Virus record (IMG/VR): IMGVR_UViG_3300047666_000695 | Coordinates: 1 to 42,175 of that record | Reading direction: 5' to 3' (one strand) | Source: a virus | Length of the DNA: 42,175 nt | Part shown: in pieces, positions 1-42,175 of the stretch | Numbering within the stretch: the first letter of the stretch is position 1 | Layout of the letters: every line of letters starts with the position of its first letter | Translations under genes and position numbers: made by a program | The notes under the pieces: generated by a model | The model's database searches: none | Told to the model about the DNA's origin: nothing | The model's input: only the letters and a program-made list of their open reading frames with translations

Positions 1-105
1 TTTATCAGTATCGACCCACACGCGCAAACCACCAAACCCGTCAAGGTCAATGTTCGCCTTAGCAAAGTCAATGACCCGCCGATTCATTCCATATCCAATA
101 TTCAT
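1..105 (-). CDS. Partial recombinase-like regulator, N-terminus only (second copy)
   Basis: The window edge cuts this gene after 35 codons. The visible peptide is identical to the N-terminus of the 162-residue protein at 40111..40599, so a second copy of at least the 5' end exists beyond the edge, or the two are the same locus seen twice. The start is fixed by the other copy and by the promoter at 112..140, which puts the transcript start at or next to the ATG. Confidence 0.75.
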   Translation of the reverse strand, partial: MNIGYGMNRRVIDFAKANIDLDGFGGLRVWVDTDK

Positions 106-111
106 AATGCA

Positions 112-140
112 ACATTACGGCCTTATCATAAACATGTCAA
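112..140 (-). promoter_or_regulatory. Promoter of recombinase-like gene (left copy), leaderless
   Basis: On the minus strand a perfect TTGACA (135..140) is followed after exactly 17 bp by TAATGT (112..117). Only 6 bases separate the -10 box from the ATG at 105, so the mRNA should start at about the A of the start codon and have no leader. No Shine-Dalgarno sequence is possible. The right copy is conserved apart from one spacer base. Confidence 0.7.
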
Positions 141-183
141 CTCATAACCCAGCAAATTAAATCACGATTGTTGAAGATTTTTC

Positions 184-223
184 TTGCAGTGTTTTTGATT
201 GTGTGTTTATGTATTGATAACGG
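184..223 (+). promoter_or_regulatory. Candidate promoter of left accessory array
   Basis: Two overlapping candidates exist: TTGCAG (184..189) with TTATGT (207..212), and TTGATT (195..200) with TAACGG (218..223), both with 17-bp spacing. The second places the -10 box 26 bases before the ATG at 250, close to the spacing seen for other promoters of this phage. Neither is strong, so the exact site is uncertain. Confidence 0.35.
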
Positions 224-249
224 AAGATAAACATAGGGACCGATCAGAT

Positions 250-420
250 ATGCAGACACACACATCATACACATTCGATGAGCGCGATATCCGTGCGGCT
301 TTGGTTATGTATGCCTCCCAGCAGAACGGGGGTGACGGCCCTGTTATTGATCCGAACGATTTAGAGTTTGAAACCTCCACAAGTGACGAAATCAGCGCCA
401 ACGTGGCGGCAACATTATAA
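250..420 (+). CDS. Accessory array protein L1 (56 aa)
   Basis: First gene of the left accessory array. The ATG at 250 is preferred over an upstream ATG at 199 because it follows GGGACCGATCAGAT, a version of the AGGAC ribosome-binding motif used by every gene in both arrays. The protein is acidic, with no membrane segment or recognised motif; a short helical stretch (DERDIRAALVMYASQQ) lies near the N-terminus. Function unknown. Its position right after the duplicated promoter suggests early expression. Confidence 0.6.
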   Translation: MQTHTSYTFDERDIRAALVMYASQQNGGDGPVIDPNDLEFETSTSDEISANVAATL

Positions 421-431
421 GGACCGGAGAC

Positions 432-650
432 ATGAAAGCATTACAGCACCCGCGCGGAGATTGGGTTGTTCAACATGACAGTGGAGTTACGCGTCCCGGC
501 GTTTTTGACAGTGAGGAAACAGCCAACCAAAGCATGTATCTTACCGCTCAAAAATTGCAGTCAATCTATGTTCCACTACGCAGTGGCGGATCGCCGTTGA
601 CAATGGATCAAATCAAAGCTGCATTCCCGCAGCCACAACCGACAACATAG
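432..650 (+). CDS. Accessory array protein L2 (72 aa)
   Basis: Small soluble protein with no recognised family, 11 bases after the preceding stop and behind AAGGACCGGAGAC. It begins MKALQHPRGDWVVQHDSG and ends in a Pro/Gln-rich tail. The N-terminal half reads like a small beta unit (GDWVV, SGV, PGVFDS) followed by a helix. Arrays of tiny genes with matched translation signals are typical of phage early host-takeover regions, but nothing in the sequence points to a particular target. Confidence 0.6.
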   Translation: MKALQHPRGDWVVQHDSGVTRPGVFDSEETANQSMYLTAQKLQSIYVPLRSGGSPLTMDQIKAAFPQPQPTT

Positions 651-662
651 AAGGACACCCAG

Positions 663-869
663 ATGCTTGATTGGAAAGACGACGACAAAGAATACCACAT
701 TGTTGCAGAAAGCGGGTCGGATATTTTCCCTGTCCATCTTCAAATCGAGAAGACAAAAAACGGCAGCTTTTGGGCTTATGCAAACGGCGCAATGTTGGGC
801 CACAGCACGGACATCGAAGGCGTCAAAGAAATCTGCCAGTCGCACCACGACAAATGGCACAAAGATTAG
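663..869 (+). CDS. Accessory array protein L3 (68 aa)
   Basis: Unrecognised small acidic protein behind GAAGGACACCCAG. It starts MLDWKDDDKEYHIVAESGSD, has aromatic and charged strands (FPVHLQIEKTKNGSFWAYA), and ends His-rich (CQSHHDKWHKD). The alternating strand pattern suggests a compact beta-rich fold with a C-terminal helix. Overlapping frames at 667 and 671 have no ribosome-binding site at their starts. Confidence 0.6.
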   Translation: MLDWKDDDKEYHIVAESGSDIFPVHLQIEKTKNGSFWAYANGAMLGHSTDIEGVKEICQSHHDKWHKD

Positions 870-879
870 GACCGATGAT

Positions 880-1188
880 ATGAACAGAGACACATGGATG
901 GGGCTAAAAGATGACGGCACTCAAATCCAGATCAGTCATTCGGGATTGATGGATTGGGCGTATCGCAATGACAAACAAATCACTGTGGGCTGGGGGCATA
1001 GCTTCCAGCACAAAGACAAGCGCTTGGTTCGTGGCGAGTACGTGAAAGAGGCGCTGAAGTCTGGGTGGAATGATCTTGCTCAGATGCTTGTGAAGCACTT
1101 AGGGGATTGCCCCGGCCTTCACATCGAAGGCAACAACTTCAGCGGATGCAATCAGAGCGCCGGAGACTGCCCAACTTGCGGCCAGTAA
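880..1188 (+). CDS. Accessory array protein L4 (102 aa)
   Basis: The frame is open from 667, but the real start is the ATG at 880, directly behind TTAGGACCGATGAT, the same ribosome-binding sequence that precedes the truncated gene at 42127. The C-terminus carries several cysteines (DCPGLH, SGCNQ, GDCPTCGQ), including a terminal CxxC, which suggests metal binding or a disulfide. No family recognised. Confidence 0.6.
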   Translation: MNRDTWMGLKDDGTQIQISHSGLMDWAYRNDKQITVGWGHSFQHKDKRLVRGEYVKEALKSGWNDLAQMLVKHLGDCPGLHIEGNNFSGCNQSAGDCPTCGQ

Positions 1189-1212
1189 AACAACCAACGA
1201 TTAGGACGCACC

Positions 1213-1398
1213 ATGGCTTTAAGAGCGAATATAAATGAACCTGTGATCGGTGGCTTCACTGTCAGTGTCGGCGGGAACTTTACGATGCAGGTTCCGAACA
1301 AAGGCCTTGCCGAAAAAATCATGGAAGCTTTGCGTTTAAGTTACCAGCAAGGGCATGAAGATCGTGTCCAAATGATCCAGCAAGCGCATAGAGCATAG
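1213..1398 (+). CDS. Accessory array protein L5 (61 aa)
   Basis: Small unknown protein behind TTAGGACGCACC. The pattern is a short beta part (GGFTVSVGGNFTMQV) followed by an amphipathic helix (AEKIMEALRLSYQQGHEDRVQMIQQAHRA), a common layout for small phage inhibitors or DNA-binding proteins. The family is not recognised and function is not assigned. Confidence 0.55.
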   Translation: MALRANINEPVIGGFTVSVGGNFTMQVPNKGLAEKIMEALRLSYQQGHEDRVQMIQQAHRA

Positions 1399-1409
1399 AA
1401 GGACGCACC

Positions 1410-1598
1410 ATGCTAACATTTTTTACCGTGCTGTATATCTACGCAAACGGAGCGCCAATTTACGCATTGCCATTCCCAAGCCATGCAACCTGCTCGCAAG
1501 CATTATTGCAGCTTGAGGAGCTTTCCGCTAAATGCCAAGAAACGAACCTGATCACCAGATCACCGCGGCCACAAGCGCGGCCTTGGTCAGATACCTAA
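1410..1598 (+). CDS. Accessory array protein L6 (62 aa)
   Basis: Unknown small protein behind GAAGGACGCACC. The N-terminus (MLTFFTVLYIYANGAPIYALPF) is hydrophobic and could be a weak signal peptide or membrane anchor, followed by two cysteines (TCSQAL, AKCQET). It precedes a small lipoprotein, so both may act at the envelope. This is inferred from hydrophobicity only. Confidence 0.5.
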   Translation: MLTFFTVLYIYANGAPIYALPFPSHATCSQALLQLEELSAKCQETNLITRSPRPQARPWSDT

Positions 1599-1623
1599 AA
1601 CAAACCCCCGAAAGGAAAGAAAC

Positions 1624-1851
1624 ATGAAAACCATTATTGCACTAATTACATGCGCGGCCCTGACATCCGGTTGCGCGTCACCCGCCGAAATTGCGAACCA
1701 ATCGAAAGGCACTTGCGCATTGCTGGGATACTCGGAAACCGACCCACGTTACACGGAATGCACAGAGCGCGGGTTTCGTGGGCAAACCGCCGCGCAACAA
1801 CAAACCCAAGCTGAAATAGTCAGGTTCTTTATTTTTAGGGCGCTGTTGTAA
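1624..1851 (+). CDS. Small putative lipoprotein, last gene of left array
   Basis: A 75-residue protein with a classic export signal: positively charged start (MKTIIALI), hydrophobic core and a probable lipobox ending at Cys17 (LTSGC), giving a predicted mature lipoprotein of about 59 residues with further cysteines. Its ribosome-binding site is AAAGGAAAG, not the AGGAC type of the rest of the array. It is followed by a bidirectional terminator. Superinfection-exclusion lipoproteins look like this, but that role is a guess. Confidence 0.6.
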   Translation: MKTIIALITCAALTSGCASPAEIANQSKGTCALLGYSETDPRYTECTERGFRGQTAAQQQTQAEIVRFFIFRALL

Positions 1852-1857
1852 ACGCAA

Positions 1858-1890
1858 AAAGCCCGCGCCCCTTTACAGGACGCGGTCTTT
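1858..1890. terminator. Bidirectional terminator between convergent blocks
   Basis: Arms AAAGCCCGCG (1858..1867) and CGCGGTCTTT (1881..1890) pair with one mismatch around a 13-base loop. It lies between the end of the plus-strand array and the end of the minus-strand late operon, where a two-way terminator is expected; it overlaps the last codons of the outer spanin gene. Confidence 0.6.
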
Positions 1891-2136
1891 CTCGTCACAG
1901 CCTGCTTTTAGCTGATCTAAGAGCGCATTGAGCGATTGCCGCGCAACAGCGCCGCCGTCTTCTAGCGCGCCCTGTGCCGCCGTTCTGCGTGCGTCCTGCG
2001 TGCCTTCACAGATCGCGCTATCATTTGGCGTGGTCGCGCAAGCTGTCATCAACATCAGCGCTGCTAAGATCGGGACGAATTGCAGCCTCAATCCGCGCTT
2101 TCGTGGCGATGTATTCGTTATGCGTGTCTGTCTCAT
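1873..2136 (-). CDS. Outer-membrane spanin (Rz1-like lipoprotein), 87 aa
   Basis: Short lipoprotein: basic n-region (SPRKRGLRL), hydrophobic stretch (FVPILAALMLM) and lipobox LMTAC, leaving a mature part rich in Ala, Asp and Gln. It starts inside the upstream membrane-protein gene in another frame, as Rz1 does inside Rz. The ATG at 2136 is chosen because GGGAGCG lies upstream; an earlier in-frame ATG at 2166 is possible. Expected role: joining inner and outer membranes in the last step of lysis. Confidence 0.6.
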   Translation of the reverse strand: MRQTRITNTSPRKRGLRLQFVPILAALMLMTACATTPNDSAICEGTQDARRTAAQGALEDGGAVARQSLNALLDQLKAGCDEKDRVL

Positions 2137-2221
2137 TATCTGTGCGCTCCCTGCGCTTGCCCGCAAAAAATGCCGCGATGACTCCTACAACGGCCACTAG
2201 CCCTATAATTGCCTCAATCAT
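2021..2221 (-). CDS. Inner-membrane spanin-like protein (66 aa)
   Basis: One N-terminal membrane segment (MIEAIIGLVAVVGVIAAFFA) followed by KRR and a charged helical tail. Its start overlaps the holin stop (ATGA), so the genes are translationally coupled. The lipoprotein gene begins inside it in a different frame, the usual nested spanin layout. At 66 residues it is much shorter than lambda Rz, so the periplasmic arm would be very short; assignment rests on topology and position. Confidence 0.5.
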   Translation of the reverse strand: MIEAIIGLVAVVGVIAAFFAGKRRERTDNETDTHNEYIATKARIEAAIRPDLSSADVDDSLRDHAK

Positions 2222-2415
2222 GTCTGGCCCAGCGGCGTTGTAGTTACGCTGCGCAAATACATATTGCCGATGTTGACCATAAGCGTTGCAGCCAGCCCCA
2301 CTAGTGCAGCCTGAGCGTCTGTCATGCCAAGGTGCCCCACGTATTGCAGGACCGCCCCGGCAACCATCACAAGCAGCGTGACGGCGTTGAATATGATTGT
2401 GCGATAGCCCTTCAT
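2218..2415 (-). CDS. Putative holin (65 aa, two membrane segments)
   Basis: Two hydrophobic segments (about residues 8 to 27 and 34 to 53) are separated by a short turn containing GHLGMTDAQ, matching small class II holins. The frame extends upstream, but the ATG at 2415 follows AAAGGG and overlaps the amidase stop as ATGA. Lying directly after the endolysin and before the spanin pair, it is the best candidate for the timed pore. Confidence 0.65.
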   Translation of the reverse strand: MKGYRTIIFNAVTLLVMVAGAVLQYVGHLGMTDAQAALVGLAATLMVNIGNMYLRSVTTTPLGQT

Positions 2416-2939
2416 TTGCGGCCCTTTCCAAATATTGCGAAAAACGCCGCGAAGATTGCGGCAAATCGGTTGGGTTTCGTTGGTGTGGCCATAACGCCAT
2501 CCCACCATGCCGTCGCATCAAAGCCGGGGCATTGTGTTGCGGCCCCTGGCATGTCGCGATGCCCCTTGATGATGGCGCCCGGGAACCGCAGCTTGAGTTC
2601 CTTGATCGCTGCAATCATTTCTTTGGTCTGGCCTGGTGTGCGACTATCGAAACCTGTATTGCGGTCCGCAAGCGTCACGCCGCCTTCAAAGCAAAGCCCA
2701 ATTGATGAATCATTCTCGCCCTTAGACTGCGCACCCATTTCAAAGCGACCGGGCTGCGTGAGGTCGCGGCCATAAACGCGGCCACCATTGCGGGGGAAAT
2801 AAATATGATACCCGCCCTCTTTGAACCCACGTCTTTTGTGGTCAGCTTCAAGCCGAGAATATGGATATTCGTTTTCGATTGGGGTTGCGCTGTAGTGGAT
2901 GCAGATCACCGTCACTGCGCTGTCTGGTCTGTAGCTCAT
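2412..2939 (-). CDS. Endolysin: N-acetylmuramoyl-L-alanine amidase
   Basis: A 175-residue amidase of the T7 lysozyme type (Amidase_2). The zinc ligands are visible as His15 (ICIHYSAT), His127 (KGHRDMPG) and Cys137 (TQCPGFD), with Tyr44 (GGYHIYF) matching the conserved tyrosine. The residue corresponding to the T7 catalytic lysine appears to be Thr135, as in many relatives. The C-terminus is a hydrophobic and basic amphipathic tail (RFAAIFAAFFAIFGKGRK) that may help it reach membrane or outer envelope. It cuts the amide bond between muramic acid and L-alanine. Confidence 0.92.
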   Translation of the reverse strand: MSYRPDSAVTVICIHYSATPIENEYPYSRLEADHKRRGFKEGGYHIYFPRNGGRVYGRDLTQPGRFEMGAQSKGENDSSIGLCFEGGVTLADRNTGFDSRTPGQTKEMIAAIKELKLRFPGAIIKGHRDMPGAATQCPGFDATAWWDGVMATPTKPNRFAAIFAAFFAIFGKGRK

Positions 2940-3193
2940 TGGTTCGCCTTTCCTTGCGATTGCTGCCGGATCTCTCGAACGTCTGTGTGTATTTCATCAA
3001 TCCGACGGTGCAGCGCCTCGTTTCGATCTGAAGAAAGCTGGTCACGTTCGTTAATTGTGTTAGCCAGCATTTCAATTTGTTTTTGATTTGTGAGCGCCCG
3101 CCTGACTATCCACCCGATAAACGATGTGGTGCCAATCATGCCCGCGACGACAAGCGAAACCGCCGCGTCAGATACATCCTGCATACTGATCAT
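2936..3193 (-). CDS. Membrane-anchored coiled-coil protein (85 aa)
   Basis: One membrane segment (about residues 10 to 30) is followed by a long charged coiled-coil helix (QKQIEMLANTINERDQLSS, then RRIDEIHTDVREIRQQ). Single-TM plus periplasmic coiled coil is the architecture of Rz-type spanins and XhlA-like lysis proteins. The ATG at 3193 overlaps the upstream stop and its own stop overlaps the amidase start. It competes with the 66-residue protein for the inner-spanin role. Confidence 0.55.
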   Translation of the reverse strand: MISMQDVSDAAVSLVVAGMIGTTSFIGWIVRRALTNQKQIEMLANTINERDQLSSDRNEALHRRIDEIHTDVREIRQQSQGKANQ

Positions 3194-3591
3194 GGACGGC
3201 TCCTGACATATGCGCCAAAGCCAAGGTGTGTGTAGAATATGAGAACGAACGGAATCGGAACCCAAAGGCTACCCGTGAACAATGCGGACCCCGGCTCAAC
3301 CTCTGTGAACGTCAGGACCGGCCCGATAACCCCGTAAACATTGACAAACCACCAGTCTTCAACTGTGTCCCAACCGTGCCAGCCCTGATCAATCAACTCA
3401 TATGCAGCATACGCCACACCCGCGAAAACAATCAGTGCCCACTTGTAAGGAAATTCGCCAAACGCCACGAACCAAACGAAGGTCACACCGTAGACCAAGC
3501 CCAAGAAACCAACAGCAACCGCGTGCGAGATTTGGTTTGTGGTGAACCCGTAAGGCTTGCCCGCGAAGTCATCAGATTTAAATAAACTCAT
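3190..3591 (-). CDS. Polytopic membrane protein in lysis region (133 aa)
   Basis: About four hydrophobic segments are visible (HAVAVGFLGLVYGVTFVWFV, WALIVFAGVAYAAYELI, FVNVYGVIGPVLTF and the VPIPFVLIFYTHLGFGAY region). The chosen ATG at 3591 overlaps the preceding gene by 14 bases; a TTG at 3603 in the same frame is an alternative. Position before the amidase suggests a holin, antiholin or exclusion protein, but no family is recognised. Confidence 0.5.
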   Translation of the reverse strand: MSLFKSDDFAGKPYGFTTNQISHAVAVGFLGLVYGVTFVWFVAFGEFPYKWALIVFAGVAYAAYELIDQGWHGWDTVEDWWFVNVYGVIGPVLTFTEVEPGSALFTGSLWVPIPFVLIFYTHLGFGAYVRSRP

Positions 3592-4093
3592 TTGGGCGCT
3601 CAAACTTTAGTGCAATCACAGATGCAGGCGTTGCGTCGATTACATCTTGCGCTGCCTGACGTTCGGCCACGTCTTGCACGATTTCAGGATTTGCAACGGT
3701 TACTGTCTCCGGCATACCTTCGTCGCCATACGTCAAGACATCGATTGTTGCGGGCAATGGGGCCACGGCTGACACAGTGACGAAGGTAACTGTTTCGCCG
3801 CCCTCGGATCTCTCCTCCGTGACCTCCGCACGGCCAACCGAAAGCACATACCTTTCCAACCGGGCAACCGCTGCCCGATACAAATGCAGTTGATAATTAA
3901 ACCGATTGTTTTCTGCGTTCACGATATTGTCGTTTAGCCATTGATTGGCCCATTCGACATAGGTCTGCGATGATTTTAGCAAACCCGTTTCGCGTTGGTG
4001 TTGCGATTTCTGCGATTCAAACCTACGCAACCCGCGATTTGTGGCTTGGATCACAGTCAAAGGCTTATCGCCTTTAAGAATAAATACAGTCAC
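3578..4093 (-). CDS. Hypothetical tail-region protein (171 aa)
   Basis: Soluble protein with a helical N-terminal half (QATNRGLRRFESQKSQHQRE, then a WANQWLNDN helix), a central strand-rich part (ETVTFVTVSAVAPLP) and an acidic helical C-terminus. It overlaps the preceding gene by 4 bases. Location right after the fibre genes fits a fibre chaperone or tip component, but no known family is seen. Confidence 0.5.
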   Translation of the reverse strand: MTVFILKGDKPLTVIQATNRGLRRFESQKSQHQRETGLLKSSQTYVEWANQWLNDNIVNAENNRFNYQLHLYRAAVARLERYVLSVGRAEVTEERSEGGETVTFVTVSAVAPLPATIDVLTYGDEGMPETVTVANPEIVQDVAERQAAQDVIDATPASVIALKFERPNEFI

Positions 4094-4383
4094 GATGCCA
4101 CCTCAATATCAATGTCGATATTTACAGCGCCCGGTGCTGTATCGAAAACCACCCGGTAGATAAACCCGTCGAAAGTGATTGTGTAATCCTCACTCGCGCC
4201 ATTTCGGAACCTTGCGCCGTTCACGTAAACACCAAACGGTTTCCAACCGGCTTGAATTGCGAAAGTGGTTTCTGAGCTATCGCCCGTAAACTCTGCAACG
4301 TCGCGGCGTATAGGTTTAGGCGCGTGACCCTTGCTAAGTTCCTCGCGTAAGAACTGGCCGGGTTGTGTAAGTAAAACTGTCAT
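4090..4383 (-). CDS. Small beta-domain tail protein (97 aa)
   Basis: The central part (EFTGDSSETTFAIQAGW, then VYVNGARFRNGASEDYTI) is the small beta-sandwich repeat often found in phage tail-fibre and tip proteins, ending with the typical VVFDTAPGAVNIDIDIEV. Short, with no catalytic motif; likely a decoration or linker on the fibre. It sits between the fibre gene and the hypothetical 171-aa gene, overlapping the latter by ATGA. Confidence 0.6.
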   Translation of the reverse strand: MTVLLTQPGQFLREELSKGHAPKPIRRDVAEFTGDSSETTFAIQAGWKPFGVYVNGARFRNGASEDYTITFDGFIYRVVFDTAPGAVNIDIDIEVAS

Positions 4384-4389
4384 GTTTAA

Positions 4390-6381
4390 TTATCCTTCAA
4401 TCACTAGGTCATTGCTGGCACTGATTACACCTGGAACAGCAACGACTGTATTCGACACACGCTGCAAACCGGAAAACACGCTTCGTCCTGCGTTTGTTCC
4501 AACGTGCAGCAAGTTGGTGCCTTTGTCGTGTGCGATAGCTGTCACAGCATCAGAAGCGCCGTAAATTGTAGACTGTGCGCCTACTTGGAAAAGTGGCCGT
4601 TCGTCGTGGTAAGTTTTGGCGATTTGTTCCGCGCTTGGGGCTGTTGCGGATATGCGTAGCAGGGCTAGTGCCGATGTATCCCTCATGGGGTTATCAAGCG
4701 CGGCGTTTATACCGACGGTAAGCGTTTCTGCACCCGTACCGACCAGCGTGCCGCTAAATGACACTGAGTCGCTAAACGCGCCGTCTTTGTATACGGATAG
4801 TAACCCATCAGCTTTTGTAAGCACGTAAAAGTGCCAAAGGCTATCATCTGACCGGACTGCCTCACTTACTTGACTACCTACGCCGGAGGATGTTTGCGCA
4901 CTAAAGAATACCTTAGCCGAAGAAACCCTTAACTTAAATAAGCTTGTGGACCCGCCGTCACCCAGCCCCCACTCAAGTATGGTACCATTACTCGCCGTAG
5001 TCTGTTTATGCCACAAACCAATTGAGAGGTTCCCAGCCGCAAAATCAAGGCCAGTGTTATAAGCTTGCCCCATGTAGGCCGACACGCCCCAGCCCGAATA
5101 ACAGACAAGGTCTGCACCAGTTGCAACCGGGTCGCGGTTGATTGTGCCGGTAACTGTGAGGCCGTTCGCGTTTACTGAGCGGTCGTCATCCGTATTACCG
5201 TTGACAAGCGACGTGATAGCCGTTGACGACAAAAACGCGCCTTTGATGTCGCCCCATTGGTAGCCGGAATTGTAGTTTGTTGTGACGAACGCGACCGCGT
5301 CTAATGGGCTTAAAGACTCCTGTTTTGCGAATAAAGTCAGGCCAAGGCTGCTCGAATACGCGTTTCCGGCTGACTGTGATGAGTTATCAGCAGTGCCCAA
5401 AACGCTTTTTTCAGGGTAGGCTGAACCGTCGCTAAACCGTTTGTAGGTCAATCCAGCTAGGTCAAACCCGTCAGCTAAAATTCCGGATAAATCGGCTTTA
5501 AATAGCAGTGATCCGCTGCTTGTTCGTGATGAGCTCAAAATGCCATTATAGATGTCGAGATTGTAGAAATTAGCTGAAAAGCTACTATCCGCTATAGTTT
5601 CGTCATTATTTCTTACACTAATGCCGTCCGCAGTCGCCACATAAATCGTCGGGATTTGCAAACCTGTCGCGGGGTCAACTGGAGCGTTGTGCTGGACAAT
5701 CATTGCTACATTTGCGACCGAGTTGTTGACGATTGCTGGCGTTGTGGCCGTAGTGTATTTTAAAACTACATCAATTTCATCGTTTGCAAAATCCAGAACC
5801 ACAACGCCTGTGCTTGTGCCAACCGTAATCGTACCATTTACAACCGCGAGTGATGTAATCGTGAAGCCCGTGAAGTCCAGAACTTTCCACATGGGCGCGG
5901 CTGGATCGTCAGCGTTATAGATTGTTAGCGTGCTGGATTCTGCCATGGGGATGGCAACGCTTGGAAACCCGCGCGTTGACCCGCGCGTGGATGTGTCCAG
6001 CGTTTCTTTATACCAAGCAGCCCCTTGCGTCTGTTCACGCCATAGCCCACCGTCGCTATCGTTCGCTGTCCTGTAGACGTCCCCGTCAACCATCGTGATT
6101 GCCTTAGACAGTGCAATCGCGCTTAGGTCTTGGTAGGTCACAGCCGCCGCCGCATCGTTTTTGTAGATCAACGCGAGGGCTGCTGCGGCTTGCGCTTGCT
6201 CTGCGTATGACAGTGAGGGTGCGACCGTGTTTGCCTGCACTTCAACATATGTTGCAAGGTTGTTTGACTGCGTTACAAAGTTAGCTTGAGCGGCAACAAA
6301 TGCGTCGCTCTCCGCAGCAAATGCCGTGGGGTTTGACCGGCTGGGCGCGGCTGGCAGTATTGATATTTTGGGGGCTGTCAT
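4390..6381 (-). CDS. Tail fibre / receptor-binding protein with LamG-like domain
   Basis: A 663-residue protein. Residues 1 to 100 are Ala-rich and helical (virion attachment, coiled coil); 140 to 400 contain repeated short beta motifs (WKVLDF, VVVLDFAND, IYVATADGISVRN) suggesting a propeller; about 435 to 595 are a LamG/concanavalin-like module (NLSIGLWHKQ, LWHFYVLTKADG, LSVYKDG, the last in the usual V-DG position). The final 65 residues return to the propeller style. LamG domains bind sugars or proteins, so this is the best host-recognition candidate. Its ATG overlaps the upstream stop (TAATG). Confidence 0.75.
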   Translation of the reverse strand: MTAPKISILPAAPSRSNPTAFAAESDAFVAAQANFVTQSNNLATYVEVQANTVAPSLSYAEQAQAAAALALIYKNDAAAAVTYQDLSAIALSKAITMVDGDVYRTANDSDGGLWREQTQGAAWYKETLDTSTRGSTRGFPSVAIPMAESSTLTIYNADDPAAPMWKVLDFTGFTITSLAVVNGTITVGTSTGVVVLDFANDEIDVVLKYTTATTPAIVNNSVANVAMIVQHNAPVDPATGLQIPTIYVATADGISVRNNDETIADSSFSANFYNLDIYNGILSSSRTSSGSLLFKADLSGILADGFDLAGLTYKRFSDGSAYPEKSVLGTADNSSQSAGNAYSSSLGLTLFAKQESLSPLDAVAFVTTNYNSGYQWGDIKGAFLSSTAITSLVNGNTDDDRSVNANGLTVTGTINRDPVATGADLVCYSGWGVSAYMGQAYNTGLDFAAGNLSIGLWHKQTTASNGTILEWGLGDGGSTSLFKLRVSSAKVFFSAQTSSGVGSQVSEAVRSDDSLWHFYVLTKADGLLSVYKDGAFSDSVSFSGTLVGTGAETLTVGINAALDNPMRDTSALALLRISATAPSAEQIAKTYHDERPLFQVGAQSTIYGASDAVTAIAHDKGTNLLHVGTNAGRSVFSGLQRVSNTVVAVPGVISASNDLVIEG

Positions 6382-7277
6382 TAAATGAGTCCTTCGATTT
6401 CGATTGTTGCGTCAGACAGAAGCGGCGAGGAAAGGGTGATGTCAAATCTGCGATAATATCCGTAAAGAACTGTTGCTAGTTCCTCGCGCGGATCTCCGAC
6501 CCAGACAACCGGCGTCGTTCTGTATTCCGAGAGCAGACCTTGCACGCGCCTTGCCGCAGCAGTCGGGATCTTGATGTCAAAATCTGCCGTCTGTGAAAAC
6601 TCTCTTTCGACGATAATCACGTTGCCGAATGCGTCGCGCTCTTTTCTGCTGTAATCCTCAATTGAGACATTCACGCCCATTGTCGTAACGCCAAGTTCAG
6701 CGTCGCGGCCATAGACTATCTGTCCAATTTCGGCAGTTCCTCCGGTATTTGTAACCGTTATTGAGGTTGACGCCGATGCATAAGGTGGAATGTTAATCTC
6801 TAAGACTTCTGTCTGCTGAACGCCGATTGGGGAAAAATAGTACGTGTACCAATCAACAACGGAGGTTTCATCAATTAGATTGTACGTCTGCGAGAAAACC
6901 ACTCCATCTGTCGGATCTGTCACGACGATTTCAAGCGTTGTGCCTTTCATTCCAAACAAAGCAAACGCGCCAACGTAAACGCCAGCGTGCGCAAGAACGT
7001 AGTTAATGCTTTCCGCCTGCGTTGTTAGGTCTGATAGGCGTTTATCGAATGCCTTATATCGGTTTGTTGCGCTCAATCGCAGCCATTTCAAAACAGCCGT
7101 GTCGGGCTGGTTCCCCACGTTTGAGCCCGCAATGCTTTCATAAATTGCGTGATCATAAATGACCAAGGCGGCGGCTGCGTATGTTGTTCCGATGTCCCAC
7201 GCCGCCGCGTCGTTTTCCGGCACGTTTGAGGACGTCAGGTTTGTGTCTGTGACGGTTATCGGGGGGATAATTCTCAT
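6381..7277 (-). CDS. Tail tip protein with carbohydrate-binding-like segment (298 aa)
   Basis: Residues about 20 to 80 show the pattern AAAALVIYDHAIYESIAGSNVGNQP, then WLRLSATNRYKAFD, recurrent in phage tail proteins annotated as carbohydrate (chitin) binding. The rest is beta-rich with DPTDGVVFSQTYNL and a C-terminal domain (VWVGDPREELATVLYGYYRR). It is the first gene after the tape measure, where the distal tail or hub protein usually sits, so a baseplate role is likely. Confidence 0.6.
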   Translation of the reverse strand: MRIIPPITVTDTNLTSSNVPENDAAAWDIGTTYAAAALVIYDHAIYESIAGSNVGNQPDTAVLKWLRLSATNRYKAFDKRLSDLTTQAESINYVLAHAGVYVGAFALFGMKGTTLEIVVTDPTDGVVFSQTYNLIDETSVVDWYTYYFSPIGVQQTEVLEINIPPYASASTSITVTNTGGTAEIGQIVYGRDAELGVTTMGVNVSIEDYSRKERDAFGNVIIVEREFSQTADFDIKIPTAAARRVQGLLSEYRTTPVVWVGDPREELATVLYGYYRRFDITLSSPLLSDATIEIEGLI

Positions 7278-7280
7278 GTT

Positions 7281-10200
7281 TTATGTCCTGACCGGTGGCA
7301 TACCGTCGATGTCATGTTTGCGATCGATGTCACTGGTGCGTTTAACGTACTTGACAACCTCGACCATTACGCGCCGCAACTCTGACAAGTCCTTGCGCAC
7401 GCCTGAATCGTCATTGCTTTGATCGCTTGCGCTTGATGCTGTGCTACGGTCCACCATGCGCCGCGATAGATCGTGGGGAATGACCTGCGCACCGCTTGGC
7501 AGGTTGACGATTTCACCGCCCGCGCCGTCATGAATTTCAGCTAAACCGCCCGCAAAGTTCCTGACACCGCCTGCAAATGACGGTACATAGCCGTCTGCAA
7601 ACGTTATCATTCCGCTAGTATTGCCCGTTATCGGGCCTGTAAATGAAATTGCGCCGTCGATCCTAACTGTCATATTTTCAAACATAGAATTTTGAAGCAA
7701 CTGCACATTTATGAGACTGTTAAGCCTTGCTGTGACTTTATTAAGCTCACCATTCACGCTGCCTATTCCGGCGACGTTCAGGTCAGAGTTGAGGGTTTGA
7801 AGCAACTGACCAGATAATGTTTCATTGCCGCTCGCTGCGTTCGCAACTAGTCGCGTGATGTCAACCGTTTCGCCCTGCAAGCCCTGGACTGTTTGCAGTT
7901 CTGCGTTTGTTAAGCCCTGAACATGGTTCACACTGGTTGTCTGGCCCAAAATTGCATTTTCAAAATGGCCTGTTTGCGTTGCCATTCCTGCTATTGACTG
8001 CGATCCCTGAGCCGATAGACCCGCGACGACACGCCCAGAATTGTCCAGTAACGCCGCAACCGTCTGGCCCGCCGCGCTTACACTTGTCTGCACTTGTAGG
8101 TTTGCGCTGGATGTGATCAGCCCGCCTATGTCAGACAGAAGAGCAACTTGCTGGCGCATTAGATCGACGGTCATGTCACCGCTCTCTAGCATGTTCTTAG
8201 TAACTTCTAACGCCGCTGTCTGCAGGTCGAATGTAAGTGCCTGATAGTCTGCACCTAGGCCCATAGCCTCGGCCACCGCCGCGCCCTGATCAAGCTGCGA
8301 ACGAATACCGGCTTCCACGCGCTTTAGTTCAATCGCAGACGTGGCAAGCCCTGCGCTATTGGATGCCAATGACTGGCCCGCGCTGCCCAGTGAGCCTAGA
8401 GCGTCAACATCACCAGACGCCGCCGCAGCAAACATTTGCGCGAATTTCTGGCCTTCGTTTGCAAGATCCGCCGCAGTTGTTACGTTGCCAATGTTGCCAG
8501 ATGCTTCGCGCAAGCTGTCAGCCAAGCGAAAAAACTCATTTGCAGATTTGCGTGCATCAGATGCCGCGCTACGTGACGCTGCAAGCATGTCGTTAATAGG
8601 TGCCAGCGCCGCATCTGTTGCGCCCTGTATCGCGGCCCTAGCCGCCTCCGCTACAGCTTCCGCCGCATCCGCCAGCCGTTCAAGCTCTATACTTGCGGCA
8701 TCTGCGGCTGCGGCTTCGTGCTCCAGTAAATGAATCCGCGCAAGCAATGGTTGATTTAGCGCGTGGGTTGCATTCATTTCAGCGTTGCGCTGGCGTGCAA
8801 GCAACTCCATGCTTTCGCCCTGCGCTTCAAGCAGGCGGGTTGTTAGCGCGTAGTTTTGCGAAGCCACCGCATTTGCGGCTTCTGTGGCTGCCGCTTCGTC
8901 TTCTAGGTTGTTAATGCGCTCAAGCAATGGCTGGTTGAGCGCGTGCGTCGCGTCCATTTCAGCAGTGCGTTGACGTGTGAGCAATTCAGTGCTTCTACCC
9001 TGCGCCTCAAGCAGGCGGTTTGTTAGCGCGTAGTTTTGTGCAGCGGCAGTCACAAGTTCCTGTGTTGATGCGAATGCCCCAATCATTCCTGTAAACGCAT
9101 TGCCCAGCTTTGTCAATTCGTCAGCGATTGCCGCCTGTTGTGCAGCATCGTCCAGGCCTTTCAATGATAGCGTGAACTGGTGAGTGAAACCCGCAAACGC
9201 CTCTGCACCAAAGCCAAAGACGCCCGCCGCATCCATAATTGACGTTTGAATTTCGCCGATAGTCTGGCGCAACGGATCGGCAGCCGCGCCCATTTCATCA
9301 AATGCTGTGTGAATGTTTGTGGACAATCCCCAGAACCGCGATGTCTTAACTTTGTCAAAGCTTTCAACCATGCTGTTGAGGTTCGTTGTCGTAATCCGCA
9401 GGCCTTCGTCTAGCGTGCTGGTCTTTGTGCTGAAAAACGAAAACGCCGCCGTGACCGCAAGCAACGGCACGGCAATTGCGCCCGCCGCTGCTGCAAGGCC
9501 TGCCGTTGTTGACGTGGCCATGGTCATTGACGTTGCAACACCTTCAAGCCCAGCCATGAGGCCGCCAGAGAATGCGGAAAGGCTTGAAGCGGCCCCTGTC
9601 AATGCACTGGACACAAGGCCAGACGCCCCGCCTAGACCTGACGCAACAGTCGCAGAACTACCCGCCATGCCGATGCTGATCATAATTTTATTGCGTGCTG
9701 CGGTTGCTATCATTTCAGCCAGCATGTTTTTAAAGCCGTCAACAATTGTGTTTTTGAACTGTTCAAACCCGGCGATTCCTTGCGTCAAGAATGTGCCGAA
9801 TGCATCTGATAGGCTGTTCACGATTGGGTTGCTGTTTAACAACCCTTCGTTTAGATCATCAACGGCTTTACGGTATGCGCCATCTGACAGGCCGTTGTCA
9901 AGCAACACGCCCAATTCCTCAAGCTCTGCGTTATATTTAGCCACTGGGTCAGCGTCGAATTCAAGACGTTCGATTTCGTCAGCCATTGCCTTGGCTTCCT
10001 TGGCTGCGTCTGACAGCGCCTTAGCTGCCCCGCCCGCGCCGCGTGTGATTGCGTCAAATTTAGGCCCGATGTTTAGCGTGCCAACAATGTCTTGAAGCGT
10101 CCTAGATTCCCTGACTTGTCCCACGGCCATGTCTGGACCGGACGCGCCACCGCTGCCGCCAATACGGGACAGGGCCAGCGCAATCGTGAAAGATGTACCC

Positions 10201-11951
10201 AATTTTTCCGCCAACGTTTGGGCGTCGGCAATTATGTTTGCCATACCCATCTTGCCAGTTATTTCAGATAGGCGCCCCGATAGATCAACGGAATAAAGCG
10301 CCGCTGAATTATAGCCCTCCTGCCTTTTCTCAAGCTCGGCAATGTTGGCTTCTATAGCCGCAGATGCAGCCGACAGGTCTTCATTGGCAATGACGCCTTC
10401 CCGAATTGTTGCTATAAATTCCTTTTGAGCGGTAAGAGCATCCAGTATCCTAAGTTCTGCGTCCTCGAATCCTGCAGTTCCCTCTCTTTGGGTCCGCAAT
10501 GCGTCGCGAGCGTTTTGAATATTGGTAATCAGCTTTTGATAGCCCGGCTCCTGCAAAGCCATTTCGACACGCTGCTCTTGCATGGCCTTGACGTCTTCCC
10601 GCCGAGCCTTTGCTTTTTCAAGCTCTCCAAGTATGACCTGCATCGTCATACCGTGACCGTTTGCAAGCGTATCTCGCAAAAAGTTTGAGGCGTTTACTTG
10701 ATCCCCGATTGCCATGCTTGTGTTATCGAAAGACATTTGCAATGTGGCTTGCGCCTTGTCTTGTGTTGTTTGCTCCGCAAGCAAGTTCCCAAATGCGTCA
10801 ACCGCAGACTTCACTGCCTCTACTGCCGTTGATATTGCACGGGTAAATCCTGTGACCGCTGTAACTGCCACGCGAATGATCGCAGTCAGGCCCGCATCGC
10901 CAAGTGCAATGGCCAAGCCCTGCGCTGCCGACATTGCGCCCTTTAGATCGCCGCCCAAGTTGTCGCGCATGGTTGCGGCCATATCGCCAGCCGCGCCGTC
11001 CGCGCGCGCTAGTTCGTCGCCAAAATTGCCGACCCGTTGCGCCCCGTCGATCAAGACTAACGCGCCTGACGCGGCCTCGCGCCCAAACACCGTCATAGCG
11101 TCAGCAGTTGATAGGCCTGCCGCGCCTAGTTTTGCCATGACCTCGCTTAGATCGTTCGTGGCTGGGTCAACGTCAGCAATAGTCAGGCCAAGGCCACGGA
11201 TTACCGCCTCCGCTTGTGTTGTGGGTCCAGCAAGGGCAGCAAGGACGCCGCGCAAGCCTGTGCCTGCACGCTCGCCTTGGATGCCCGCGTCAGACAGGAC
11301 GCCAATCGCAGCCGCCGTGTCTTCCAATGACATATCGAGTGCGCTTGCAATTGGTGCAACTGTTGACATAGCCGCGCCAAGTTGTCCGACTGTTGTGTTT
11401 GCGCGTGTGGATGCAGCCGCGAGAACGTCGGCAACTTGGGCCGCGTTGGCCGCTTCGATGCCAAAGCCGCTCATGATGTTAGATGCTGTGTCAGCCGCAG
11501 CCGCCAAGCCCATGCCGGATGCTGTCGCAAGGTCAAGAACCGAGGGTATTGCCGCCATAGCTTCTGTCGCATTAAAGCCAGCCATTGCGAGAAAATTAAG
11601 GCCGTCCGCTGCTTGGCTGGCACTAAATTCCGTTGTTGAGCCGAGGTCTTTTGCGATGTCGCGCAATGCCTCAAGCTCGCCAGATGTTGCACGGCTGACC
11701 GCGCCAAGCCGTGACATGCTTGTCTCAAAGTCGGCAATGATCCGAACCGCGCTACCAATAGAAACAATCGCGCCCAATGCAGCCGTGGCCGCTATTGCGA
11801 CCGCGTTAAAGCTGCGTTTTGCAGACCCGCCAAATTTATCAACCTTGCCAGACGTGCGATCACTTTGCGCGCCAAATTGCTTTAGATCACGCTCGCCACG
11901 TTTTAGCTGAGACGTGTTGACGCCAAGGACAAGGTTCGCAAAATCAGTCAT
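7281..11951 (-). CDS. Tail tape measure protein (1556 aa)
   Basis: Largest gene in the window. The N-terminus has the TP901-type tape-measure core (about residues 70 to 300: FETSMSRLGAVSRATS, ASQAADGLNFLAMAGF, GIQGERAGTGLRGVLAAL). Long Ala-rich helices follow, then a hydrophobic part (about 750 to 840), a duplicated 60-residue unit (about 971 to 1091) and a C-terminal region ending in a basic helix. At about 1.5 angstrom per residue this predicts a tail near 230 nm. It sits after the tail chaperones, as expected. No peptidase or lysozyme domain was noticed. SD is AAGGAT. Confidence 0.95.
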   Translation of the reverse strand: MTDFANLVLGVNTSQLKRGERDLKQFGAQSDRTSGKVDKFGGSAKRSFNAVAIAATAALGAIVSIGSAVRIIADFETSMSRLGAVSRATSGELEALRDIAKDLGSTTEFSASQAADGLNFLAMAGFNATEAMAAIPSVLDLATASGMGLAAAADTASNIMSGFGIEAANAAQVADVLAAASTRANTTVGQLGAAMSTVAPIASALDMSLEDTAAAIGVLSDAGIQGERAGTGLRGVLAALAGPTTQAEAVIRGLGLTIADVDPATNDLSEVMAKLGAAGLSTADAMTVFGREAASGALVLIDGAQRVGNFGDELARADGAAGDMAATMRDNLGGDLKGAMSAAQGLAIALGDAGLTAIIRVAVTAVTGFTRAISTAVEAVKSAVDAFGNLLAEQTTQDKAQATLQMSFDNTSMAIGDQVNASNFLRDTLANGHGMTMQVILGELEKAKARREDVKAMQEQRVEMALQEPGYQKLITNIQNARDALRTQREGTAGFEDAELRILDALTAQKEFIATIREGVIANEDLSAASAAIEANIAELEKRQEGYNSAALYSVDLSGRLSEITGKMGMANIIADAQTLAEKLGTSFTIALALSRIGGSGGASGPDMAVGQVRESRTLQDIVGTLNIGPKFDAITRGAGGAAKALSDAAKEAKAMADEIERLEFDADPVAKYNAELEELGVLLDNGLSDGAYRKAVDDLNEGLLNSNPIVNSLSDAFGTFLTQGIAGFEQFKNTIVDGFKNMLAEMIATAARNKIMISIGMAGSSATVASGLGGASGLVSSALTGAASSLSAFSGGLMAGLEGVATSMTMATSTTAGLAAAAGAIAVPLLAVTAAFSFFSTKTSTLDEGLRITTTNLNSMVESFDKVKTSRFWGLSTNIHTAFDEMGAAADPLRQTIGEIQTSIMDAAGVFGFGAEAFAGFTHQFTLSLKGLDDAAQQAAIADELTKLGNAFTGMIGAFASTQELVTAAAQNYALTNRLLEAQGRSTELLTRQRTAEMDATHALNQPLLERINNLEDEAAATEAANAVASQNYALTTRLLEAQGESMELLARQRNAEMNATHALNQPLLARIHLLEHEAAAADAASIELERLADAAEAVAEAARAAIQGATDAALAPINDMLAASRSAASDARKSANEFFRLADSLREASGNIGNVTTAADLANEGQKFAQMFAAAASGDVDALGSLGSAGQSLASNSAGLATSAIELKRVEAGIRSQLDQGAAVAEAMGLGADYQALTFDLQTAALEVTKNMLESGDMTVDLMRQQVALLSDIGGLITSSANLQVQTSVSAAGQTVAALLDNSGRVVAGLSAQGSQSIAGMATQTGHFENAILGQTTSVNHVQGLTNAELQTVQGLQGETVDITRLVANAASGNETLSGQLLQTLNSDLNVAGIGSVNGELNKVTARLNSLINVQLLQNSMFENMTVRIDGAISFTGPITGNTSGMITFADGYVPSFAGGVRNFAGGLAEIHDGAGGEIVNLPSGAQVIPHDLSRRMVDRSTASSASDQSNDDSGVRKDLSELRRVMVEVVKYVKRTSDIDRKHDIDGMPPVRT
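8679..9038 (-). repeat. Tandem 180-bp repeat inside tape measure gene
   Basis: Two adjacent 180-bp units encode near-identical 60-residue blocks starting QNYALTNRLLEAQG and QNYALTTRLLEAQG, both continuing to THALNQPLL. Divergence grows toward the end of the second unit. The period is in frame, so unit gain or loss would change tail length by about 9 nm. Confidence 0.85.
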
Positions 11952-11984
11952 ATTTATATCCTTGAACGGGTTACGGCCCGCCGA

Positions 11985-12395
11985 TCAGGGCAGGCCGTTT
12001 TGTAATGATTTTGCAGACTCGCGGTCGGCAGGCGGTATAGAAAAAGGCGAGGTGCCTTCATTCATGCCAGCAACAAAAGCCGCTGACATTTTGTTGAGTA
12101 AGGACGCTTCCCATGGCTCAAGATCCGGCATTGCAAGGGATGCATATGCAGCCAGGTCAACCCAATCTAAGGATTGAACGCCGCCCATCGGTGCGGATTT
12201 AGTCGGCCCCGCATCCATCAAAGCATCAAGCAGGTATTCGCCCGCGTCCAATGTCACCAATGGCGCAGGCGTTTTGCTCGCCTTATGACGCATTAACCGG
12301 CTTTCCTGTGGCCGGTTTGATTTGTCATTCTTTAGCTCAATGACCGCGTTTAACCATCCAAGTTGACGCGCTGCGAGTATTAGGCGGGCTTGCCG
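11985..12395 (-). CDS. Tail assembly chaperone T part, read by -1 frameshift
   Basis: The frame is open from 12416 and continues without a stop through 12395 to 11985. It encodes RQARLILAARQLGWLNAV, then a second half with LDWVDLAAYASLAMPDLEPW. It has no good start of its own upstream of 12293 and joins in the -1 frame to the preceding gene at a GGGAAAC slippery site. The expected fusion is 301 residues (165 from the first frame, 136 here). This equals the lambda G-T arrangement, in which the fusion loads tail tube protein onto the tape measure. Confidence 0.8.
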   Translation of the reverse strand, partial: RQARLILAARQLGWLNAVIELKNDKSNRPQESRLMRHKASKTPAPLVTLDAGEYLLDALMDAGPTKSAPMGGVQSLDWVDLAAYASLAMPDLEPWEASLLNKMSAAFVAGMNEGTSPFSIPPADRESAKSLQNGLP

Positions 12396-12889
12396 TTTCC
12401 CAAGCGATTGGCTTGCTTAGATGAAAACTCGCTGCACTGTTTGGCAAAGGTGTTGTTAGACATTTCAAAAACAGGGTCGCCGTCTTTGTTTAAAACAGGT
12501 TCGCCCTCCTCGTCGGTCTTGACGCCCATGTGTGGGAAGGTCAGCTTTAGGAACCACAAAGCGTCCGCAGCCGTTGCGGGTTTGTCGCCATTGTTGACGT
12601 TTTCAAAACCCAAGATAAAAGGGGCGGCAGCTTCACACATCTGGTTATGCACGTCTTCCATAACCCGCGCTTCGTCTTCCGCGTCTTTGCCCTTAGCTTT
12701 TTTCGACATCATAGCAGCTTTTTGAGCGGCCCGCATTTTCGCTTGCATGGATGCGGATGCAGTACCGCGCAAGATAACCCGGCACGGCTTGTCACCGTCC
12801 ATCATTGGCTCGCTTGTCCATTCATCAAGAATCTGCATTGCCGATCCGGCTTCTGCGATTGCTTGGCTGTCAAATTTATTAAAGTCCAT
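12380..12889 (-). CDS. Tail assembly chaperone, G part (169 aa)
   Basis: Mostly helical protein with a lysine-rich middle (AAQKAAMMSKKAKGKDAEDE) and the motif AADALWFLKLTFPHMGVKTDEEGEP. It lies between the tail tube and tape measure genes, the fixed site of the two-frame tail chaperones. SD is AGGAA. Four codons before its stop is the slippery sequence that yields the longer fusion with the next frame. Confidence 0.8.
   Translation of the reverse strand: MDFNKFDSQAIAEAGSAMQILDEWTSEPMMDGDKPCRVILRGTASASMQAKMRAAQKAAMMSKKAKGKDAEDEARVMEDVHNQMCEAAAPFILGFENVNNGDKPATAADALWFLKLTFPHMGVKTDEEGEPVLNKDGDPVFEMSNNTFAKQCSEFSSKQANRLGNGKPA
12395..12401 (-). promoter_or_regulatory. -1 ribosomal frameshift site GGGAAAC
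   Basis: Read on the mRNA in the zero frame as ..G GGA AAC, this is a canonical X XXY YYZ slippery heptamer. It lies inside the 36-base window where both frames are open (zero-frame stop at 12380, -1 frame open from 12416). Slippage lets both tRNAs re-pair and continues into CGG CAA GCC of the second frame. Confidence 0.8.
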
Positions 12890-12918
12890 TTTATGTTCCT
12901 AGGGTTCTGGTTCAAAGT

Positions 12919-12952
12919 GGGGGCGACTGGTGAACCAAACCGCGCCGCCCCC
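12919..12952 (-). other. RNA hairpin after tail tube gene
   Basis: Arms GGGGGCG and CGCCCCC (7 bp) enclose a smaller TGGT/ACCA stem. No T-run follows, so it is more likely a 3' mRNA-stabilising or partial-terminator hairpin than a true terminator. It lies between the highly expressed tube gene and the weakly expressed chaperones, where expression should drop. Confidence 0.5.
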
Positions 12953-12972
12953 TTACCGCCTAAGCGGATTAG

Positions 12973-13464
12973 TTAGGAAGGCTCAACGTCTTCGATTGTC
13001 ACAGCGTTTTGTTTAAAGCTGATAGTCGCGCCTTCTGCCGTGCTGTCGTTTTTGGCGTTAAGCGCGAACGTGTGCAGATAGCCTTGGGCGTATTCTACCT
13101 TATCGCCAGCAACCGGTGCTGGGCCGTCGCCTGCGTCCGCGCCGCTGCCGTGAACGATCTTTAGCGTATACAGCCCGGCCTCATTGCCAGCCGCAACGAT
13201 TGCTGTTGCAACGCCCGTGTCTGTTCCGTTTCCGTGATATACAAACGTGGAATCGTTGCCGGTTGCCGCGCCCTTAACGCCGGATGTAAACCCGGTGCCG
13301 AGGTCGGCGACATCAATATTCGCGTGAGTAACGCCAAAAACTGGAAGCTCTTGCGTGCCTTTGAGTTGCACAAAAGTCAAAGCTTCAAACCCGGCTTTGT
13401 TGTTTGTCGCTGGAACGCCCGCAACGCCATACAGCGTGAGGCCGATTTGATTAGATGTAGTCAT
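12973..13464 (-). CDS. Major tail tube protein (163 aa)
   Basis: Starts MTTSNQIGLTLYGVAGVPAT and is rich in Gly, Ala, Thr and beta strands, with ATISFKQNAVTIEDVEPS at the end, the usual style of siphovirus tail tube subunits. It sits between the tail terminator and the tail chaperones, has a strong GGAAAGG ribosome-binding site, and is bounded on both sides by RNA hairpins, as expected for a gene needing very high expression. Confidence 0.8.
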   Translation of the reverse strand: MTTSNQIGLTLYGVAGVPATNNKAGFEALTFVQLKGTQELPVFGVTHANIDVADLGTGFTSGVKGAATGNDSTFVYHGNGTDTGVATAIVAAGNEAGLYTLKIVHGSGADAGDGPAPVAGDKVEYAQGYLHTFALNAKNDSTAEGATISFKQNAVTIEDVEPS

Positions 13465-13484
13465 TTTATAGCCTTTCCAAGCAA

Positions 13485-13503
13485 TAAAGCCCCGCTGGCG
13501 GGG
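13485..13503 (-). terminator. Hairpin with weak T-run before tail tube gene
   Basis: A perfect CCCCGC/GCGGGG stem with a 2-base loop, followed on the minus strand by CTTTATT. It probably gives partial termination or protects the 5' end of the tail tube message. The sequence ahead of it (ACAATCGAA, then CAACCC) matches that ahead of the hairpin at 17426. Confidence 0.5.
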
Positions 13504-13569
13504 TTGATTTCGATTGTTTTGTAAAAGCCCGCTCTGCCGTTATTGGCTACCCGCGCGCGCTGGGTATTT

Positions 13570-13728
13570 CTAAACCTTGAACCAACCGATTGCGGCCCAT
13601 GCGTCAAAGTCTTTTGCGAGCGGGTTTGCAAACGCGCCTGCTTTGTTCGTGAGGTAAACCTTTTCGGGCTTGCGTGGCTTTGGTGCCTCGACAACTGCCG
13701 GGATAATTTCGTCTTGTTTCTTGTTCAT
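13570..13728 (-). CDS. Small hypothetical protein before tail tube (52 aa)
   Basis: Lysine- and proline-rich N-terminus (MNKKQDEIIPAVVEAPKPRKPEKVYL) followed by a short C-terminal domain ending FDAWAAIGWFKV. The ATG at 13728 overlaps the tail terminator stop (ATGA), supporting a true coupled gene over the longer open frame. Function unknown; the location suggests a minor tail or neck role. Confidence 0.6.
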   Translation of the reverse strand: MNKKQDEIIPAVVEAPKPRKPEKVYLTNKAGAFANPLAKDFDAWAAIGWFKV

Positions 13729-14132
13729 GCTATGCTCCGATAATTGATATATATGGGCGTCTCCCAACGCTGGCCTTCTTGCCGCCCGTTGCGGATCGTG
13801 CTGCCAACAATCGTTACTTTCGTCGCGTTGGCTGTTAGCGTCTGCGCTCGCTTGAAGTATGCAGCGATTGCGCCCGCCTGTTTGCGCGTCACAATGTCGT
13901 AAACATCAAGCGGCGAAACCAGCGTCACAATTAAAAATCCTTGCCGCGTGTAAACCTGATCTGACAGGCCTAGAGGCGCATCGTCATTGCGTAAGTGCTG
14001 GATAGTGACATGCTCACCCGCTGGCGTGTCCCCGCCTTTACGTGGCCAGATTGCAGCATACGCAAGCGCTGCAATCATAACCTCGGCCCGTGCGTTGAGG
14101 GCTTGCGTGATGTTGCTGTCAATTTCGCTCAT
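13725..14132 (-). CDS. Tail terminator / tail completion protein (135 aa)
   Basis: Alpha-beta protein with an N-terminal helix (MSEIDSNITQALNARAEVMI), then strands (HVTIQHLRNDDAP, FLIVTLVSP), ending in ETPIYINYRS. This matches the DUF4128-type/lambda gpU-like tail terminators that cap the tube. It lies between the HK97 gp10-like protein and the tube gene, the standard neighbourhood. Its start overlaps the upstream stop by 4 bases. Confidence 0.75.
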   Translation of the reverse strand: MSEIDSNITQALNARAEVMIAALAYAAIWPRKGGDTPAGEHVTIQHLRNDDAPLGLSDQVYTRQGFLIVTLVSPLDVYDIVTRKQAGAIAAYFKRAQTLTANATKVTIVGSTIRNGRQEGQRWETPIYINYRSIA

Positions 14133-14581
14133 TGCCTGCTTACCTCTGCACTAATTTGATTGACAATTGCCGAAAACTCTTGAACCGTAAGCGCCACCAT
14201 TCCTTCGGGTGCTTGCCGTGAAAACCCGCCTGTAGTCCTTGGCCCGTCTGGATATCCGCCTTCTTCAAGCTTGCGGATATATGGCAGGTTGTTTGCAAGG
14301 TAGATCGTGTCCCCGACATCAAAGCCTTTTGTTGCCGAGACTACTTTTCTAAATGTTGGCCCTGCCTGCGTGTCTGTTGCGCTTACTGTTCCCGTCGCTG
14401 GCGATCCGAGCGAGGCTTGCCAGTTCGACCGCGCGCCACCTAAGTCCACCGGGGTTTTGAGAATGACGCGCCTAAACAATTCCAGCGCAATTTTTCGGGC
14501 TGCAAGTTCCATTTTTCGCGCCGTGTTTATTTGAAACTTGCGTATGTCGTCCTCAAATTTACCCACGACAAACCATGTCAT
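14129..14581 (-). CDS. HK97 gp10-like neck / tail completion protein (150 aa)
   Basis: Contains the signature of the family: a long N-terminal helix, RRVILKTPVDLGGARSNWQ, then a loop and NNLPYIRKLEEGGYPDGP. The frame is open further upstream, but the ATG at 14581 (MTWFVVGKFED) gives the usual start and only a 23-base overlap with the head closure gene. It helps join the completed tail to the head. Confidence 0.85.
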   Translation of the reverse strand: MTWFVVGKFEDDIRKFQINTARKMELAARKIALELFRRVILKTPVDLGGARSNWQASLGSPATGTVSATDTQAGPTFRKVVSATKGFDVGDTIYLANNLPYIRKLEEGGYPDGPRTTGGFSRQAPEGMVALTVQEFSAIVNQISAEVSRQ

Positions 14582-14939
14582 ATAGCGCAGTCTCGCCGCC
14601 GGATGCGACACGCCCAAGCTGGGCAATCGTTAGCGTGCCACGGTCGCAAATTATCAGGTCGTCAAGTGTAATTTCAATTGATGCAGGCTCAACGATTACT
14701 TGATAGTCACCCGCTTGAATGTTTTCCCCATCAATGCGCCGCTCTGCAATCTCAAATACCGCCATGCGAACGGATACCGGATCTGGCGTAGTGCCAGATG
14801 TACCGCCCGTTGGATCGCTTGGGCCTCCGCCGCTTGCTGTTGGTGTCGGCTGCTGAATTGTTCCCGTTTGGATTGCGTCCGGTTGCTTTGCTGCAATCTT
14901 ATCAAATGCCGCTGTAACCCTGCTGCGAATGGTAGCCAT
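14559..14939 (-). CDS. Head closure / head-tail joining protein (126 aa)
   Basis: An N-terminal helix and a Thr/Pro/Gly-rich linker (about residues 25 to 52) lead into a beta domain with DDLIICDRGTLTIAQLGRV. It follows the adaptor gene and overlaps it by one base, the usual place of head-completion proteins that plug the portal channel. Family assignment rests on position and size more than on motifs. Confidence 0.6.
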   Translation of the reverse strand: MATIRSRVTAAFDKIAAKQPDAIQTGTIQQPTPTASGGGPSDPTGGTSGTTPDPVSVRMAVFEIAERRIDGENIQAGDYQVIVEPASIEITLDDLIICDRGTLTIAQLGRVASGGETALYDMVCRG

Positions 14940-15427
14940 TAGCCACGGACCATGTTTGCCATGCCAACGCCGCCGCGAATGTAGCCACGCAACAGGCCTT
15001 CAACAGCAACTATGCGCGGTGTGGATGTCGGCAGCGTCTCGGCTTCTAGCGTGATCGGCCCGACTTTAATCAGGTCGTTTGTTGTGTTTGTTTCGATTGT
15101 TGCGAATGGGTCAAGTCCGCCCTGCAAGATGTAGGCCACCTCAAACTGCGCATGAATAATATCGAGCGGGATCGTGTCGGGATTGATTGGCCAGTCGTCA
15201 ACCAAGTCGTTGACAAGTCGAGGCCATGCGAGCGCCTGATACTGATATTGCTTCATGCCGATAAACGAATATTTACGGTCAAGGTATATCGCACCCTTGC
15301 GCAAGTTAATTTCGTTAGCCGCGTCTGTGCCAAGGGTCCAGCCCATGCCAATACCATAGGCCTCATATTCTGCAAGCGTGCCGTAGCTATTAGCAGACGT
15401 ACCGCCAATTGTGGTATCTAATGCCAT
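14939..15427 (-). CDS. Head-tail adaptor (neck) protein (162 aa)
   Basis: Begins MALDTTIGGTSANSYGTLAEYEAYG with a helical bundle (EINLRKGAIYLDRKYSF, then DIIHAQFEVAYIL). This type is often annotated as DnaT-like; by gene order it is an HK97 gp6/gp15-like adaptor that docks under the portal. Its SD (AGGGG) lies within one arm of the switchable hairpins at 15436..15475, so its translation may be tuned relative to the coat gene. Confidence 0.7.
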   Translation of the reverse strand: MALDTTIGGTSANSYGTLAEYEAYGIGMGWTLGTDAANEINLRKGAIYLDRKYSFIGMKQYQYQALAWPRLVNDLVDDWPINPDTIPLDIIHAQFEVAYILQGGLDPFATIETNTTNDLIKVGPITLEAETLPTSTPRIVAVEGLLRGYIRGGVGMANMVRG

Positions 15428-15435
15428 TGTGAAAA

Positions 15436-15475
15436 CCCCTAATCTTGGTGAAGGGGCGAACCTAAGCCCGCCCCT
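15436..15475 (-). promoter_or_regulatory. Mutually exclusive hairpins over adaptor SD
   Basis: On the minus-strand RNA the arms AGGGGCG (15469..15475) and CGCCCCT (15452..15458) form hairpin A. The CCCCT of the second arm can instead pair with AGGGG at 15436..15440, which is the ribosome-binding site 8 bases before the ATG at 15427, followed by TTTT. Hairpin A leaves the SD free; hairpin B hides it and could also terminate. It sits between the coat gene and the neck genes. Confidence 0.45.
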
Positions 15476-15484
15476 CTGCTAAAA

Positions 15485-16651
15485 TTAGCCAAGCAATGTG
15501 GCCACAAAGTCAGGCTTCCAAACTTTCGCACCGTAGAAAGTGGTGATGTCAAGCATGGATTTGCCGTAGCCTTTGTAAAGCGCCATCTCGTAAACAAGGC
15601 CGGAGAACGGGTCTTGAACCGTCATACGATCCGTTGCTATATCGCCGCCCTGTGGCATTGCGGGTGGACGCACAACCAACTCGGCAGCCGCGCGATGGAA
15701 TGCCACGTTGCCGGTGTAGTTGTTCAGCACTGTGATGTTGTCGTTATCAAGCAACTCGATACGAACACCAGGCGCGGCAATTGTGATATTGCCAGTCGCG
15801 CCGGATGCAAGGCCGACCTCAACGACATACTTGTTTGTCGCGTCGCTTGCGAACGTGATCACGTCACCGGCCTTGTAGCCCGTCGCGCCCGCTGTAATGT
15901 TCTCAACAGGAATGACAGTCGTACCAACAACAACGCCAGCCGCGTTATTCGTGCGGCCACCTGTTGCCGTACCTTTGACGTGTGCAGTAATGCCGTTGGA
16001 TTCTTTCAGCATCAAGCCTTGAAGGTTAAGCAATTCGCCCCGGCGCAACAGTTCTTCGCCGCCCGCTTCGTTGACCTTTTGCAATTGCGCGAGGTTGCGC
16101 AACTTGGTGCCAGCCGCCGTATTCATAGCGATAGTGGCCTGACCATCGAGGGGCATACCGTTATCAACAAGGATTTGACGAATTTCCGCAATGCTGTCAA
16201 AATCAGATGCGAATGGCGTGGTGCCAGCCGTACCGATTGCGCGCGATGCACCAAGGGAAAGGGTCAAGGCCGCGTAGTTTTCGATCTTGTTCGTAATGCC
16301 GCGCATGGCTTGAGCGATTTGATCTCCATAGACTGTCTCATAACCCACGCCGTTATTCAACTTGCGGATGTCTTCGCCAGTGTACGGGATTTTTACGTTG
16401 GCAACTTTGTCGATTGTGGCCGTTTTGTTGTCAACGGTTTGGTCGTCGCCCTCGGGGATCGTCATTGAAGGCGTGTAGGCTTCGTTGACTGTGGTGGCGC
16501 GGGTGAACGCGGAACGGACAACGCCGCCGAATGCAGCGCGCTCTGTGCCTGCGTTGATCGTCATGGAAGGCACAACGCCTACAAGTTCGCGGCCAACAAT
16601 GTCGGCTGCTTTGTAGATGTCTGCTGCGAGGTCGTCAAATACGTTTGCCAT
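15485..16651 (-). CDS. Major capsid protein, P22 gp5-like (388 aa)
   Basis: Starts MANVFDDLAADIYKAADIVG and shows features of the P22 coat family: an N-terminal arm, a central inserted domain with NNAAGVVVGTTVIPV and KAGDVITFASDATNKYVV (about residues 235 to 300), and the C-terminal AFHRAAAELVVRPPAMPQGG, with DPFSGLVYEMALYKGYGK. The SD (AAAAGGAGCC) is strong. It follows the scaffold gene, as expected. The HK97 fold is assumed; the family is usual in podoviruses but also occurs in siphoviruses. Confidence 0.9.
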   Translation of the reverse strand: MANVFDDLAADIYKAADIVGRELVGVVPSMTINAGTERAAFGGVVRSAFTRATTVNEAYTPSMTIPEGDDQTVDNKTATIDKVANVKIPYTGEDIRKLNNGVGYETVYGDQIAQAMRGITNKIENYAALTLSLGASRAIGTAGTTPFASDFDSIAEIRQILVDNGMPLDGQATIAMNTAAGTKLRNLAQLQKVNEAGGEELLRRGELLNLQGLMLKESNGITAHVKGTATGGRTNNAAGVVVGTTVIPVENITAGATGYKAGDVITFASDATNKYVVEVGLASGATGNITIAAPGVRIELLDNDNITVLNNYTGNVAFHRAAAELVVRPPAMPQGGDIATDRMTVQDPFSGLVYEMALYKGYGKSMLDITTFYGAKVWKPDFVATLLG

Positions 16652-16671
16652 TTTTTAGGCTCCTTTTGCGG

Positions 16672-17376
16672 TTAGTCTTTTACTGCGCCGCCTGATTTAA
16701 AAAATGTCATTCGCTCATCCTGTGACATTGCGTCTAGATTTGAGCGTGTGACTGTGGGTTTGTCAGGCGTCCCGCCTTGTGATCCGGCTGGCTTCCCGCC
16801 GCCGCCCTTGCCAGCATCCCGAACCGCGTACGATTTGGATGTTGCAAGCTCCTTGGCCAGATCGGCTAAGGTTGCGCCGTGATCGGAACCTGATCCAATC
16901 ATCGGCTTTCCGTCGGACGTCATCACCTGAGCAGTGCCGTCTTCTGTAAACTTGAGACGATTCATTGCGCTTGAGGCAATGTCGTCAATTGATTCTGAAA
17001 TAAAGCCAGCCTTTGCAAGCTCGGCTTTGAGGTCTGACGATGCGCCGCGCTGCATCATTTTGCTAATGCGGTCGTTTGCGCCAGTCAGCTTGCCTTCGTA
17101 ATCGGATTTCATCGCGTCCAGCTTGGCCTGTGCATCGTCTGCGCCCTTGCCGTTGCCCTTGGCCTTTTCGGTCAGGTCGGCAATTTGCGCGTCCAGATCG
17201 GCAGGCGTGCCAAACCTAGACCACGCTGCAGCGTTTCCGCGCTCTTTTGACAGGGCGGTTTTCAGGCCCGCCACGTCCTCTGGTGCAGCAAGTGCGCCAA
17301 GGTCAAGAGAACCTTCTGATACGTGGCCTTGTAGCCATTCTGGAAGGGTTGTTGCGTCTGAGATTTCGATTTTCAT
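16672..17376 (-). CDS. Capsid scaffolding protein (234 aa)
   Basis: Charged, Gly/Lys-rich helical protein with a coiled-coil middle (TEKAKGNGKGADDAQAKLDA) and a disordered C-terminus (GKGGGGKPAGSQGGTPDKP). The last 25 residues (TRSNLDAMSQDERMTFFKSG) are the short helix phages use to bind coat protein. The open frame extends to 17514, but that upstream part crosses the terminators at 17421..17498, so the ATG at 17376 is taken. It should guide procapsid assembly and leave on maturation. Confidence 0.8.
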   Translation of the reverse strand: MKIEISDATTLPEWLQGHVSEGSLDLGALAAPEDVAGLKTALSKERGNAAAWSRFGTPADLDAQIADLTEKAKGNGKGADDAQAKLDAMKSDYEGKLTGANDRISKMMQRGASSDLKAELAKAGFISESIDDIASSAMNRLKFTEDGTAQVMTSDGKPMIGSGSDHGATLADLAKELATSKSYAVRDAGKGGGGKPAGSQGGTPDKPTVTRSNLDAMSQDERMTFFKSGGAVKD

Positions 17377-17420
17377 AGTCAGCTTCCCGCTGTTAAACGC
17401 GTTAGCATCCCGCCAACGCA

Positions 17421-17441
17421 AAAATCCCCGCCTAAGCAGGG
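17421..17441 (-). terminator. Second terminator upstream of scaffold gene
   Basis: On the minus strand CCCTGC/GCGGGG form a stem with one G-U pair and a 4-base loop, followed by ATTTTTG. It lies 30 bases beyond the stronger terminator at 17461..17498. Preceded by ACAATCGAA, then CAACCC, as is the hairpin at 13490. Confidence 0.55.
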
Positions 17442-17460
17442 TTGTTTGGTTCGATTGTAA

Positions 17461-17498
17461 TAAAAAACCCGCCCAGAGGCGCATCAATGAGAGGCGGG
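17461..17498 (-). terminator. Rho-independent terminator of the 59-aa unit
   Basis: On the minus strand CCCGCC and GGCGGG (6 bp) enclose a 19-base loop that can itself fold, followed at once by TTTTTT. It lies downstream of the 59-aa gene and upstream of the scaffold gene, and so closes a one-gene transcription unit, while partial read-through would feed the head operon. Confidence 0.7.
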
Positions 17499-17583
17499 GC
17501 AGGTTATGCGGCAATTACCTCCGCAAGTCACAGTTATTCAAGCACACAAATACACTACTTTTGCGCGGGATGCAAGGGGTTTG

Positions 17584-17763
17584 TTAGGGGGCTGTTGCGC
17601 AAGTCTCAAGGATTATAAAATCAGTTCCTTGAGGGATGTCATCGGGAGACTTGCAAAAAACAGACTTAACGCCCATGCCATCGCCAACCTCTATTCTAAT
17701 CGGAAATTTTTTCGGATTAAATGGCGGCGCACCTGTGATGTTGTATATTGCTTTTTCAAACAT
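17584..17763 (-). CDS. Moron-like small protein between head genes (59 aa)
   Basis: Found by direct reading. It begins MFEKAIYNITGAPPFNPKKF and ends FIILETCATAP. The start is backed by a very strong AGAGGAGAA ribosome-binding site and a promoter (17788..17816) overlapping the end of the minor head gene; two terminators follow. The pattern is beta-rich (FPIRIEVGDG, VKSVFCKSP). A gene with its own promoter and terminator inserted between head genes is the definition of a moron. Function unknown. Confidence 0.75.
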   Translation of the reverse strand: MFEKAIYNITGAPPFNPKKFPIRIEVGDGMGVKSVFCKSPDDIPQGTDFIILETCATAP

Positions 17764-17787
17764 GGTATTCTCCTCTGGTTCATCCCA

Positions 17788-17816
17788 ACCCTACACCCGT
17801 TCCCGCAATTCCTCAA
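17788..17816 (-). promoter_or_regulatory. Promoter of moron-like gene (TAnGGT family)
   Basis: TTGAGG (17811..17816) and TAGGGT (17788..17793) are exactly 17 bp apart, with 24 bases from the -10 box to the ATG at 17763. The leader (GGTTGGGATGAACCAGAGGAGAA) closely matches that of the 93-aa gene at 19151, so the two start regions probably arose by duplication. Confidence 0.6.
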
Positions 17817-18873
17817 GCGTTAATGGCCGCCCGTTTGCATCCATCAAATCACGGAATGAAATATCACCGTCGCGCCATAGCTTTGCACGACCTACGCCAA
17901 GGTTTTCGTTCTGCTCTGTGACTGTGCGACGTGATAGCCAGCCCTCAAATGTCGTGTCTTGCGGGATCTGCCCATCGAGGCTTGCGCGTGTGGATTCTGG
18001 CACTTCGTCAATGTCCAAGCCCAATTCCCTAAATGACTTGAGAACCGGCGTTGATGTTGACCGGCATCCCCAATGCAGATTGCCCGGTCCACCACGCCAA
18101 GGCAGAGTGTGGTCAATTGGATCATGCGCTCCAACGGTATAGGTCAGCCCGTCGCGTGCGCTGCATTCAACCGTTGTCCGCAAGTCAATTGTGCTCAACC
18201 ATTGCTCGGCCTTAATGATGTCGTCGTTGTCATTGTAGACCGCCTGCCGCGATGCCTGAGACACGGCCTGCGTTGCGGACCTCACAAGGCTGTCGGCATG
18301 GTGGCGCGTGGTTTTCATAAACCCTTCGACCGCCTCGCCATTCTGTTTGCCGCCCCTTATGCGACGGATAAGTTGGGCGTTTGTTTCGCCCTGTGCAATC
18401 CCTAGCCGCATGTTGTCTTGGAACCGCTTAAGCGTGTCTCCTGCCTGCCGTGAGACCCAATCAGATACCGGCGCGCCCTGCACTAGCAAGTCGCCAGTGA
18501 TGGCCACCAGTTGCCCGCGTGTTAGCTCTGTGGTGATAAGCTGGACGCCTGCACCTTGATTGATTGCCGACACAGCAAACCGCGCTTCCATGTCCGCAAT
18601 CTCTCGCAACTCATTCGCAAGGCGCTTACCCTCGGCGCGATAAGATGCCGTGATAGTTTCCTTGACCTGCTTAAGGAGTTTTTCAAGCCGTGCCTGTCGC
18701 CGGGATATGCTGCCAATGCCTGTTGGGTCAATCTTGGCAATTTGCGCCACTATATCGCCCTGCAATGCATTCAGGAATCGCCCCGCATCACGCGACTGAC
18801 CCGCCGCCAGCCTTTGGAGGTCAAGCGCGCGGGTTGTCATGCGGTCTAGGATTTTATCGTTGGCGTTGGTCAT
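17791..18873 (-). CDS. Minor head protein, SPP1 gp7 / Mu gpF-like (360 aa)
   Basis: N-terminal helical half (QRLAAGQSRDAGRFLNALQG) and the C-terminal head-morphogenesis module: DSLVRSATQAVSQASRQAVY, then TVECSARDGLTYTVG, HTLPWRGGPGNLHWGCRS with the conserved Cys and His residues. Such proteins bind the portal and help procapsid assembly or DNA ejection. Its start overlaps the upstream coiled-coil gene as ATGA. Its 3' end contains the promoter of the next gene. Confidence 0.9.
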   Translation of the reverse strand: MTNANDKILDRMTTRALDLQRLAAGQSRDAGRFLNALQGDIVAQIAKIDPTGIGSISRRQARLEKLLKQVKETITASYRAEGKRLANELREIADMEARFAVSAINQGAGVQLITTELTRGQLVAITGDLLVQGAPVSDWVSRQAGDTLKRFQDNMRLGIAQGETNAQLIRRIRGGKQNGEAVEGFMKTTRHHADSLVRSATQAVSQASRQAVYNDNDDIIKAEQWLSTIDLRTTVECSARDGLTYTVGAHDPIDHTLPWRGGPGNLHWGCRSTSTPVLKSFRELGLDIDEVPESTRASLDGQIPQDTTFEGWLSRRTVTEQNENLGVGRAKLWRDGDISFRDLMDANGRPLTLEELRERV

Positions 18874-19151
18874 TTGGTGGGCTTCAGGGCGGCGCGGACT
18901 TTTCGCTCTACTGCGGCCCGATCCATGTTTGCGCCGGACAATGTGGCATTGGCAAGCGCAAGTGCCTCGGTTAACTCGGCAATGCGGGCTTCCAAATTTT
19001 GTTCTCGCACCTGTCCCGCAAATATACCCGCAATTAGCTCTCGGTTATGGGTCTCAAGATCGGCGATGCGGGCTTGCAATTCTCTGATTTCTTTCAGCGC
19101 ACTGGTCGGCATACTAAGCGCCGTTCCAATGCGGTCATTTACTTCTCTCAT
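18870..19151 (-). CDS. Coiled-coil protein before minor head gene (93 aa)
   Basis: Nearly all helix with heptad pattern (LKEIRELQARIADLETHNRE, then RIAELTEALALANATL) and a basic C-terminus. The ATG at 19151 follows AAAGGAGAAAACACC and the promoter at 19178..19206; upstream in-frame ATGs lie in the leader. Coupled by ATGA to the minor head gene, so it may be a head assembly partner. Family not recognised. Confidence 0.65.
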   Translation of the reverse strand: MREVNDRIGTALSMPTSALKEIRELQARIADLETHNRELIAGIFAGQVREQNLEARIAELTEALALANATLSGANMDRAAVERKVRAALKPTK

Positions 19152-19177
19152 GGTGTTTTCTCCTTTGGTTCGCCCCA

Positions 19178-19206
19178 ACCGTACGCCCTGGACTAAATTT
19201 AATCAA
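19178..19206 (-). promoter_or_regulatory. Late promoter of 93-aa gene (TAnGGT family)
   Basis: TTGATT (19201..19206) and TACGGT (19178..19183) with 17-bp spacing; the ATG is 26 bases further on. A 28-bp inverted repeat covers the -35 box and the whole spacer, so a dimeric regulator could block or activate it. Confidence 0.6.
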
Positions 19207-19211
19207 GGGCG
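19184..19211. repeat. 28-bp near-perfect inverted repeat over promoter
   Basis: Arms CGCCCTTGATTAAA and TTTAGTCCAGGGCG (minus strand) pair with one mismatch and one wobble, with no loop. There is no T-run after it, so it is more like an operator than a terminator. The core GATTAAATTTAGTC is almost a perfect palindrome. Confidence 0.7.
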
Positions 19212-19219
19212 TTGTTTGG

Positions 19220-20086
19220 TCAGATATAAGCCAGCATTGCAGTGACTTCACCCACAACGGTAAACGGGGTTGTGTCAGCATCAGCAACGCCCAACGTGCA
19301 AGCAAACGAAAGCCCCACGGAAAAGTCAATGCCAATGAATGCGGGTAGCGTGAACGAGCTTGACCCATTGGGCAGCGTGATTGTGATAAGTGGAATGTCA
19401 GTGCCTACCGTGGGTGCAGACGCTTTGTTGTATATTTTGAAATACCGCAATGTCGCAGCGCCGTTGACAATGTTAAGAATCGTCAGCTTGGCAGGCGATC
19501 CTTTAACTGCCGTAGCGTTCAACCCGGTGCCTGATATGAATTTTTGATAGACTGGCGTTCCGTCTGCTACTAAGCTAACATTTCCGATTTTCTTGGTTGT
19601 CTCAGCCGCAAGCGTGACCGTTCCCAGCGTACTAATCAAGCCAGATGAGTTTTCATCCCTGTGACCGTAAGCGACCGCTGAAATGGTGCCAGACGTGTAG
19701 GCGGAAACCCTCGCGCGAATGTATTTCGTAAGCACGGGAACCTTGACAACGCGATTTATCGTTGCCGTGGTTTGGCCCGTTCCGTTTGCGCTTGGGTCCG
19801 TTGTCGCGATTGCATAAAATGTGGTGTTGTCGTTTGAACCCTCAAAAGTGACAGTAGCCGCCCAAGTCCCTACAAGCTGGATGGAAATAAACTTATATTC
19901 CTCTGCGTCAAGGCTTGGTAGCACGTCTTCGTTTACTTGAGTGGCGTTGTTTGTTGCAACAATCGCCGGAAAAGAATGGATTCCCTCATGTCCGTCGCTT
20001 GAAAAGTTGATGACGTGCAGCGCCTTCGCGGTCGGGTGGACCGATGCGATGTCTGTGCTATCGCCTGATTTGATTTCTACTGCCAT
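19220..20086 (-). CDS. Virion beta-sandwich protein (288 aa)
   Basis: Starts MAVEIKSGDSTDIASVHPTA and contains beta-sandwich motifs: KFISIQLVGTWAATVTFEGS then DNTTFYAIA, and a second domain with TLRYFKIYNKASAPTVGTDI then PLITITLPNGSSSFTL. Proteins of this kind are common in marine phages as head decoration or fibre proteins. It follows the collagen-like gene within the head block, so an outer-capsid decoration role is likely but unproved. Confidence 0.65.
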   Translation of the reverse strand: MAVEIKSGDSTDIASVHPTAKALHVINFSSDGHEGIHSFPAIVATNNATQVNEDVLPSLDAEEYKFISIQLVGTWAATVTFEGSNDNTTFYAIATTDPSANGTGQTTATINRVVKVPVLTKYIRARVSAYTSGTISAVAYGHRDENSSGLISTLGTVTLAAETTKKIGNVSLVADGTPVYQKFISGTGLNATAVKGSPAKLTILNIVNGAATLRYFKIYNKASAPTVGTDIPLITITLPNGSSSFTLPAFIGIDFSVGLSFACTLGVADADTTPFTVVGEVTAMLAYI

Positions 20087-20096
20087 TTTCGTATTC

Positions 20097-20915
20097 CTAA
20101 ACTAGCGCCCATTGGACGTTGTATTTGCCATTTGCAGGCGCGTTGCCCATCGTTCCATATATCGTAAAACCTACACCCGGCACGATTGCGAACGCCTCAA
20201 CACGGATAGGGTCAATCAACAGGTCTTCTGCAATGTGATCGTCGGTGTCCTCGATCCGCATTTTCACTAAAACAACAGACGTTGCCGTGATTGAACCAAT
20301 GCCCGTCACCACAAAAGATGCTGTTTTATTTGACGCGCCAAAGTCTATCGTCGCAATGCCGCTCTCGCTTGAGCCGCCACTACCACCGCCGCTTGATGGA
20401 CCGCCCGCAATCATGCCTTGAAACTGGACTGCATCCTTGCCCTTGACACGGCCTGCGTCGATCTTGCGCCCATCGTCCAGCGTGATGATCAGGTGGCCGC
20501 GTTTGTTAATTTCTACGTCTTGGATGCCGTTGCCGGGGTCGCCGTCTGTGGCTGTTGCGTCCTTGCCGTCTGTTCCGTCTGTGCCGTCCTTGCCCTTTGG
20601 ACCTACTTGCCCCGCTTTACCGGTTTCGCCTTGGTCCCCTTGGTCCCCTTTTTCGCCCCGTATCGATTCGCCATCGTTGCCAGCGGCTCCCTGTAATCCG
20701 TTAGTCCCATTTTTTCCATCATTACCTTTGACCCCTGCCAAGCCGTCCGAACCGTCTGCTCCGTCGCTACCATTTTTTCCATCCGTTCCATTTGCACCAT
20801 CCCTGCCATCCTGTCCATCAATACCGTTTAACGCCTCACGCGCTTCGACAAGCTTAAGCCGGTCGCGCAACATTGCAAAGCCCTTGCCGACAAATTCGCC
20901 TAGCTCGTTATCCAT
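20097..20915 (-). CDS. Collagen-like virion protein (272 aa)
   Basis: Residues 1 to 30 are helical (GKGFAMLRDRLKLVEAREAL); 31 to about 120 are Gly-X-Y collagen repeats rich in Asp, Asn and Lys (GIDGQDGRDGANGTDGKNGS) with one interruption (GESIRGEKGD); the C-terminal 130 residues are beta-rich with a Gly/Ser linker. Collagen repeats form trimeric rods in phage fibres; lying between portal and head genes this could be a capsid or neck fibre. The ATG at 20915 overlaps the methyltransferase end by 8 bases. Confidence 0.8.
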   Translation of the reverse strand: MDNELGEFVGKGFAMLRDRLKLVEAREALNGIDGQDGRDGANGTDGKNGSDGADGSDGLAGVKGNDGKNGTNGLQGAAGNDGESIRGEKGDQGDQGETGKAGQVGPKGKDGTDGTDGKDATATDGDPGNGIQDVEINKRGHLIITLDDGRKIDAGRVKGKDAVQFQGMIAGGPSSGGGSGGSSESGIATIDFGASNKTASFVVTGIGSITATSVVLVKMRIEDTDDHIAEDLLIDPIRVEAFAIVPGVGFTIYGTMGNAPANGKYNVQWALV

Positions 20916-21642
20916 TTGCGCATTCCGGTTCTGGCGTGCCTGCGATCCGCTTAGACGCCGCTGCAAAATAATCCGCGTCCATTTCAATCCCAGTAAACGA
21001 GCGGTTGAGGTTCTTGCAAGCAACGCCTGTTGTTCCTGATCCCATTGTAAAGTCCAGCACGGTTTCGCCTTCGTTGGTGTAGGTCCTGATTAGGTATTCC
21101 ATGAGGGCAACGGGCTTTTGGGTCGGGTGTAGGCCGCGTTCTGCGGAAAAATTAACCACTGATAACGGGTAGCGAGATCCGTAATTAACCGTTGGCTTGT
21201 CGTTTGCATGATGCCCATAACAACCATTTTGTGTCCGCTTGCTGTCCCACTTATAAGGCGAACCTAAAATCATCTGCGCATTGTATACCCCTGCAGCCGA
21301 GCCGAAAACAATAATGTCTTCATGCGCTCGCATTGGTGATTTCTTGGCATTAAGATGCCCTGTGGCACGGTTTTTCTTCCAAACCCAGCAATACTTAAAC
21401 ATCTGCACATTCGACATGATCAACGCCGATGTAAACGGCTGCGATGCCGTCAACACAATCGCCCCGTTCTTTTTGGTGATCCGTTTCAACTGTTCCCACA
21501 TAGGCTCGAACGGAATGACCGAATCCCACTTGCACGCGGTCGTCCCATAGGGCGGATCAGTCATGACCATATCAACCGAACCGTCTGGGATGTCGCGCAT
21601 GGCCTCTAGGCAGTCCGCGTTGATGAGCTTGCAGTTATCCAT
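20908..21642 (-). CDS. DNA methyltransferase, beta class (N6-adenine or N4-cytosine)
   Basis: A 244-residue enzyme with catalytic motif DPPYGT at residues 29 to 34, followed near the C-terminus by the SAM-binding motif VLDFTMGSGTTGVA (about 195 to 208) and HPTQKPVALMEYLIR before it. Motif IV before motif I is the beta order shared with CcrM-like enzymes. It overlaps the portal gene by 8 bases, so it is expressed with structural genes; that fits late methylation of progeny DNA before packaging. Target site unknown. Confidence 0.88.
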   Translation of the reverse strand: MDNCKLINADCLEAMRDIPDGSVDMVMTDPPYGTTACKWDSVIPFEPMWEQLKRITKKNGAIVLTASQPFTSALIMSNVQMFKYCWVWKKNRATGHLNAKKSPMRAHEDIIVFGSAAGVYNAQMILGSPYKWDSKRTQNGCYGHHANDKPTVNYGSRYPLSVVNFSAERGLHPTQKPVALMEYLIRTYTNEGETVLDFTMGSGTTGVACKNLNRSFTGIEMDADYFAAASKRIAGTPEPECANG

Positions 21643-23065
21643 TTAAGGCCGCCAATGCGCTATCCACACCGCTCGGCCCGGTAAGGTCAAGCCCCTCGCC
21701 TGTTAGGTCAGGTGGTGCGCTTGCAATGGCGTCCATGTCCGCTTGAGTGTCCAGATCGGGGCTTAGGAACCCGCGTCGTTTGCGCTCTGCGTAGTAAGCC
21801 TCTTTTGACAACAGGCCCAACGATACGTCAGTTTGCATAACCTGCACTTCTTGCGCGGTTAACGGAACGATACCAAAATCTTTGTTGACTTCAACCGTTA
21901 TGACCTGTTCCGGATCGCCAGCATAGAACGCCATCCATTCAAGCGCCTGTTCAATCGCGTCTTTGAGGTTGTCGGCCATTTGTGACAGTGTAGAGGTTTC
22001 CTTGGTAGAATCTAGCACGGCTCCGGTTGCGGTTTCGTGGCTGGCGACTAATAGCTGTAATCCAAGCGCCTGCATTTGGTATTGGAGGTCTTGCAAATCA
22101 GTCCTGCCAGATCCGATGGCCGCGCCTGAGTGCTCAACCCATCCAAGGCTGCCAGCCGGGTCTTGAATGTCAACAGCAGTTCCGGCGCTAATGACCAACG
22201 GATCGTCAGATTGCCGACCTGTTGCAACTAATATCGGCACGCGCGCAAAATGCAAAATGTTTCGCTGGTCTGATTGGGATTGCCAATGCGCGATGTTTAC
22301 GTCTGCCAAGTCCTCAAGGACAGGCTCGGCAATGAAAAACCCTGTGCGCTGTGCATAGAACGGAATGACTGTTATTTCTTCTGCGCCAGATGTGTACTCA
22401 TCAAACACAAGCCATTCGTCTTTGTCGTTTTTGCGGTAGATCCGCACTGACACCGTGCTGCCCTCGCGTGTCAAAACCCGCACCTGATCCACATTGATCT
22501 GCGTAAACTCGTCTTCGGGGTCGTCCTCTGTGACTGACTCTAAAATCCGCAGCATCGACAGGGCAAGCACGTTGTTGAATTGCTCTGTCTTGAACCCAAG
22601 GATGTCCTCAACGCGCAAGTGTACCATGTAGGGACGCAGGCCCAACGACGCAGCCGCCGCGCGTGTTGTCTCGCCCTCACGTCGCGGTGCATCAACCATA
22701 ATAAATGAAATACCCGGCACAAACGCATCCTTGAAAACGTCAGACGCAAACGCGCTAAGGTCTTGCCCTTGCATATTGATGTCTGTGGCAAATTCTTTGA
22801 GGCGTTCGCTGCCGTCGATGATCTCAATTGGCTTGGTAAACACGCGGCCTGTCATGTCTTTGACCGTTTTCCGCATCCCGTTAAACAGCCAAGATGAGGC
22901 TAACCGCGCCTCGTAATCTTCGTCGGCCTCGGCTTTGAATTTGGGCAGGTATGTCTTGCCCGCTTCCCTCATCGCATCAGTGCCACCCATAAGCGCGCGG
23001 CCCTTTTCGGCAGCATCAACCATTTTGGCCATCGCTTTAGATCGCTTGTTTACGGTTTTTGACAT
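21635..23065 (-). CDS. Portal protein, DUF4055 type (476 aa)
   Basis: Typical features: EDYEARLASSWLFNGMRKTVKDMTG near the N-terminus, TKPIEI, central wing strands (EEITVIPFYAQRTGF), ADVNIAHWQSQSDQRNILHF, then the helix with ALGLQLLVASHETATGAVLDSTKET, and a C-terminal region (TDVSLGLLSKEAYYAERKRR). It forms the dodecameric DNA gate at the packaging vertex. It follows the large terminase by 10 bases. Confidence 0.9.
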   Translation of the reverse strand: MSKTVNKRSKAMAKMVDAAEKGRALMGGTDAMREAGKTYLPKFKAEADEDYEARLASSWLFNGMRKTVKDMTGRVFTKPIEIIDGSERLKEFATDINMQGQDLSAFASDVFKDAFVPGISFIMVDAPRREGETTRAAAASLGLRPYMVHLRVEDILGFKTEQFNNVLALSMLRILESVTEDDPEDEFTQINVDQVRVLTREGSTVSVRIYRKNDKDEWLVFDEYTSGAEEITVIPFYAQRTGFFIAEPVLEDLADVNIAHWQSQSDQRNILHFARVPILVATGRQSDDPLVISAGTAVDIQDPAGSLGWVEHSGAAIGSGRTDLQDLQYQMQALGLQLLVASHETATGAVLDSTKETSTLSQMADNLKDAIEQALEWMAFYAGDPEQVITVEVNKDFGIVPLTAQEVQVMQTDVSLGLLSKEAYYAERKRRGFLSPDLDTQADMDAIASAPPDLTGEGLDLTGPSGVDSALAALNG

Positions 23066-23075
23066 TGTGTTTTCC

Positions 23076-24347
23076 TTAGAATGGCAGGGCTGTTGCGGTC
23101 ATTGTCGGCTTAACAACAGGCATTTCATACGCGAGCGGATAGCCGAAAGCGTCGTTTTGGTGATCTAGGCCCGTTGTTTTGTCCGGTTCGCCTTGCTTGT
23201 TATACGGCTGTTGTTCAAGGCATCGCGCGGTCTCTGGGCATGTATCAGGGTTGACGTAAACGCGGCCACGCTGGAATCCCATGTTGACGGCTAGAACGCG
23301 ATCCTTTACGCGCGGATTGCTTGGCTTTGCACGGATCGCATAGCCTGCACCGCGTAGTAGTCCGATGTCAGACAGGGACGCACCCTTGCTTGAGGTGTTC
23401 TTGCCGCTGGCGTCGGGGTAGATCGTGACCGTGTGGCCCTCGTATCGGTCAGCAAGCGTTCGGATCATCGACGGGGTATCAACGCCGCCTTTTATTTCAT
23501 CAACGCAATGCCAGTCGTTTTCTCGCAGCACATACGCACATGCGGCCATGTTGCCCACGTTGAAGTCCATGCCTAACTTGATCGGCTCGCCTGGTCGCAA
23601 TGTCTCGCGGCTGCGGTTTGTCTCGCGGCTGTAGGAATTATAAACCGTTCCCGATGTCAGGTTGACAAACTGGCCTTCGATGTATGCGTCAATCAACTCA
23701 GCCGGATATGCAGCCCGCAAGTTATCAACGTAATCATCAGGCAAGTACGGATTGCTGTACGTTGCCGCTTGGAACATCTCATAACCCGGCGCAACGTCTC
23801 GCACCCATCGGTTGTATACAAATTTAAAGCCTTCAGGCGTTGTGTAGGCAGAAACCCGATTAAATGGCCGCTTGATTCCCTCTGGCCGCTGTCGGTTTCT
23901 AGCGATGATCTTATTCCAAGCCAATAGGGCTTTTTCGGTTTTCATCGTGTCAATTTCGTCAACGTGCGCCCGGTAGGTTTCATAACCAACAATGCGCTCG
24001 GGGTTGTCCATTGTCCGCATTAGAAAGTCGCCAAACCGTGGCCAAGACGTGTAAACGATATTTTCAGACTTGTTCCATTTGTGCGGAATGCCCTGCTCGG
24101 ATAGCTTTTCGCAGATCCTTGGCCCGGTGATCAGCCTTACGAGGTCATAGGTAGGCGCATACAGGCCGATAAGAGCCGTTGAACTATGCGCCGCGTCACC
24201 AATGGCGGAACATGCCATGACCTCGGACTTACCGGCCCCAAAGCCAGCAACGAACGCCGGATGCTTGGCATCAGATCGCAGGAAGTTCTCTTGTGGCTCA
24301 GTCAGTATCAGATTGATTGGGTTTTGCGCGCTCAATGTTCCACCCAT
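23076..24347 (-). CDS. terL: Terminase large subunit (423 aa)
   Basis: ATPase and nuclease are both visible: Walker A GFGAGKSE (residues 35 to 42), Walker B AHVDEID (about 127 to 133), and the RNase H-like nuclease acids Asp261 (LGMDFNVG), Asp312 (IYPDASG) and Asp395/399 (LDHQNDAFGYP). The open frame continues upstream, but the ATG at 24347 overlaps the small subunit by 50 bases and matches normal length. No SD, so likely coupled translation. It packs DNA into proheads. Confidence 0.92.
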   Translation of the reverse strand: MGGTLSAQNPINLILTEPQENFLRSDAKHPAFVAGFGAGKSEVMACSAIGDAAHSSTALIGLYAPTYDLVRLITGPRICEKLSEQGIPHKWNKSENIVYTSWPRFGDFLMRTMDNPERIVGYETYRAHVDEIDTMKTEKALLAWNKIIARNRQRPEGIKRPFNRVSAYTTPEGFKFVYNRWVRDVAPGYEMFQAATYSNPYLPDDYVDNLRAAYPAELIDAYIEGQFVNLTSGTVYNSYSRETNRSRETLRPGEPIKLGMDFNVGNMAACAYVLRENDWHCVDEIKGGVDTPSMIRTLADRYEGHTVTIYPDASGKNTSSKGASLSDIGLLRGAGYAIRAKPSNPRVKDRVLAVNMGFQRGRVYVNPDTCPETARCLEQQPYNKQGEPDKTTGLDHQNDAFGYPLAYEMPVVKPTMTATALPF

Positions 24348-24600
24348 CAAATATTTGCGGCGCGTTCTCAATCGGGATTTCGACAGTGCCTTGGATTGGC
24401 CTGCCGTATGCTCGATCAAGTAAAGCGTTTGCCGCTGTAACTCTTGCTGGTTCGCTTTGACCAGACGTTGCAATCTCTACCAAAACAGCCAGCGCCGTCT
24501 CAACATGCTCCTTAGCCATTGCGGCAAGATCACGCTTGGCAAGTGATGTTGCGCCCGGTTTTCGGCCTGCTCCGGTTCGCTTTCCGCCGTGAACAGTCAT
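24298..24600 (-). CDS. terS: Terminase small subunit (100 aa)
   Basis: Starts MTVHGGKRTGAGRKPG, a basic Gly-rich N-terminus common in small terminases, then a helical region (MAKEHVETALAVLVEIATSG) with ARVTAANALLDRAYGRPIQ, a pattern seen widely in terS of this type. It binds packaging sites and regulates the large subunit. It has only a weak SD (AAG) and follows a 333-bp region with a structured RNA element. Confidence 0.85.
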   Translation of the reverse strand: MTVHGGKRTGAGRKPGATSLAKRDLAAMAKEHVETALAVLVEIATSGQSEPARVTAANALLDRAYGRPIQGTVEIPIENAPQIFDGWNIERAKPNQSDTD

Positions 24601-24933
24601 CTTGATAAACTTGAATGATTGAATTGCATAGGCTTCCCGCCTTTCGTTAAGGCATCCCGCCTAGTTGGTTGTGTTTGAGCGCGGGCCAGATTCAACGCCG
24701 AGGCGTAGGGCTTACTGACTTGCCCTGCTTATTCGCCGCGCTCATGAGGTGTGACACATTGGCGATCAGTCCAACTTCCGCAGTGAAATCCTGCATTACG
24801 TTCACACCACATCAAAGCGGTTTATTTAACAACATTCACGCAAAAGGAACATAATTCACATTAAACGTGTAAACGCGCAACAGGCCTTACGTGTTATTGA
24901 ACGTAATTCCTCGCCCTCACAAATAGCAGGTTT
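24601..24933 (-). other. Intergenic region before terS
   Basis: This 333-bp stretch holds structured element R1 (24676..24821) and, beyond it, an AT-richer part with no convincing gene. A 34-codon frame (24692..24796) begins in R1, encoding SHLMSAA in the same place as the frame in R2, but its ribosome-binding site is poor. No packaging site could be identified by eye, though this is a usual position for one. Confidence 0.5.
24676..24821 (-). ncRNA. Structured RNA element R1
   Basis: On the minus strand: a hairpin ACCGC-TTTGAT-GTGGT, then GGTGTGA pairing with TCACACC 46 bases later, then a 9-bp stem TGAGCGCGG/CCGCGCTCA enclosing 51 bases with inner arms AGGGC/GCCCT and ACGCC/GGCGT. The same three stems, in the same order, recur in R2 about 1.1 kb upstream with different inner sequence. 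The T-G pair in the first hairpin forms only in minus-strand RNA (as U-G), so the element acts as late-operon RNA. Confidence 0.55.
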
Positions 24934-25095
24934 TCACCCCTTGTCAAGAACGGATGCTGGACCAAGATCCGCAAGCGTTGGATGCTTGGCTACCATAGCC
25001 GATGCTCGCAAATAATCATCGTCAAGCAGGACACGCGCAAATTCCCGTAGGAGGGTTATTTCAGCGTTGGCTTGGGTTAAGGTGCGAGGGGTCAT
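24934..25095 (-). CDS. Small hypothetical protein (53 aa)
   Basis: Found by direct reading. Starts MTPRTLTQANAEITLLREFA and continues as an acidic helical protein (RVLLDDDYLRASAMVAKHPT). Its ATG directly follows the stop of the 60-aa gene (TAGATG), a common coupled arrangement in this phage. No family recognised; position before the terminase suggests a late regulatory or packaging accessory role. Confidence 0.6.
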   Translation of the reverse strand: MTPRTLTQANAEITLLREFARVLLDDDYLRASAMVAKHPTLADLGPASVLDKG

Positions 25096-25278
25096 CTATT
25101 CGACATCATCAACGGATACGCGATCCGCCGCAGCAATAAGATCCTGATAGACTTCCTCACAGACTACGCGGCAGGCTACCTTAGGAGGCGCAAACCGTAT
25201 CCTTACGCGCCAATCGCCTGCGCTCAATGCAATCGGCTCACCTCCATGACGAATAAATATCTCTTGTGATTTTTTCAT
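25096..25278 (-). CDS. Small hypothetical protein (60 aa)
   Basis: Begins MKKSQEIFIRHGGEPIALSA; mixed strands and helix (GDWRVRIRFAPPK, then EEVYQDLIAAADR). SD GGGGAG lies just upstream and only 4 bases separate it from the previous gene. No recognised family. Part of the late leader operon before the terminase genes. Confidence 0.65.
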   Translation of the reverse strand: MKKSQEIFIRHGGEPIALSAGDWRVRIRFAPPKVACRVVCEEVYQDLIAAADRVSVDDVE

Positions 25279-25282
25279 TCTG

Positions 25283-25789
25283 CTAACTCCCCAAACAGTT
25301 TAACGCATTCCGAAGCGCCGCCAGATCGTAAGGCATTGCCTCCGCGTCTTTGAAACATTCGTTTTGCAGCATGGATGTTTTCACACGTCCGATTTTTTCG
25401 CGCATTTTGTAATAGGCGGCATATACTGCGGGATTTCCATCGCCAGCGTCGTGGCCGCCCTCAGATGTGTTTAGGCATGACGCAATTCCTGCAATTCCTA
25501 TTTCTGACAGATATACGCTGTAAAGGTTCTGAAACATGCGAGCGGCTTCTTCCTGATCCCGCGTAATTTGCTTTGTGACCATGAGTCGCCCGATCATATC
25601 GCAAGCCAGATCTATATAAGCCCCCTGTTCTCCCTGCTCAATGTTAGGCTTGGCCCATTTTCCGCGTGCTAGGCGCTCGCTTGTGGGCGTTGACGTATGG
25701 CCACGAGGCGAAGGCACGTAGTCGTCCTGTACGAGCTTGGTTGCGGCCTGTGCGCGTTTGTTGCGGAGTGATTGCGCTTTACTGGTCAT
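25283..25789 (-). CDS. Hypothetical late-leader protein (168 aa)
   Basis: Basic N-terminus (MTSKAQSLRNKRAQAATKLV), then a helical domain with RMFQNLYSVYLSEIGIAGI, a Gly/Asp-rich loop (NTSEGGHDAGDGNP) and YYKMREKIGRVKTSMLQNECF. Size, charge and position between the helix-turn-helix gene and the terminases fit a late-transcription or packaging regulator, but no known family can be named. SD AAGGAAC in the leader (AACCAAGGAACCC). Confidence 0.6.
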   Translation of the reverse strand: MTSKAQSLRNKRAQAATKLVQDDYVPSPRGHTSTPTSERLARGKWAKPNIEQGEQGAYIDLACDMIGRLMVTKQITRDQEEAARMFQNLYSVYLSEIGIAGIASCLNTSEGGHDAGDGNPAVYAAYYKMREKIGRVKTSMLQNECFKDAEAMPYDLAALRNALNCLGS

Positions 25790-25811
25790 CGGGTTCCTTG
25801 GTTCGTTTGTT

Positions 25812-25985
25812 TGAGCGCGGTGACGAATTGAACGTCCTACAGCGGGCTTCCCCAGTTAGTTGTGGGAATTGAACCCACCTGCCTACCGTTTCCCCTGCCG
25901 CGCTCATGAGGTGTGACAAGTGGGGGCGGGAGTATTGATAGCCGCCGCCTTTCGCATAATCCATAGTCACACCGCATCAAAGCGG
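25812..25985 (-). ncRNA. Structured RNA element R2, tRNA-like core
   Basis: Same layout as R1: hairpin CCGC-TTTGAT-GCGG, GTGTGAC pairing with GTCACAC, and the 9-bp stem TGAGCGCGG/CCGCGCTCA. The enclosed core looks like a class II tRNA: GGGGAAACGGTAGG resembles a tRNA-Leu D-arm, GTGGG-TTCAATT-CCCAC has CAA in the anticodon place (Leu), a long variable part follows, and GACG-TTCAATT-CGTC is a T-arm with the right loop. But the D-stem does not pair well, the acceptor has 8 to 9 pairs and no CCA is encoded. It may be a degenerate tRNA, a mimic or an unrelated fold. Confidence 0.5.
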
Positions 25986-25994
25986 CTTGGTCAT

Positions 25995-26024
25995 GTTCCG
26001 CGCTCAGAATGATAAGCGCGGAAC
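25995..26024. repeat. 10-bp perfect inverted repeat sharing the R-element stem
   Basis: Arms GTTCCGCGCT and AGCGCGGAAC enclose 10 bases. On the minus strand the second arm reads TGAGCGCGGAAC, so the 9-base sequence that opens the main stems of R1 and R2 occurs a third time here, 10 bases upstream of the first hairpin of R2. It could be an RNA hairpin or a protein site. Confidence 0.65.
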
Positions 26025-26094
26025 ACTTTGCACCGAAAGGAGAGCACCATACTCTGTAACCTTGCCGTCACCATGGCGGGTTTTGTCGCGGGTG

Positions 26095-26505
26095 TCAAGT
26101 TCCCTCGTAAAAACTTCGCTGTTCGTCAGTAAGCGGCGATTCAGCGACAGTGTACACCCAGCCCTTGCGATTGTATTTAAACGTGACTAGCTCGCGCTCA
26201 AGTAAGCCGTCCATTGCCAGCCTTTGGAGCGTTTGCCGTGTGAGACCGCGTGTTCGTCCAAAATGCACTTCGGCTTCTTTTGTCTTGACTGCGCCCATTT
26301 CGGAAACGTAGGCGAGGGTCTTCCCTGGCCAGATTCTCGTGTTGGTGGCGTTTGGAATTTTCTTTGGCCTGCACCGCTCTCGCCTGCACCGCTCTCGCCT
26401 GACCGCTTTCCTAATCGCGCGGCCAATCATGTCTTCGACGGTTGCCGCGTAGTTTGGCAGCATAAATGGCTTTTGCATAACCAGCGTAAGTTCTTCAGAT
26501 GTCAT
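26095..26505 (-). CDS. Winged-helix DNA-binding protein (136 aa)
   Basis: The C-terminal half has a clear winged helix-turn-helix: AYVSEMGAVKTKEAEVHFG, then TRQTLQRLAMDGLLERELV and a wing YNRKGWVYTV. The N-terminal part is basic and contains the duplicated RRERCRRERCR encoded by 15-bp tandem repeats. SD AAGGAACC. Being second in the late operon it may be a late regulator, for example of packaging or of the R elements; this is inferred from position only. Confidence 0.7.
   Translation of the reverse strand: MTSEELTLVMQKPFMLPNYAATVEDMIGRAIRKAVRRERCRRERCRPKKIPNATNTRIWPGKTLAYVSEMGAVKTKEAEVHFGRTRGLTRQTLQRLAMDGLLERELVTFKYNRKGWVYTVAESPLTDEQRSFYEGT
26367..26410 (-). repeat. 15-bp tandem repeat in winged-helix gene
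   Basis: Two perfect 15-bp units (GCCTGCACCGCTCTC, plus strand) and a third imperfect 14-base unit. Slippage of a whole unit stays in frame and adds or removes five residues (ERCRR) in the basic N-terminal arm. Confidence 0.85.
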
Positions 26506-26563
26506 TGGCTTGGTTCCTTGGTTTGGTTGCTGTGGGCGGGTAGGGCGAACCCCATCGCGTCAC

Positions 26564-26794
26564 TTATGAAATGCGCCAAACACGAACGCCGTCGCCCTCA
26601 TTGCGTCCAACGAACTTTGCGTTGTTATTTCTGCCCCAAGACTTCGCGGCAGAATACTGCTTGGAATCGTTTGTTGATTTGCACCCATCAAAAAAAGAGC
26701 TATCACCAATCTCCATCTTGCCCCATTGATAGATTAGCGGGCGACCCGCGTGACCAGAGTCTTCTGGAATCTCAATATTTTTTTCTATTTTCAT
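26564..26794 (-). CDS. DUF7303-like small protein (76 aa), first late gene
   Basis: Pattern MKIEKNIEIPEDSGHAG, then a middle with MEIGDSSFFDGCKS and a C-terminal RNEGDGVRVWRIS matches a widespread small phage family (DUF7303) of unknown role. It begins 26 bases upstream of a probable AT-rich promoter zone. As first gene of the late block it may be expressed earlier than the structural genes. Confidence 0.65.
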   Translation of the reverse strand: MKIEKNIEIPEDSGHAGRPLIYQWGKMEIGDSSFFDGCKSTNDSKQYSAAKSWGRNNNAKFVGRNEGDGVRVWRIS

Positions 26795-26952
26795 TTTATT
26801 TATATCCCTGTTTATATAGTTGCAATTAATACTTAATATAAAAAATAAATTCAGTCAACACCAAAAGCGAAAATAACCGACTTAACCAACATAACCGCCC
26901 CAGTTAGCGCAAAGTTATGCGATTTTATCAAACGAAACAAAGCGATTAGCCC

Positions 26953-27039
26953 CTTCTCTCTCTCTCTCTAACTTAAAAATATATATATATACATACACAC
27001 ACGCACATGCGCACGCACATGCGCACACACACACACACA
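26953..27039. repeat. CT, AT and CA simple-sequence tracts
   Basis: A pyrimidine run (CT repeats, 26953..26969), an alternating AT run (26979..26991) and an alternating CA tract (26993..27039) containing two direct copies of GCACATGCGCAC (27003..27014, 27015..27026). Alternating purine-pyrimidine DNA can form Z-DNA, and the CT run can form a triplex. Such runs are rare in small phage genomes. Confidence 0.9.
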
Positions 27040-27102
27040 TAGGGGCGTATGTCTTTTTTAAATGGTTATACGGCCAAAGTCATATAAATAAGGGGCATCG
27101 TC

Positions 27103-27116
27103 GGTTATATATAACC
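27103..27116. promoter_or_regulatory. Perfect 14-bp palindrome (operator-like)
   Basis: GGTTATATATAACC is fully self-complementary. Half-sites of the same sequence occur at 27064 and, inverted, at 26873 and 26891. The first gene of the early block is a ribbon-helix-helix-type protein, a family that binds short palindromes, so autoregulation is plausible. Confidence 0.6.
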
Positions 27117-27196
27117 TGAATTGCAAACCTTGCCTTGCATTGCGCAAAATAATCAACAAACCCTGCGTGAAATTAGGGGTTGCACTTGCCGTGGAT

Positions 27197-27225
27197 TTGC
27201 CGCATGGTAATTTGTGTAGTATAGA
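27197..27225 (+). promoter_or_regulatory. Early promoter
   Basis: TTGCCG (27197..27202) and TATAGA (27220..27225) with 17-bp spacing. The -10 box ends 12 bases before the ATG at 27238, so the leader is at most about 6 bases; AGAGGA overlaps the -10 box and could not be part of a transcript starting at the normal distance. Confidence 0.5.
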
Positions 27226-27237
27226 GGAAAAACGCAA

Positions 27238-27462
27238 ATGACTGAGTTTAGAACACGGCTAAAACCCCCGGCAGAAGCATTCGTAAGAAAATACGCAGCG
27301 CAACGGGATGTTTCGATGGGTGTTGCAATTGATCAAATTCTAGCGCAAGTCGTCAAAGATGGCGGTATTGATGTAACCGATACTGTGTCAGCGGATGACG
27401 CACCAGTCGTGCATATACAGCGCATTCGGACACACAGCGATGAGGAGGGGCCAGCGATATGA
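27238..27462 (+). CDS. Probable ribbon-helix-helix regulator (74 aa)
   Basis: The N-terminal 45 residues (RTRLKPPAEAFVRKYAAQRD, then MGVAIDQILAQVVKDGG) fit the strand-helix-helix of CopG/Arc-like DNA-binding proteins; the rest is an acidic tail. As the first early gene, next to a palindrome and half-sites, it is probably the switch regulator controlling the divergent region. It overlaps the next gene by ATGA. Confidence 0.6.
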   Translation: MTEFRTRLKPPAEAFVRKYAAQRDVSMGVAIDQILAQVVKDGGIDVTDTVSADDAPVVHIQRIRTHSDEEGPAI

Positions 27463-27737
27463 TCGGGCGATATCCTGACGATAAAACAGCGGTTCAAATT
27501 GACAAAATGACTTGCGGTGTGCTTCGGTGTATAGAACATGAATTTTCGGATCTGACTGCCAAACGCATCGAAGAATTAAGCGCGGCAATGGTAAAAATTC
27601 TAGCACATCGGCCCTCGTATAATCACCATAGCGACAGCACATTGCCGGATGGTTTGGGCATAACAACAACGGTCGATGAGTCTGACTATAACGATTTGCA
27701 AACGTATGCGCGTAATGCGCTAAGGGGGGTGTTATGA
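27459..27737 (+). CDS. Hypothetical early protein (92 aa)
   Basis: Starts MIGRYPDDKTAVQIDKMTCG; mainly helical with FSDLTAKRIEELSAAMVKIL, then a His/Ser-rich loop (HRPSYNHHSDSTLPDG) and a C-terminal helix. Coupled at both ends by 4-base overlaps. No family recognised; the position before the primase-helicase suggests a replication accessory. Confidence 0.6.
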   Translation: MIGRYPDDKTAVQIDKMTCGVLRCIEHEFSDLTAKRIEELSAAMVKILAHRPSYNHHSDSTLPDGLGITTTVDESDYNDLQTYARNALRGVL

Positions 27738-27994
27738 CTGAAGTATCAACCCGGCGAGCTTTAGAGGTTTGTCTATCTAGAGTGCGACTAACTAAGTACG
27801 CGGCAGACGAGTTATCCGCACAATTGCAGGCCGAAATACGGCGCAAGGGCGATATTGCAACAAATGACGACAGGATTCGTGCAGTAATTGCCATGACAAA
27901 AAGCGAGCTTAGTGGAGTCGACATGTTGTTCACTAAGAAGCAAATGCTGGGACGGATACAAACCGCACTTAGCTTGTTAAGGAGCAGCAAATGA
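27734..27994 (+). CDS. Hypothetical early protein (86 aa)
   Basis: Helical, basic protein (STRRALEVCLSRVRLTKYAA, then DELSAQLQAEIRRKGDIATN) without membrane segments or metal ligands. It overlaps both neighbours by 4 bases. Directly ahead of the primase-helicase, so possibly a helicase loader or partner, but this is inference from position. Confidence 0.6.
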   Translation: MTEVSTRRALEVCLSRVRLTKYAADELSAQLQAEIRRKGDIATNDDRIRAVIAMTKSELSGVDMLFTKKQMLGRIQTALSLLRSSK

Positions 27995-30633
27995 CCGATC
28001 AGATTGCATCATTCATCGACCACATGCGGGCGAACGATTGCGGCCCTGAGAATCCGCATGACATCATTGCAGACGATAAGCGCCGGCGGTATCGACTGGC
28101 TGGCGATAAACCAAAAACGCAGAACGCCAGTTATCAACTGACCGTTGATGGCGATGGGTTTGCGGTTGGCTGGGTCTATTCGTTCAAGCAGGCGATCACC
28201 CACGCATGGCACAGTAAATCAACCCGCAAGGCCACGGATGAAGAACGGGCGGCATGGAAAGCAAAATCAGCCGACGCGAAAAAAGCCCGCGAGGCCGAGT
28301 CGAAACGGATTGCAGAGGCAGCCGCAACCAAGGGTAAGGGGATCTGGTCACGCGCTGACAAGGCAGGCTCAACGCCATATCTTGAGGGCAAAGGCTGCGA
28401 TCTAAATGGGGCGCGGATCTGGCAAGGCATGGTAGTTGTGCCAATGTATGGCAAGGGCGGTCTGACTGGTTTGCAGTTTATTGGCAAGGATGGTGAAAAG
28501 CGGTTTTTGACCGGATCTGCTAAGGAGGGCGCATATTTTCCGATTGCCAGCCGTGTTGAACCAATGACGCGCATTTTAATCTGTGAAGGGTACGCAACGG
28601 CTTGTGCGTTGCGCCGCGCCACCGGGCTGCCTGTTGTCGCTGCGTTCGATGCTGGCAACCTCAAGCCAGTGGCCAAGGCATTGCGGGCGAAGTATCCCGA
28701 CACTGAGTTCGTAATTGCGGCGGACAATGACGCTCACACCACCAAACCAGACGGCACGCCTTGGAATCCTGGGGTTGAAAAAGCGCAACAGGCGGCGGTT
28801 GCCATCGGTGGGGCCCGAGTTATTGCGCCTGACTTTGACTGCGACCAGCCCGACACGCTAACGGATTGGGATGACTTTGCGCGGGTATATTCTGACGAAA
28901 CCGTGCGCGCGAAATTTGAGGAATTGCCGGAGCGTTATGAGGATAACCTAGAGCGCGACTATGATATGCCCGATCTGCCAGCCGACGAAGATCCGCTTGA
29001 CCGGATCAGGCCGCTTGGTCATAATCGTGGCACGTATTATTTTTTCCCAACGGCTGCAGGTCAGATCGTGGCCTTGCGTGCAACGGACTTAGGCCGGATG
29101 CAAAACCTGCATATGTTAGCAGATCGCGCGTTTTGGGAGGACGCCTATTCACCAGACGGGAAAACACCCGACAGCAATATCACAGCTTTTGCATCAAACC
29201 ATTTGCAAGCCGCGTGTCATCGCAAGGGGATTTTCCAGCCTGAGAACGTGCGCGGGATTGGCGCATGGATGGACAACGGCAAGCCTGTAATTAATTGCGG
29301 CGATGCGATTGTGACGATGGACGGCGTATCAACGCACCCGGCACGTTTTGAAGGCGAGGCGGTTTATGAAGCTGGCCCGCGTGTAGTCGATATGAAATAC
29401 GAACCGTTACGAAATGCGGAGGCGGCAAAGTTGCGCGACATTTGCCGGCGGTTTACATGGAAAAAATCCCAATACGCCGATTTGCTGGCTGGCTGGCTTG
29501 TGATTGCGCCAATCGGGGGGGCTTTAAAGTGGCGTCCTCATATCTGGATAACCGGGCGGGCGGAATCGGGAAAAACTACGGTTGTCACTGAGTTTGTCAA
29601 ACCTGTGATTGGTGACATCGGGATAAAGCGCGACGGGGGGACATCGGAGGCGGGCATTCGTAAAGCAATCGGCCCAAGCTCGCGGCCATTTATTCTTGAT
29701 GAGGCAGAGGCGGAAAGCCAGCAACAGCAAGCGGACATGGCTAAGATTTTGTTTCTTGCCCGTCGCGCCTCAAGTGGTGGCGTGGTGGAAAATGCCAACG
29801 CGACGTATCAGGTGCGATCTGCGTTCTGTTTTGCTGCGATCATTCCACGGGTTGAAGCTGTCGCGGATAAGGGCCGGATAACTCAGCTGGAATTGCAGCG
29901 CGACGAACACCCACAACGTACAGCACGATTTGCCCAGCTTGAAAGCGATATGCACGAAACATTAACGCCGGAATTTGCAAAGGGTTTGTTGGCTCGGACG
30001 ATTGCAAACCTGCCAACGCTGTTGAAAAACATTGCAGTGTTTAGCCGTGCCGCGTCTGACATTTTCGGCAATAAACGATCCGGCGATCAGATTGGCCCAA
30101 TGTTAGCGGGTGCGTATATGCTGACGACAACGAACGAGGTCACGCTTGCAACCGCGACGGCATGGATCGGTAAGCAAGATTGGGACTGGCACACAGCATC
30201 TTACGACGACAGCGACGCGGCGAAACTGGTCACGCACATAATGACGGCCCGCGTCCGTTATGATCATGTAGGAATGACGCGAGAAGCAACGGTTGGGGAT
30301 TTGGTCGGGGTTGCAAATAGTCCGCACGACGAACACAGGCAATCCGCAGACAAAGCGCTGCGCCAATACGGGATTAGGGTCAAGGATGGAATGTTGTGCA
30401 TTGCGAACCAGGCACCGCAATTAAAACGCCTGCTGTCAGACACGCCTTACAATCCATGGGCTCGAACGCTTGGGGATTATCCGAACGCTGACAACCTCGG
30501 AAACAAAGCAATGTATTTTATGGCAGGATTAACAAGCAAAGCAATTGCAATTCCTGTCGATGATGTTTTGGGACGCGACGTTGCGGATCAGAACGAAGAA
30601 GAATTGCCGTTTAATTTGGAAGGGTTTTCGTGA
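27991..30633 (+). CDS. TOPRIM primase-helicase (880 aa)
   Basis: One protein carrying priming and unwinding modules. The N-terminus (1 to about 130) is helical and basic. A TOPRIM domain lies at about residues 190 to 250 with RILICEGYATA (Glu199), VVAAFDAGN (Asp220) and FVIAADNDAH (Asp245/247). After a linker, an AAA/DUF927-like helicase has Walker A WITGRAESGKTTVV (about 520) and Walker B RPFILDEAEAES (about 567). No N-terminal zinc finger is evident, so primer synthesis is not assured. Likely the main replication enzyme. Confidence 0.88.
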   Translation: MTDQIASFIDHMRANDCGPENPHDIIADDKRRRYRLAGDKPKTQNASYQLTVDGDGFAVGWVYSFKQAITHAWHSKSTRKATDEERAAWKAKSADAKKAREAESKRIAEAAATKGKGIWSRADKAGSTPYLEGKGCDLNGARIWQGMVVVPMYGKGGLTGLQFIGKDGEKRFLTGSAKEGAYFPIASRVEPMTRILICEGYATACALRRATGLPVVAAFDAGNLKPVAKALRAKYPDTEFVIAADNDAHTTKPDGTPWNPGVEKAQQAAVAIGGARVIAPDFDCDQPDTLTDWDDFARVYSDETVRAKFEELPERYEDNLERDYDMPDLPADEDPLDRIRPLGHNRGTYYFFPTAAGQIVALRATDLGRMQNLHMLADRAFWEDAYSPDGKTPDSNITAFASNHLQAACHRKGIFQPENVRGIGAWMDNGKPVINCGDAIVTMDGVSTHPARFEGEAVYEAGPRVVDMKYEPLRNAEAAKLRDICRRFTWKKSQYADLLAGWLVIAPIGGALKWRPHIWITGRAESGKTTVVTEFVKPVIGDIGIKRDGGTSEAGIRKAIGPSSRPFILDEAEAESQQQQADMAKILFLARRASSGGVVENANATYQVRSAFCFAAIIPRVEAVADKGRITQLELQRDEHPQRTARFAQLESDMHETLTPEFAKGLLARTIANLPTLLKNIAVFSRAASDIFGNKRSGDQIGPMLAGAYMLTTTNEVTLATATAWIGKQDWDWHTASYDDSDAAKLVTHIMTARVRYDHVGMTREATVGDLVGVANSPHDEHRQSADKALRQYGIRVKDGMLCIANQAPQLKRLLSDTPYNPWARTLGDYPNADNLGNKAMYFMAGLTSKAIAIPVDDVLGRDVADQNEEELPFNLEGFS

Positions 30634-31160
30634 TGGGAAAACGTAGCGATTTTGTAAGAGTAGAACGGGATTTTTACCCAACACCATTGGCTGCGGTTGT
30701 GCCGCTGCTTTGGCACTTGCCCTGTTTGTTCACGTATGTTGAACCCTGCGCCGGTGACGGGGCGCTATGTGAGGCTTTAGGACGTAAACCTTTGTTTGCT
30801 TGCGACATTGACCCGCAATGGCAAGGGGCAATAAAAGCTGACGCCATGGGCATTACAAAACCTTTTTTGTGGGCAGACTACATCATTACAAACCCGCCTT
30901 GGGACCGTAAAGTCCTGCACCCGATGATTGAACACTTTTCAGCAATGCGCCCTACTTGGCTGTTATTTGATGCGGATTGGGTTCACACAAAGCAATCTGC
31001 CCGCTTTATGCCTTACCTGCGCAAAATTGTTTCGGTTGGTCGCGTCAAGTGGATTCCCGACAGCAAAATGACAGGGAAAGACAATTGCGCTTGGCATTTA
31101 TTTGACCAGACTGGGGTTTTTAATGGGCCAGCAATATTTCACGGGCAAGCGGAAAAATGA
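30633..31160 (+). CDS. N6-adenine methyltransferase-like protein (175 aa)
   Basis: Has FYPTPLAAVVPLL near the start, SAM motif YVEPCAGDGALCEAL (motif I), CDIDPQWQ (motif II) and the catalytic IITNPPWDRKVL (NPPW, motif IV). This order and size fit small phage adenine methyltransferases. The ATG at 30633 overlaps the previous stop (TGATG); an in-frame GTG at 30630 is also possible. It is expressed early, unlike the beta-class methyltransferase in the late operon, so the phage has two different enzymes. Confidence 0.8.
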   Translation: MGKRSDFVRVERDFYPTPLAAVVPLLWHLPCLFTYVEPCAGDGALCEALGRKPLFACDIDPQWQGAIKADAMGITKPFLWADYIITNPPWDRKVLHPMIEHFSAMRPTWLLFDADWVHTKQSARFMPYLRKIVSVGRVKWIPDSKMTGKDNCAWHLFDQTGVFNGPAIFHGQAEK

Positions 31161-32587
31161 CCCTAGTAACCCTCTACCCCGATCAGCAAGCGCTAGTTGA
31201 CGAAACCCGCGACGCAATGAGGCGCAACAAATCCGTTTTAGTCCAAGCGGCAACAGGATTTGGCAAAACACGGATCGCGCTGCACATGATCCAGGCGGCG
31301 ATTGCGAAGGGAAATTCAGTGGGGTTTATGGTGCCCCGCAAAAAACTCCTTGACCAAACGTCTAAAACCCTGACCGGTTTTGACATCGATCACGGGTTTG
31401 TCGCATCAGGCAGGCAGGCGAACCCTTTTGCAAAAACTCATATGATTATGTCAGACACGTTGGCCAAGCGTTTAGATACCGCGCCAAAATTGAAAATCCT
31501 GTTTGATGATGAGGCGCATTACGGAGGGGCTGAAAAACTCCGCGTGATCCGGCATTATCAGGCGCAAGGGACGTGGGTTGTGGGTTTGACAGCCACACCG
31601 CAGCGACCAAACGGTGACGGCATGGGTGACGTGTATGACGTGATGGTAGAGGGCCCGCAGGTGGACTGGCTGATTGATAACGGGCGGCTGTCTAAATATC
31701 GCCTGTTTGCGCCGGACACGCCGGATTTGAGCGGGTTGAAGTCACGCAATGGGGAGTATGTCCAGAAAGAGGTTGACGGCTTTATGATGGCCGACGACCA
31801 CGGCAAGGTTCTTGTCGGCAATGCTGCGGAGCATTACAAAAAGATTGCATATGGCAAGCTCAATTTGTCGTTTTGCACGTCAATCAAGGCGGCTGAAATG
31901 TCGTCGCAAATGTTTAATGATCGGGGGATTCCGTCTGCGGTCCTGCATGGCAAGATGGACGATGCAGACATCCAGAAGATTATCATGGCCTTTGCACGCC
32001 GCGAGCTTTTAAACATATCGAGTTGCGCGCTGTTGACATTTGGTTTTGACCTATCGCAAGCAAGCGGAATGGACGTGACGGTGGAAAGCATGTCGGATCT
32101 TGCGCCGTCCAAGTCGCTACCGTGGCAGCTTCAGAAATGGGGGCGCGTGTTGCGCATGAAGGAACAGCCTGCGTTTTTGTTTGATCACGTTGGCAACTAC
32201 ATACAGCACGGCAGCCCTGACGATGAACGCGAATGGACGCTGGAAGCCAAGCCCAAACGCGGAGGGAATGACGAACCAACGCAACCGGTCAGACAATGCC
32301 CAGAATGTTATTACGTCCATAGGCCGTCGCCTGTATGCGAAACGATCAAAAAAGGGAAAAGAGTAGCTGGCTGCGGTTACGTGTACCCCATCCAGAGCCG
32401 CATGGTTGACGAAATTGAGGGGGAATTATCCGAGGTTATTGCAGGTCCAAAGCCAATCAAGAAATCGCAGGTCATAGGCCAGATCGCGCGGACAAACGGG
32501 CGGGCAGGTTTGGAAGCATACGCCAAAGAAAACGGCTATAAATCGGGATGGGTATCGCATCAAATGCGGGTTAGGAGGTTAGCGTGA
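31157..32587 (+). CDS. SF2 helicase with zinc ribbon (476 aa)
   Basis: DEAD/DEAH-type superfamily 2: Q-like YPDQQALVDET, Walker A ATGFGKT (32 to 38), motif II DDEAH (117 to 121), motif III GLTATPQR (144 to 151) and motif VI QKWGRVLR (about 326 to 333). Residues about 380 to 415 form a putative zinc ribbon (QCPECYYVHRPSPVCE, then GCGYVYP). The C-terminus is basic with repeated helices. Likely unwinds DNA during replication or recombination. Coupled by ATGA to the methyltransferase. Confidence 0.88.
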   Translation: MTLVTLYPDQQALVDETRDAMRRNKSVLVQAATGFGKTRIALHMIQAAIAKGNSVGFMVPRKKLLDQTSKTLTGFDIDHGFVASGRQANPFAKTHMIMSDTLAKRLDTAPKLKILFDDEAHYGGAEKLRVIRHYQAQGTWVVGLTATPQRPNGDGMGDVYDVMVEGPQVDWLIDNGRLSKYRLFAPDTPDLSGLKSRNGEYVQKEVDGFMMADDHGKVLVGNAAEHYKKIAYGKLNLSFCTSIKAAEMSSQMFNDRGIPSAVLHGKMDDADIQKIIMAFARRELLNISSCALLTFGFDLSQASGMDVTVESMSDLAPSKSLPWQLQKWGRVLRMKEQPAFLFDHVGNYIQHGSPDDEREWTLEAKPKRGGNDEPTQPVRQCPECYYVHRPSPVCETIKKGKRVAGCGYVYPIQSRMVDEIEGELSEVIAGPKPIKKSQVIGQIARTNGRAGLEAYAKENGYKSGWVSHQMRVRRLA

Positions 32588-32763
32588 ACCCCGGCTTTGT
32601 CCCGTTCTTTACAGACGATGGCCCTGATGCACCAGCCCAAGCGCGTGACTTTTGCAAAACGCGCGGACTGACATCGGATCAAGTAAAAATTGTGCGGCGT
32701 AATGGTCGCGTTGAAATAGAGGTAAAAATACAATGTCAAATCGAACTGAAGCCAATGTCTTGA
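32584..32763 (+). CDS. Small hypothetical protein, GTG start (59 aa)
   Basis: Found by direct reading. The GTG at 32584 overlaps the helicase stop (GTGA), with AGGAGG just upstream. The protein has a short helical part (APAQARDFCKTRGLTSDQV) and a basic strand-rich end (VKIVRRNGRVEIEVKIQCQI). It overlaps the VRR-NUC gene by 31 bases. Function unknown. Confidence 0.65.
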   Translation: MNPGFVPFFTDDGPDAPAQARDFCKTRGLTSDQVKIVRRNGRVEIEVKIQCQIELKPMS

Positions 32764-33068
32764 ACGACTGCTTGGTTGCCCTGTCTGGTGCTGGTTGCAC
32801 TGCATGGCGGAACAACACAGGCCAGCTACCCGACAAGAACGGCAGGCCCATCAAATTCGGCCTGTGCGTTGGATCGAGCGACATTATCGGCATTGCGCCG
32901 GATGGAATATTTATAGCCATTGAATGCAAAACGGCAATTGGCCAACCGACAGACGCGCAAGTCAGGTTCATCAATGCGGTGATTGCAAAGGGCGGTCGTG
33001 CTGGCATTGCGAGGAATAGTGCCGACGCTGTGCAGATTGCGCTTGCTAAGGTTAGCGGCACGGGGTAA
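32733..33068 (+). CDS. VRR-NUC nuclease (111 aa)
   Basis: Stand-alone VRR-NUC domain of the PD-(D/E)XK superfamily: GSSDIIGIAPDG carries the active Asp and FIAIECKTAIGQPTDAQ the Glu-x-Lys, followed by QVRFINAVIAKGGRAGIA. Such single-domain phage nucleases cut branched DNA such as Holliday junctions. It follows the helicase and precedes the recombination genes. Confidence 0.88.
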   Translation: MSNRTEANVLNDCLVALSGAGCTAWRNNTGQLPDKNGRPIKFGLCVGSSDIIGIAPDGIFIAIECKTAIGQPTDAQVRFINAVIAKGGRAGIARNSADAVQIALAKVSGTG

Positions 33069-33071
33069 GGT
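33043..33071 (+). promoter_or_regulatory. Early internal promoter 1 (TAnGGT family)
   Basis: TTGCTA (33043..33048), 17 bp, TAAGGT (33066..33071); the ATG follows 27 bases later at 33099. An additional GCTAAGGTTAGC inverted repeat (33045..33056) overlaps the -35 box. Confidence 0.5.
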
Positions 33072-33098
33072 TATTGTAGAAACCAAGGGGAACACACC

Positions 33099-33317
33099 AT
33101 GACAACAAGCAAGTTATCGCCGGAACAGCTTATGGACGCGCTGGAAGAAATGGCGACCGAGAGCGGATTTGGCATAAAGTCAATCACTTTTGCGCCAAGG
33201 GTGCAGCCAGCCAATTCAGAAGCTTATCATTCGTTTACTGCTAACCATTTAATGATGGCAGACTTTGCTACCGGAGTGCAGCGTATGATGAGCAGCGGAA
33301 AATTTACTATCGCCTAA
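33099..33317 (+). CDS. Hypothetical early protein (72 aa)
   Basis: Starts MTTSKLSPEQLMDALEEMAT; helical with some Met-rich segments (HLMMADFATGVQRMMSSGKF). It lies behind its own promoter and an AAGGGGAACACACC ribosome-binding site. No family recognised. First gene of the recombination unit. Confidence 0.65.
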   Translation: MTTSKLSPEQLMDALEEMATESGFGIKSITFAPRVQPANSEAYHSFTANHLMMADFATGVQRMMSSGKFTIA

Positions 33318-33340
33318 TAGCCCAACCCAAGGAGAACACC

Positions 33341-34399
33341 ATGACAACCACAGCAATCATTCCACGCGAACCGGCAGCAATTGCCATGTTATTTCAAAAC
33401 GGAGGCGCGGCGATTGATCCGCTGCTTGTCCGCATCGAAACAGAAGTGCGCTCACACGTTGCGGACCTGACCAGCAAAAAGGGCCGCGATGCAATCGCAT
33501 CACTTGCGTTCAAAGTCTCAAAATCCAAGACGGCACTTGACACGGCTGGCAAGGCTTTGACCGAAACCCAAAAGCGTGAAATCAAAACCGTTGACGACGC
33601 ACGCAAGAAAATCCGCGACCGTTTGGACGTGTTGCGGGACGAAGCACGCAAGCCCCTGACTGACTGGGAAAACGCAGAGGCGGAAAAGGTAGCTCGCCAA
33701 GCCCATGCAATGTCAGAACTGCGAAACCACGGCGCGGAAGGATGGCAGGAACCCGCAGAAATTAAAGCGATTGCTGACTTCATCAAAGCCATCAGCCTTG
33801 ACGGCATTGAAGGCGCTGCGCTTGAAATGGCGGAGGAATCCCGCGAGCATACTTTGAAGGAATTGCGCACCATGTACGCGGCTGCCGTTCAACGCGAAGC
33901 TGACGCGGCGGAGTTGGCTGCACTACGTGAGGCACAGCAAGCGCAGATCGAGCGAGAACAAGCGGCGGCAATTGAGGCAGCCCGCATTGAAGCCGAGCGT
34001 GAGGCAAGGGCCGAACAGGACCGCGAGGCCGAGCGCGCGGAGTTTGCCCGTGTCGCCAAGATTGAGGCTGACAAGTTGGCAGCGGCACAAGCGGAGATTG
34101 ACGCCATCAAGGCCGAAGCCGAGCGCGTGCGTATTGCCGAGGCGGACAAGCTGGCAGCAGTAAAGACGGCTAAGGCTGAGGCGCAAGAGGCGCACGACAG
34201 ACAACGCAAGGCGGACGCGGATCGCTTGCAAGTCGAAGTGGACGCGCAAGCTACACGCGACGCCGATGTTGCCCACCGCGTTAAGGTGCATCGCAGCATA
34301 TCCGAAGCCATGTCTGCAATGACCGGAAACGCAACGCCTGACAACATCGCGACCGCACTAATGGAGGGCAAAATTCCTCATACGAAAGTCACGCTATAA
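33341..34399 (+). CDS. Coiled-coil protein of recombination module (352 aa)
   Basis: N-terminal domain (1 to about 160) with DARKKIRDRLDVLRDEARKP, then a long charged coiled coil (about residues 180 to 320: AAIEAARIEAEREARAEQDR and similar) and a small C-terminal domain ending GKIPHTKVTL. Proteins of this layout usually sit next to phage YqaJ exonucleases and may bridge DNA or hold the exonuclease. SD AAGGAGAACACC. It is not an SbcC ATPase: no Walker motifs. Confidence 0.75.
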   Translation: MTTTAIIPREPAAIAMLFQNGGAAIDPLLVRIETEVRSHVADLTSKKGRDAIASLAFKVSKSKTALDTAGKALTETQKREIKTVDDARKKIRDRLDVLRDEARKPLTDWENAEAEKVARQAHAMSELRNHGAEGWQEPAEIKAIADFIKAISLDGIEGAALEMAEESREHTLKELRTMYAAAVQREADAAELAALREAQQAQIEREQAAAIEAARIEAEREARAEQDREAERAEFARVAKIEADKLAAAQAEIDAIKAEAERVRIAEADKLAAVKTAKAEAQEAHDRQRKADADRLQVEVDAQATRDADVAHRVKVHRSISEAMSAMTGNATPDNIATALMEGKIPHTKVTL

Positions 34400-34403
34400 C
34401 CAC

Positions 34404-34432
34404 TTGAACTTCCGCCCGCTTTCCGCTAAGGT
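34404..34432 (+). promoter_or_regulatory. Early internal promoter 2 (TAnGGT family)
   Basis: TTGAAC (34404..34409), 17 bp, TAAGGT (34427..34432); the ATG follows 28 bases later at 34461. The palindrome CCGCTAAGGTTAGCGG (34423..34438) spans the -10 box and could be an operator; GCCCGCT/AGCGGGC offers an alternative hairpin. Confidence 0.6.
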
Positions 34433-34460
34433 TAGCGGGCAACCCAACGGAGAAAACACC

Positions 34461-35156
34461 ATGCACCCCAACGCAATAATTCACGAAGACCTTGAACAGG
34501 GCAGCCCCGAATGGCTGGCAGCACGTCGCGGGCTTATGACGGCAAGCGAAATGAACCTTGTATTGACGCCAACGCTCAAGCCGAGCAACAACGACAAAAC
34601 CCGCGCGCATATTTACGAAATTGCGGCCCAACGGATCACGGAATGGACCGAGCCAACTTATATCGGCGACGCAATGTTACGTGGCCATGCTGACGAAATC
34701 ACGGCACGCGATCTATACAGTGACCGGATCGAGCCAGTTGAGGAAAAGGGCTTTATCACGCGCGACTTTGGCGGATTTATGCTTGGGTATAGCCCGGACG
34801 GCTGCGGGATTATGGGCAATTTTGGGATCGAGTGTAAAAGCCGCGTCCAGAAACATCACATTAAAACAGTGATCACAAACGAAGTCCCAACGGAATACAT
34901 GTTGCAGGTCCAAACAGGTCTTCTTGTGACCGGCTGGGATTACATGGACTACATCAGTTTTTCCGCAGGTTTGCCAATGTGGATTATTCGTGTCGAGCCA
35001 ATTGCCGAGTATCAAGACGCGATTATAAATGCTGCGGAATCGTTTGAAGAGTCCGTGCGTGATTGCGTTAAATCGTATTCAGGCCAGATCAAGGGATGCA
35101 AAACGCTAATTGAAACCGAACGTGAACCCGACGAAGATTATGGAGAGGTACTATGA
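34461..35156 (+). CDS. YqaJ-type recombination exonuclease (231 aa)
   Basis: Lambda exonuclease fold: SPEWLAARRGLMTASEM near the start, AMLRGHADEITARDLY, the catalytic GYSPDGCG (Asp) and GIECKSRVQKHH (Glu-x-Lys), then VPTEYMLQVQTGLLVTG with the conserved Gln. It resects double-stranded ends to give 3' single strands. The ATG at 34461 follows AACGGAGAAAACACC; an upstream in-frame ATG at 34404 coincides with the promoter. Overlaps the next gene by ATGA. Confidence 0.9.
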   Translation: MHPNAIIHEDLEQGSPEWLAARRGLMTASEMNLVLTPTLKPSNNDKTRAHIYEIAAQRITEWTEPTYIGDAMLRGHADEITARDLYSDRIEPVEEKGFITRDFGGFMLGYSPDGCGIMGNFGIECKSRVQKHHIKTVITNEVPTEYMLQVQTGLLVTGWDYMDYISFSAGLPMWIIRVEPIAEYQDAIINAAESFEESVRDCVKSYSGQIKGCKTLIETEREPDEDYGEVL

Positions 35157-35770
35157 ACGACAATTCAGACGTAACAGAGGCCTGCAAGCCCAAAAGTGAT
35201 CAGCTAAACGCAGAGGTTTTGATCGGTGAATCAATTACAGTCAGGATTAGGGACCAGAATGTTGACGTGACCCGCGACCAGCAGAAAGTTTGGATTTATT
35301 ACGAGGGAGATGACGGCAAGCCCTGGAAGCCCTGCAAGACCATGCTGGCATGTTTAAAGGCTGGTTGGGGCAAGTATGCCAGCGCGTGGGTTGGGAAAGA
35401 AGTCACGCTCTACAACAAGCCAGAGGTCGAATATGGCGGAAAGCAAGTTGGTGGTGTTCGCATTAGCCACATGTCGCACCTTGATAAAAAGCTGGTTTTG
35501 TCGCTGAACGAAAAAAGAGGCGGCAAAAAGCAAACGATCACAATTCAACCCCTGATCACCCAAGACGCGCCAAAGATCGACGTTGACGCAGCTAACGAGT
35601 CAGTGCGAGCCGCCGCATTAAATGGCAAGGCGGCATTCGTTATCTGGTGGAAATCAAACGTGGGGTTACGTGATGCGGTTGCGCCAATCATGGACGAAAT
35701 CAAAGCAACGGTTGCCGAAGCCGATGCAGCAAAAAATCAAGGGGACGACGATGACCTTCCACCTATCTAA
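35153..35770 (+). CDS. OB-like ssDNA-binding protein with SSB tail (205 aa)
   Basis: Residues about 20 to 135 show OB-fold-like strands (ITVRIRDQNVDVTRDQQKVW, WVGKEVTLYNKPEVEYGG, RISHMSHLDKKLVLSL). The end is DDDDLPPI, an acidic tip very like the protein-interaction tail of bacterial SSB. Directly after the exonuclease and coupled to it, it either coats the single strands or acts as the annealing protein; no Bet, Erf or Rad52-type gene is seen. Found by pattern, so the assignment is moderate. Confidence 0.65.
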   Translation: MNDNSDVTEACKPKSDQLNAEVLIGESITVRIRDQNVDVTRDQQKVWIYYEGDDGKPWKPCKTMLACLKAGWGKYASAWVGKEVTLYNKPEVEYGGKQVGGVRISHMSHLDKKLVLSLNEKRGGKKQTITIQPLITQDAPKIDVDAANESVRAAALNGKAAFVIWWKSNVGLRDAVAPIMDEIKATVAEADAAKNQGDDDDLPPI

Positions 35771-35981
35771 GAACCACCGGCACATGACTGGGAAGCAACA
35801 CCCAGTCGCGCCCGCAGGAACAGCCACACGCAACCCGTGGGCCGCGCTGGAGGTCGGTGACTGGTTTCTTGCGGGTGCCAGCGCTTACGTCATCGCAAGC
35901 GTGCGTAACAGGCGGCACACAGACCGGGAGCACAAGGGCGTTTGTTCCGATGGCCAGAATTATGTGGTCCGCATAAAATAA
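35751..35981 (+). CDS. Hypothetical early protein (76 aa)
   Basis: The ATG at 35751 follows AAGGGGACGACG and overlaps the OB-like gene by 20 bases; earlier in-frame starts lie deep inside that gene. The product begins MTFHLSKNHRHMTGKQHP and has a small beta-rich body (WFLAGASAYVIASVRNRRH, then GQNYVVRIK). Function unknown. Confidence 0.65.
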   Translation: MTFHLSKNHRHMTGKQHPVAPAGTATRNPWAALEVGDWFLAGASAYVIASVRNRRHTDREHKGVCSDGQNYVVRIK

Positions 35982-35984
35982 ACA

Positions 35985-36013
35985 TTGACCTTACTGGGGT
36001 CGCTCGGTAAGGT
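35985..36013 (+). promoter_or_regulatory. Early internal promoter 3 (TAnGGT family)
   Basis: TTGACC (35985..35990), 17 bp, TAAGGT (36008..36013); ATG at 36041, 27 bases later. It has the best -35 box of the family in this window. Confidence 0.6.
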
Positions 36014-36040
36014 TAGCATATAGCAACGAAGGAAAGAACC

Positions 36041-36214
36041 ATGACCGAAAAAACTATAAGCCGCGAAACAGCAATAGACGCTTTAAGCGCGTTGGCTTCT
36101 GCTAATGCTTTGATCCGCAAAACCACGGGTTATTCAAACCAGTTTCGGACAGACACCATCGCCGAAATTGAAAATCAATTAGGCGTCAAAGTTTCAACGA
36201 AACCTGTCGGATAA
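36041..36214 (+). CDS. Small hypothetical protein (57 aa)
   Basis: Found by direct reading. Behind promoter 3 and a GAAGGAAAGAACC ribosome-binding site. The product is helical (MTEKTISRETAIDALSALAS, then TDTIAEIENQLGVKVSTKPVG). Having its own promoter suggests a significant early role, but no family is recognised. Confidence 0.7.
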   Translation: MTEKTISRETAIDALSALASANALIRKTTGYSNQFRTDTIAEIENQLGVKVSTKPVG

Positions 36215-36224
36215 GGAAAACACC

Positions 36225-36434
36225 ATGACTCTCCCAAAGTACCACGCAATGCCGCCGCTTTCCAAAAAGCACACGCCAAAGATTCCGCAAATGGAAGACA
36301 AGCACGAATTAGAAACGCTTGAATATGAAACAATGCAGGCGCTACAACGTGCGTGCTGTTACATTGTGGTGATTTTGGGCGCCTTGTTCTTCTGGTCGCT
36401 TGTCTTTAAGTTTGCATGGGATGCGTTTTCATAG
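36225..36434 (+). CDS. Single-pass membrane protein (69 aa)
   Basis: The N-terminal 40 residues are hydrophilic (MTLPKYHAMPPLSKKHTPKI) and followed by one membrane segment (YIVVILGALFFWSLVFKFAW). Cys-Cys lies just before it. SD AAGGAAAACACC. Early membrane proteins of this size may block superinfection or host functions; not assigned. Confidence 0.65.
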   Translation: MTLPKYHAMPPLSKKHTPKIPQMEDKHELETLEYETMQALQRACCYIVVILGALFFWSLVFKFAWDAFS

Positions 36435-36435
36435 C

Positions 36436-36642
36436 ATGGGAAACAACCACCTAGAGCGAAGTTTTCGTTGTCCTGAGTGTTGGCGTGGCTATAATTCCGC
36501 GTCAACTGTCGAGAACCACCGCCGCAAATCGCAAGGCGAATGCATTATCTACAACCCCGGCAAAGCAACCGGAATCGCCACCTTTAGAAAAAAACACGGG
36601 ATTGCCGAACGGCTACCGTTGCCAGAAAGAGAAACACTATGA
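36436..36642 (+). CDS. Small zinc-finger protein (68 aa)
   Basis: Contains FRCPECWRGYNSASTVENHR then KSQGEC: a CxxC, a conserved aromatic spacing, His and a final Cys, that is a C2HC-type finger. The remainder is basic (FRKKHGIAERLPLPE). The ATG at 36436 lies one base after the previous stop. It probably binds DNA or RNA; overlap of 4 bases with the kinase gene. Confidence 0.7.
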   Translation: MGNNHLERSFRCPECWRGYNSASTVENHRRKSQGECIIYNPGKATGIATFRKKHGIAERLPLPERETL

Positions 36643-37220
36643 ACCCGAGTGCAGACATCCGGCAAGAAATTGAAGACGAGGACATACACCACATTGCGCA
36701 ATGTGCAACGAGGGCGCAAAAACTTCTAGTCATTGGCCACGGCAGGCACGGAAAGGATACCGTGTGCGAGATACTGCGCGACGATTACGGGTTTAGCTTT
36801 ATATCGTCGTCACGCTTTGTTTTAGACGAGGCAATCTGGAATGATTGGGGCGCTGCAAGATATGCAGACAAAGAGGCTTGCTATTCAGACAGAGGCAACA
36901 ACCGCGCCCTTTGGTTCAACATGATTGCATCGTATAACACGCCCGACAAAACACGAACCGTTACAGGAATGTTTGCGCAAGGATATAGCATTTATTGCGG
37001 TTTGCGCAGCCGTGATGAGCTTAACGCGACTCGGCACTTGTTCGACAAAATTGTTTGGGTGGATCGGTCATTGCGCCTTCCTTCAGAGGTTGCGTTGAGC
37101 ATGGAATTATCTAAACAAGACGCGACACACATCTTAGACAACAACGGGTCATTGCAAGACTTGCGTCACAGCGTCGCCAAGCTTATGTCCTTAGAGTCAG
37201 AAATCGCGGGGGCTGATTAA
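36639..37220 (+). CDS. Deoxynucleoside monophosphate kinase-like (193 aa)
   Basis: P-loop LLVIGHGRHGKDTVCEILRD (GxxxxGKDT) and FSFISSSRFVLDEAIWND match phage dNMP kinases of the T4 gp1 kind; a later IVWVDRSLRLP fits the base-binding or LID area. It would phosphorylate deoxynucleoside monophosphates for phage DNA synthesis. Immediately followed by a DUF7768-like gene. Confidence 0.8.
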   Translation: MNPSADIRQEIEDEDIHHIAQCATRAQKLLVIGHGRHGKDTVCEILRDDYGFSFISSSRFVLDEAIWNDWGAARYADKEACYSDRGNNRALWFNMIASYNTPDKTRTVTGMFAQGYSIYCGLRSRDELNATRHLFDKIVWVDRSLRLPSEVALSMELSKQDATHILDNNGSLQDLRHSVAKLMSLESEIAGAD

Positions 37221-37541
37221 ATGCGCCTAGTAATCCTAGAAAGCCCCTTTGCGGGTGACGAACAATACCACATCGAATACGCGCGCATGTGCGTTCGTGA
37301 CAGCCTAATGCGGGGGGAAGCGCCTATTGCGTCACACCTTCTTTACACGCAGCAAGGCATTCTTGCCGATAGCGACCCTGCAGAACGGCAATGGGGGATT
37401 GACGCAGGTCTGGCTTGGCTTCTGGCCGCCGATGCCAGCGTTGTTTATGCAGACTTAGGCATCAGCGACGGGATGCGGCAAGGCATAAAGTCCGCAAAGG
37501 AAACGGGCCTTACTGTTGAGTATCGGTCTATTGAGGCATAG
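37221..37541 (+). CDS. DUF7768-like (nucleoside 2-deoxyribosyltransferase fold) protein (106 aa)
   Basis: Starts MRLVILESPFAGDEQYHIEYA and has MCVRDSLMRGEAPIASHLLYTQ then DAGLAWLLAADASVVYADLGI and SDGMRQGI, a pattern shared with phage proteins related to DUF4406. Members have a Rossmann-like fold and probably act on nucleotides or their sugars. It directly follows the kinase (TAAATG), so both serve nucleotide metabolism. Last gene of the early block. Confidence 0.8.
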   Translation: MRLVILESPFAGDEQYHIEYARMCVRDSLMRGEAPIASHLLYTQQGILADSDPAERQWGIDAGLAWLLAADASVVYADLGISDGMRQGIKSAKETGLTVEYRSIEA

Positions 37542-37565
37542 GCGCACCCATAAAACCCACACAAC

Positions 37566-37601
37566 AAAGGCCGCAACCCATAACAATGTAGCGGCCTTTT
37601 T
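37566..37601. terminator. Bidirectional terminator between early block and minus operon
   Basis: Arms AAAGGCCGC (37566..37574) and GCGGCCTTT (37591..37599) pair perfectly around 16 bases, with TTTTT on the plus side and AAA on the other. Placed between convergent genes. Confidence 0.9.
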
Positions 37602-37606
37602 CATTG

Positions 37607-38845
37607 CTAAAACCAAACAGTAAACCGCCCGTCTTGCCCGTCGAATGGGTGATGAACAAAGCACTCAACAGCTTGGCGGTTTACATATCCATTCCGATCA
37701 TGCCAGCCATCAGGTGGCGACATACTGCGGACATATTCAATCTGCACATTATCGCCTTCCATTGATCGCGCGGCATTGTGCATCATTGTCATGCCGATGT
37801 GATCTTTCTCGCGCTTGTGAGACATGACCCCAGCCTGCTTGCGGATCTTATGGTGCAGGTGATGAACGTACCAATAACGATGCGTGCAATCCGAAATATG
37901 CGCCCGCGCCTCTGTCATCATCAGCGGGTAAAGGTCGGCCTCCTTTGCCCCATCGCCATGCGTTACGCCGATCAAGTTGTTTTCAAACCGATAATATTTG
38001 CGGTGTTTTTCTGACAGATTGTATTCCGTCGCGGTAACATCAGGGGCGTTGCGAAACCATGCGCCGACCTCGCGGGCCAAACACCAGCCCATAAGCCAAT
38101 CATGATTTGAGGGGCAGAATATCAGATCAACCGGCGCTGTTAGGCGCGCAAGCTCAATCGCGCCAACATATCCGGCAAATGCGTCCTTATACATTTGGTG
38201 GATTGTGCCGTGCGTGTCTTGCTGAGTACCGCTTGTTGTACTTGACCGCGCGTTGTCAACGTGCAAAATATCGTTGCCGATCACAAACAAGATCCGGCCT
38301 ATACCCATACCCGATGCCTTGCGGATCAACTCGCGCGTGCCTTCAACCATTCGCTGCACTGCAATCTCGCGGCTGTACGTGTAGCCTGTCTCTGTTTCAA
38401 CGCACATCTTGCCAACGTGGACGTCTGCCAGGTCGATCACAAGCAGGCATTCGCCCTCTGGTTTTTGTCGGATCTCGTAATTAGGCACGTCAATAGTTTG
38501 CAGATCATCAATTGCGCCGCGTATTGTGTCAAGGAATTTGCTTGTTTCCGCCTCATCAACAGGAGCGGACCATCGCGTTGTCCCTGTTTTGTTGCCAGTC
38601 GTCGGATCGTAATTGTGAATCCATCCGCCCCTAGCCTCGATCCCGTTAAGCCCAGCGCCTTGCATTGCGGATTGCGCACCATCGGATAAGTGCAACCCGC
38701 GCTCTTTGGCTTTTTTGATCCGTGCCGTTAGTGTGTTCGCGTGCAGCCCTAATTCCTTAGCTGCTAGGTGCGTTTTACCATGGTTTCTGTCCAGCGCGTC
38801 AAGCGCTTCGATTGCAAGCTCATTGCTTAGTGGTGGCGTTGGCAT
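37607..38845 (-). CDS. HTH-metallophosphoesterase fusion (412 aa)
   Basis: The N-terminal 60 residues form a helix-turn-helix (LAIEALDALDRNHGKTHLAA, then LGLHANTLTARIKKAKERG), Fis-like. A calcineurin-type phosphoesterase follows: LLVIDLADVHVGK (D-x-H), FVIGNDILHVDN (GND), FCPSNHDWLMG (NHD) and GVTHGDGAKEADL (GDG). The ATG at 38845 follows AAAAGGGC; a longer frame starts upstream. The fusion suggests recruitment to DNA or RNA for phosphodiester cleavage. Substrate unknown. Confidence 0.85.
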   Translation of the reverse strand: MPTPPLSNELAIEALDALDRNHGKTHLAAKELGLHANTLTARIKKAKERGLHLSDGAQSAMQGAGLNGIEARGGWIHNYDPTTGNKTGTTRWSAPVDEAETSKFLDTIRGAIDDLQTIDVPNYEIRQKPEGECLLVIDLADVHVGKMCVETETGYTYSREIAVQRMVEGTRELIRKASGMGIGRILFVIGNDILHVDNARSSTTSGTQQDTHGTIHQMYKDAFAGYVGAIELARLTAPVDLIFCPSNHDWLMGWCLAREVGAWFRNAPDVTATEYNLSEKHRKYYRFENNLIGVTHGDGAKEADLYPLMMTEARAHISDCTHRYWYVHHLHHKIRKQAGVMSHKREKDHIGMTMMHNAARSMEGDNVQIEYVRSMSPPDGWHDRNGYVNRQAVECFVHHPFDGQDGRFTVWF

Positions 38846-38859
38846 GGTTTTTGCCCTTT

Positions 38860-39027
38860 TTAATGATTGGAAGACAGCCTGTCCGAAATACACCGCATAA
38901 ATCGGACATCACTTGCCCCGCTGTCGGGGTCTGGGTCGCTTGCTTCCATTGCTGCAATGAACCGGGCCCTTGCCCGCTTGCCGTATTCTGTTTTGTAAAA
39001 TCTTGCCAGACGCTCGCAGCTATCCAT
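38860..39027 (-). CDS. Small hypothetical protein (55 aa)
   Basis: Found by direct reading. It has one of the best SDs in the window (AAGGAGG, 7 bases before the ATG). The product starts MDSCERLARFYKTEYGKRAR, is charged and helical with an Asp/Pro-rich turn (EASDPDPDSGASD) and ends RFMRCISDRLSSNH. A possible promoter (GTGACG, 17 bp, TACAAT at 39044..39072) lies upstream. It precedes the phosphoesterase. Confidence 0.7.
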   Translation of the reverse strand: MDSCERLARFYKTEYGKRARARFIAAMEASDPDPDSGASDVRFMRCISDRLSSNH

Positions 39028-39039
39028 TTTATTCCTCCT

Positions 39040-39231
39040 TCAAATTGTAGTGTGAGCAGTCGGGATCGTCACATCTGCCCGCCCACCCGCAGATCTACAA
39101 AGGCTGCAGGTAACCGGCTCCCACTGACAATACACAAGATCACATTTAGCATTGTACCAACACTCACCGACGCGGCGAAAATAGAAGACCCAGAACGCCA
39201 TCCATTTTGGTAGCTTGAAACTAACCTTCAT
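39040..39231 (-). CDS. Small Cys- and Trp-rich protein (63 aa)
   Basis: Starts MKVSFKLPKWMAFWVFYFRR; a short hydrophobic stretch followed by several cysteines (GECWYNAKCDLVYCQWEP, then CSLC), which may bind metal. The ATG overlaps the previous stop (ATGA). Function unknown. Confidence 0.6.
   Translation of the reverse strand: MKVSFKLPKWMAFWVFYFRRVGECWYNAKCDLVYCQWEPVTCSLCRSAGGRADVTIPTAHTTI
39044..39072 (-). promoter_or_regulatory. Possible internal promoter before 55-aa gene
   Basis: GTGACG (39067..39072) and TACAAT (39044..39049) are 17 bp apart, the second matching the -10 consensus at 5 of 6. It would serve the 55-aa gene and the phosphoesterase separately from the upstream operon. Confidence 0.4.
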
Positions 39232-39491
39232 ACTTCCGGCTCCCTTGGTGCAAACGGCTTTTTTAACAAGTCATCAAGATTAAAGGCGGGAACCCAAAAC
39301 GACTGACAGGCAGGCCCCATGCACATCACGCCCTTATCTGTCCGCATCCCAAGCCAGCCCTCTGGCATCAATGGCTCGCAAATAATGTCGATTCCTGCAA
39401 GCTCGCCACCCTTACCAAGGGTTGAACAGGTCATGGCTTCTCCTGCCTTTCTAAAGCCAGCATCGCGGGCCAGAGCATCAATTTTATTCAT
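39228..39491 (-). CDS. Hypothetical protein (87 aa)
   Basis: Starts MNKIDALARDAGFRKAGEAM and shows a mixed beta pattern (GIDIICEPLMPEGWLGMRTD, then KGVMCMGPACQSFWVPAFNL). Overlaps both neighbours by 4 bases. SD AAGGAGGGG. No recognised family. Confidence 0.65.
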   Translation of the reverse strand: MNKIDALARDAGFRKAGEAMTCSTLGKGGELAGIDIICEPLMPEGWLGMRTDKGVMCMGPACQSFWVPAFNLDDLLKKPFAPREPEV

Positions 39492-39613
39492 TGCAACCCC
39501 TCCTTGTCGTTAATGTTTCGAATGTCCAAAAAGTTCATTTTCCACATTACCCACGCTCCAAACGAAACAGACAATGGGAGGCCGTTAGTGTAATTCAAAA
39601 AATCCAAAATCAT
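39488..39613 (-). CDS. Microprotein (41 aa)
   Basis: Found by direct reading. MILDFLNYTNGLPLSVSFGA followed by WVMWKMNFLDIRNINDKEGLQ; possibly a short membrane-associated helix. It fits exactly between two genes with ATGA overlaps at both ends, the main evidence that it is real. Confidence 0.55.
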   Translation of the reverse strand: MILDFLNYTNGLPLSVSFGAWVMWKMNFLDIRNINDKEGLQ

Positions 39614-39783
39614 GTACGACCCTCCATTAATGCTACGCTGGCCTTAAGCGCCGCGCCACCGCAACATGCGTCGCAGCAAGGGTTGTCCTCAATGTCCAGC
39701 ATTACTGCCCGCAACCTATCAATCTCGCCGTAAGCCTGAGATAATTGTCCGTCCAACATCTTAACCATTTGCTTAGGTGTCAT
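39610..39783 (-). CDS. Small helical protein with Cys cluster (57 aa)
   Basis: Starts MTPKQMVKMLDGQLSQAYGE and continues as a helix (IDRLRAVMLDIED) with NPCCDACCGGAALKASVALM, a CC-x2-CC cluster that may bind metal. The ATG at 39783 overlaps the previous gene by 11 bases. Function unknown. Confidence 0.6.
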   Translation of the reverse strand: MTPKQMVKMLDGQLSQAYGEIDRLRAVMLDIEDNPCCDACCGGAALKASVALMEGRT

Positions 39784-39937
39784 CAGTATGACCCTCCTTC
39801 GGTGTAGCGTACAGGACATCATTAACGAAGTCCTGATACTGCTTTGCATAACGCGCCTTGCAGTGACATTCCGGTGCAGGCTTTCCGCAGTCCGCAACAC
39901 AGATTCGACCATCGTCAGGATGAGGTGTGAGGCTCAT
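39773..39937 (-). CDS. Small Cys-rich protein (54 aa)
   Basis: Begins MSLTPHPDDGRICVADCGKP, then APECHCKARYAKQYQDFVND. The Cys and His residues (C-x3-C, C-x-C, H) suggest a zinc-binding site. AAGGAGCC is the SD and the ATG overlaps the previous stop as ATGA. Function unknown. Confidence 0.65.
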   Translation of the reverse strand: MSLTPHPDDGRICVADCGKPAPECHCKARYAKQYQDFVNDVLYATPKEGHTDDT

Positions 39938-40110
39938 GCTTCTGGCTCCTTGTCGTTGGCTGTAGGAAATGTCCAAACGGCAATCAGGCAGGCCATGATG
40001 AAGGTTCCGAACTGGTCCCAATTTATCGCCCATCCGAACGCTAGCAAAGTGAAACATTCAGACAAAACCCATGTCACCAGTACAATAATCATCCATCCCC
40101 ATTTCCCCAT
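39934..40110 (-). CDS. Small membrane protein (58 aa)
   Basis: Found by direct reading. Two hydrophobic segments (MIIVLVTWVLSECFTLLAFG and FIMACLIAVWTFP) joined by a short loop. The ATG directly follows the stop of the recombinase-like gene (TAGATG). Holin-like in size, but it is far from the lysis genes; exclusion or signalling roles are equally possible. Confidence 0.6.
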   Translation of the reverse strand: MGKWGWMIIVLVTWVLSECFTLLAFGWAINWDQFGTFIMACLIAVWTFPTANDKEPEA

Positions 40111-40599
40111 CTATTCGCACTCCTTGGCTTTGGGCGCACTGCGCGTCCCAATGTTGTCGTTTAGGGTTGACCGCGTGACCCACGTAAAGCCCGCGTCGTG
40201 AAAGGCCTTGATAGCCGCCTGCCATGTGTACACATCGGGCATATGCCACAGGTCAGAGCCCGCCTTAACCACATCAACAGGGATGCTAGGCCAGCGCGGC
40301 TTAGGACCCGGCTTGCGCGGCTCTGGTGGCGGGCTGGCATCATCGACCAGCGACACAACGGCCCCGTGCGCTTCAATCTTTCGTTTGTTCTCCGCTAGGT
40401 CAAAGCCCTTGCCCAGATCAGCAAGAGACAGCACAAAAACCGCGTCCCCCTCGATCAGCGACATGAGCATGTCTGAAAATTCAGGCCGTACCTTTTTATC
40501 AGTATCGACCCACACGCGCAAACCACCAAACCCGTCAAGGTCAATGTTCGCCTTAGCAAAGTCAATGACCCGCCGATTCATTCCATATCCAATATTCAT
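40111..40599 (-). CDS. Catalytically dead serine-recombinase-like regulator (162 aa)
   Basis: Residues 1 to 88 follow the resolvase N-terminal domain: NIGYGMNRRVIDFAKANIDL, VWVDTDKK, IEGDAVFVLSLADLGKG, and GAVVSLVDD. But the nucleophile Ser (YARVST in resolvases) is absent, and the catalytic D-R-L-G-R is A-D-L-G-K, so it cannot cut DNA. A basic proline linker (EPRKPGPKPRWPS) leads to a C-terminal region resembling a helix-turn-helix (WQAAIKAFHDAG, TWVTRSTLNDNIG). It probably binds DNA, perhaps its own duplicated promoter. First gene of the minus operon, leaderless. Confidence 0.8.
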   Translation of the reverse strand: MNIGYGMNRRVIDFAKANIDLDGFGGLRVWVDTDKKVRPEFSDMLMSLIEGDAVFVLSLADLGKGFDLAENKRKIEAHGAVVSLVDDASPPPEPRKPGPKPRWPSIPVDVVKAGSDLWHMPDVYTWQAAIKAFHDAGFTWVTRSTLNDNIGTRSAPKAKECE

Positions 40600-40605
40600 A
40601 ATGCA

Positions 40606-40634
40606 ACATTACGGCCTTATTATAAACATGTCAA
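40606..40634 (-). promoter_or_regulatory. Promoter of recombinase-like gene (right copy), leaderless
   Basis: TTGACA (40629..40634), 17 bp, TAATGT (40606..40611); ATG begins 6 bases after the -10 box, at 40599. Differs from the left copy at one spacer base. Confidence 0.7.
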
Positions 40635-40677
40635 CGCATAACCCAGCAAATTAAATCACGATTGTTGAAGATTTTTC

Positions 40678-40717
40678 TTGCAGTGCTTTTGATTGTGTGT
40701 TTATGTATTGATAACGG
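40678..40717 (+). promoter_or_regulatory. Candidate promoter of right accessory array
   Basis: Equivalent to 184..223. Candidates TTGCAG with TTATGT and TTGATT with TAACGG; the base change at 40686 (C for T) lies in the spacer of the first. The -10 of the second is 24 bases before the ATG at 40742. Confidence 0.35.
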
Positions 40718-40741
40718 AAGATAAACAAAAGGACCAATCAA

Positions 40742-41020
40742 ATGCGCAACGAAATAAAACTGACAGACGGCCAAATCCTTGAAGCCTTTTTAGCCGCTGG
40801 CCATGACGATCTGGACATGGACGATCTGGTCCTGACACTCGAAACGCTGGAAGGCTTTCGCACATCAGCGACGACATGGGCCGAATGCAAGAGCGTCAGC
40901 AATGAGACTTATGCCACTTTTGCAGCAGTCGAATTTGACGGAGTGCAGGTCAACCCCGGGCAGAAGCGCCACGCTCTTACTGTCATTGATTTTGGCGCTG
41001 TTCGCGCATCCTACAAATAA
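40742..41020 (+). CDS. Accessory array protein R1 (92 aa)
   Basis: First gene of the right array, behind AAAGGACCAATCAA. Starts MRNEIKLTDGQILEAFLAAG with a helical acidic part (DDLDMDDLVLTLETLEGF), then beta strands (YATFAAVEFDGVQVNPGQKR, HALTVIDFGAVR). It occupies the place that L1 has in the left array but shares no sequence with it. Function unknown. Confidence 0.65.
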   Translation: MRNEIKLTDGQILEAFLAAGHDDLDMDDLVLTLETLEGFRTSATTWAECKSVSNETYATFAAVEFDGVQVNPGQKRHALTVIDFGAVRASYK

Positions 41021-41031
41021 GGACCGAACAG

Positions 41032-41493
41032 ATGCGCGAAGGCGATATATATAGCTGGCACTGGGCAGACAGGGAGAAACACGCAGACAGCGCGAATTTC
41101 CGCAACTATCACTGCAAGTCGCGGATTGCTGAATATGACGGGAAGTCCCTGACAGACACGTTCTGGGTGTCCAGAACAGACGGATCATGGCTCAACCCTG
41201 ACGACGTTTTTCTAACCTTGTTGGGCAATAAAAATGACATGACTGTTTTGACTGACAGACCTGAATTTTACCGCCATGAAGACTTAGTTAGCATGAAGCA
41301 CTCCAACAATTCAGGCGCGCCGATTTACCTAAAGGCAGAGGCAAAAAGAAACGCCGAAGTAATGCGCGACCTGCTGCGTAGAAAACAGGAAGAAAAACGC
41401 TACGCAATACGGAGCGCAACACAAGATTTGGAGCGCCTAGCCGTGGCTGAACGTGACATCGAAAATGGCGCAATCGAAAAACTATATTTTTAA
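41032..41493 (+). CDS. Accessory array protein R2 (153 aa)
   Basis: The longest array gene, behind AAGGACCGAACAG. The N-terminus is aromatic and beta-rich (MREGDIYSWHWADREKHADS, then YHCKSRIAEYDGKSLTDTFW), the C-terminal half a long charged helix (KAEAKRNAEVMRDLLRRKQE) that may be a coiled coil. No known family. Confidence 0.65.
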   Translation: MREGDIYSWHWADREKHADSANFRNYHCKSRIAEYDGKSLTDTFWVSRTDGSWLNPDDVFLTLLGNKNDMTVLTDRPEFYRHEDLVSMKHSNNSGAPIYLKAEAKRNAEVMRDLLRRKQEEKRYAIRSATQDLERLAVAERDIENGAIEKLYF

Positions 41494-41511
41494 CCAAAGA
41501 TTAGGACCGTC

Positions 41512-41640
41512 ATGCGCTGGATTATCAAATACTGCCAGCGATGCGGCGGCGCAAAGGTTGTCGCCCGTCGCGGTAGCCCAATCAAATATGTAACCTGTCC
41601 GCGCTGCTCTGGCAGTGGCGGCAAAACCGAACAAAGATAA
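41512..41640 (+). CDS. Zinc-ribbon microprotein (42 aa)
   Basis: Found by direct reading. Two CxxC pairs in DnaJ-like style, YCQRCGGAKVVARRGSP and TCPRCSGSGGKTEQR, almost the whole protein. Behind TTAGGACCGTC. Such stand-alone ribbons often bind RNA, DNA or RNA polymerase; the target is unknown. Confidence 0.7.
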   Translation: MRWIIKYCQRCGGAKVVARRGSPIKYVTCPRCSGSGGKTEQR

Positions 41641-41651
41641 GGACACTCAAC

Positions 41652-41903
41652 ATGGACGAAGAACAGCAGATGCAAGAGGCAGTACGTCAAGATCAAGCTC
41701 CGCGCACTGAGCGGATTGAGGTGGCTGCAACGCAAATAGTCATTGATCGGCAGTCGTTGCTTGATGTGATCCGCGCCCTTGATGTTGGGGCGAAGGTTGC
41801 TGACCTGCCTGCGTCGATGGATCGGCTGCGTGAGCCGTTTTTTTTGGATGAATTTTCAAGCGGTAAAGCCCGTTCTGACTTCTCAATGAACACATACGCA
41901 TAG
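41652..41903 (+). CDS. Accessory array protein R4 (83 aa)
   Basis: Behind AAGGACACTCAAC. Acidic N-terminus (MDEEQQMQEAVRQDQAPRTE), then IEVAATQIVIDRQSLLDVIR and a loop rich in Ala and Asp, ending SFSMNTYA-like in hydrophilic residues (SGKARSDFSMNTYA). No recognised family. Confidence 0.6.
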   Translation: MDEEQQMQEAVRQDQAPRTERIEVAATQIVIDRQSLLDVIRALDVGAKVADLPASMDRLREPFFLDEFSSGKARSDFSMNTYA

Positions 41904-41916
41904 AAGGACCAAGAAC

Positions 41917-42108
41917 ATGACAGCATGGTCAATGAATTGGAACGACTTAACCAATGAAGAACGCAGCCAGATAGTTGCGAAGGCTGAATACAGCAGTTGC
42001 CCATGTTGCGGCGACTCTGGCCAAACGGCGCTAGATGTTTTCAATGAGGTTGTTTTGGTAATCCAGCAGCGCGACAAAAGAGAAATCAACGCCACACTAA
42101 TGGCGTAG
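41917..42108 (+). CDS. Accessory array protein R5 (63 aa)
   Basis: Behind GAAGGACCAAGAAC. Starts MTAWSMNWNDLTNEERSQIV, has one CxxC site (SSCPCCGDSG), and a helical end (VFNEVVLVIQQRDKREINAT). Function unknown. Confidence 0.6.
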   Translation: MTAWSMNWNDLTNEERSQIVAKAEYSSCPCCGDSGQTALDVFNEVVLVIQQRDKREINATLMA

Positions 42109-42126
42109 CAAACAAGGACCGATGAT

Positions 42127-42175
42127 ATGGCGAACCGGATCAAAGACGCGCTAGATGCCGCCGCTGCCATTGCCG
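42127..42175 (+). CDS. Accessory array protein R6, cut by window end
   Basis: Only the first 16 codons are present (MANRIKDALDAAAAIA). The ATG follows AAGGACCGATGAT, the same sequence as before the gene at 880, so the right array continues beyond the window. Confidence 0.6.
   Translation, partial: MANRIKDALDAAAAIA

Follow-up and report, generated by a model that had tools for sequence, protein, structure and literature searches.

The two ends of a phage contig probably show one hypervariable small-gene locus beside a pseudo-resolvase gene

Variable phage loci and start-associated motifs are each known separately (PMC3909814, PMC3203893). Metaviromic islands of marine phages are segments that differ between near-identical co-occurring phages (Mizuno et al. 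2014, PMC3909814); those of known function hold mostly host-recognition and packaging genes, and they were found by under-recruitment of reads. Phage accessory-gene and anti-restriction hot spots, the hot spots of P2 and P4 being an example (PMC9122126), carry small variable genes at highly variable places, some of them serving counter-defence (Silas et al. 2025, PMC12373910). On a smaller scale, the Start-Associated Sequence (SAS) of cluster K mycobacteriophages is a short, conserved, non-palindromic motif that includes part of the Shine-Dalgarno sequence and precedes, by a few bases and on one strand, the start codons of small non-structural genes of different families; at about half of the sites it is accompanied by 17-bp inverted repeats (Pope et al. 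2011, PMC3203893).

The locus described here lies in G000, a 42,175-base virus record from IMG/VR, the whole of which we call the window. Like metaviromic islands, it differs in content between close relatives; unlike them, it is a row of small genes beside the lysis region and was recognised without read recruitment. It shares with the accessory hot spots its small variable genes, with Mom and a DNA methyltransferase in sister arrays, but adds a divergent pseudo-resolvase and cassettes that open with a start motif, and the anti-defence part of the window's own genes is putative. As in the case of SAS, the motif stands at the ribosome-binding position of many non-structural genes and is rare elsewhere. 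Yet it is TAAGGACCGA-like, whereas that of cluster K, in different phages, is GGGATAGGAGCCC; extended inverted repeats were not noticed at the window motifs, whose start regions were read rather than systematically scanned; and differences from array to array begin at the motif. Judged by its letters, the window motif is an analogue of SAS and not the same element, because it is AAGGACC-like and not GGGATAGGAGCCC. As far as a limited literature search shows, the combination of a variable locus with a pseudo-resolvase and motif-bordered cassettes is new.

Aligned with itself by BLASTN, the window matches 1-246 to 40495-40740 at 97.6% identity (E 1e-118). The original prediction had described a 230/233 repeat of 1-233 and 40495-40727 with three mismatches, all non-coding, ending before the first ribosome-binding site, and this description is borne out: the mismatches lie at 127, 142 and 192, the gene has its start at 105 in the left copy and at 40599 in the right, and further differences follow at 234, 236, 242 and onwards, likeness stopping where the first array gene has its ribosome-binding site. 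Each copy consists of the start of a leftward gene, identical over coding bases 1-105 and 40495-40599, and of its 128-base divergent upstream region. As the contig end breaks off the left copy of the gene, the window has it complete only once. The arrays behind the two copies (Table 1), rightly called unrelated, have no homologous protein in common (all-against-all BLASTP, E 0.01), and the longest DNA words common to them are 15 bases, both such words being start motifs. Array R is cut before its end, and a junction of it with the lysis flank would lie outside the window.

Table 1. Positions of the locus and related features in the window
Feature	Position	Strand	Remark
Second view of pseudo-resolvase gene, first 35 codons	1..105	-	cut by contig end
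Divergent intergenic (promoter/operator) region, left view	106..233	.	125/128 identical to 40600-40727
Array allele L	234..1598	+	six small genes, each behind a GGAC start motif
Array L genes	250-420, 432-650, 663-869, 880-1188, 1213-1398, 1410-1598	+	
Downstream flank	1624..2939	.	lipoprotein (+), convergent lipoprotein (1873-2136 -), amidase endolysin (2412-2939 -)
RecE-like exonuclease	34404-35156		
Pseudo-resolvase, 162 aa	40111..40599	-	small serine-recombinase fold and C-terminal helical DNA-binding-like domain (Pfam, Foldseek)
Divergent intergenic (promoter/operator) region, right view	40600..40727	.	125/128 identical to 106..233
Array allele R	40728..42175	+	each gene behind a GGAC start motif; cut by contig end
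Array R genes	40742-41020, 41032-41493, 41512-41640, 41652-41903, 41917-42108, 42127- (open)	+	
R2	41032..41493	+	only gene of the window arrays common to other arrays
R3, 42-aa four-cysteine zinc-ribbon protein	41512..41640	+	weak Lar-like match

In de Bruijn assembly, where a contig opens one k-mer ahead of a difference, it does so at a branch of the graph and not at a physical genome end. The left repeat copy starts with the very first base of the contig, and 126 bases precede the first difference between L and R. A relative, G003, closes on itself, its ends repeating each other exactly over 127 bases, which hints that such assemblies work with k-mers of 127. Both the window's left end and the closure of G003 resemble joins of a long-k-mer assembler. 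We dropped the 126-base spacing as a strict assembler signature (k = 127), the comparable run in another relative, G039, being 111, and take it as only supportive. Two alleles at one locus and two genomic copies both give such a branch; therefore, the relatives must decide.

We find the same protein in three contigs, G001 (35,805 bases), G002 (36,355) and G003 (38,182), at 90, 77 and 75% identity, encoded once in each. The divergent region is kept at the DNA level in G001 and G002, where conserved blocks are seen, and distantly in G039. The original prediction had proposed a search of related phages for the same gene followed by yet other arrays; each of the three indeed differs, the gene being followed by a different set of small genes in the place of array L and then by a convergent lipoprotein and lysis or structural genes. 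As in the window, the array runs into the convergent lysis region in G001, G003 and G039/G040. The second array gene of G001 is the window's R2 (92% amino-acid identity), so that a gene of array R sits in a sister species where the window has array L. R2 is also found in G039/G040 (88%) and has distant relatives at about 30% identity in Aeromonas, Alteromonas and Acinetobacter phages.

The contigs reached through R2, G039 (40,403 bases, also from IMG/VR) and G040 (15,919 bases, from another metagenome), carry a distant homologue of the pseudo-resolvase at about 30% identity. The left end of G039 is an array that includes a DNA methyltransferase and a phosphoesterase and enters the lysis flank at 2661. 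At the right end stand the gene and an array with R2 and a different allele of the phosphoesterase, and the contig stops 185 bases into the same flank, the last 111 of these being identical between the two ends. In G040 the R2 array is joined straight to the lysis flank (99.3% over 1.7 kb), and this contig does not differ from the right end of G039 over 8,260 bases. A third metagenome gave G041, which matches G040 at 100% over 7,154 bases; this stretch takes in the gene with its divergent region and array gene 1. G041 then diverges inside AAAGGACCGAT, the ribosome-binding motif of array gene 2, and continues for only 31 bases past that point. Hence this relative has one locus with two alleles, and probably a third. 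The end pattern of the window is the mirror image of that of G039. Arrays thus differ behind the same gene in G001, G002, G003 and G039, and among G039, G040 and G041 they differ between identical or near-identical flanks; the same flanks with different gene content between close relatives is what we mean by a hypervariable locus.

The best explanation as a whole, to which we give a probability of roughly 0.87, is that the two contig ends are the same hypervariable locus of a circular genome seen twice. The window would be one circularly closed genome of about 40.5 kb with about 1.7 kb of wrap-around: the assembler would have begun in array L, circled the genome once, re-entered the locus through the single pseudo-resolvase gene with its divergent intergenic region and ended in array R. 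The proposal of one hypervariable locus with two arrays of a population captured in one contig is supported, the same arrangement being found directly in G039/G040/G041, and for this phage we infer a single locus. Other contigs of the exact species linking either array to both flanks were looked for, in a search from which very near records may be hidden, and none was found; protein queries with the amidase, array L and array R (arrays concatenated) retrieved no relatives and no sister contig of the exact species, and an exact 41-base promoter pattern had no match in viral contigs.

Could the gene and its promoter region stand twice in one genome? A tandem layout of gene, promoter, array R, gene', promoter', array L and lysis genes, for example, of which the contig would miss a short piece between 42175 and 1, would likewise break a contig inside the repeat, and three differences in 128 intergenic bases fit a young duplicate. 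We consider such a duplication quite improbable. Six further records with the gene or its distant homologue, including the self-closing G003, hold one copy each, and the contig is already of full genome length (40.5 kb vs 36-40 kb in relatives). Moreover, the same end pattern in G039/G040 is explained by alleles of one locus, and the coding bases of the repeat are identical although a redundant copy of a regulator would be free to drift. The earlier alternative, a real duplication with paralogous switches, is thus left without support. Least probable of all is a chimeric assembly, with array L or R from a different co-occurring phage species misjoined at the 233-base region: this region is conserved between species (90% identity between window and G001), long-k-mer assemblers can join there and the left end shows three differences from the right copy, but the known sister species fall far short of the 99% identity seen here, in a stretch that is partly non-coding, the same 15-base words stand in the start motifs of both arrays, and a chimera with arrays swapping in the population would differ from a single locus seen twice only by the distance between the two donors.

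The gene beside the arrays had been called recombinase-like; the resolvase fold stands, the catalytic residues do not. The AlphaFold2 model is of moderate confidence (pLDDT 69), and its best Foldseek matches in the PDB are all small serine recombinases (E 6e-5), the gamma-delta/Tn3/Sin resolvases at the top. The family profile finds gamma-delta resolvase (E 0.007), and Pfam Resolvase matches two of five family members (best E 4.5e-5). Like gamma-delta/Tn3 resolvase, Sin and Hin, the protein joins this N-terminal fold to a C-terminal helical DNA-binding-like domain, in that order. Unlike them, at the alignment positions of the catalytic YARVS and LDRLGR it has YGINR and LADLG; all five aligned members show YG[IM]NR for YARVS and [AG]DLG for DRLG, and in all five other residues replace the equivalents of gamma-delta Ser10, Arg8 and Arg68, which we take to be the catalytic residues. 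Because these equivalents are missing, the pseudo-resolvase is probably without recombination activity and a DNA-binding regulator of the divergent promoter, as far as the model and alignment allow. The divergent promoter itself is presumably regulated; a sigma-70 scan of the repeat scored no better than shuffles and we claim no promoter box. Switching driven by an active recombinase was considered but rejected, the catalytic residues being missing and the relatives differing by content, not by inversion. Searches for the pseudo-resolvase gene in bacterial genomes and named phages, and for the distant homologue in named phages and plasmids, had no match.

All 12 array genes of the window are preceded by the TAAGGACCGA-like motif. 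With gene starts as we chose them, GGAC stands at the start position of every one of the 12 array genes but of only 3 among the 52 other genes (Fisher p 1.4e-10), and the whole pattern with ATG occurs 12 times in the 2.8 kb of arrays vs 17 times in the remaining 81.5 kb of strands. The same motif is found at most array genes of G001, G002 and G039, while G003 mostly has a GGAAC form. Similarity between arrays stops and resumes at the start motifs: this applies to the border of L and R, to the switch in G041 and to the ends of R2 compared with G001 (borders at 41014 and 41509) and with G039. The prediction of two alternative whole arrays is therefore right in that the arrays vary, but the variation also runs gene by gene, with borders at start motifs. 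Gaps between array genes are short; exchange by whole genes would set borders between genes regardless, and the motif may be incidental. An active part of the motif in exchange is hypothetical. We think it unlikely that the motif, besides being a ribosome-binding site, is the exchange joint of a modular gene-cassette system which the pseudo-resolvase perhaps helps or marks. If it were, single genes would swap as recombination takes place at TAAGGACCGA-like sites, and the array would resemble an integron that lacks an active integrase; the pseudo-resolvase would perhaps bind next to the first motif.

For recombination, regulation and anti-defence at the locus we infer the following scheme. The locus would resemble an operon of exchangeable small genes, bounded on one side by the conserved region of the divergent regulator and on the other by the convergent lysis genes. 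Every gene would be a cassette opening with the TAAGGACCGA-like start-associated motif, so that a gene or block could follow any other and still be translated, with one promoter serving all. Phages infecting the same cell would acquire, lose and exchange cassettes through recombination in the flanks and probably at the motifs too, the RecE-like exonuclease of the phage being candidate machinery. The pseudo-resolvase, its recombination activity probably lost, would act on the divergent promoter as a DNA-binding regulator, and the array would most likely supply host-specific accessory functions such as anti-restriction.

For most array genes no function can be recognised. Array L genes gave no significant family match, PADLOC, whose library covers defence and not anti-defence, had no hit among those window array genes that were run against it, and the sole anti-restriction-like match in the window arrays is the sub-threshold one of the zinc ribbon R3 (Lar restriction-alleviation family, E 4e-4, below the Pfam cut-off). 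Named genes of sister arrays are the DNA-modification protein Mom (Pfam E 1.8e-37), an N6/N4 DNA methyltransferase (E 7e-27) and DUF551. Because Mom and a DNA methyltransferase are identifiable there, the locus may be an anti-restriction or general accessory island, and swapping of arrays probably serves to cope with different host defences. In G002 (L055, around 7150-7813) a very short reading frame behind the start motif runs into the start of Mom, possibly a translational coupling by analogy with com-mom of phage Mu, where translation is coupled. A phosphoesterase-like gene bearing an HTH is mosaic (37607-38893 in the window; L060 6787-8073; L077 1494-2654): the two G039 alleles have the N-terminal HTH part in common (86% DNA) and differ in the catalytic part, and the window copy, 81% identical at the DNA level to one of them in its C-terminal part, lies on the other side of the pseudo-resolvase gene.

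The phage has a large terminase of the type found in Salmonella and other siphoviruses, about 56% identical to its best named matches, and a primase whose nearest match, at 53%, belongs to a Microcystis phage. A small leftward gene among the head genes (17582-17764) is 75% identical at the DNA level to a small gene behind the G001 pseudo-resolvase and appears to have changed place between genomes. Adjacent 166-base repeats (8693-8858 and 8873-9038, 79.5% identical) inside the minus-strand gene 7281-11951 (1556 aa) are probably internal protein repeats. An exact 22-base repeat, GCCGCGCTCATGAGGTGTGACA, stands at 24735-24756 and again at 25897-25918, on the upstream side of the region of the large terminase gene, where it may serve packaging or regulation.

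The ends of a phage contig can hold two alleles of one locus, a situation that annotation would misread as a duplication and that checks of genome closure would miss. The pseudo-resolvase gene, its divergent region and the GGAC start motifs together are a marker for small genes of fast turnover, by which possibly anti-defence small genes can be retrieved from environmental phages.

Follow-up and report, generated by a model that had tools for sequence, protein, structure and literature searches.

The window, that is the whole stretch of DNA analysed here, is a 42-kb viral contig (42,175 nt) with its terminase genes on the minus strand. Two units of similar layout, R1 and R2, lie on that same strand, R1 upstream of terS (100 aa; PHROG terminase small subunit, E = 0.0018) and R2 upstream of a 168-aa gene of unassigned function. 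An earlier reading made from the DNA letters alone (the sequence-only reading) had placed them before these two genes, and both positions were borne out. The features, by window position, are:

23076–24473, minus: TerL, which follows terS
24298–24600, minus: terS, downstream of R1
24676–24823, minus: R1, whole unit
24676–24684, minus: R1 stem P3, 3′ strand (CCGCGCTCA)
24685–24735, minus: R1 hypervariable insert 2, 51 nt, without relative among 40 units
24736–24746, minus: R1 CAT (P2 extension) and stem P3, 5′ strand (TGAGCGCGG)
24747–24754, minus: R1 stem P2, 3′ strand (TCACACCT)
24755–24801, minus: R1 hypervariable insert 1, 47 nt, without relative among 40 units
24802–24823, minus: R1 5′ hairpin CCGC-TTTGAT-GTGG and 5′ strand of stem P2
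24921–24947, minus: promoter TTGACA-N16-TGCTATTT of the terS-leader site, upstream of R1
25283–25789, minus: 168-aa gene, downstream of R2
25812–25988, minus: R2, whole unit
25812–25820, minus: R2 stem P3, 3′ strand
25821–25897, minus: R2 insert 2, 77 nt, with two T-arm-like hairpins
25898–25916, minus: R2 P2 3′ strand and P3 5′ strand (TCACACCTCATGAGCGCGG)
25917–25966, minus: R2 insert 1, 50 nt
25967–25988, minus: R2 5′ hairpin CCGC-TTTGAT-GCGG and 5′ strand of stem P2
25996–26023, minus: hairpin TTCCGCGCT..TGAGCGCGGAA, directly 5′ of R2

R1 and R2 share three repeats, of 22 nt (exact; 24735–24756 and 25897–25918), 22 nt (91%; 24802–24823 and 25967–25988) and 13 nt (exact; 24672–24684 and 25808–25820), which stand in identical order and are separated by unrelated sequence, as the sequence-only reading had described. 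Along the minus strand both units run from a CCGC-TTTGAT-GYGG hairpin through GGTGTGA/TCACACC (P2) to TGAGCGCGG/CCGCGCTCA (P3), and P2 can be extended by CAT/ATG with one Y-U mismatch. The two T-arm-like hairpins of R2 insert 2 (GTGGG-TTCAATT-CCCAC and GACG-TTCAATT-CGTC, the second directly adjoining the P3 strand) are of a type that is rare in shuffled sequences, and the GC-rich hairpin directly 5′ of R2 has counterparts 5′ of several other units. Using a family covariance model, R1 scored 97.5 bits and R2 96.0 bits on the minus strand, both being part of the training set, and the best plus-strand matches scored 10.8 and 8.8 bits.

Compared with shuffled sequences, the fold energies were unremarkable by themselves (z of −0.86 for R1 and −2.53 for R2), and minimum free energy was set aside as a proof of structure, being unconvincing for R1 and for the inserts as a set, so that the case for structure in R1 and R2 rests on comparison. 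A short in-frame peptide common to both units (VTPHERG) was likewise rejected as the product of conserved stem DNA, the reading frames otherwise diverging. Elsewhere in the window, two tandem GGCGGGA[T/A]GCC mini-hairpins lie in the terS leader (24609–24661) and are kept in nearly all TerL relatives, and a 15-nt tandem duplication (CCTGCACCGCTCTCG) occurs at 26362–26391, inside a 136-aa gene upstream of R2.

Spread and covariation of the scaffold

A pattern search of viral contigs for the conserved stems, followed by a stem-based filter, yielded 40 distinct units. The CACCTCATGAGCGCGG pattern alone also gave chance matches in coding regions (e.g. in L062, L065 and L071), and these were removed by the filter. 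With a covariance model and 78 related loci, the family was extended by approximately 48 units, located on other viral contigs and in two cultured roseophages. One of these phages is Sulfitobacter phage phiGT1, which infects Sulfitobacter sp. HGT1 and has a tandem pair of units (at approximately 39592–39923 of MT584811); the other is Octadecabacter Antarctic DB virus 2. Such independent copies rule out chance as the origin of the structure seen in R1 and R2. No family of Rfam 15 covered R1, R2 or the other units above its gathering threshold, and no tRNA or tmRNA was found in R1 or R2 by ARAGORN or RF00005. In bacterial genomes the pattern scan returned mostly GC-rich chance matches and no unit, and nothing credible emerged from searches of 292 Rhodobacterales genomes with the R1, R2 and R3 models, nor from an R1 search of 337 members of the class, 9–16 candidates being scored per genome in each case.

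Across 27 aligned units, P2 and P3 showed double changes at eight pairs (21 cells), and all five covariation measures exceeded those of 500 out of 500 shuffles and of every slid control. In the Octadecabacter virus, P3 is one base longer on each strand with pairing kept. One P3 pair is G-C in 16 and G-U in 11 of the 27 sequences, and a pair of the 5′ hairpin is G-U in 18 and G-C in eight; on the opposite strand these G-U cells would be C-A mismatches, and they therefore fit an RNA of the window's minus strand. The sequence-only reading had taken R1 and R2 for two minus-strand copies of an undescribed structured RNA, with one wobble possible in that strand only, and had set further copies with covarying stems beforehand as its test; these copies were found, the claim survived, and the wobble extends to the family at large. 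As regards the three shared stems it proposed, P2 and P3 covary, and the TTTGAT hairpin is supported by conservation. This hairpin is paired in 99% of cells with zero double changes and competes for bases with the extended P2; for these reasons it could represent an alternative state or even be no hairpin.

Hypervariable inserts and their exchange

Together P2 and P3 enclose two hypervariable inserts of approximately 35–65 nt and 36–110 nt respectively, which fall into 29 insert-1 families and 29 insert-2 families in the 40 distinct units. After identical copies had been collapsed, 15 pairs of units shared insert 1 only, 16 shared insert 2 only and none shared both, so each insert changes independently of its partner and of its genomic location. 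The clearest instance involves the window itself: the unit at the terS site of the related contig L059 is identical to R1 in the stems (50/50 nt) and nearly so in the 3′ flank (138/141), whilst both of its inserts resemble those of R1 at shuffle level only and its insert 1 matches insert 1 of R2 at 49 of 50 positions.

Two insert families, a (six sequences) and A (three sequences), showed compensatory changes when set against shuffled and slid controls, and family a recurs at L194 3081–3182 (plus strand) on an outer stem unrelated to the P2/P3 scaffold. These recurring families evolve as RNA. Support from covariation covers the scaffold and these two families, the remaining inserts being so far single sequences. 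As a set the inserts were not clearly more stable than shuffles (mean z 0.46 ± 0.18 for insert 1 and 0.05 ± 0.2 for insert 2). H-type pseudoknot-like folds at p ≤ 0.05 were seen in five of the 29 insert-1 families (e.g. L075, L068 and L084) and are thus not general; family C is pseudoknot-capable, without support from covariation. A 14-nt stretch of R1 insert 2 matches the reverse complement of part of L006 insert 2 with a score of 16, whereas shuffles reached at most 15; many comparisons having been made, this was taken as chance. The family a RNA of L194 lies near a tRNA (3667–3739) and a weak abiF match (3785–3836), in what looks like a small phage RNA island.

For families a and C, the 292 Rhodobacterales genomes yielded no host counterpart, in a search of weak sensitivity with few candidates scored per genome. 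The leader of a HipA-like gene on plasmid NZ_CP042265 of Qingshengfaniella resembles family G (E = 0.008), whose core pattern had two one-mismatch matches only in the 292 genomes; a host counterpart of family G before a HipA-like gene is at this sequence level a weak lead. On the same plasmid (L214, approximately 3190–3330, minus) two tandem palindromic family-G-like copies lie directly upstream of the HipA-like gene.

The shuffling of inserts and of whole units, with junctions such as that in L106 joining GAGCGC to CCGCTTTGATG, could reflect a cassette exchanged as DNA, the stems serving as recombination sites of attC-like or MITE-like kind and the RNA itself being inert. The G-U pairing of the stems (seen at one P3 pair in 11 of the 27 sequences) and the compensatory changes within inserts point instead to selection on one RNA strand, and an unsystematic look beside the units noticed no recombinase gene or target duplication; we regard this explanation as improbable. 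A little less improbable, though still unlikely, is a processing or punctuation element, in which a tRNA-like or RNase III-type scaffold would cut polycistronic phage RNA and the sequence of the inserts would be largely irrelevant. tRNAs do adjoin or lie inside several units, and the T-arm-like hairpin beside P3 in R2, L060 and L175 recalls an acceptor/T-arm stack, but most inserts are not tRNA-like, and in unrelated phages an insert family keeps its covarying structure as well as the detail of its primary sequence, as neutral filler would not. There are tRNA-Asn genes inside or between units (L029 181–254, and in L084 and L086 near the units of these contigs), and at L079 90–170 a tRNA-Ser body without a matching 5′ acceptor strand has the same kind of placement.

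The terS site, other settings and the abiF RNA

The promoter upstream of R1 (TTGAC-N16-TGCTATTT) is conserved at the terS site of 18 contigs and is a dedicated one. In eleven of these (L005–L009, L011, L013, L025, L026, L030 and L080) it is followed directly by a terminator without any unit, and in L021, L070, L059 and the window it is followed by one or two units, with extra sequence between promoter and unit in L059 and the window. In L010 and L012 the promoter leads to a tRNA(CAT) directly 5′ of the unit, then the unit, and then an intrinsic terminator which separates the unit from terS. The conserved promoter, the terminator of L010 and L012 and the empty promoter–terminator alleles together mark the unit as gene-like, and a conserved promoter on the same strand upstream of R1 lends indirect support to its transcription.

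Elsewhere, units lie between same-strand genes, mostly less than 400 nt from the next start, with several unrelated kinds of sequence upstream and many different kinds of gene downstream, no association with the same gene being conserved; some form tandem arrays. R2 and most other units do not precede terS, and units were also seen in complete phage genomes in which no relative of the window TerL could be detected, which implies that the element moves between phage lineages.

These settings bear on two of the functions that had been suggested from the sequence. Under the first, a cis-acting leader, the RNA would control the next gene through regulator binding, attenuation or a riboswitch-like mechanism, as the short distances to same-strand genes and the places of R1 before terS and R2 before the 168-aa gene would allow. 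This fits poorly with following genes that differ between phages, inserts that are replaced completely while the gene is unchanged (L059 versus the window), a terminator between unit and terS in L010 and L012, the common unit-free promoter-plus-terminator alleles and the tandem arrays, and we consider it unlikely, to about the same degree as a processing element. Under the second, a packaging-linked RNA or DNA site (pRNA-like, or pac/cos), the position of R1 directly before terS would be the point of interest. Such a role is the least likely of the alternatives and very improbable, since most units do not lie near terS and the terS site itself frequently carries no unit; units in phages without a detectable relative of the window TerL also speak against it. 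Leader, processing site and packaging-linked RNA, all three put forward by the sequence-only reading, are in this way disfavoured by the varied contexts, the tandem units, the terminator and a terS site that is replaced or empty.

What may occupy the site instead was seen in more distant relatives. In L032, L034 and L036 a tRNA(CAT) and then an abiF RNA (RF03085) precede the shared terS leader, with scores of 46.0, 44.1 and 38.7 bits respectively against a threshold of 37; L044 has a weaker match (32.4 bits), and L031, L035 and L046 were judged by eye to have a similar arrangement. In L050 an abiF RNA lies approximately 210 nt downstream of a unit, before a terS-like gene. The abiF RNAs are located as follows:

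L032, 2741–2778: abiF RNA (RF03085)
L034, 3751–3787: abiF RNA (RF03085)
L036, 4365–4401: abiF RNA (RF03085)
L050, 3903–3939: abiF RNA (RF03085)

The position shared by abiF RNA and unit is one of synteny (tRNA, RNA, terS leader), the TerLs of the phages differing by approximately 45% and the upstream promoter being different. At the terS site, units alternate with empty alleles and, judged from synteny in the more distant relatives, with the abiF RNA. R1/R2-type units have no RF03085 match. The abiF RNA acts in trans, binding its HEPN toxin directly and so neutralising it (PMC12373285). A search of 20 such records, many of them fragmentary, detected no Abi_2 toxin gene, and the abiF RNAs of these phages are possibly solitary RNA antitoxins for counter-defence. 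In the same phage group, int-alpA RNA-like matches just under the Rfam threshold were also noted (L157 5165–5240 and L044 7498–7561).

A probable mobile RNA gene with a putative role in counter-defence

We conclude, with a probability of about 0.85, that the R1/R2-type unit is an independent, exchangeable noncoding-RNA gene and not a fixed leader or packaging RNA. R1 and R2 would be two alleles of a mobile gene cassette, in which two adjoining helices, P2 and P3, form a constant scaffold for a pair of inserts; these would be swapped independently by recombination through the conserved stem sequences. The RNA would be expressed and most likely act in trans during infection. As a decoy or a mimic of an antitoxin, each insert might bind and neutralise an RNase or toxin of the host's defences or another effector that binds RNA, and insert turnover would be driven by turnover of the host defences; alternatively, the inserts of the cassette could serve as tRNA-like bait. 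The main functional clue for counter-defence is the genomic position shared with the abiF RNA, and hypervariability with module exchange is what we would expect from an arms race with host RNA-binding effectors. A decoy or antitoxin-mimic role has in our estimate an even chance of being right.

Several known systems offer partial parallels. Phage PhiTE escapes ToxIN by means of an RNA that mimics the antitoxin and evolves through recombination and the expansion of its repeats (PMC3475682), and this pseudo-ToxI is likewise an intergenic noncoding RNA of a phage that undergoes recombination, some insert-1 families of the units being able to form H-type pseudoknots. The units differ in having a constant two-helix scaffold with two independently exchanged inserts, their role being putative, and no sequence match to a ToxI-type antitoxin was found in a comparison within Rfam families. 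The abiF RNA resembles them in lying beside the shared terS leader in distant relatives, directly behind a tRNA and without a toxin gene, but is a single short conserved hairpin motif. Phage tRNAs and tRNA-like RNAs adjoin units, and T-arm-like hairpins or, in L079, a tRNA body are present within some P3 inserts, though R1 and R2 themselves are free of ARAGORN or Rfam tRNAs. The cyanophage motifs wcaG, manA and glnA, reported together with abiF RNA in S-CREM1 (PMC9964418), are also structured marine-phage RNAs of unknown or regulatory role, but are classed as cis-regulatory single motifs and do not match the units.

Phage RNAs that mimic an antitoxin are known in kind; the mechanism put forward for the units is a proposal, and there is a substantial chance that they amount to more than a variant of that kind. 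To our knowledge, phage RNA counter-defence is represented by few cases, and we know of no counterpart of a fixed RNA scaffold with two independently exchanged hypervariable domains; a literature search of limited coverage found none. Tentatively, and with the odds somewhat against it, marine phages may share a pool of interchangeable RNA domains on a constant scaffold, comparable to constant and variable regions, as a decoy arsenal recombined among unrelated phages and directed against various defence proteins. If the role in counter-defence is true, the scaffold would be a searchable handle for several dozen insert families, every one of them a candidate ligand of a defence protein yet to be discovered, and the two cultured phage–host pairs that carry the unit make this directly testable. 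Even if the role is a different one, modular exchange inside a structured RNA is unusual.

Follow-up and report, generated by a model that had tools for sequence, protein, structure and literature searches.

A serine recombinase relative lacking catalytic residues is a candidate regulator of divergent promoters in phages

We analysed the whole of a 42,175-base virus record (IMGVR_UViG_3300047666_000695; hereafter the window) and find that a gene at positions 40111-40599, on the minus strand, encodes a 162-residue protein with the core fold of a serine recombinase, in which the catalytic serine and other defining residues have been replaced. We think it fairly probable that this protein is a catalytically dead, shortened relative of the resolvase-type serine recombinases that phages have kept as a DNA-binding regulator of divergent promoters.

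Results

The gene and its setting

The record carries tail tape-measure and head genes as well as genes for a terminase, a primase and a helicase. The pseudo-recombinase gene begins with ATG and heads a leftward series of genes, opposite a rightward operon of small genes. Directly downstream is a 58-aa open reading frame (39934..40110, minus strand) whose ATG abuts the stop codon of the pseudo-recombinase gene, and the two may well share a transcript. The gene is under purifying selection, with dN/dS values of 0.11-0.34 in the six pairwise comparisons of four close family members.

An exonuclease-like gene of the window (37607-38893, minus strand) shares 78% identity with a gene of Octadecabacter Antarctic DB virus 2, and for this reason a marine roseobacter-type host is likely. 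The exonuclease-like gene also encodes an N-terminal stretch resembling HTH_30/HTH_8. On the plus strand at 37221-37541 is a gene for a DUF7768 protein (E 1.1e-30), adjoining a gene that matches a thymidylate-synthase-type PHROG. Among the DB virus 2 genes that we inspected (gp42-gp45, gp72 and gp74), gp43 lies at a comparable position, and the family profile does not identify it as a relative.

A small and divergent protein family

Searched alone, the window protein matched no Pfam, PHROG or NCBIfam model. Three close relatives in viral contigs (L001, L002 and L003) are 90, 77 and 75% identical to it. A profile of these four proteins retrieved only seven sequences from the PDB, all of them gamma-delta or Tn3 resolvases, with weak E-values of 0.18-0.99. 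Run against 12,357 open frames from 81 sequences, mostly loci collected via the neighbouring exonuclease gene, the same profile added two members, L022 (E 2.2e-8) and L078 (2.3e-7); a genome scan added another, L088, in Hoeflea sp. YIM 152468. The family as collected thus has seven distinct members, six in viral records and one in the Hoeflea genome, and their alignment is the basis for the structural model and the residue comparisons below. Between lineages, protein identity is only 24-32% (about 30% for L022). The cut-off of the resolvase model PF00239 (23.3 bits) is exceeded by one member, L002, at 24.0 bits; L022 falls below it at 12.0 bits, and the window protein and the other four members have no match.

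Searches of a phage collection with four family proteins and of plasmids returned no homologue, and a first scan of genome contigs returned 193 stretches with no relative among them. When the family profile was run against 385 genomes of the class and 394 of the family to which Hoeflea belongs, two and five genomes, respectively, were matched besides Hoeflea. Three of these seven matches are resolvase-like: L095 and L099 are canonical, and L098 is degenerate. The other four appear unrelated, L096 being an end-only match with an internal stop and L100-L102 being judged by sequence. A literature search, with most subscription papers outside its reach, found no account of the family.

Other degenerate proteins were noticed as well. 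L098 (1204-1821, minus strand; the same gene as L137 2196-2813, minus strand), from a genome of Hoeflea's family, encodes another degenerate serine recombinase, in which, by eye, Ser10 is replaced by Ala, Asp67 by Ser and Arg71 by Thr, with Arg68 retained; the protein has a TetR/AraC-like helix-turn-helix at its C-terminus, scores 40 bits against PF00239 and is a possible intermediate. In three further genomes, related resolvase-like proteins (L133 473-1129, plus strand; L134 378-980, minus strand; L135 434-1162, plus strand) retain YARVS and, by eye, have lost the arginines of LDRLGR. These form what looks like an independent second group of pseudo-resolvases.

Residues 1-88 adopt the serine recombinase core fold

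An AlphaFold2 model built from the seven sequences has a mean pLDDT of 83 and a pTM of 0.53; an earlier model from four sequences was poor (pLDDT 48.5), and its Foldseek matches were set aside. When the seven-sequence model was compared with the PDB using Foldseek, the best 32 matches were all serine recombinases, 16 of them with E<=0.001. A VIA comparison aligned residues 1-88 (40336..40599, minus strand) with residues 2-96 of gamma-delta resolvase (2rsl_C) with a Z of 11.5 and an rmsd of 2.1 over 83 residues, at 24% identity. Among the Foldseek and VIA matches listed there were no tyrosine recombinases or cI-type proteins, an absence that excludes neither. Compared profile to profile with 15 canonical resolvases, the family alignment reached a probability of 94.6%, as against 0.4% for its reversed version; the 15, out of 32 loci, were those that passed a filter on sequence pattern and length in which score played no part. 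The kinship of the family to the serine recombinases is therefore solid. The initial annotation, made from the DNA sequence of the window, had called for a structure prediction to be compared with gamma-delta resolvase and had named an unlike fold as the outcome that would count against it; the fold found is that of the serine recombinase core.

The same annotation described the outline of the resolvase domain as intact, which we do not confirm, because the long helix E is missing. In the model, a Pro-rich linker comes after the last strand (residues 81-84), the stretch between residues 84 and 108 contains no long helix, and structural alignments to resolvases stop at residue 88-90.

The catalytic residues are replaced

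Residue numbers for catalytic positions follow gamma-delta numbering, with positions 45-96 seen in the profile search of the PDB. The position of Ser10 is occupied by Arg, that of Arg8 by Met, Ile or Val, and that of Arg68 by Asp in all seven members, all of which have also lost Asp67. The equivalent of Arg45 is retained in five of the seven. Arg71 had been listed with Ser10 and Arg68 as replaced in the window protein, and for the latter two this extends to the whole family; the Arg71 position varies (K, K, R, Q, R, R and G across the members) and is still Arg in three of seven. Six of the seven proteins have no serine at all in their first 22 residues, such that there is no obvious alternative nucleophile in this region, and the alignment revealed no alternative active-site serine, a finding that the initial annotation had named as evidence against its proposal. 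As judged from these sequences, the protein is not an active serine recombinase, since the defining residues that we tested are absent. The pairing of Arg at position 10 with Asp at position 68 resembles a charge swap, which may have taken place within the former pocket. Around the former active site, Y5, N8, R9, F14, D32 and D61 (numbering of the family protein) are invariant in all seven members.

A basic linker and a possible helix-turn-helix

At the place of helix E, residues 89-107 (40279..40335, minus strand) form the Pro-rich linker, which had been described as basic and is, with four Lys/Arg and one Asp/Glu. Beyond it, residues 108-150 (40150..40278, minus strand) are modelled as three helices (108-118, 126-135 and 143-149) that possibly form a helix-turn-helix. 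An hhalign comparison of the C-terminus with the C-termini of resolvases, using the 14 of 33 canonical loci that remained after others had been dropped by pattern or length and not by score, gave a weak probability of 32.5, the reversed control giving 0.1; HTH_32 was matched by one member only (E=0.011). The net charge of residues 108-162 is not positive (six Lys/Arg, seven Asp/Glu). The earlier description of the C-terminus as helix-turn-helix-like is thus weakly supported. The usual dimer arm is lost with helix E, and a different interface would be required for the protein to bind an operator as a dimer.

Divergent promoters at a fixed distance from the start codon

The gene had been described as lying next to a divergent promoter, and a divergent promoter region is indeed present and conserved in relatives. 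The leftward promoter, TTGACA-17-TAATGT (40606..40634, minus strand), ends 6 nt before the ATG and has a counterpart at the same position in all seven members, one of them with a mismatch. The rightward promoter, TTGCAG-17-TTATGT (40678..40706, plus strand), has counterparts in L001, L002 and L003; in these three and the window, both promoters have a TTG-type -35 box, a 17-nt spacer and a -10 box ending in T.

In six of the seven members, TTGAC begins exactly 35 nt before the ATG, with TGGAC in the seventh, and this spacing is kept across lineages whose proteins have diverged as far as described above. In a control set from 16 sources, TTGAC is found at -35 in seven of 1168 open reading frames that start with ATG and encode at least 50 aa, and six of these seven are the family starts. 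Because the -35 box is fixed 35 nt before the ATG, we infer that the mRNA begins at the A of the start codon, that is, that it is leaderless. A Shine-Dalgarno-like tetramer is absent from six of the seven members; L022 has AAGG at such a place.

Between the two -35 boxes, 40635..40677 is a candidate operator region containing an inverted TCAAC...GTTGA that is not significant alone. Inverted and direct repeats in the seven divergent regions are mostly not above those in shuffled sequences (P 0.05 to 1.0 for inverted repeats), the exceptions being an inverted repeat in L088 (P 0.05) and a direct repeat in L078 (P 0.03), and hence we claim no operator. GTTGA recurs at -36 in six of seven members and overlaps the -35 box, so it is not independent evidence. 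Window-wide, the conserved promoter block is present only at the two contig ends, as is the -35 region motif, and a second motif is no commoner than expected by chance. The initial annotation cast the protein as a master switch that controls or bridges array promoters. With no copies of the promoter block or of an operator found in the window beyond the contig ends, this proposal is unsupported, and with neither an operator established nor a second target promoter, it is unproven.

The small genes are preceded by AAGGACC-N-ATG blocks (419-434, 40729-40744, 41019-41034, 41904-41919 and 42114-42129), of which the window has five where 0.63 would be expected; these are probably a recurrent ribosome-binding cassette rather than promoters.

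The accessory operon and the contig ends

The rightward operon of small open reading frames (40742..42175, plus strand) runs off the edge of the contig. One of its genes, 41032-41493, is conserved in L001 and L022, and L022 has the same divergent layout and a neighbour of the same gene family (88% identical) though its pseudo-recombinase is only distantly similar. This family of 153-aa proteins (L022 7173-7631, L001 5708-5250 and the window gene) is 88-92% conserved even though the adjacent pseudo-recombinases differ greatly, and has no PHROG match.

Positions 1-249 repeat 40495-40743 with 242 of 249 bases identical (97%), the first 126 being unchanged. The repeat comprises a second copy of the 5' end of the gene (1..105, minus strand), which holds residues 1-35 only because the contig starts there, and a second copy of the divergent promoter region (106..249). 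It is followed by an alternative version of the accessory operon (250..1857, plus strand), which leads towards an amidase (lysis) gene at 2412-2939, so that the two copies are followed by different sets of small genes. The duplication of promoter and 5' end that had been noted is thus present as a repeat. Since the contig start truncates the first copy, and all three close relatives have a single copy, we prefer to read it as the wrap-around of one circular or circularly permuted locus, probably assembled once per strain variant. A true tandem duplication feeding two accessory operons, which would account for the near-identity of the two ends and for their divergence after base 126, where an exact terminal repeat would not diverge, is very unlikely: the contig start cuts the first copy exactly, the relatives are single-copy, and the two accessory versions read more naturally as alternatives of one locus.

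The member in L078 lies near a tyrosine integrase and that in L088 is in a bacterial genome, an arrangement that fits temperate elements. Among eight records searched for integrase and resolvase families, an integrase exceeded the cut-off only in the record of L078, and no resolvase did so in any. In the window record, no PF00589 integrase and no PF00239 recombinase was found, and a role in lysogeny is therefore doubtful for the window phage.

Discussion

We propose that the pseudo-recombinase most likely autoregulates its own divergent promoter pair, a reading strengthened by the conservation of the apparently leaderless promoter. The proposal builds on the fold of residues 1-88, the loss of catalytic residues, purifying selection and the promoter geometry. 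Transcription of the gene would start at the A of its ATG to give a leaderless mRNA, like those of lambda cI and PaaR2, that would be translated as such; the C-terminal helices would recognise sites in the stretch separating the two -35 boxes; and the bound protein would reduce transcription of both its own gene and the opposed accessory operon. The role of the core domain would by now be limited to protein contacts or stability. Such regulation would resemble that by active Tn3 resolvase, which autoregulates tnpR and the divergent tnpA at promoters inside res (PMC7157771), such that losing catalysis while keeping regulation would be a short step. Like Tn3 and gamma-delta resolvase (TnpR, PF00239), the window protein has the serine recombinase core, and its gene and a divergently oriented neighbour are separated by the promoters of both; unlike them, it lacks the catalytic serine, Arg8, Arg68 and helix E, and the region has no recognised res subsites.

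Decay of a formerly active resolvase would explain why catalytic residues and helix E are gone, and yet the reading frame is open in all seven members, the dN/dS values already contradict decay, and residues are invariant across lineages and the promoter conserved, leaving this explanation barely credible. The invariant residues around the former active site are more than a pure scaffold would need, and R9 and D61 jointly replace S10 and R68, as might be expected if the core pocket had acquired a new enzymatic or ligand-binding role, making the protein nuclease-like or ligand-sensing rather than a plain repressor. We regard this as unlikely, since no known enzyme signature was matched and a salt bridge between R9 and D61 could account for the pair structurally. 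An equally improbable alternative is that the protein, with its recombinase-derived fold, acts in host takeover or anti-defence on host proteins or host recombinases, for example as a dominant-negative partner, its position beside the promoters being incidental. The variable region of small early-type genes in which it sits, and the fast divergence between lineages (24-32% identity), would suit such a role; the divergent and leaderless placement is nonetheless fixed in all lineages, and helix E, the interface through which a recombinase dimer would be poisoned, is missing.

Parallels to autoregulation by the pseudo-recombinase can be drawn from other viral proteins. Lambda cI and PaaR2 have a DNA-binding fold different from that of the window protein. 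They share with it a divergent arrangement of promoters and an mRNA for the regulator that lacks a leader, the latter being only predicted here; leaderless mRNAs are described for both, with paaR2 adjoining a divergent promoter (PMC8630535). MrpR (YopR), the master repressor of phage SPbeta, is reported to have a recombinase fold, to lack recombination activity and to bind DNA (PMC10516654). It is thus a precedent for what we predict, a phage repressor with a recombinase fold and no recombination activity, with the differences that MrpR has a tyrosine recombinase fold and repeated operators in the genome, whereas here the fold is that of serine recombinases and such operators were not seen. 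Vaccinia F16 is a eukaryotic virus protein, reported at nucleoli, and we know of no tie between it and a divergent promoter. Likened by description only, it too is a viral protein from the serine recombinase superfamily that is predicted to be catalytically dead (PMC11980589), and a dead serine recombinase as such is thus not new, having already been predicted. New in this analysis is the constant position of TTGAC, which starts exactly 35 nt ahead of the ATG in six of the seven members, the seventh having one mismatch.

More tentatively, and with rather less confidence than in regulation of divergent promoters as such, we suggest that the family could be a new class of phage repressor, derived from a dead serine recombinase, expressed from a leaderless, cI-like promoter and serving as the central switch in phages and prophages of Alphaproteobacteria, as a counterpart of MrpR. 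If the protein does regulate its promoters, it would provide a serine recombinase parallel to MrpR, showing that phage regulators have arisen from both of the unrelated recombinase folds, and a family that mostly goes unrecognised by Pfam, PHROGs and NCBIfam would gain a function.
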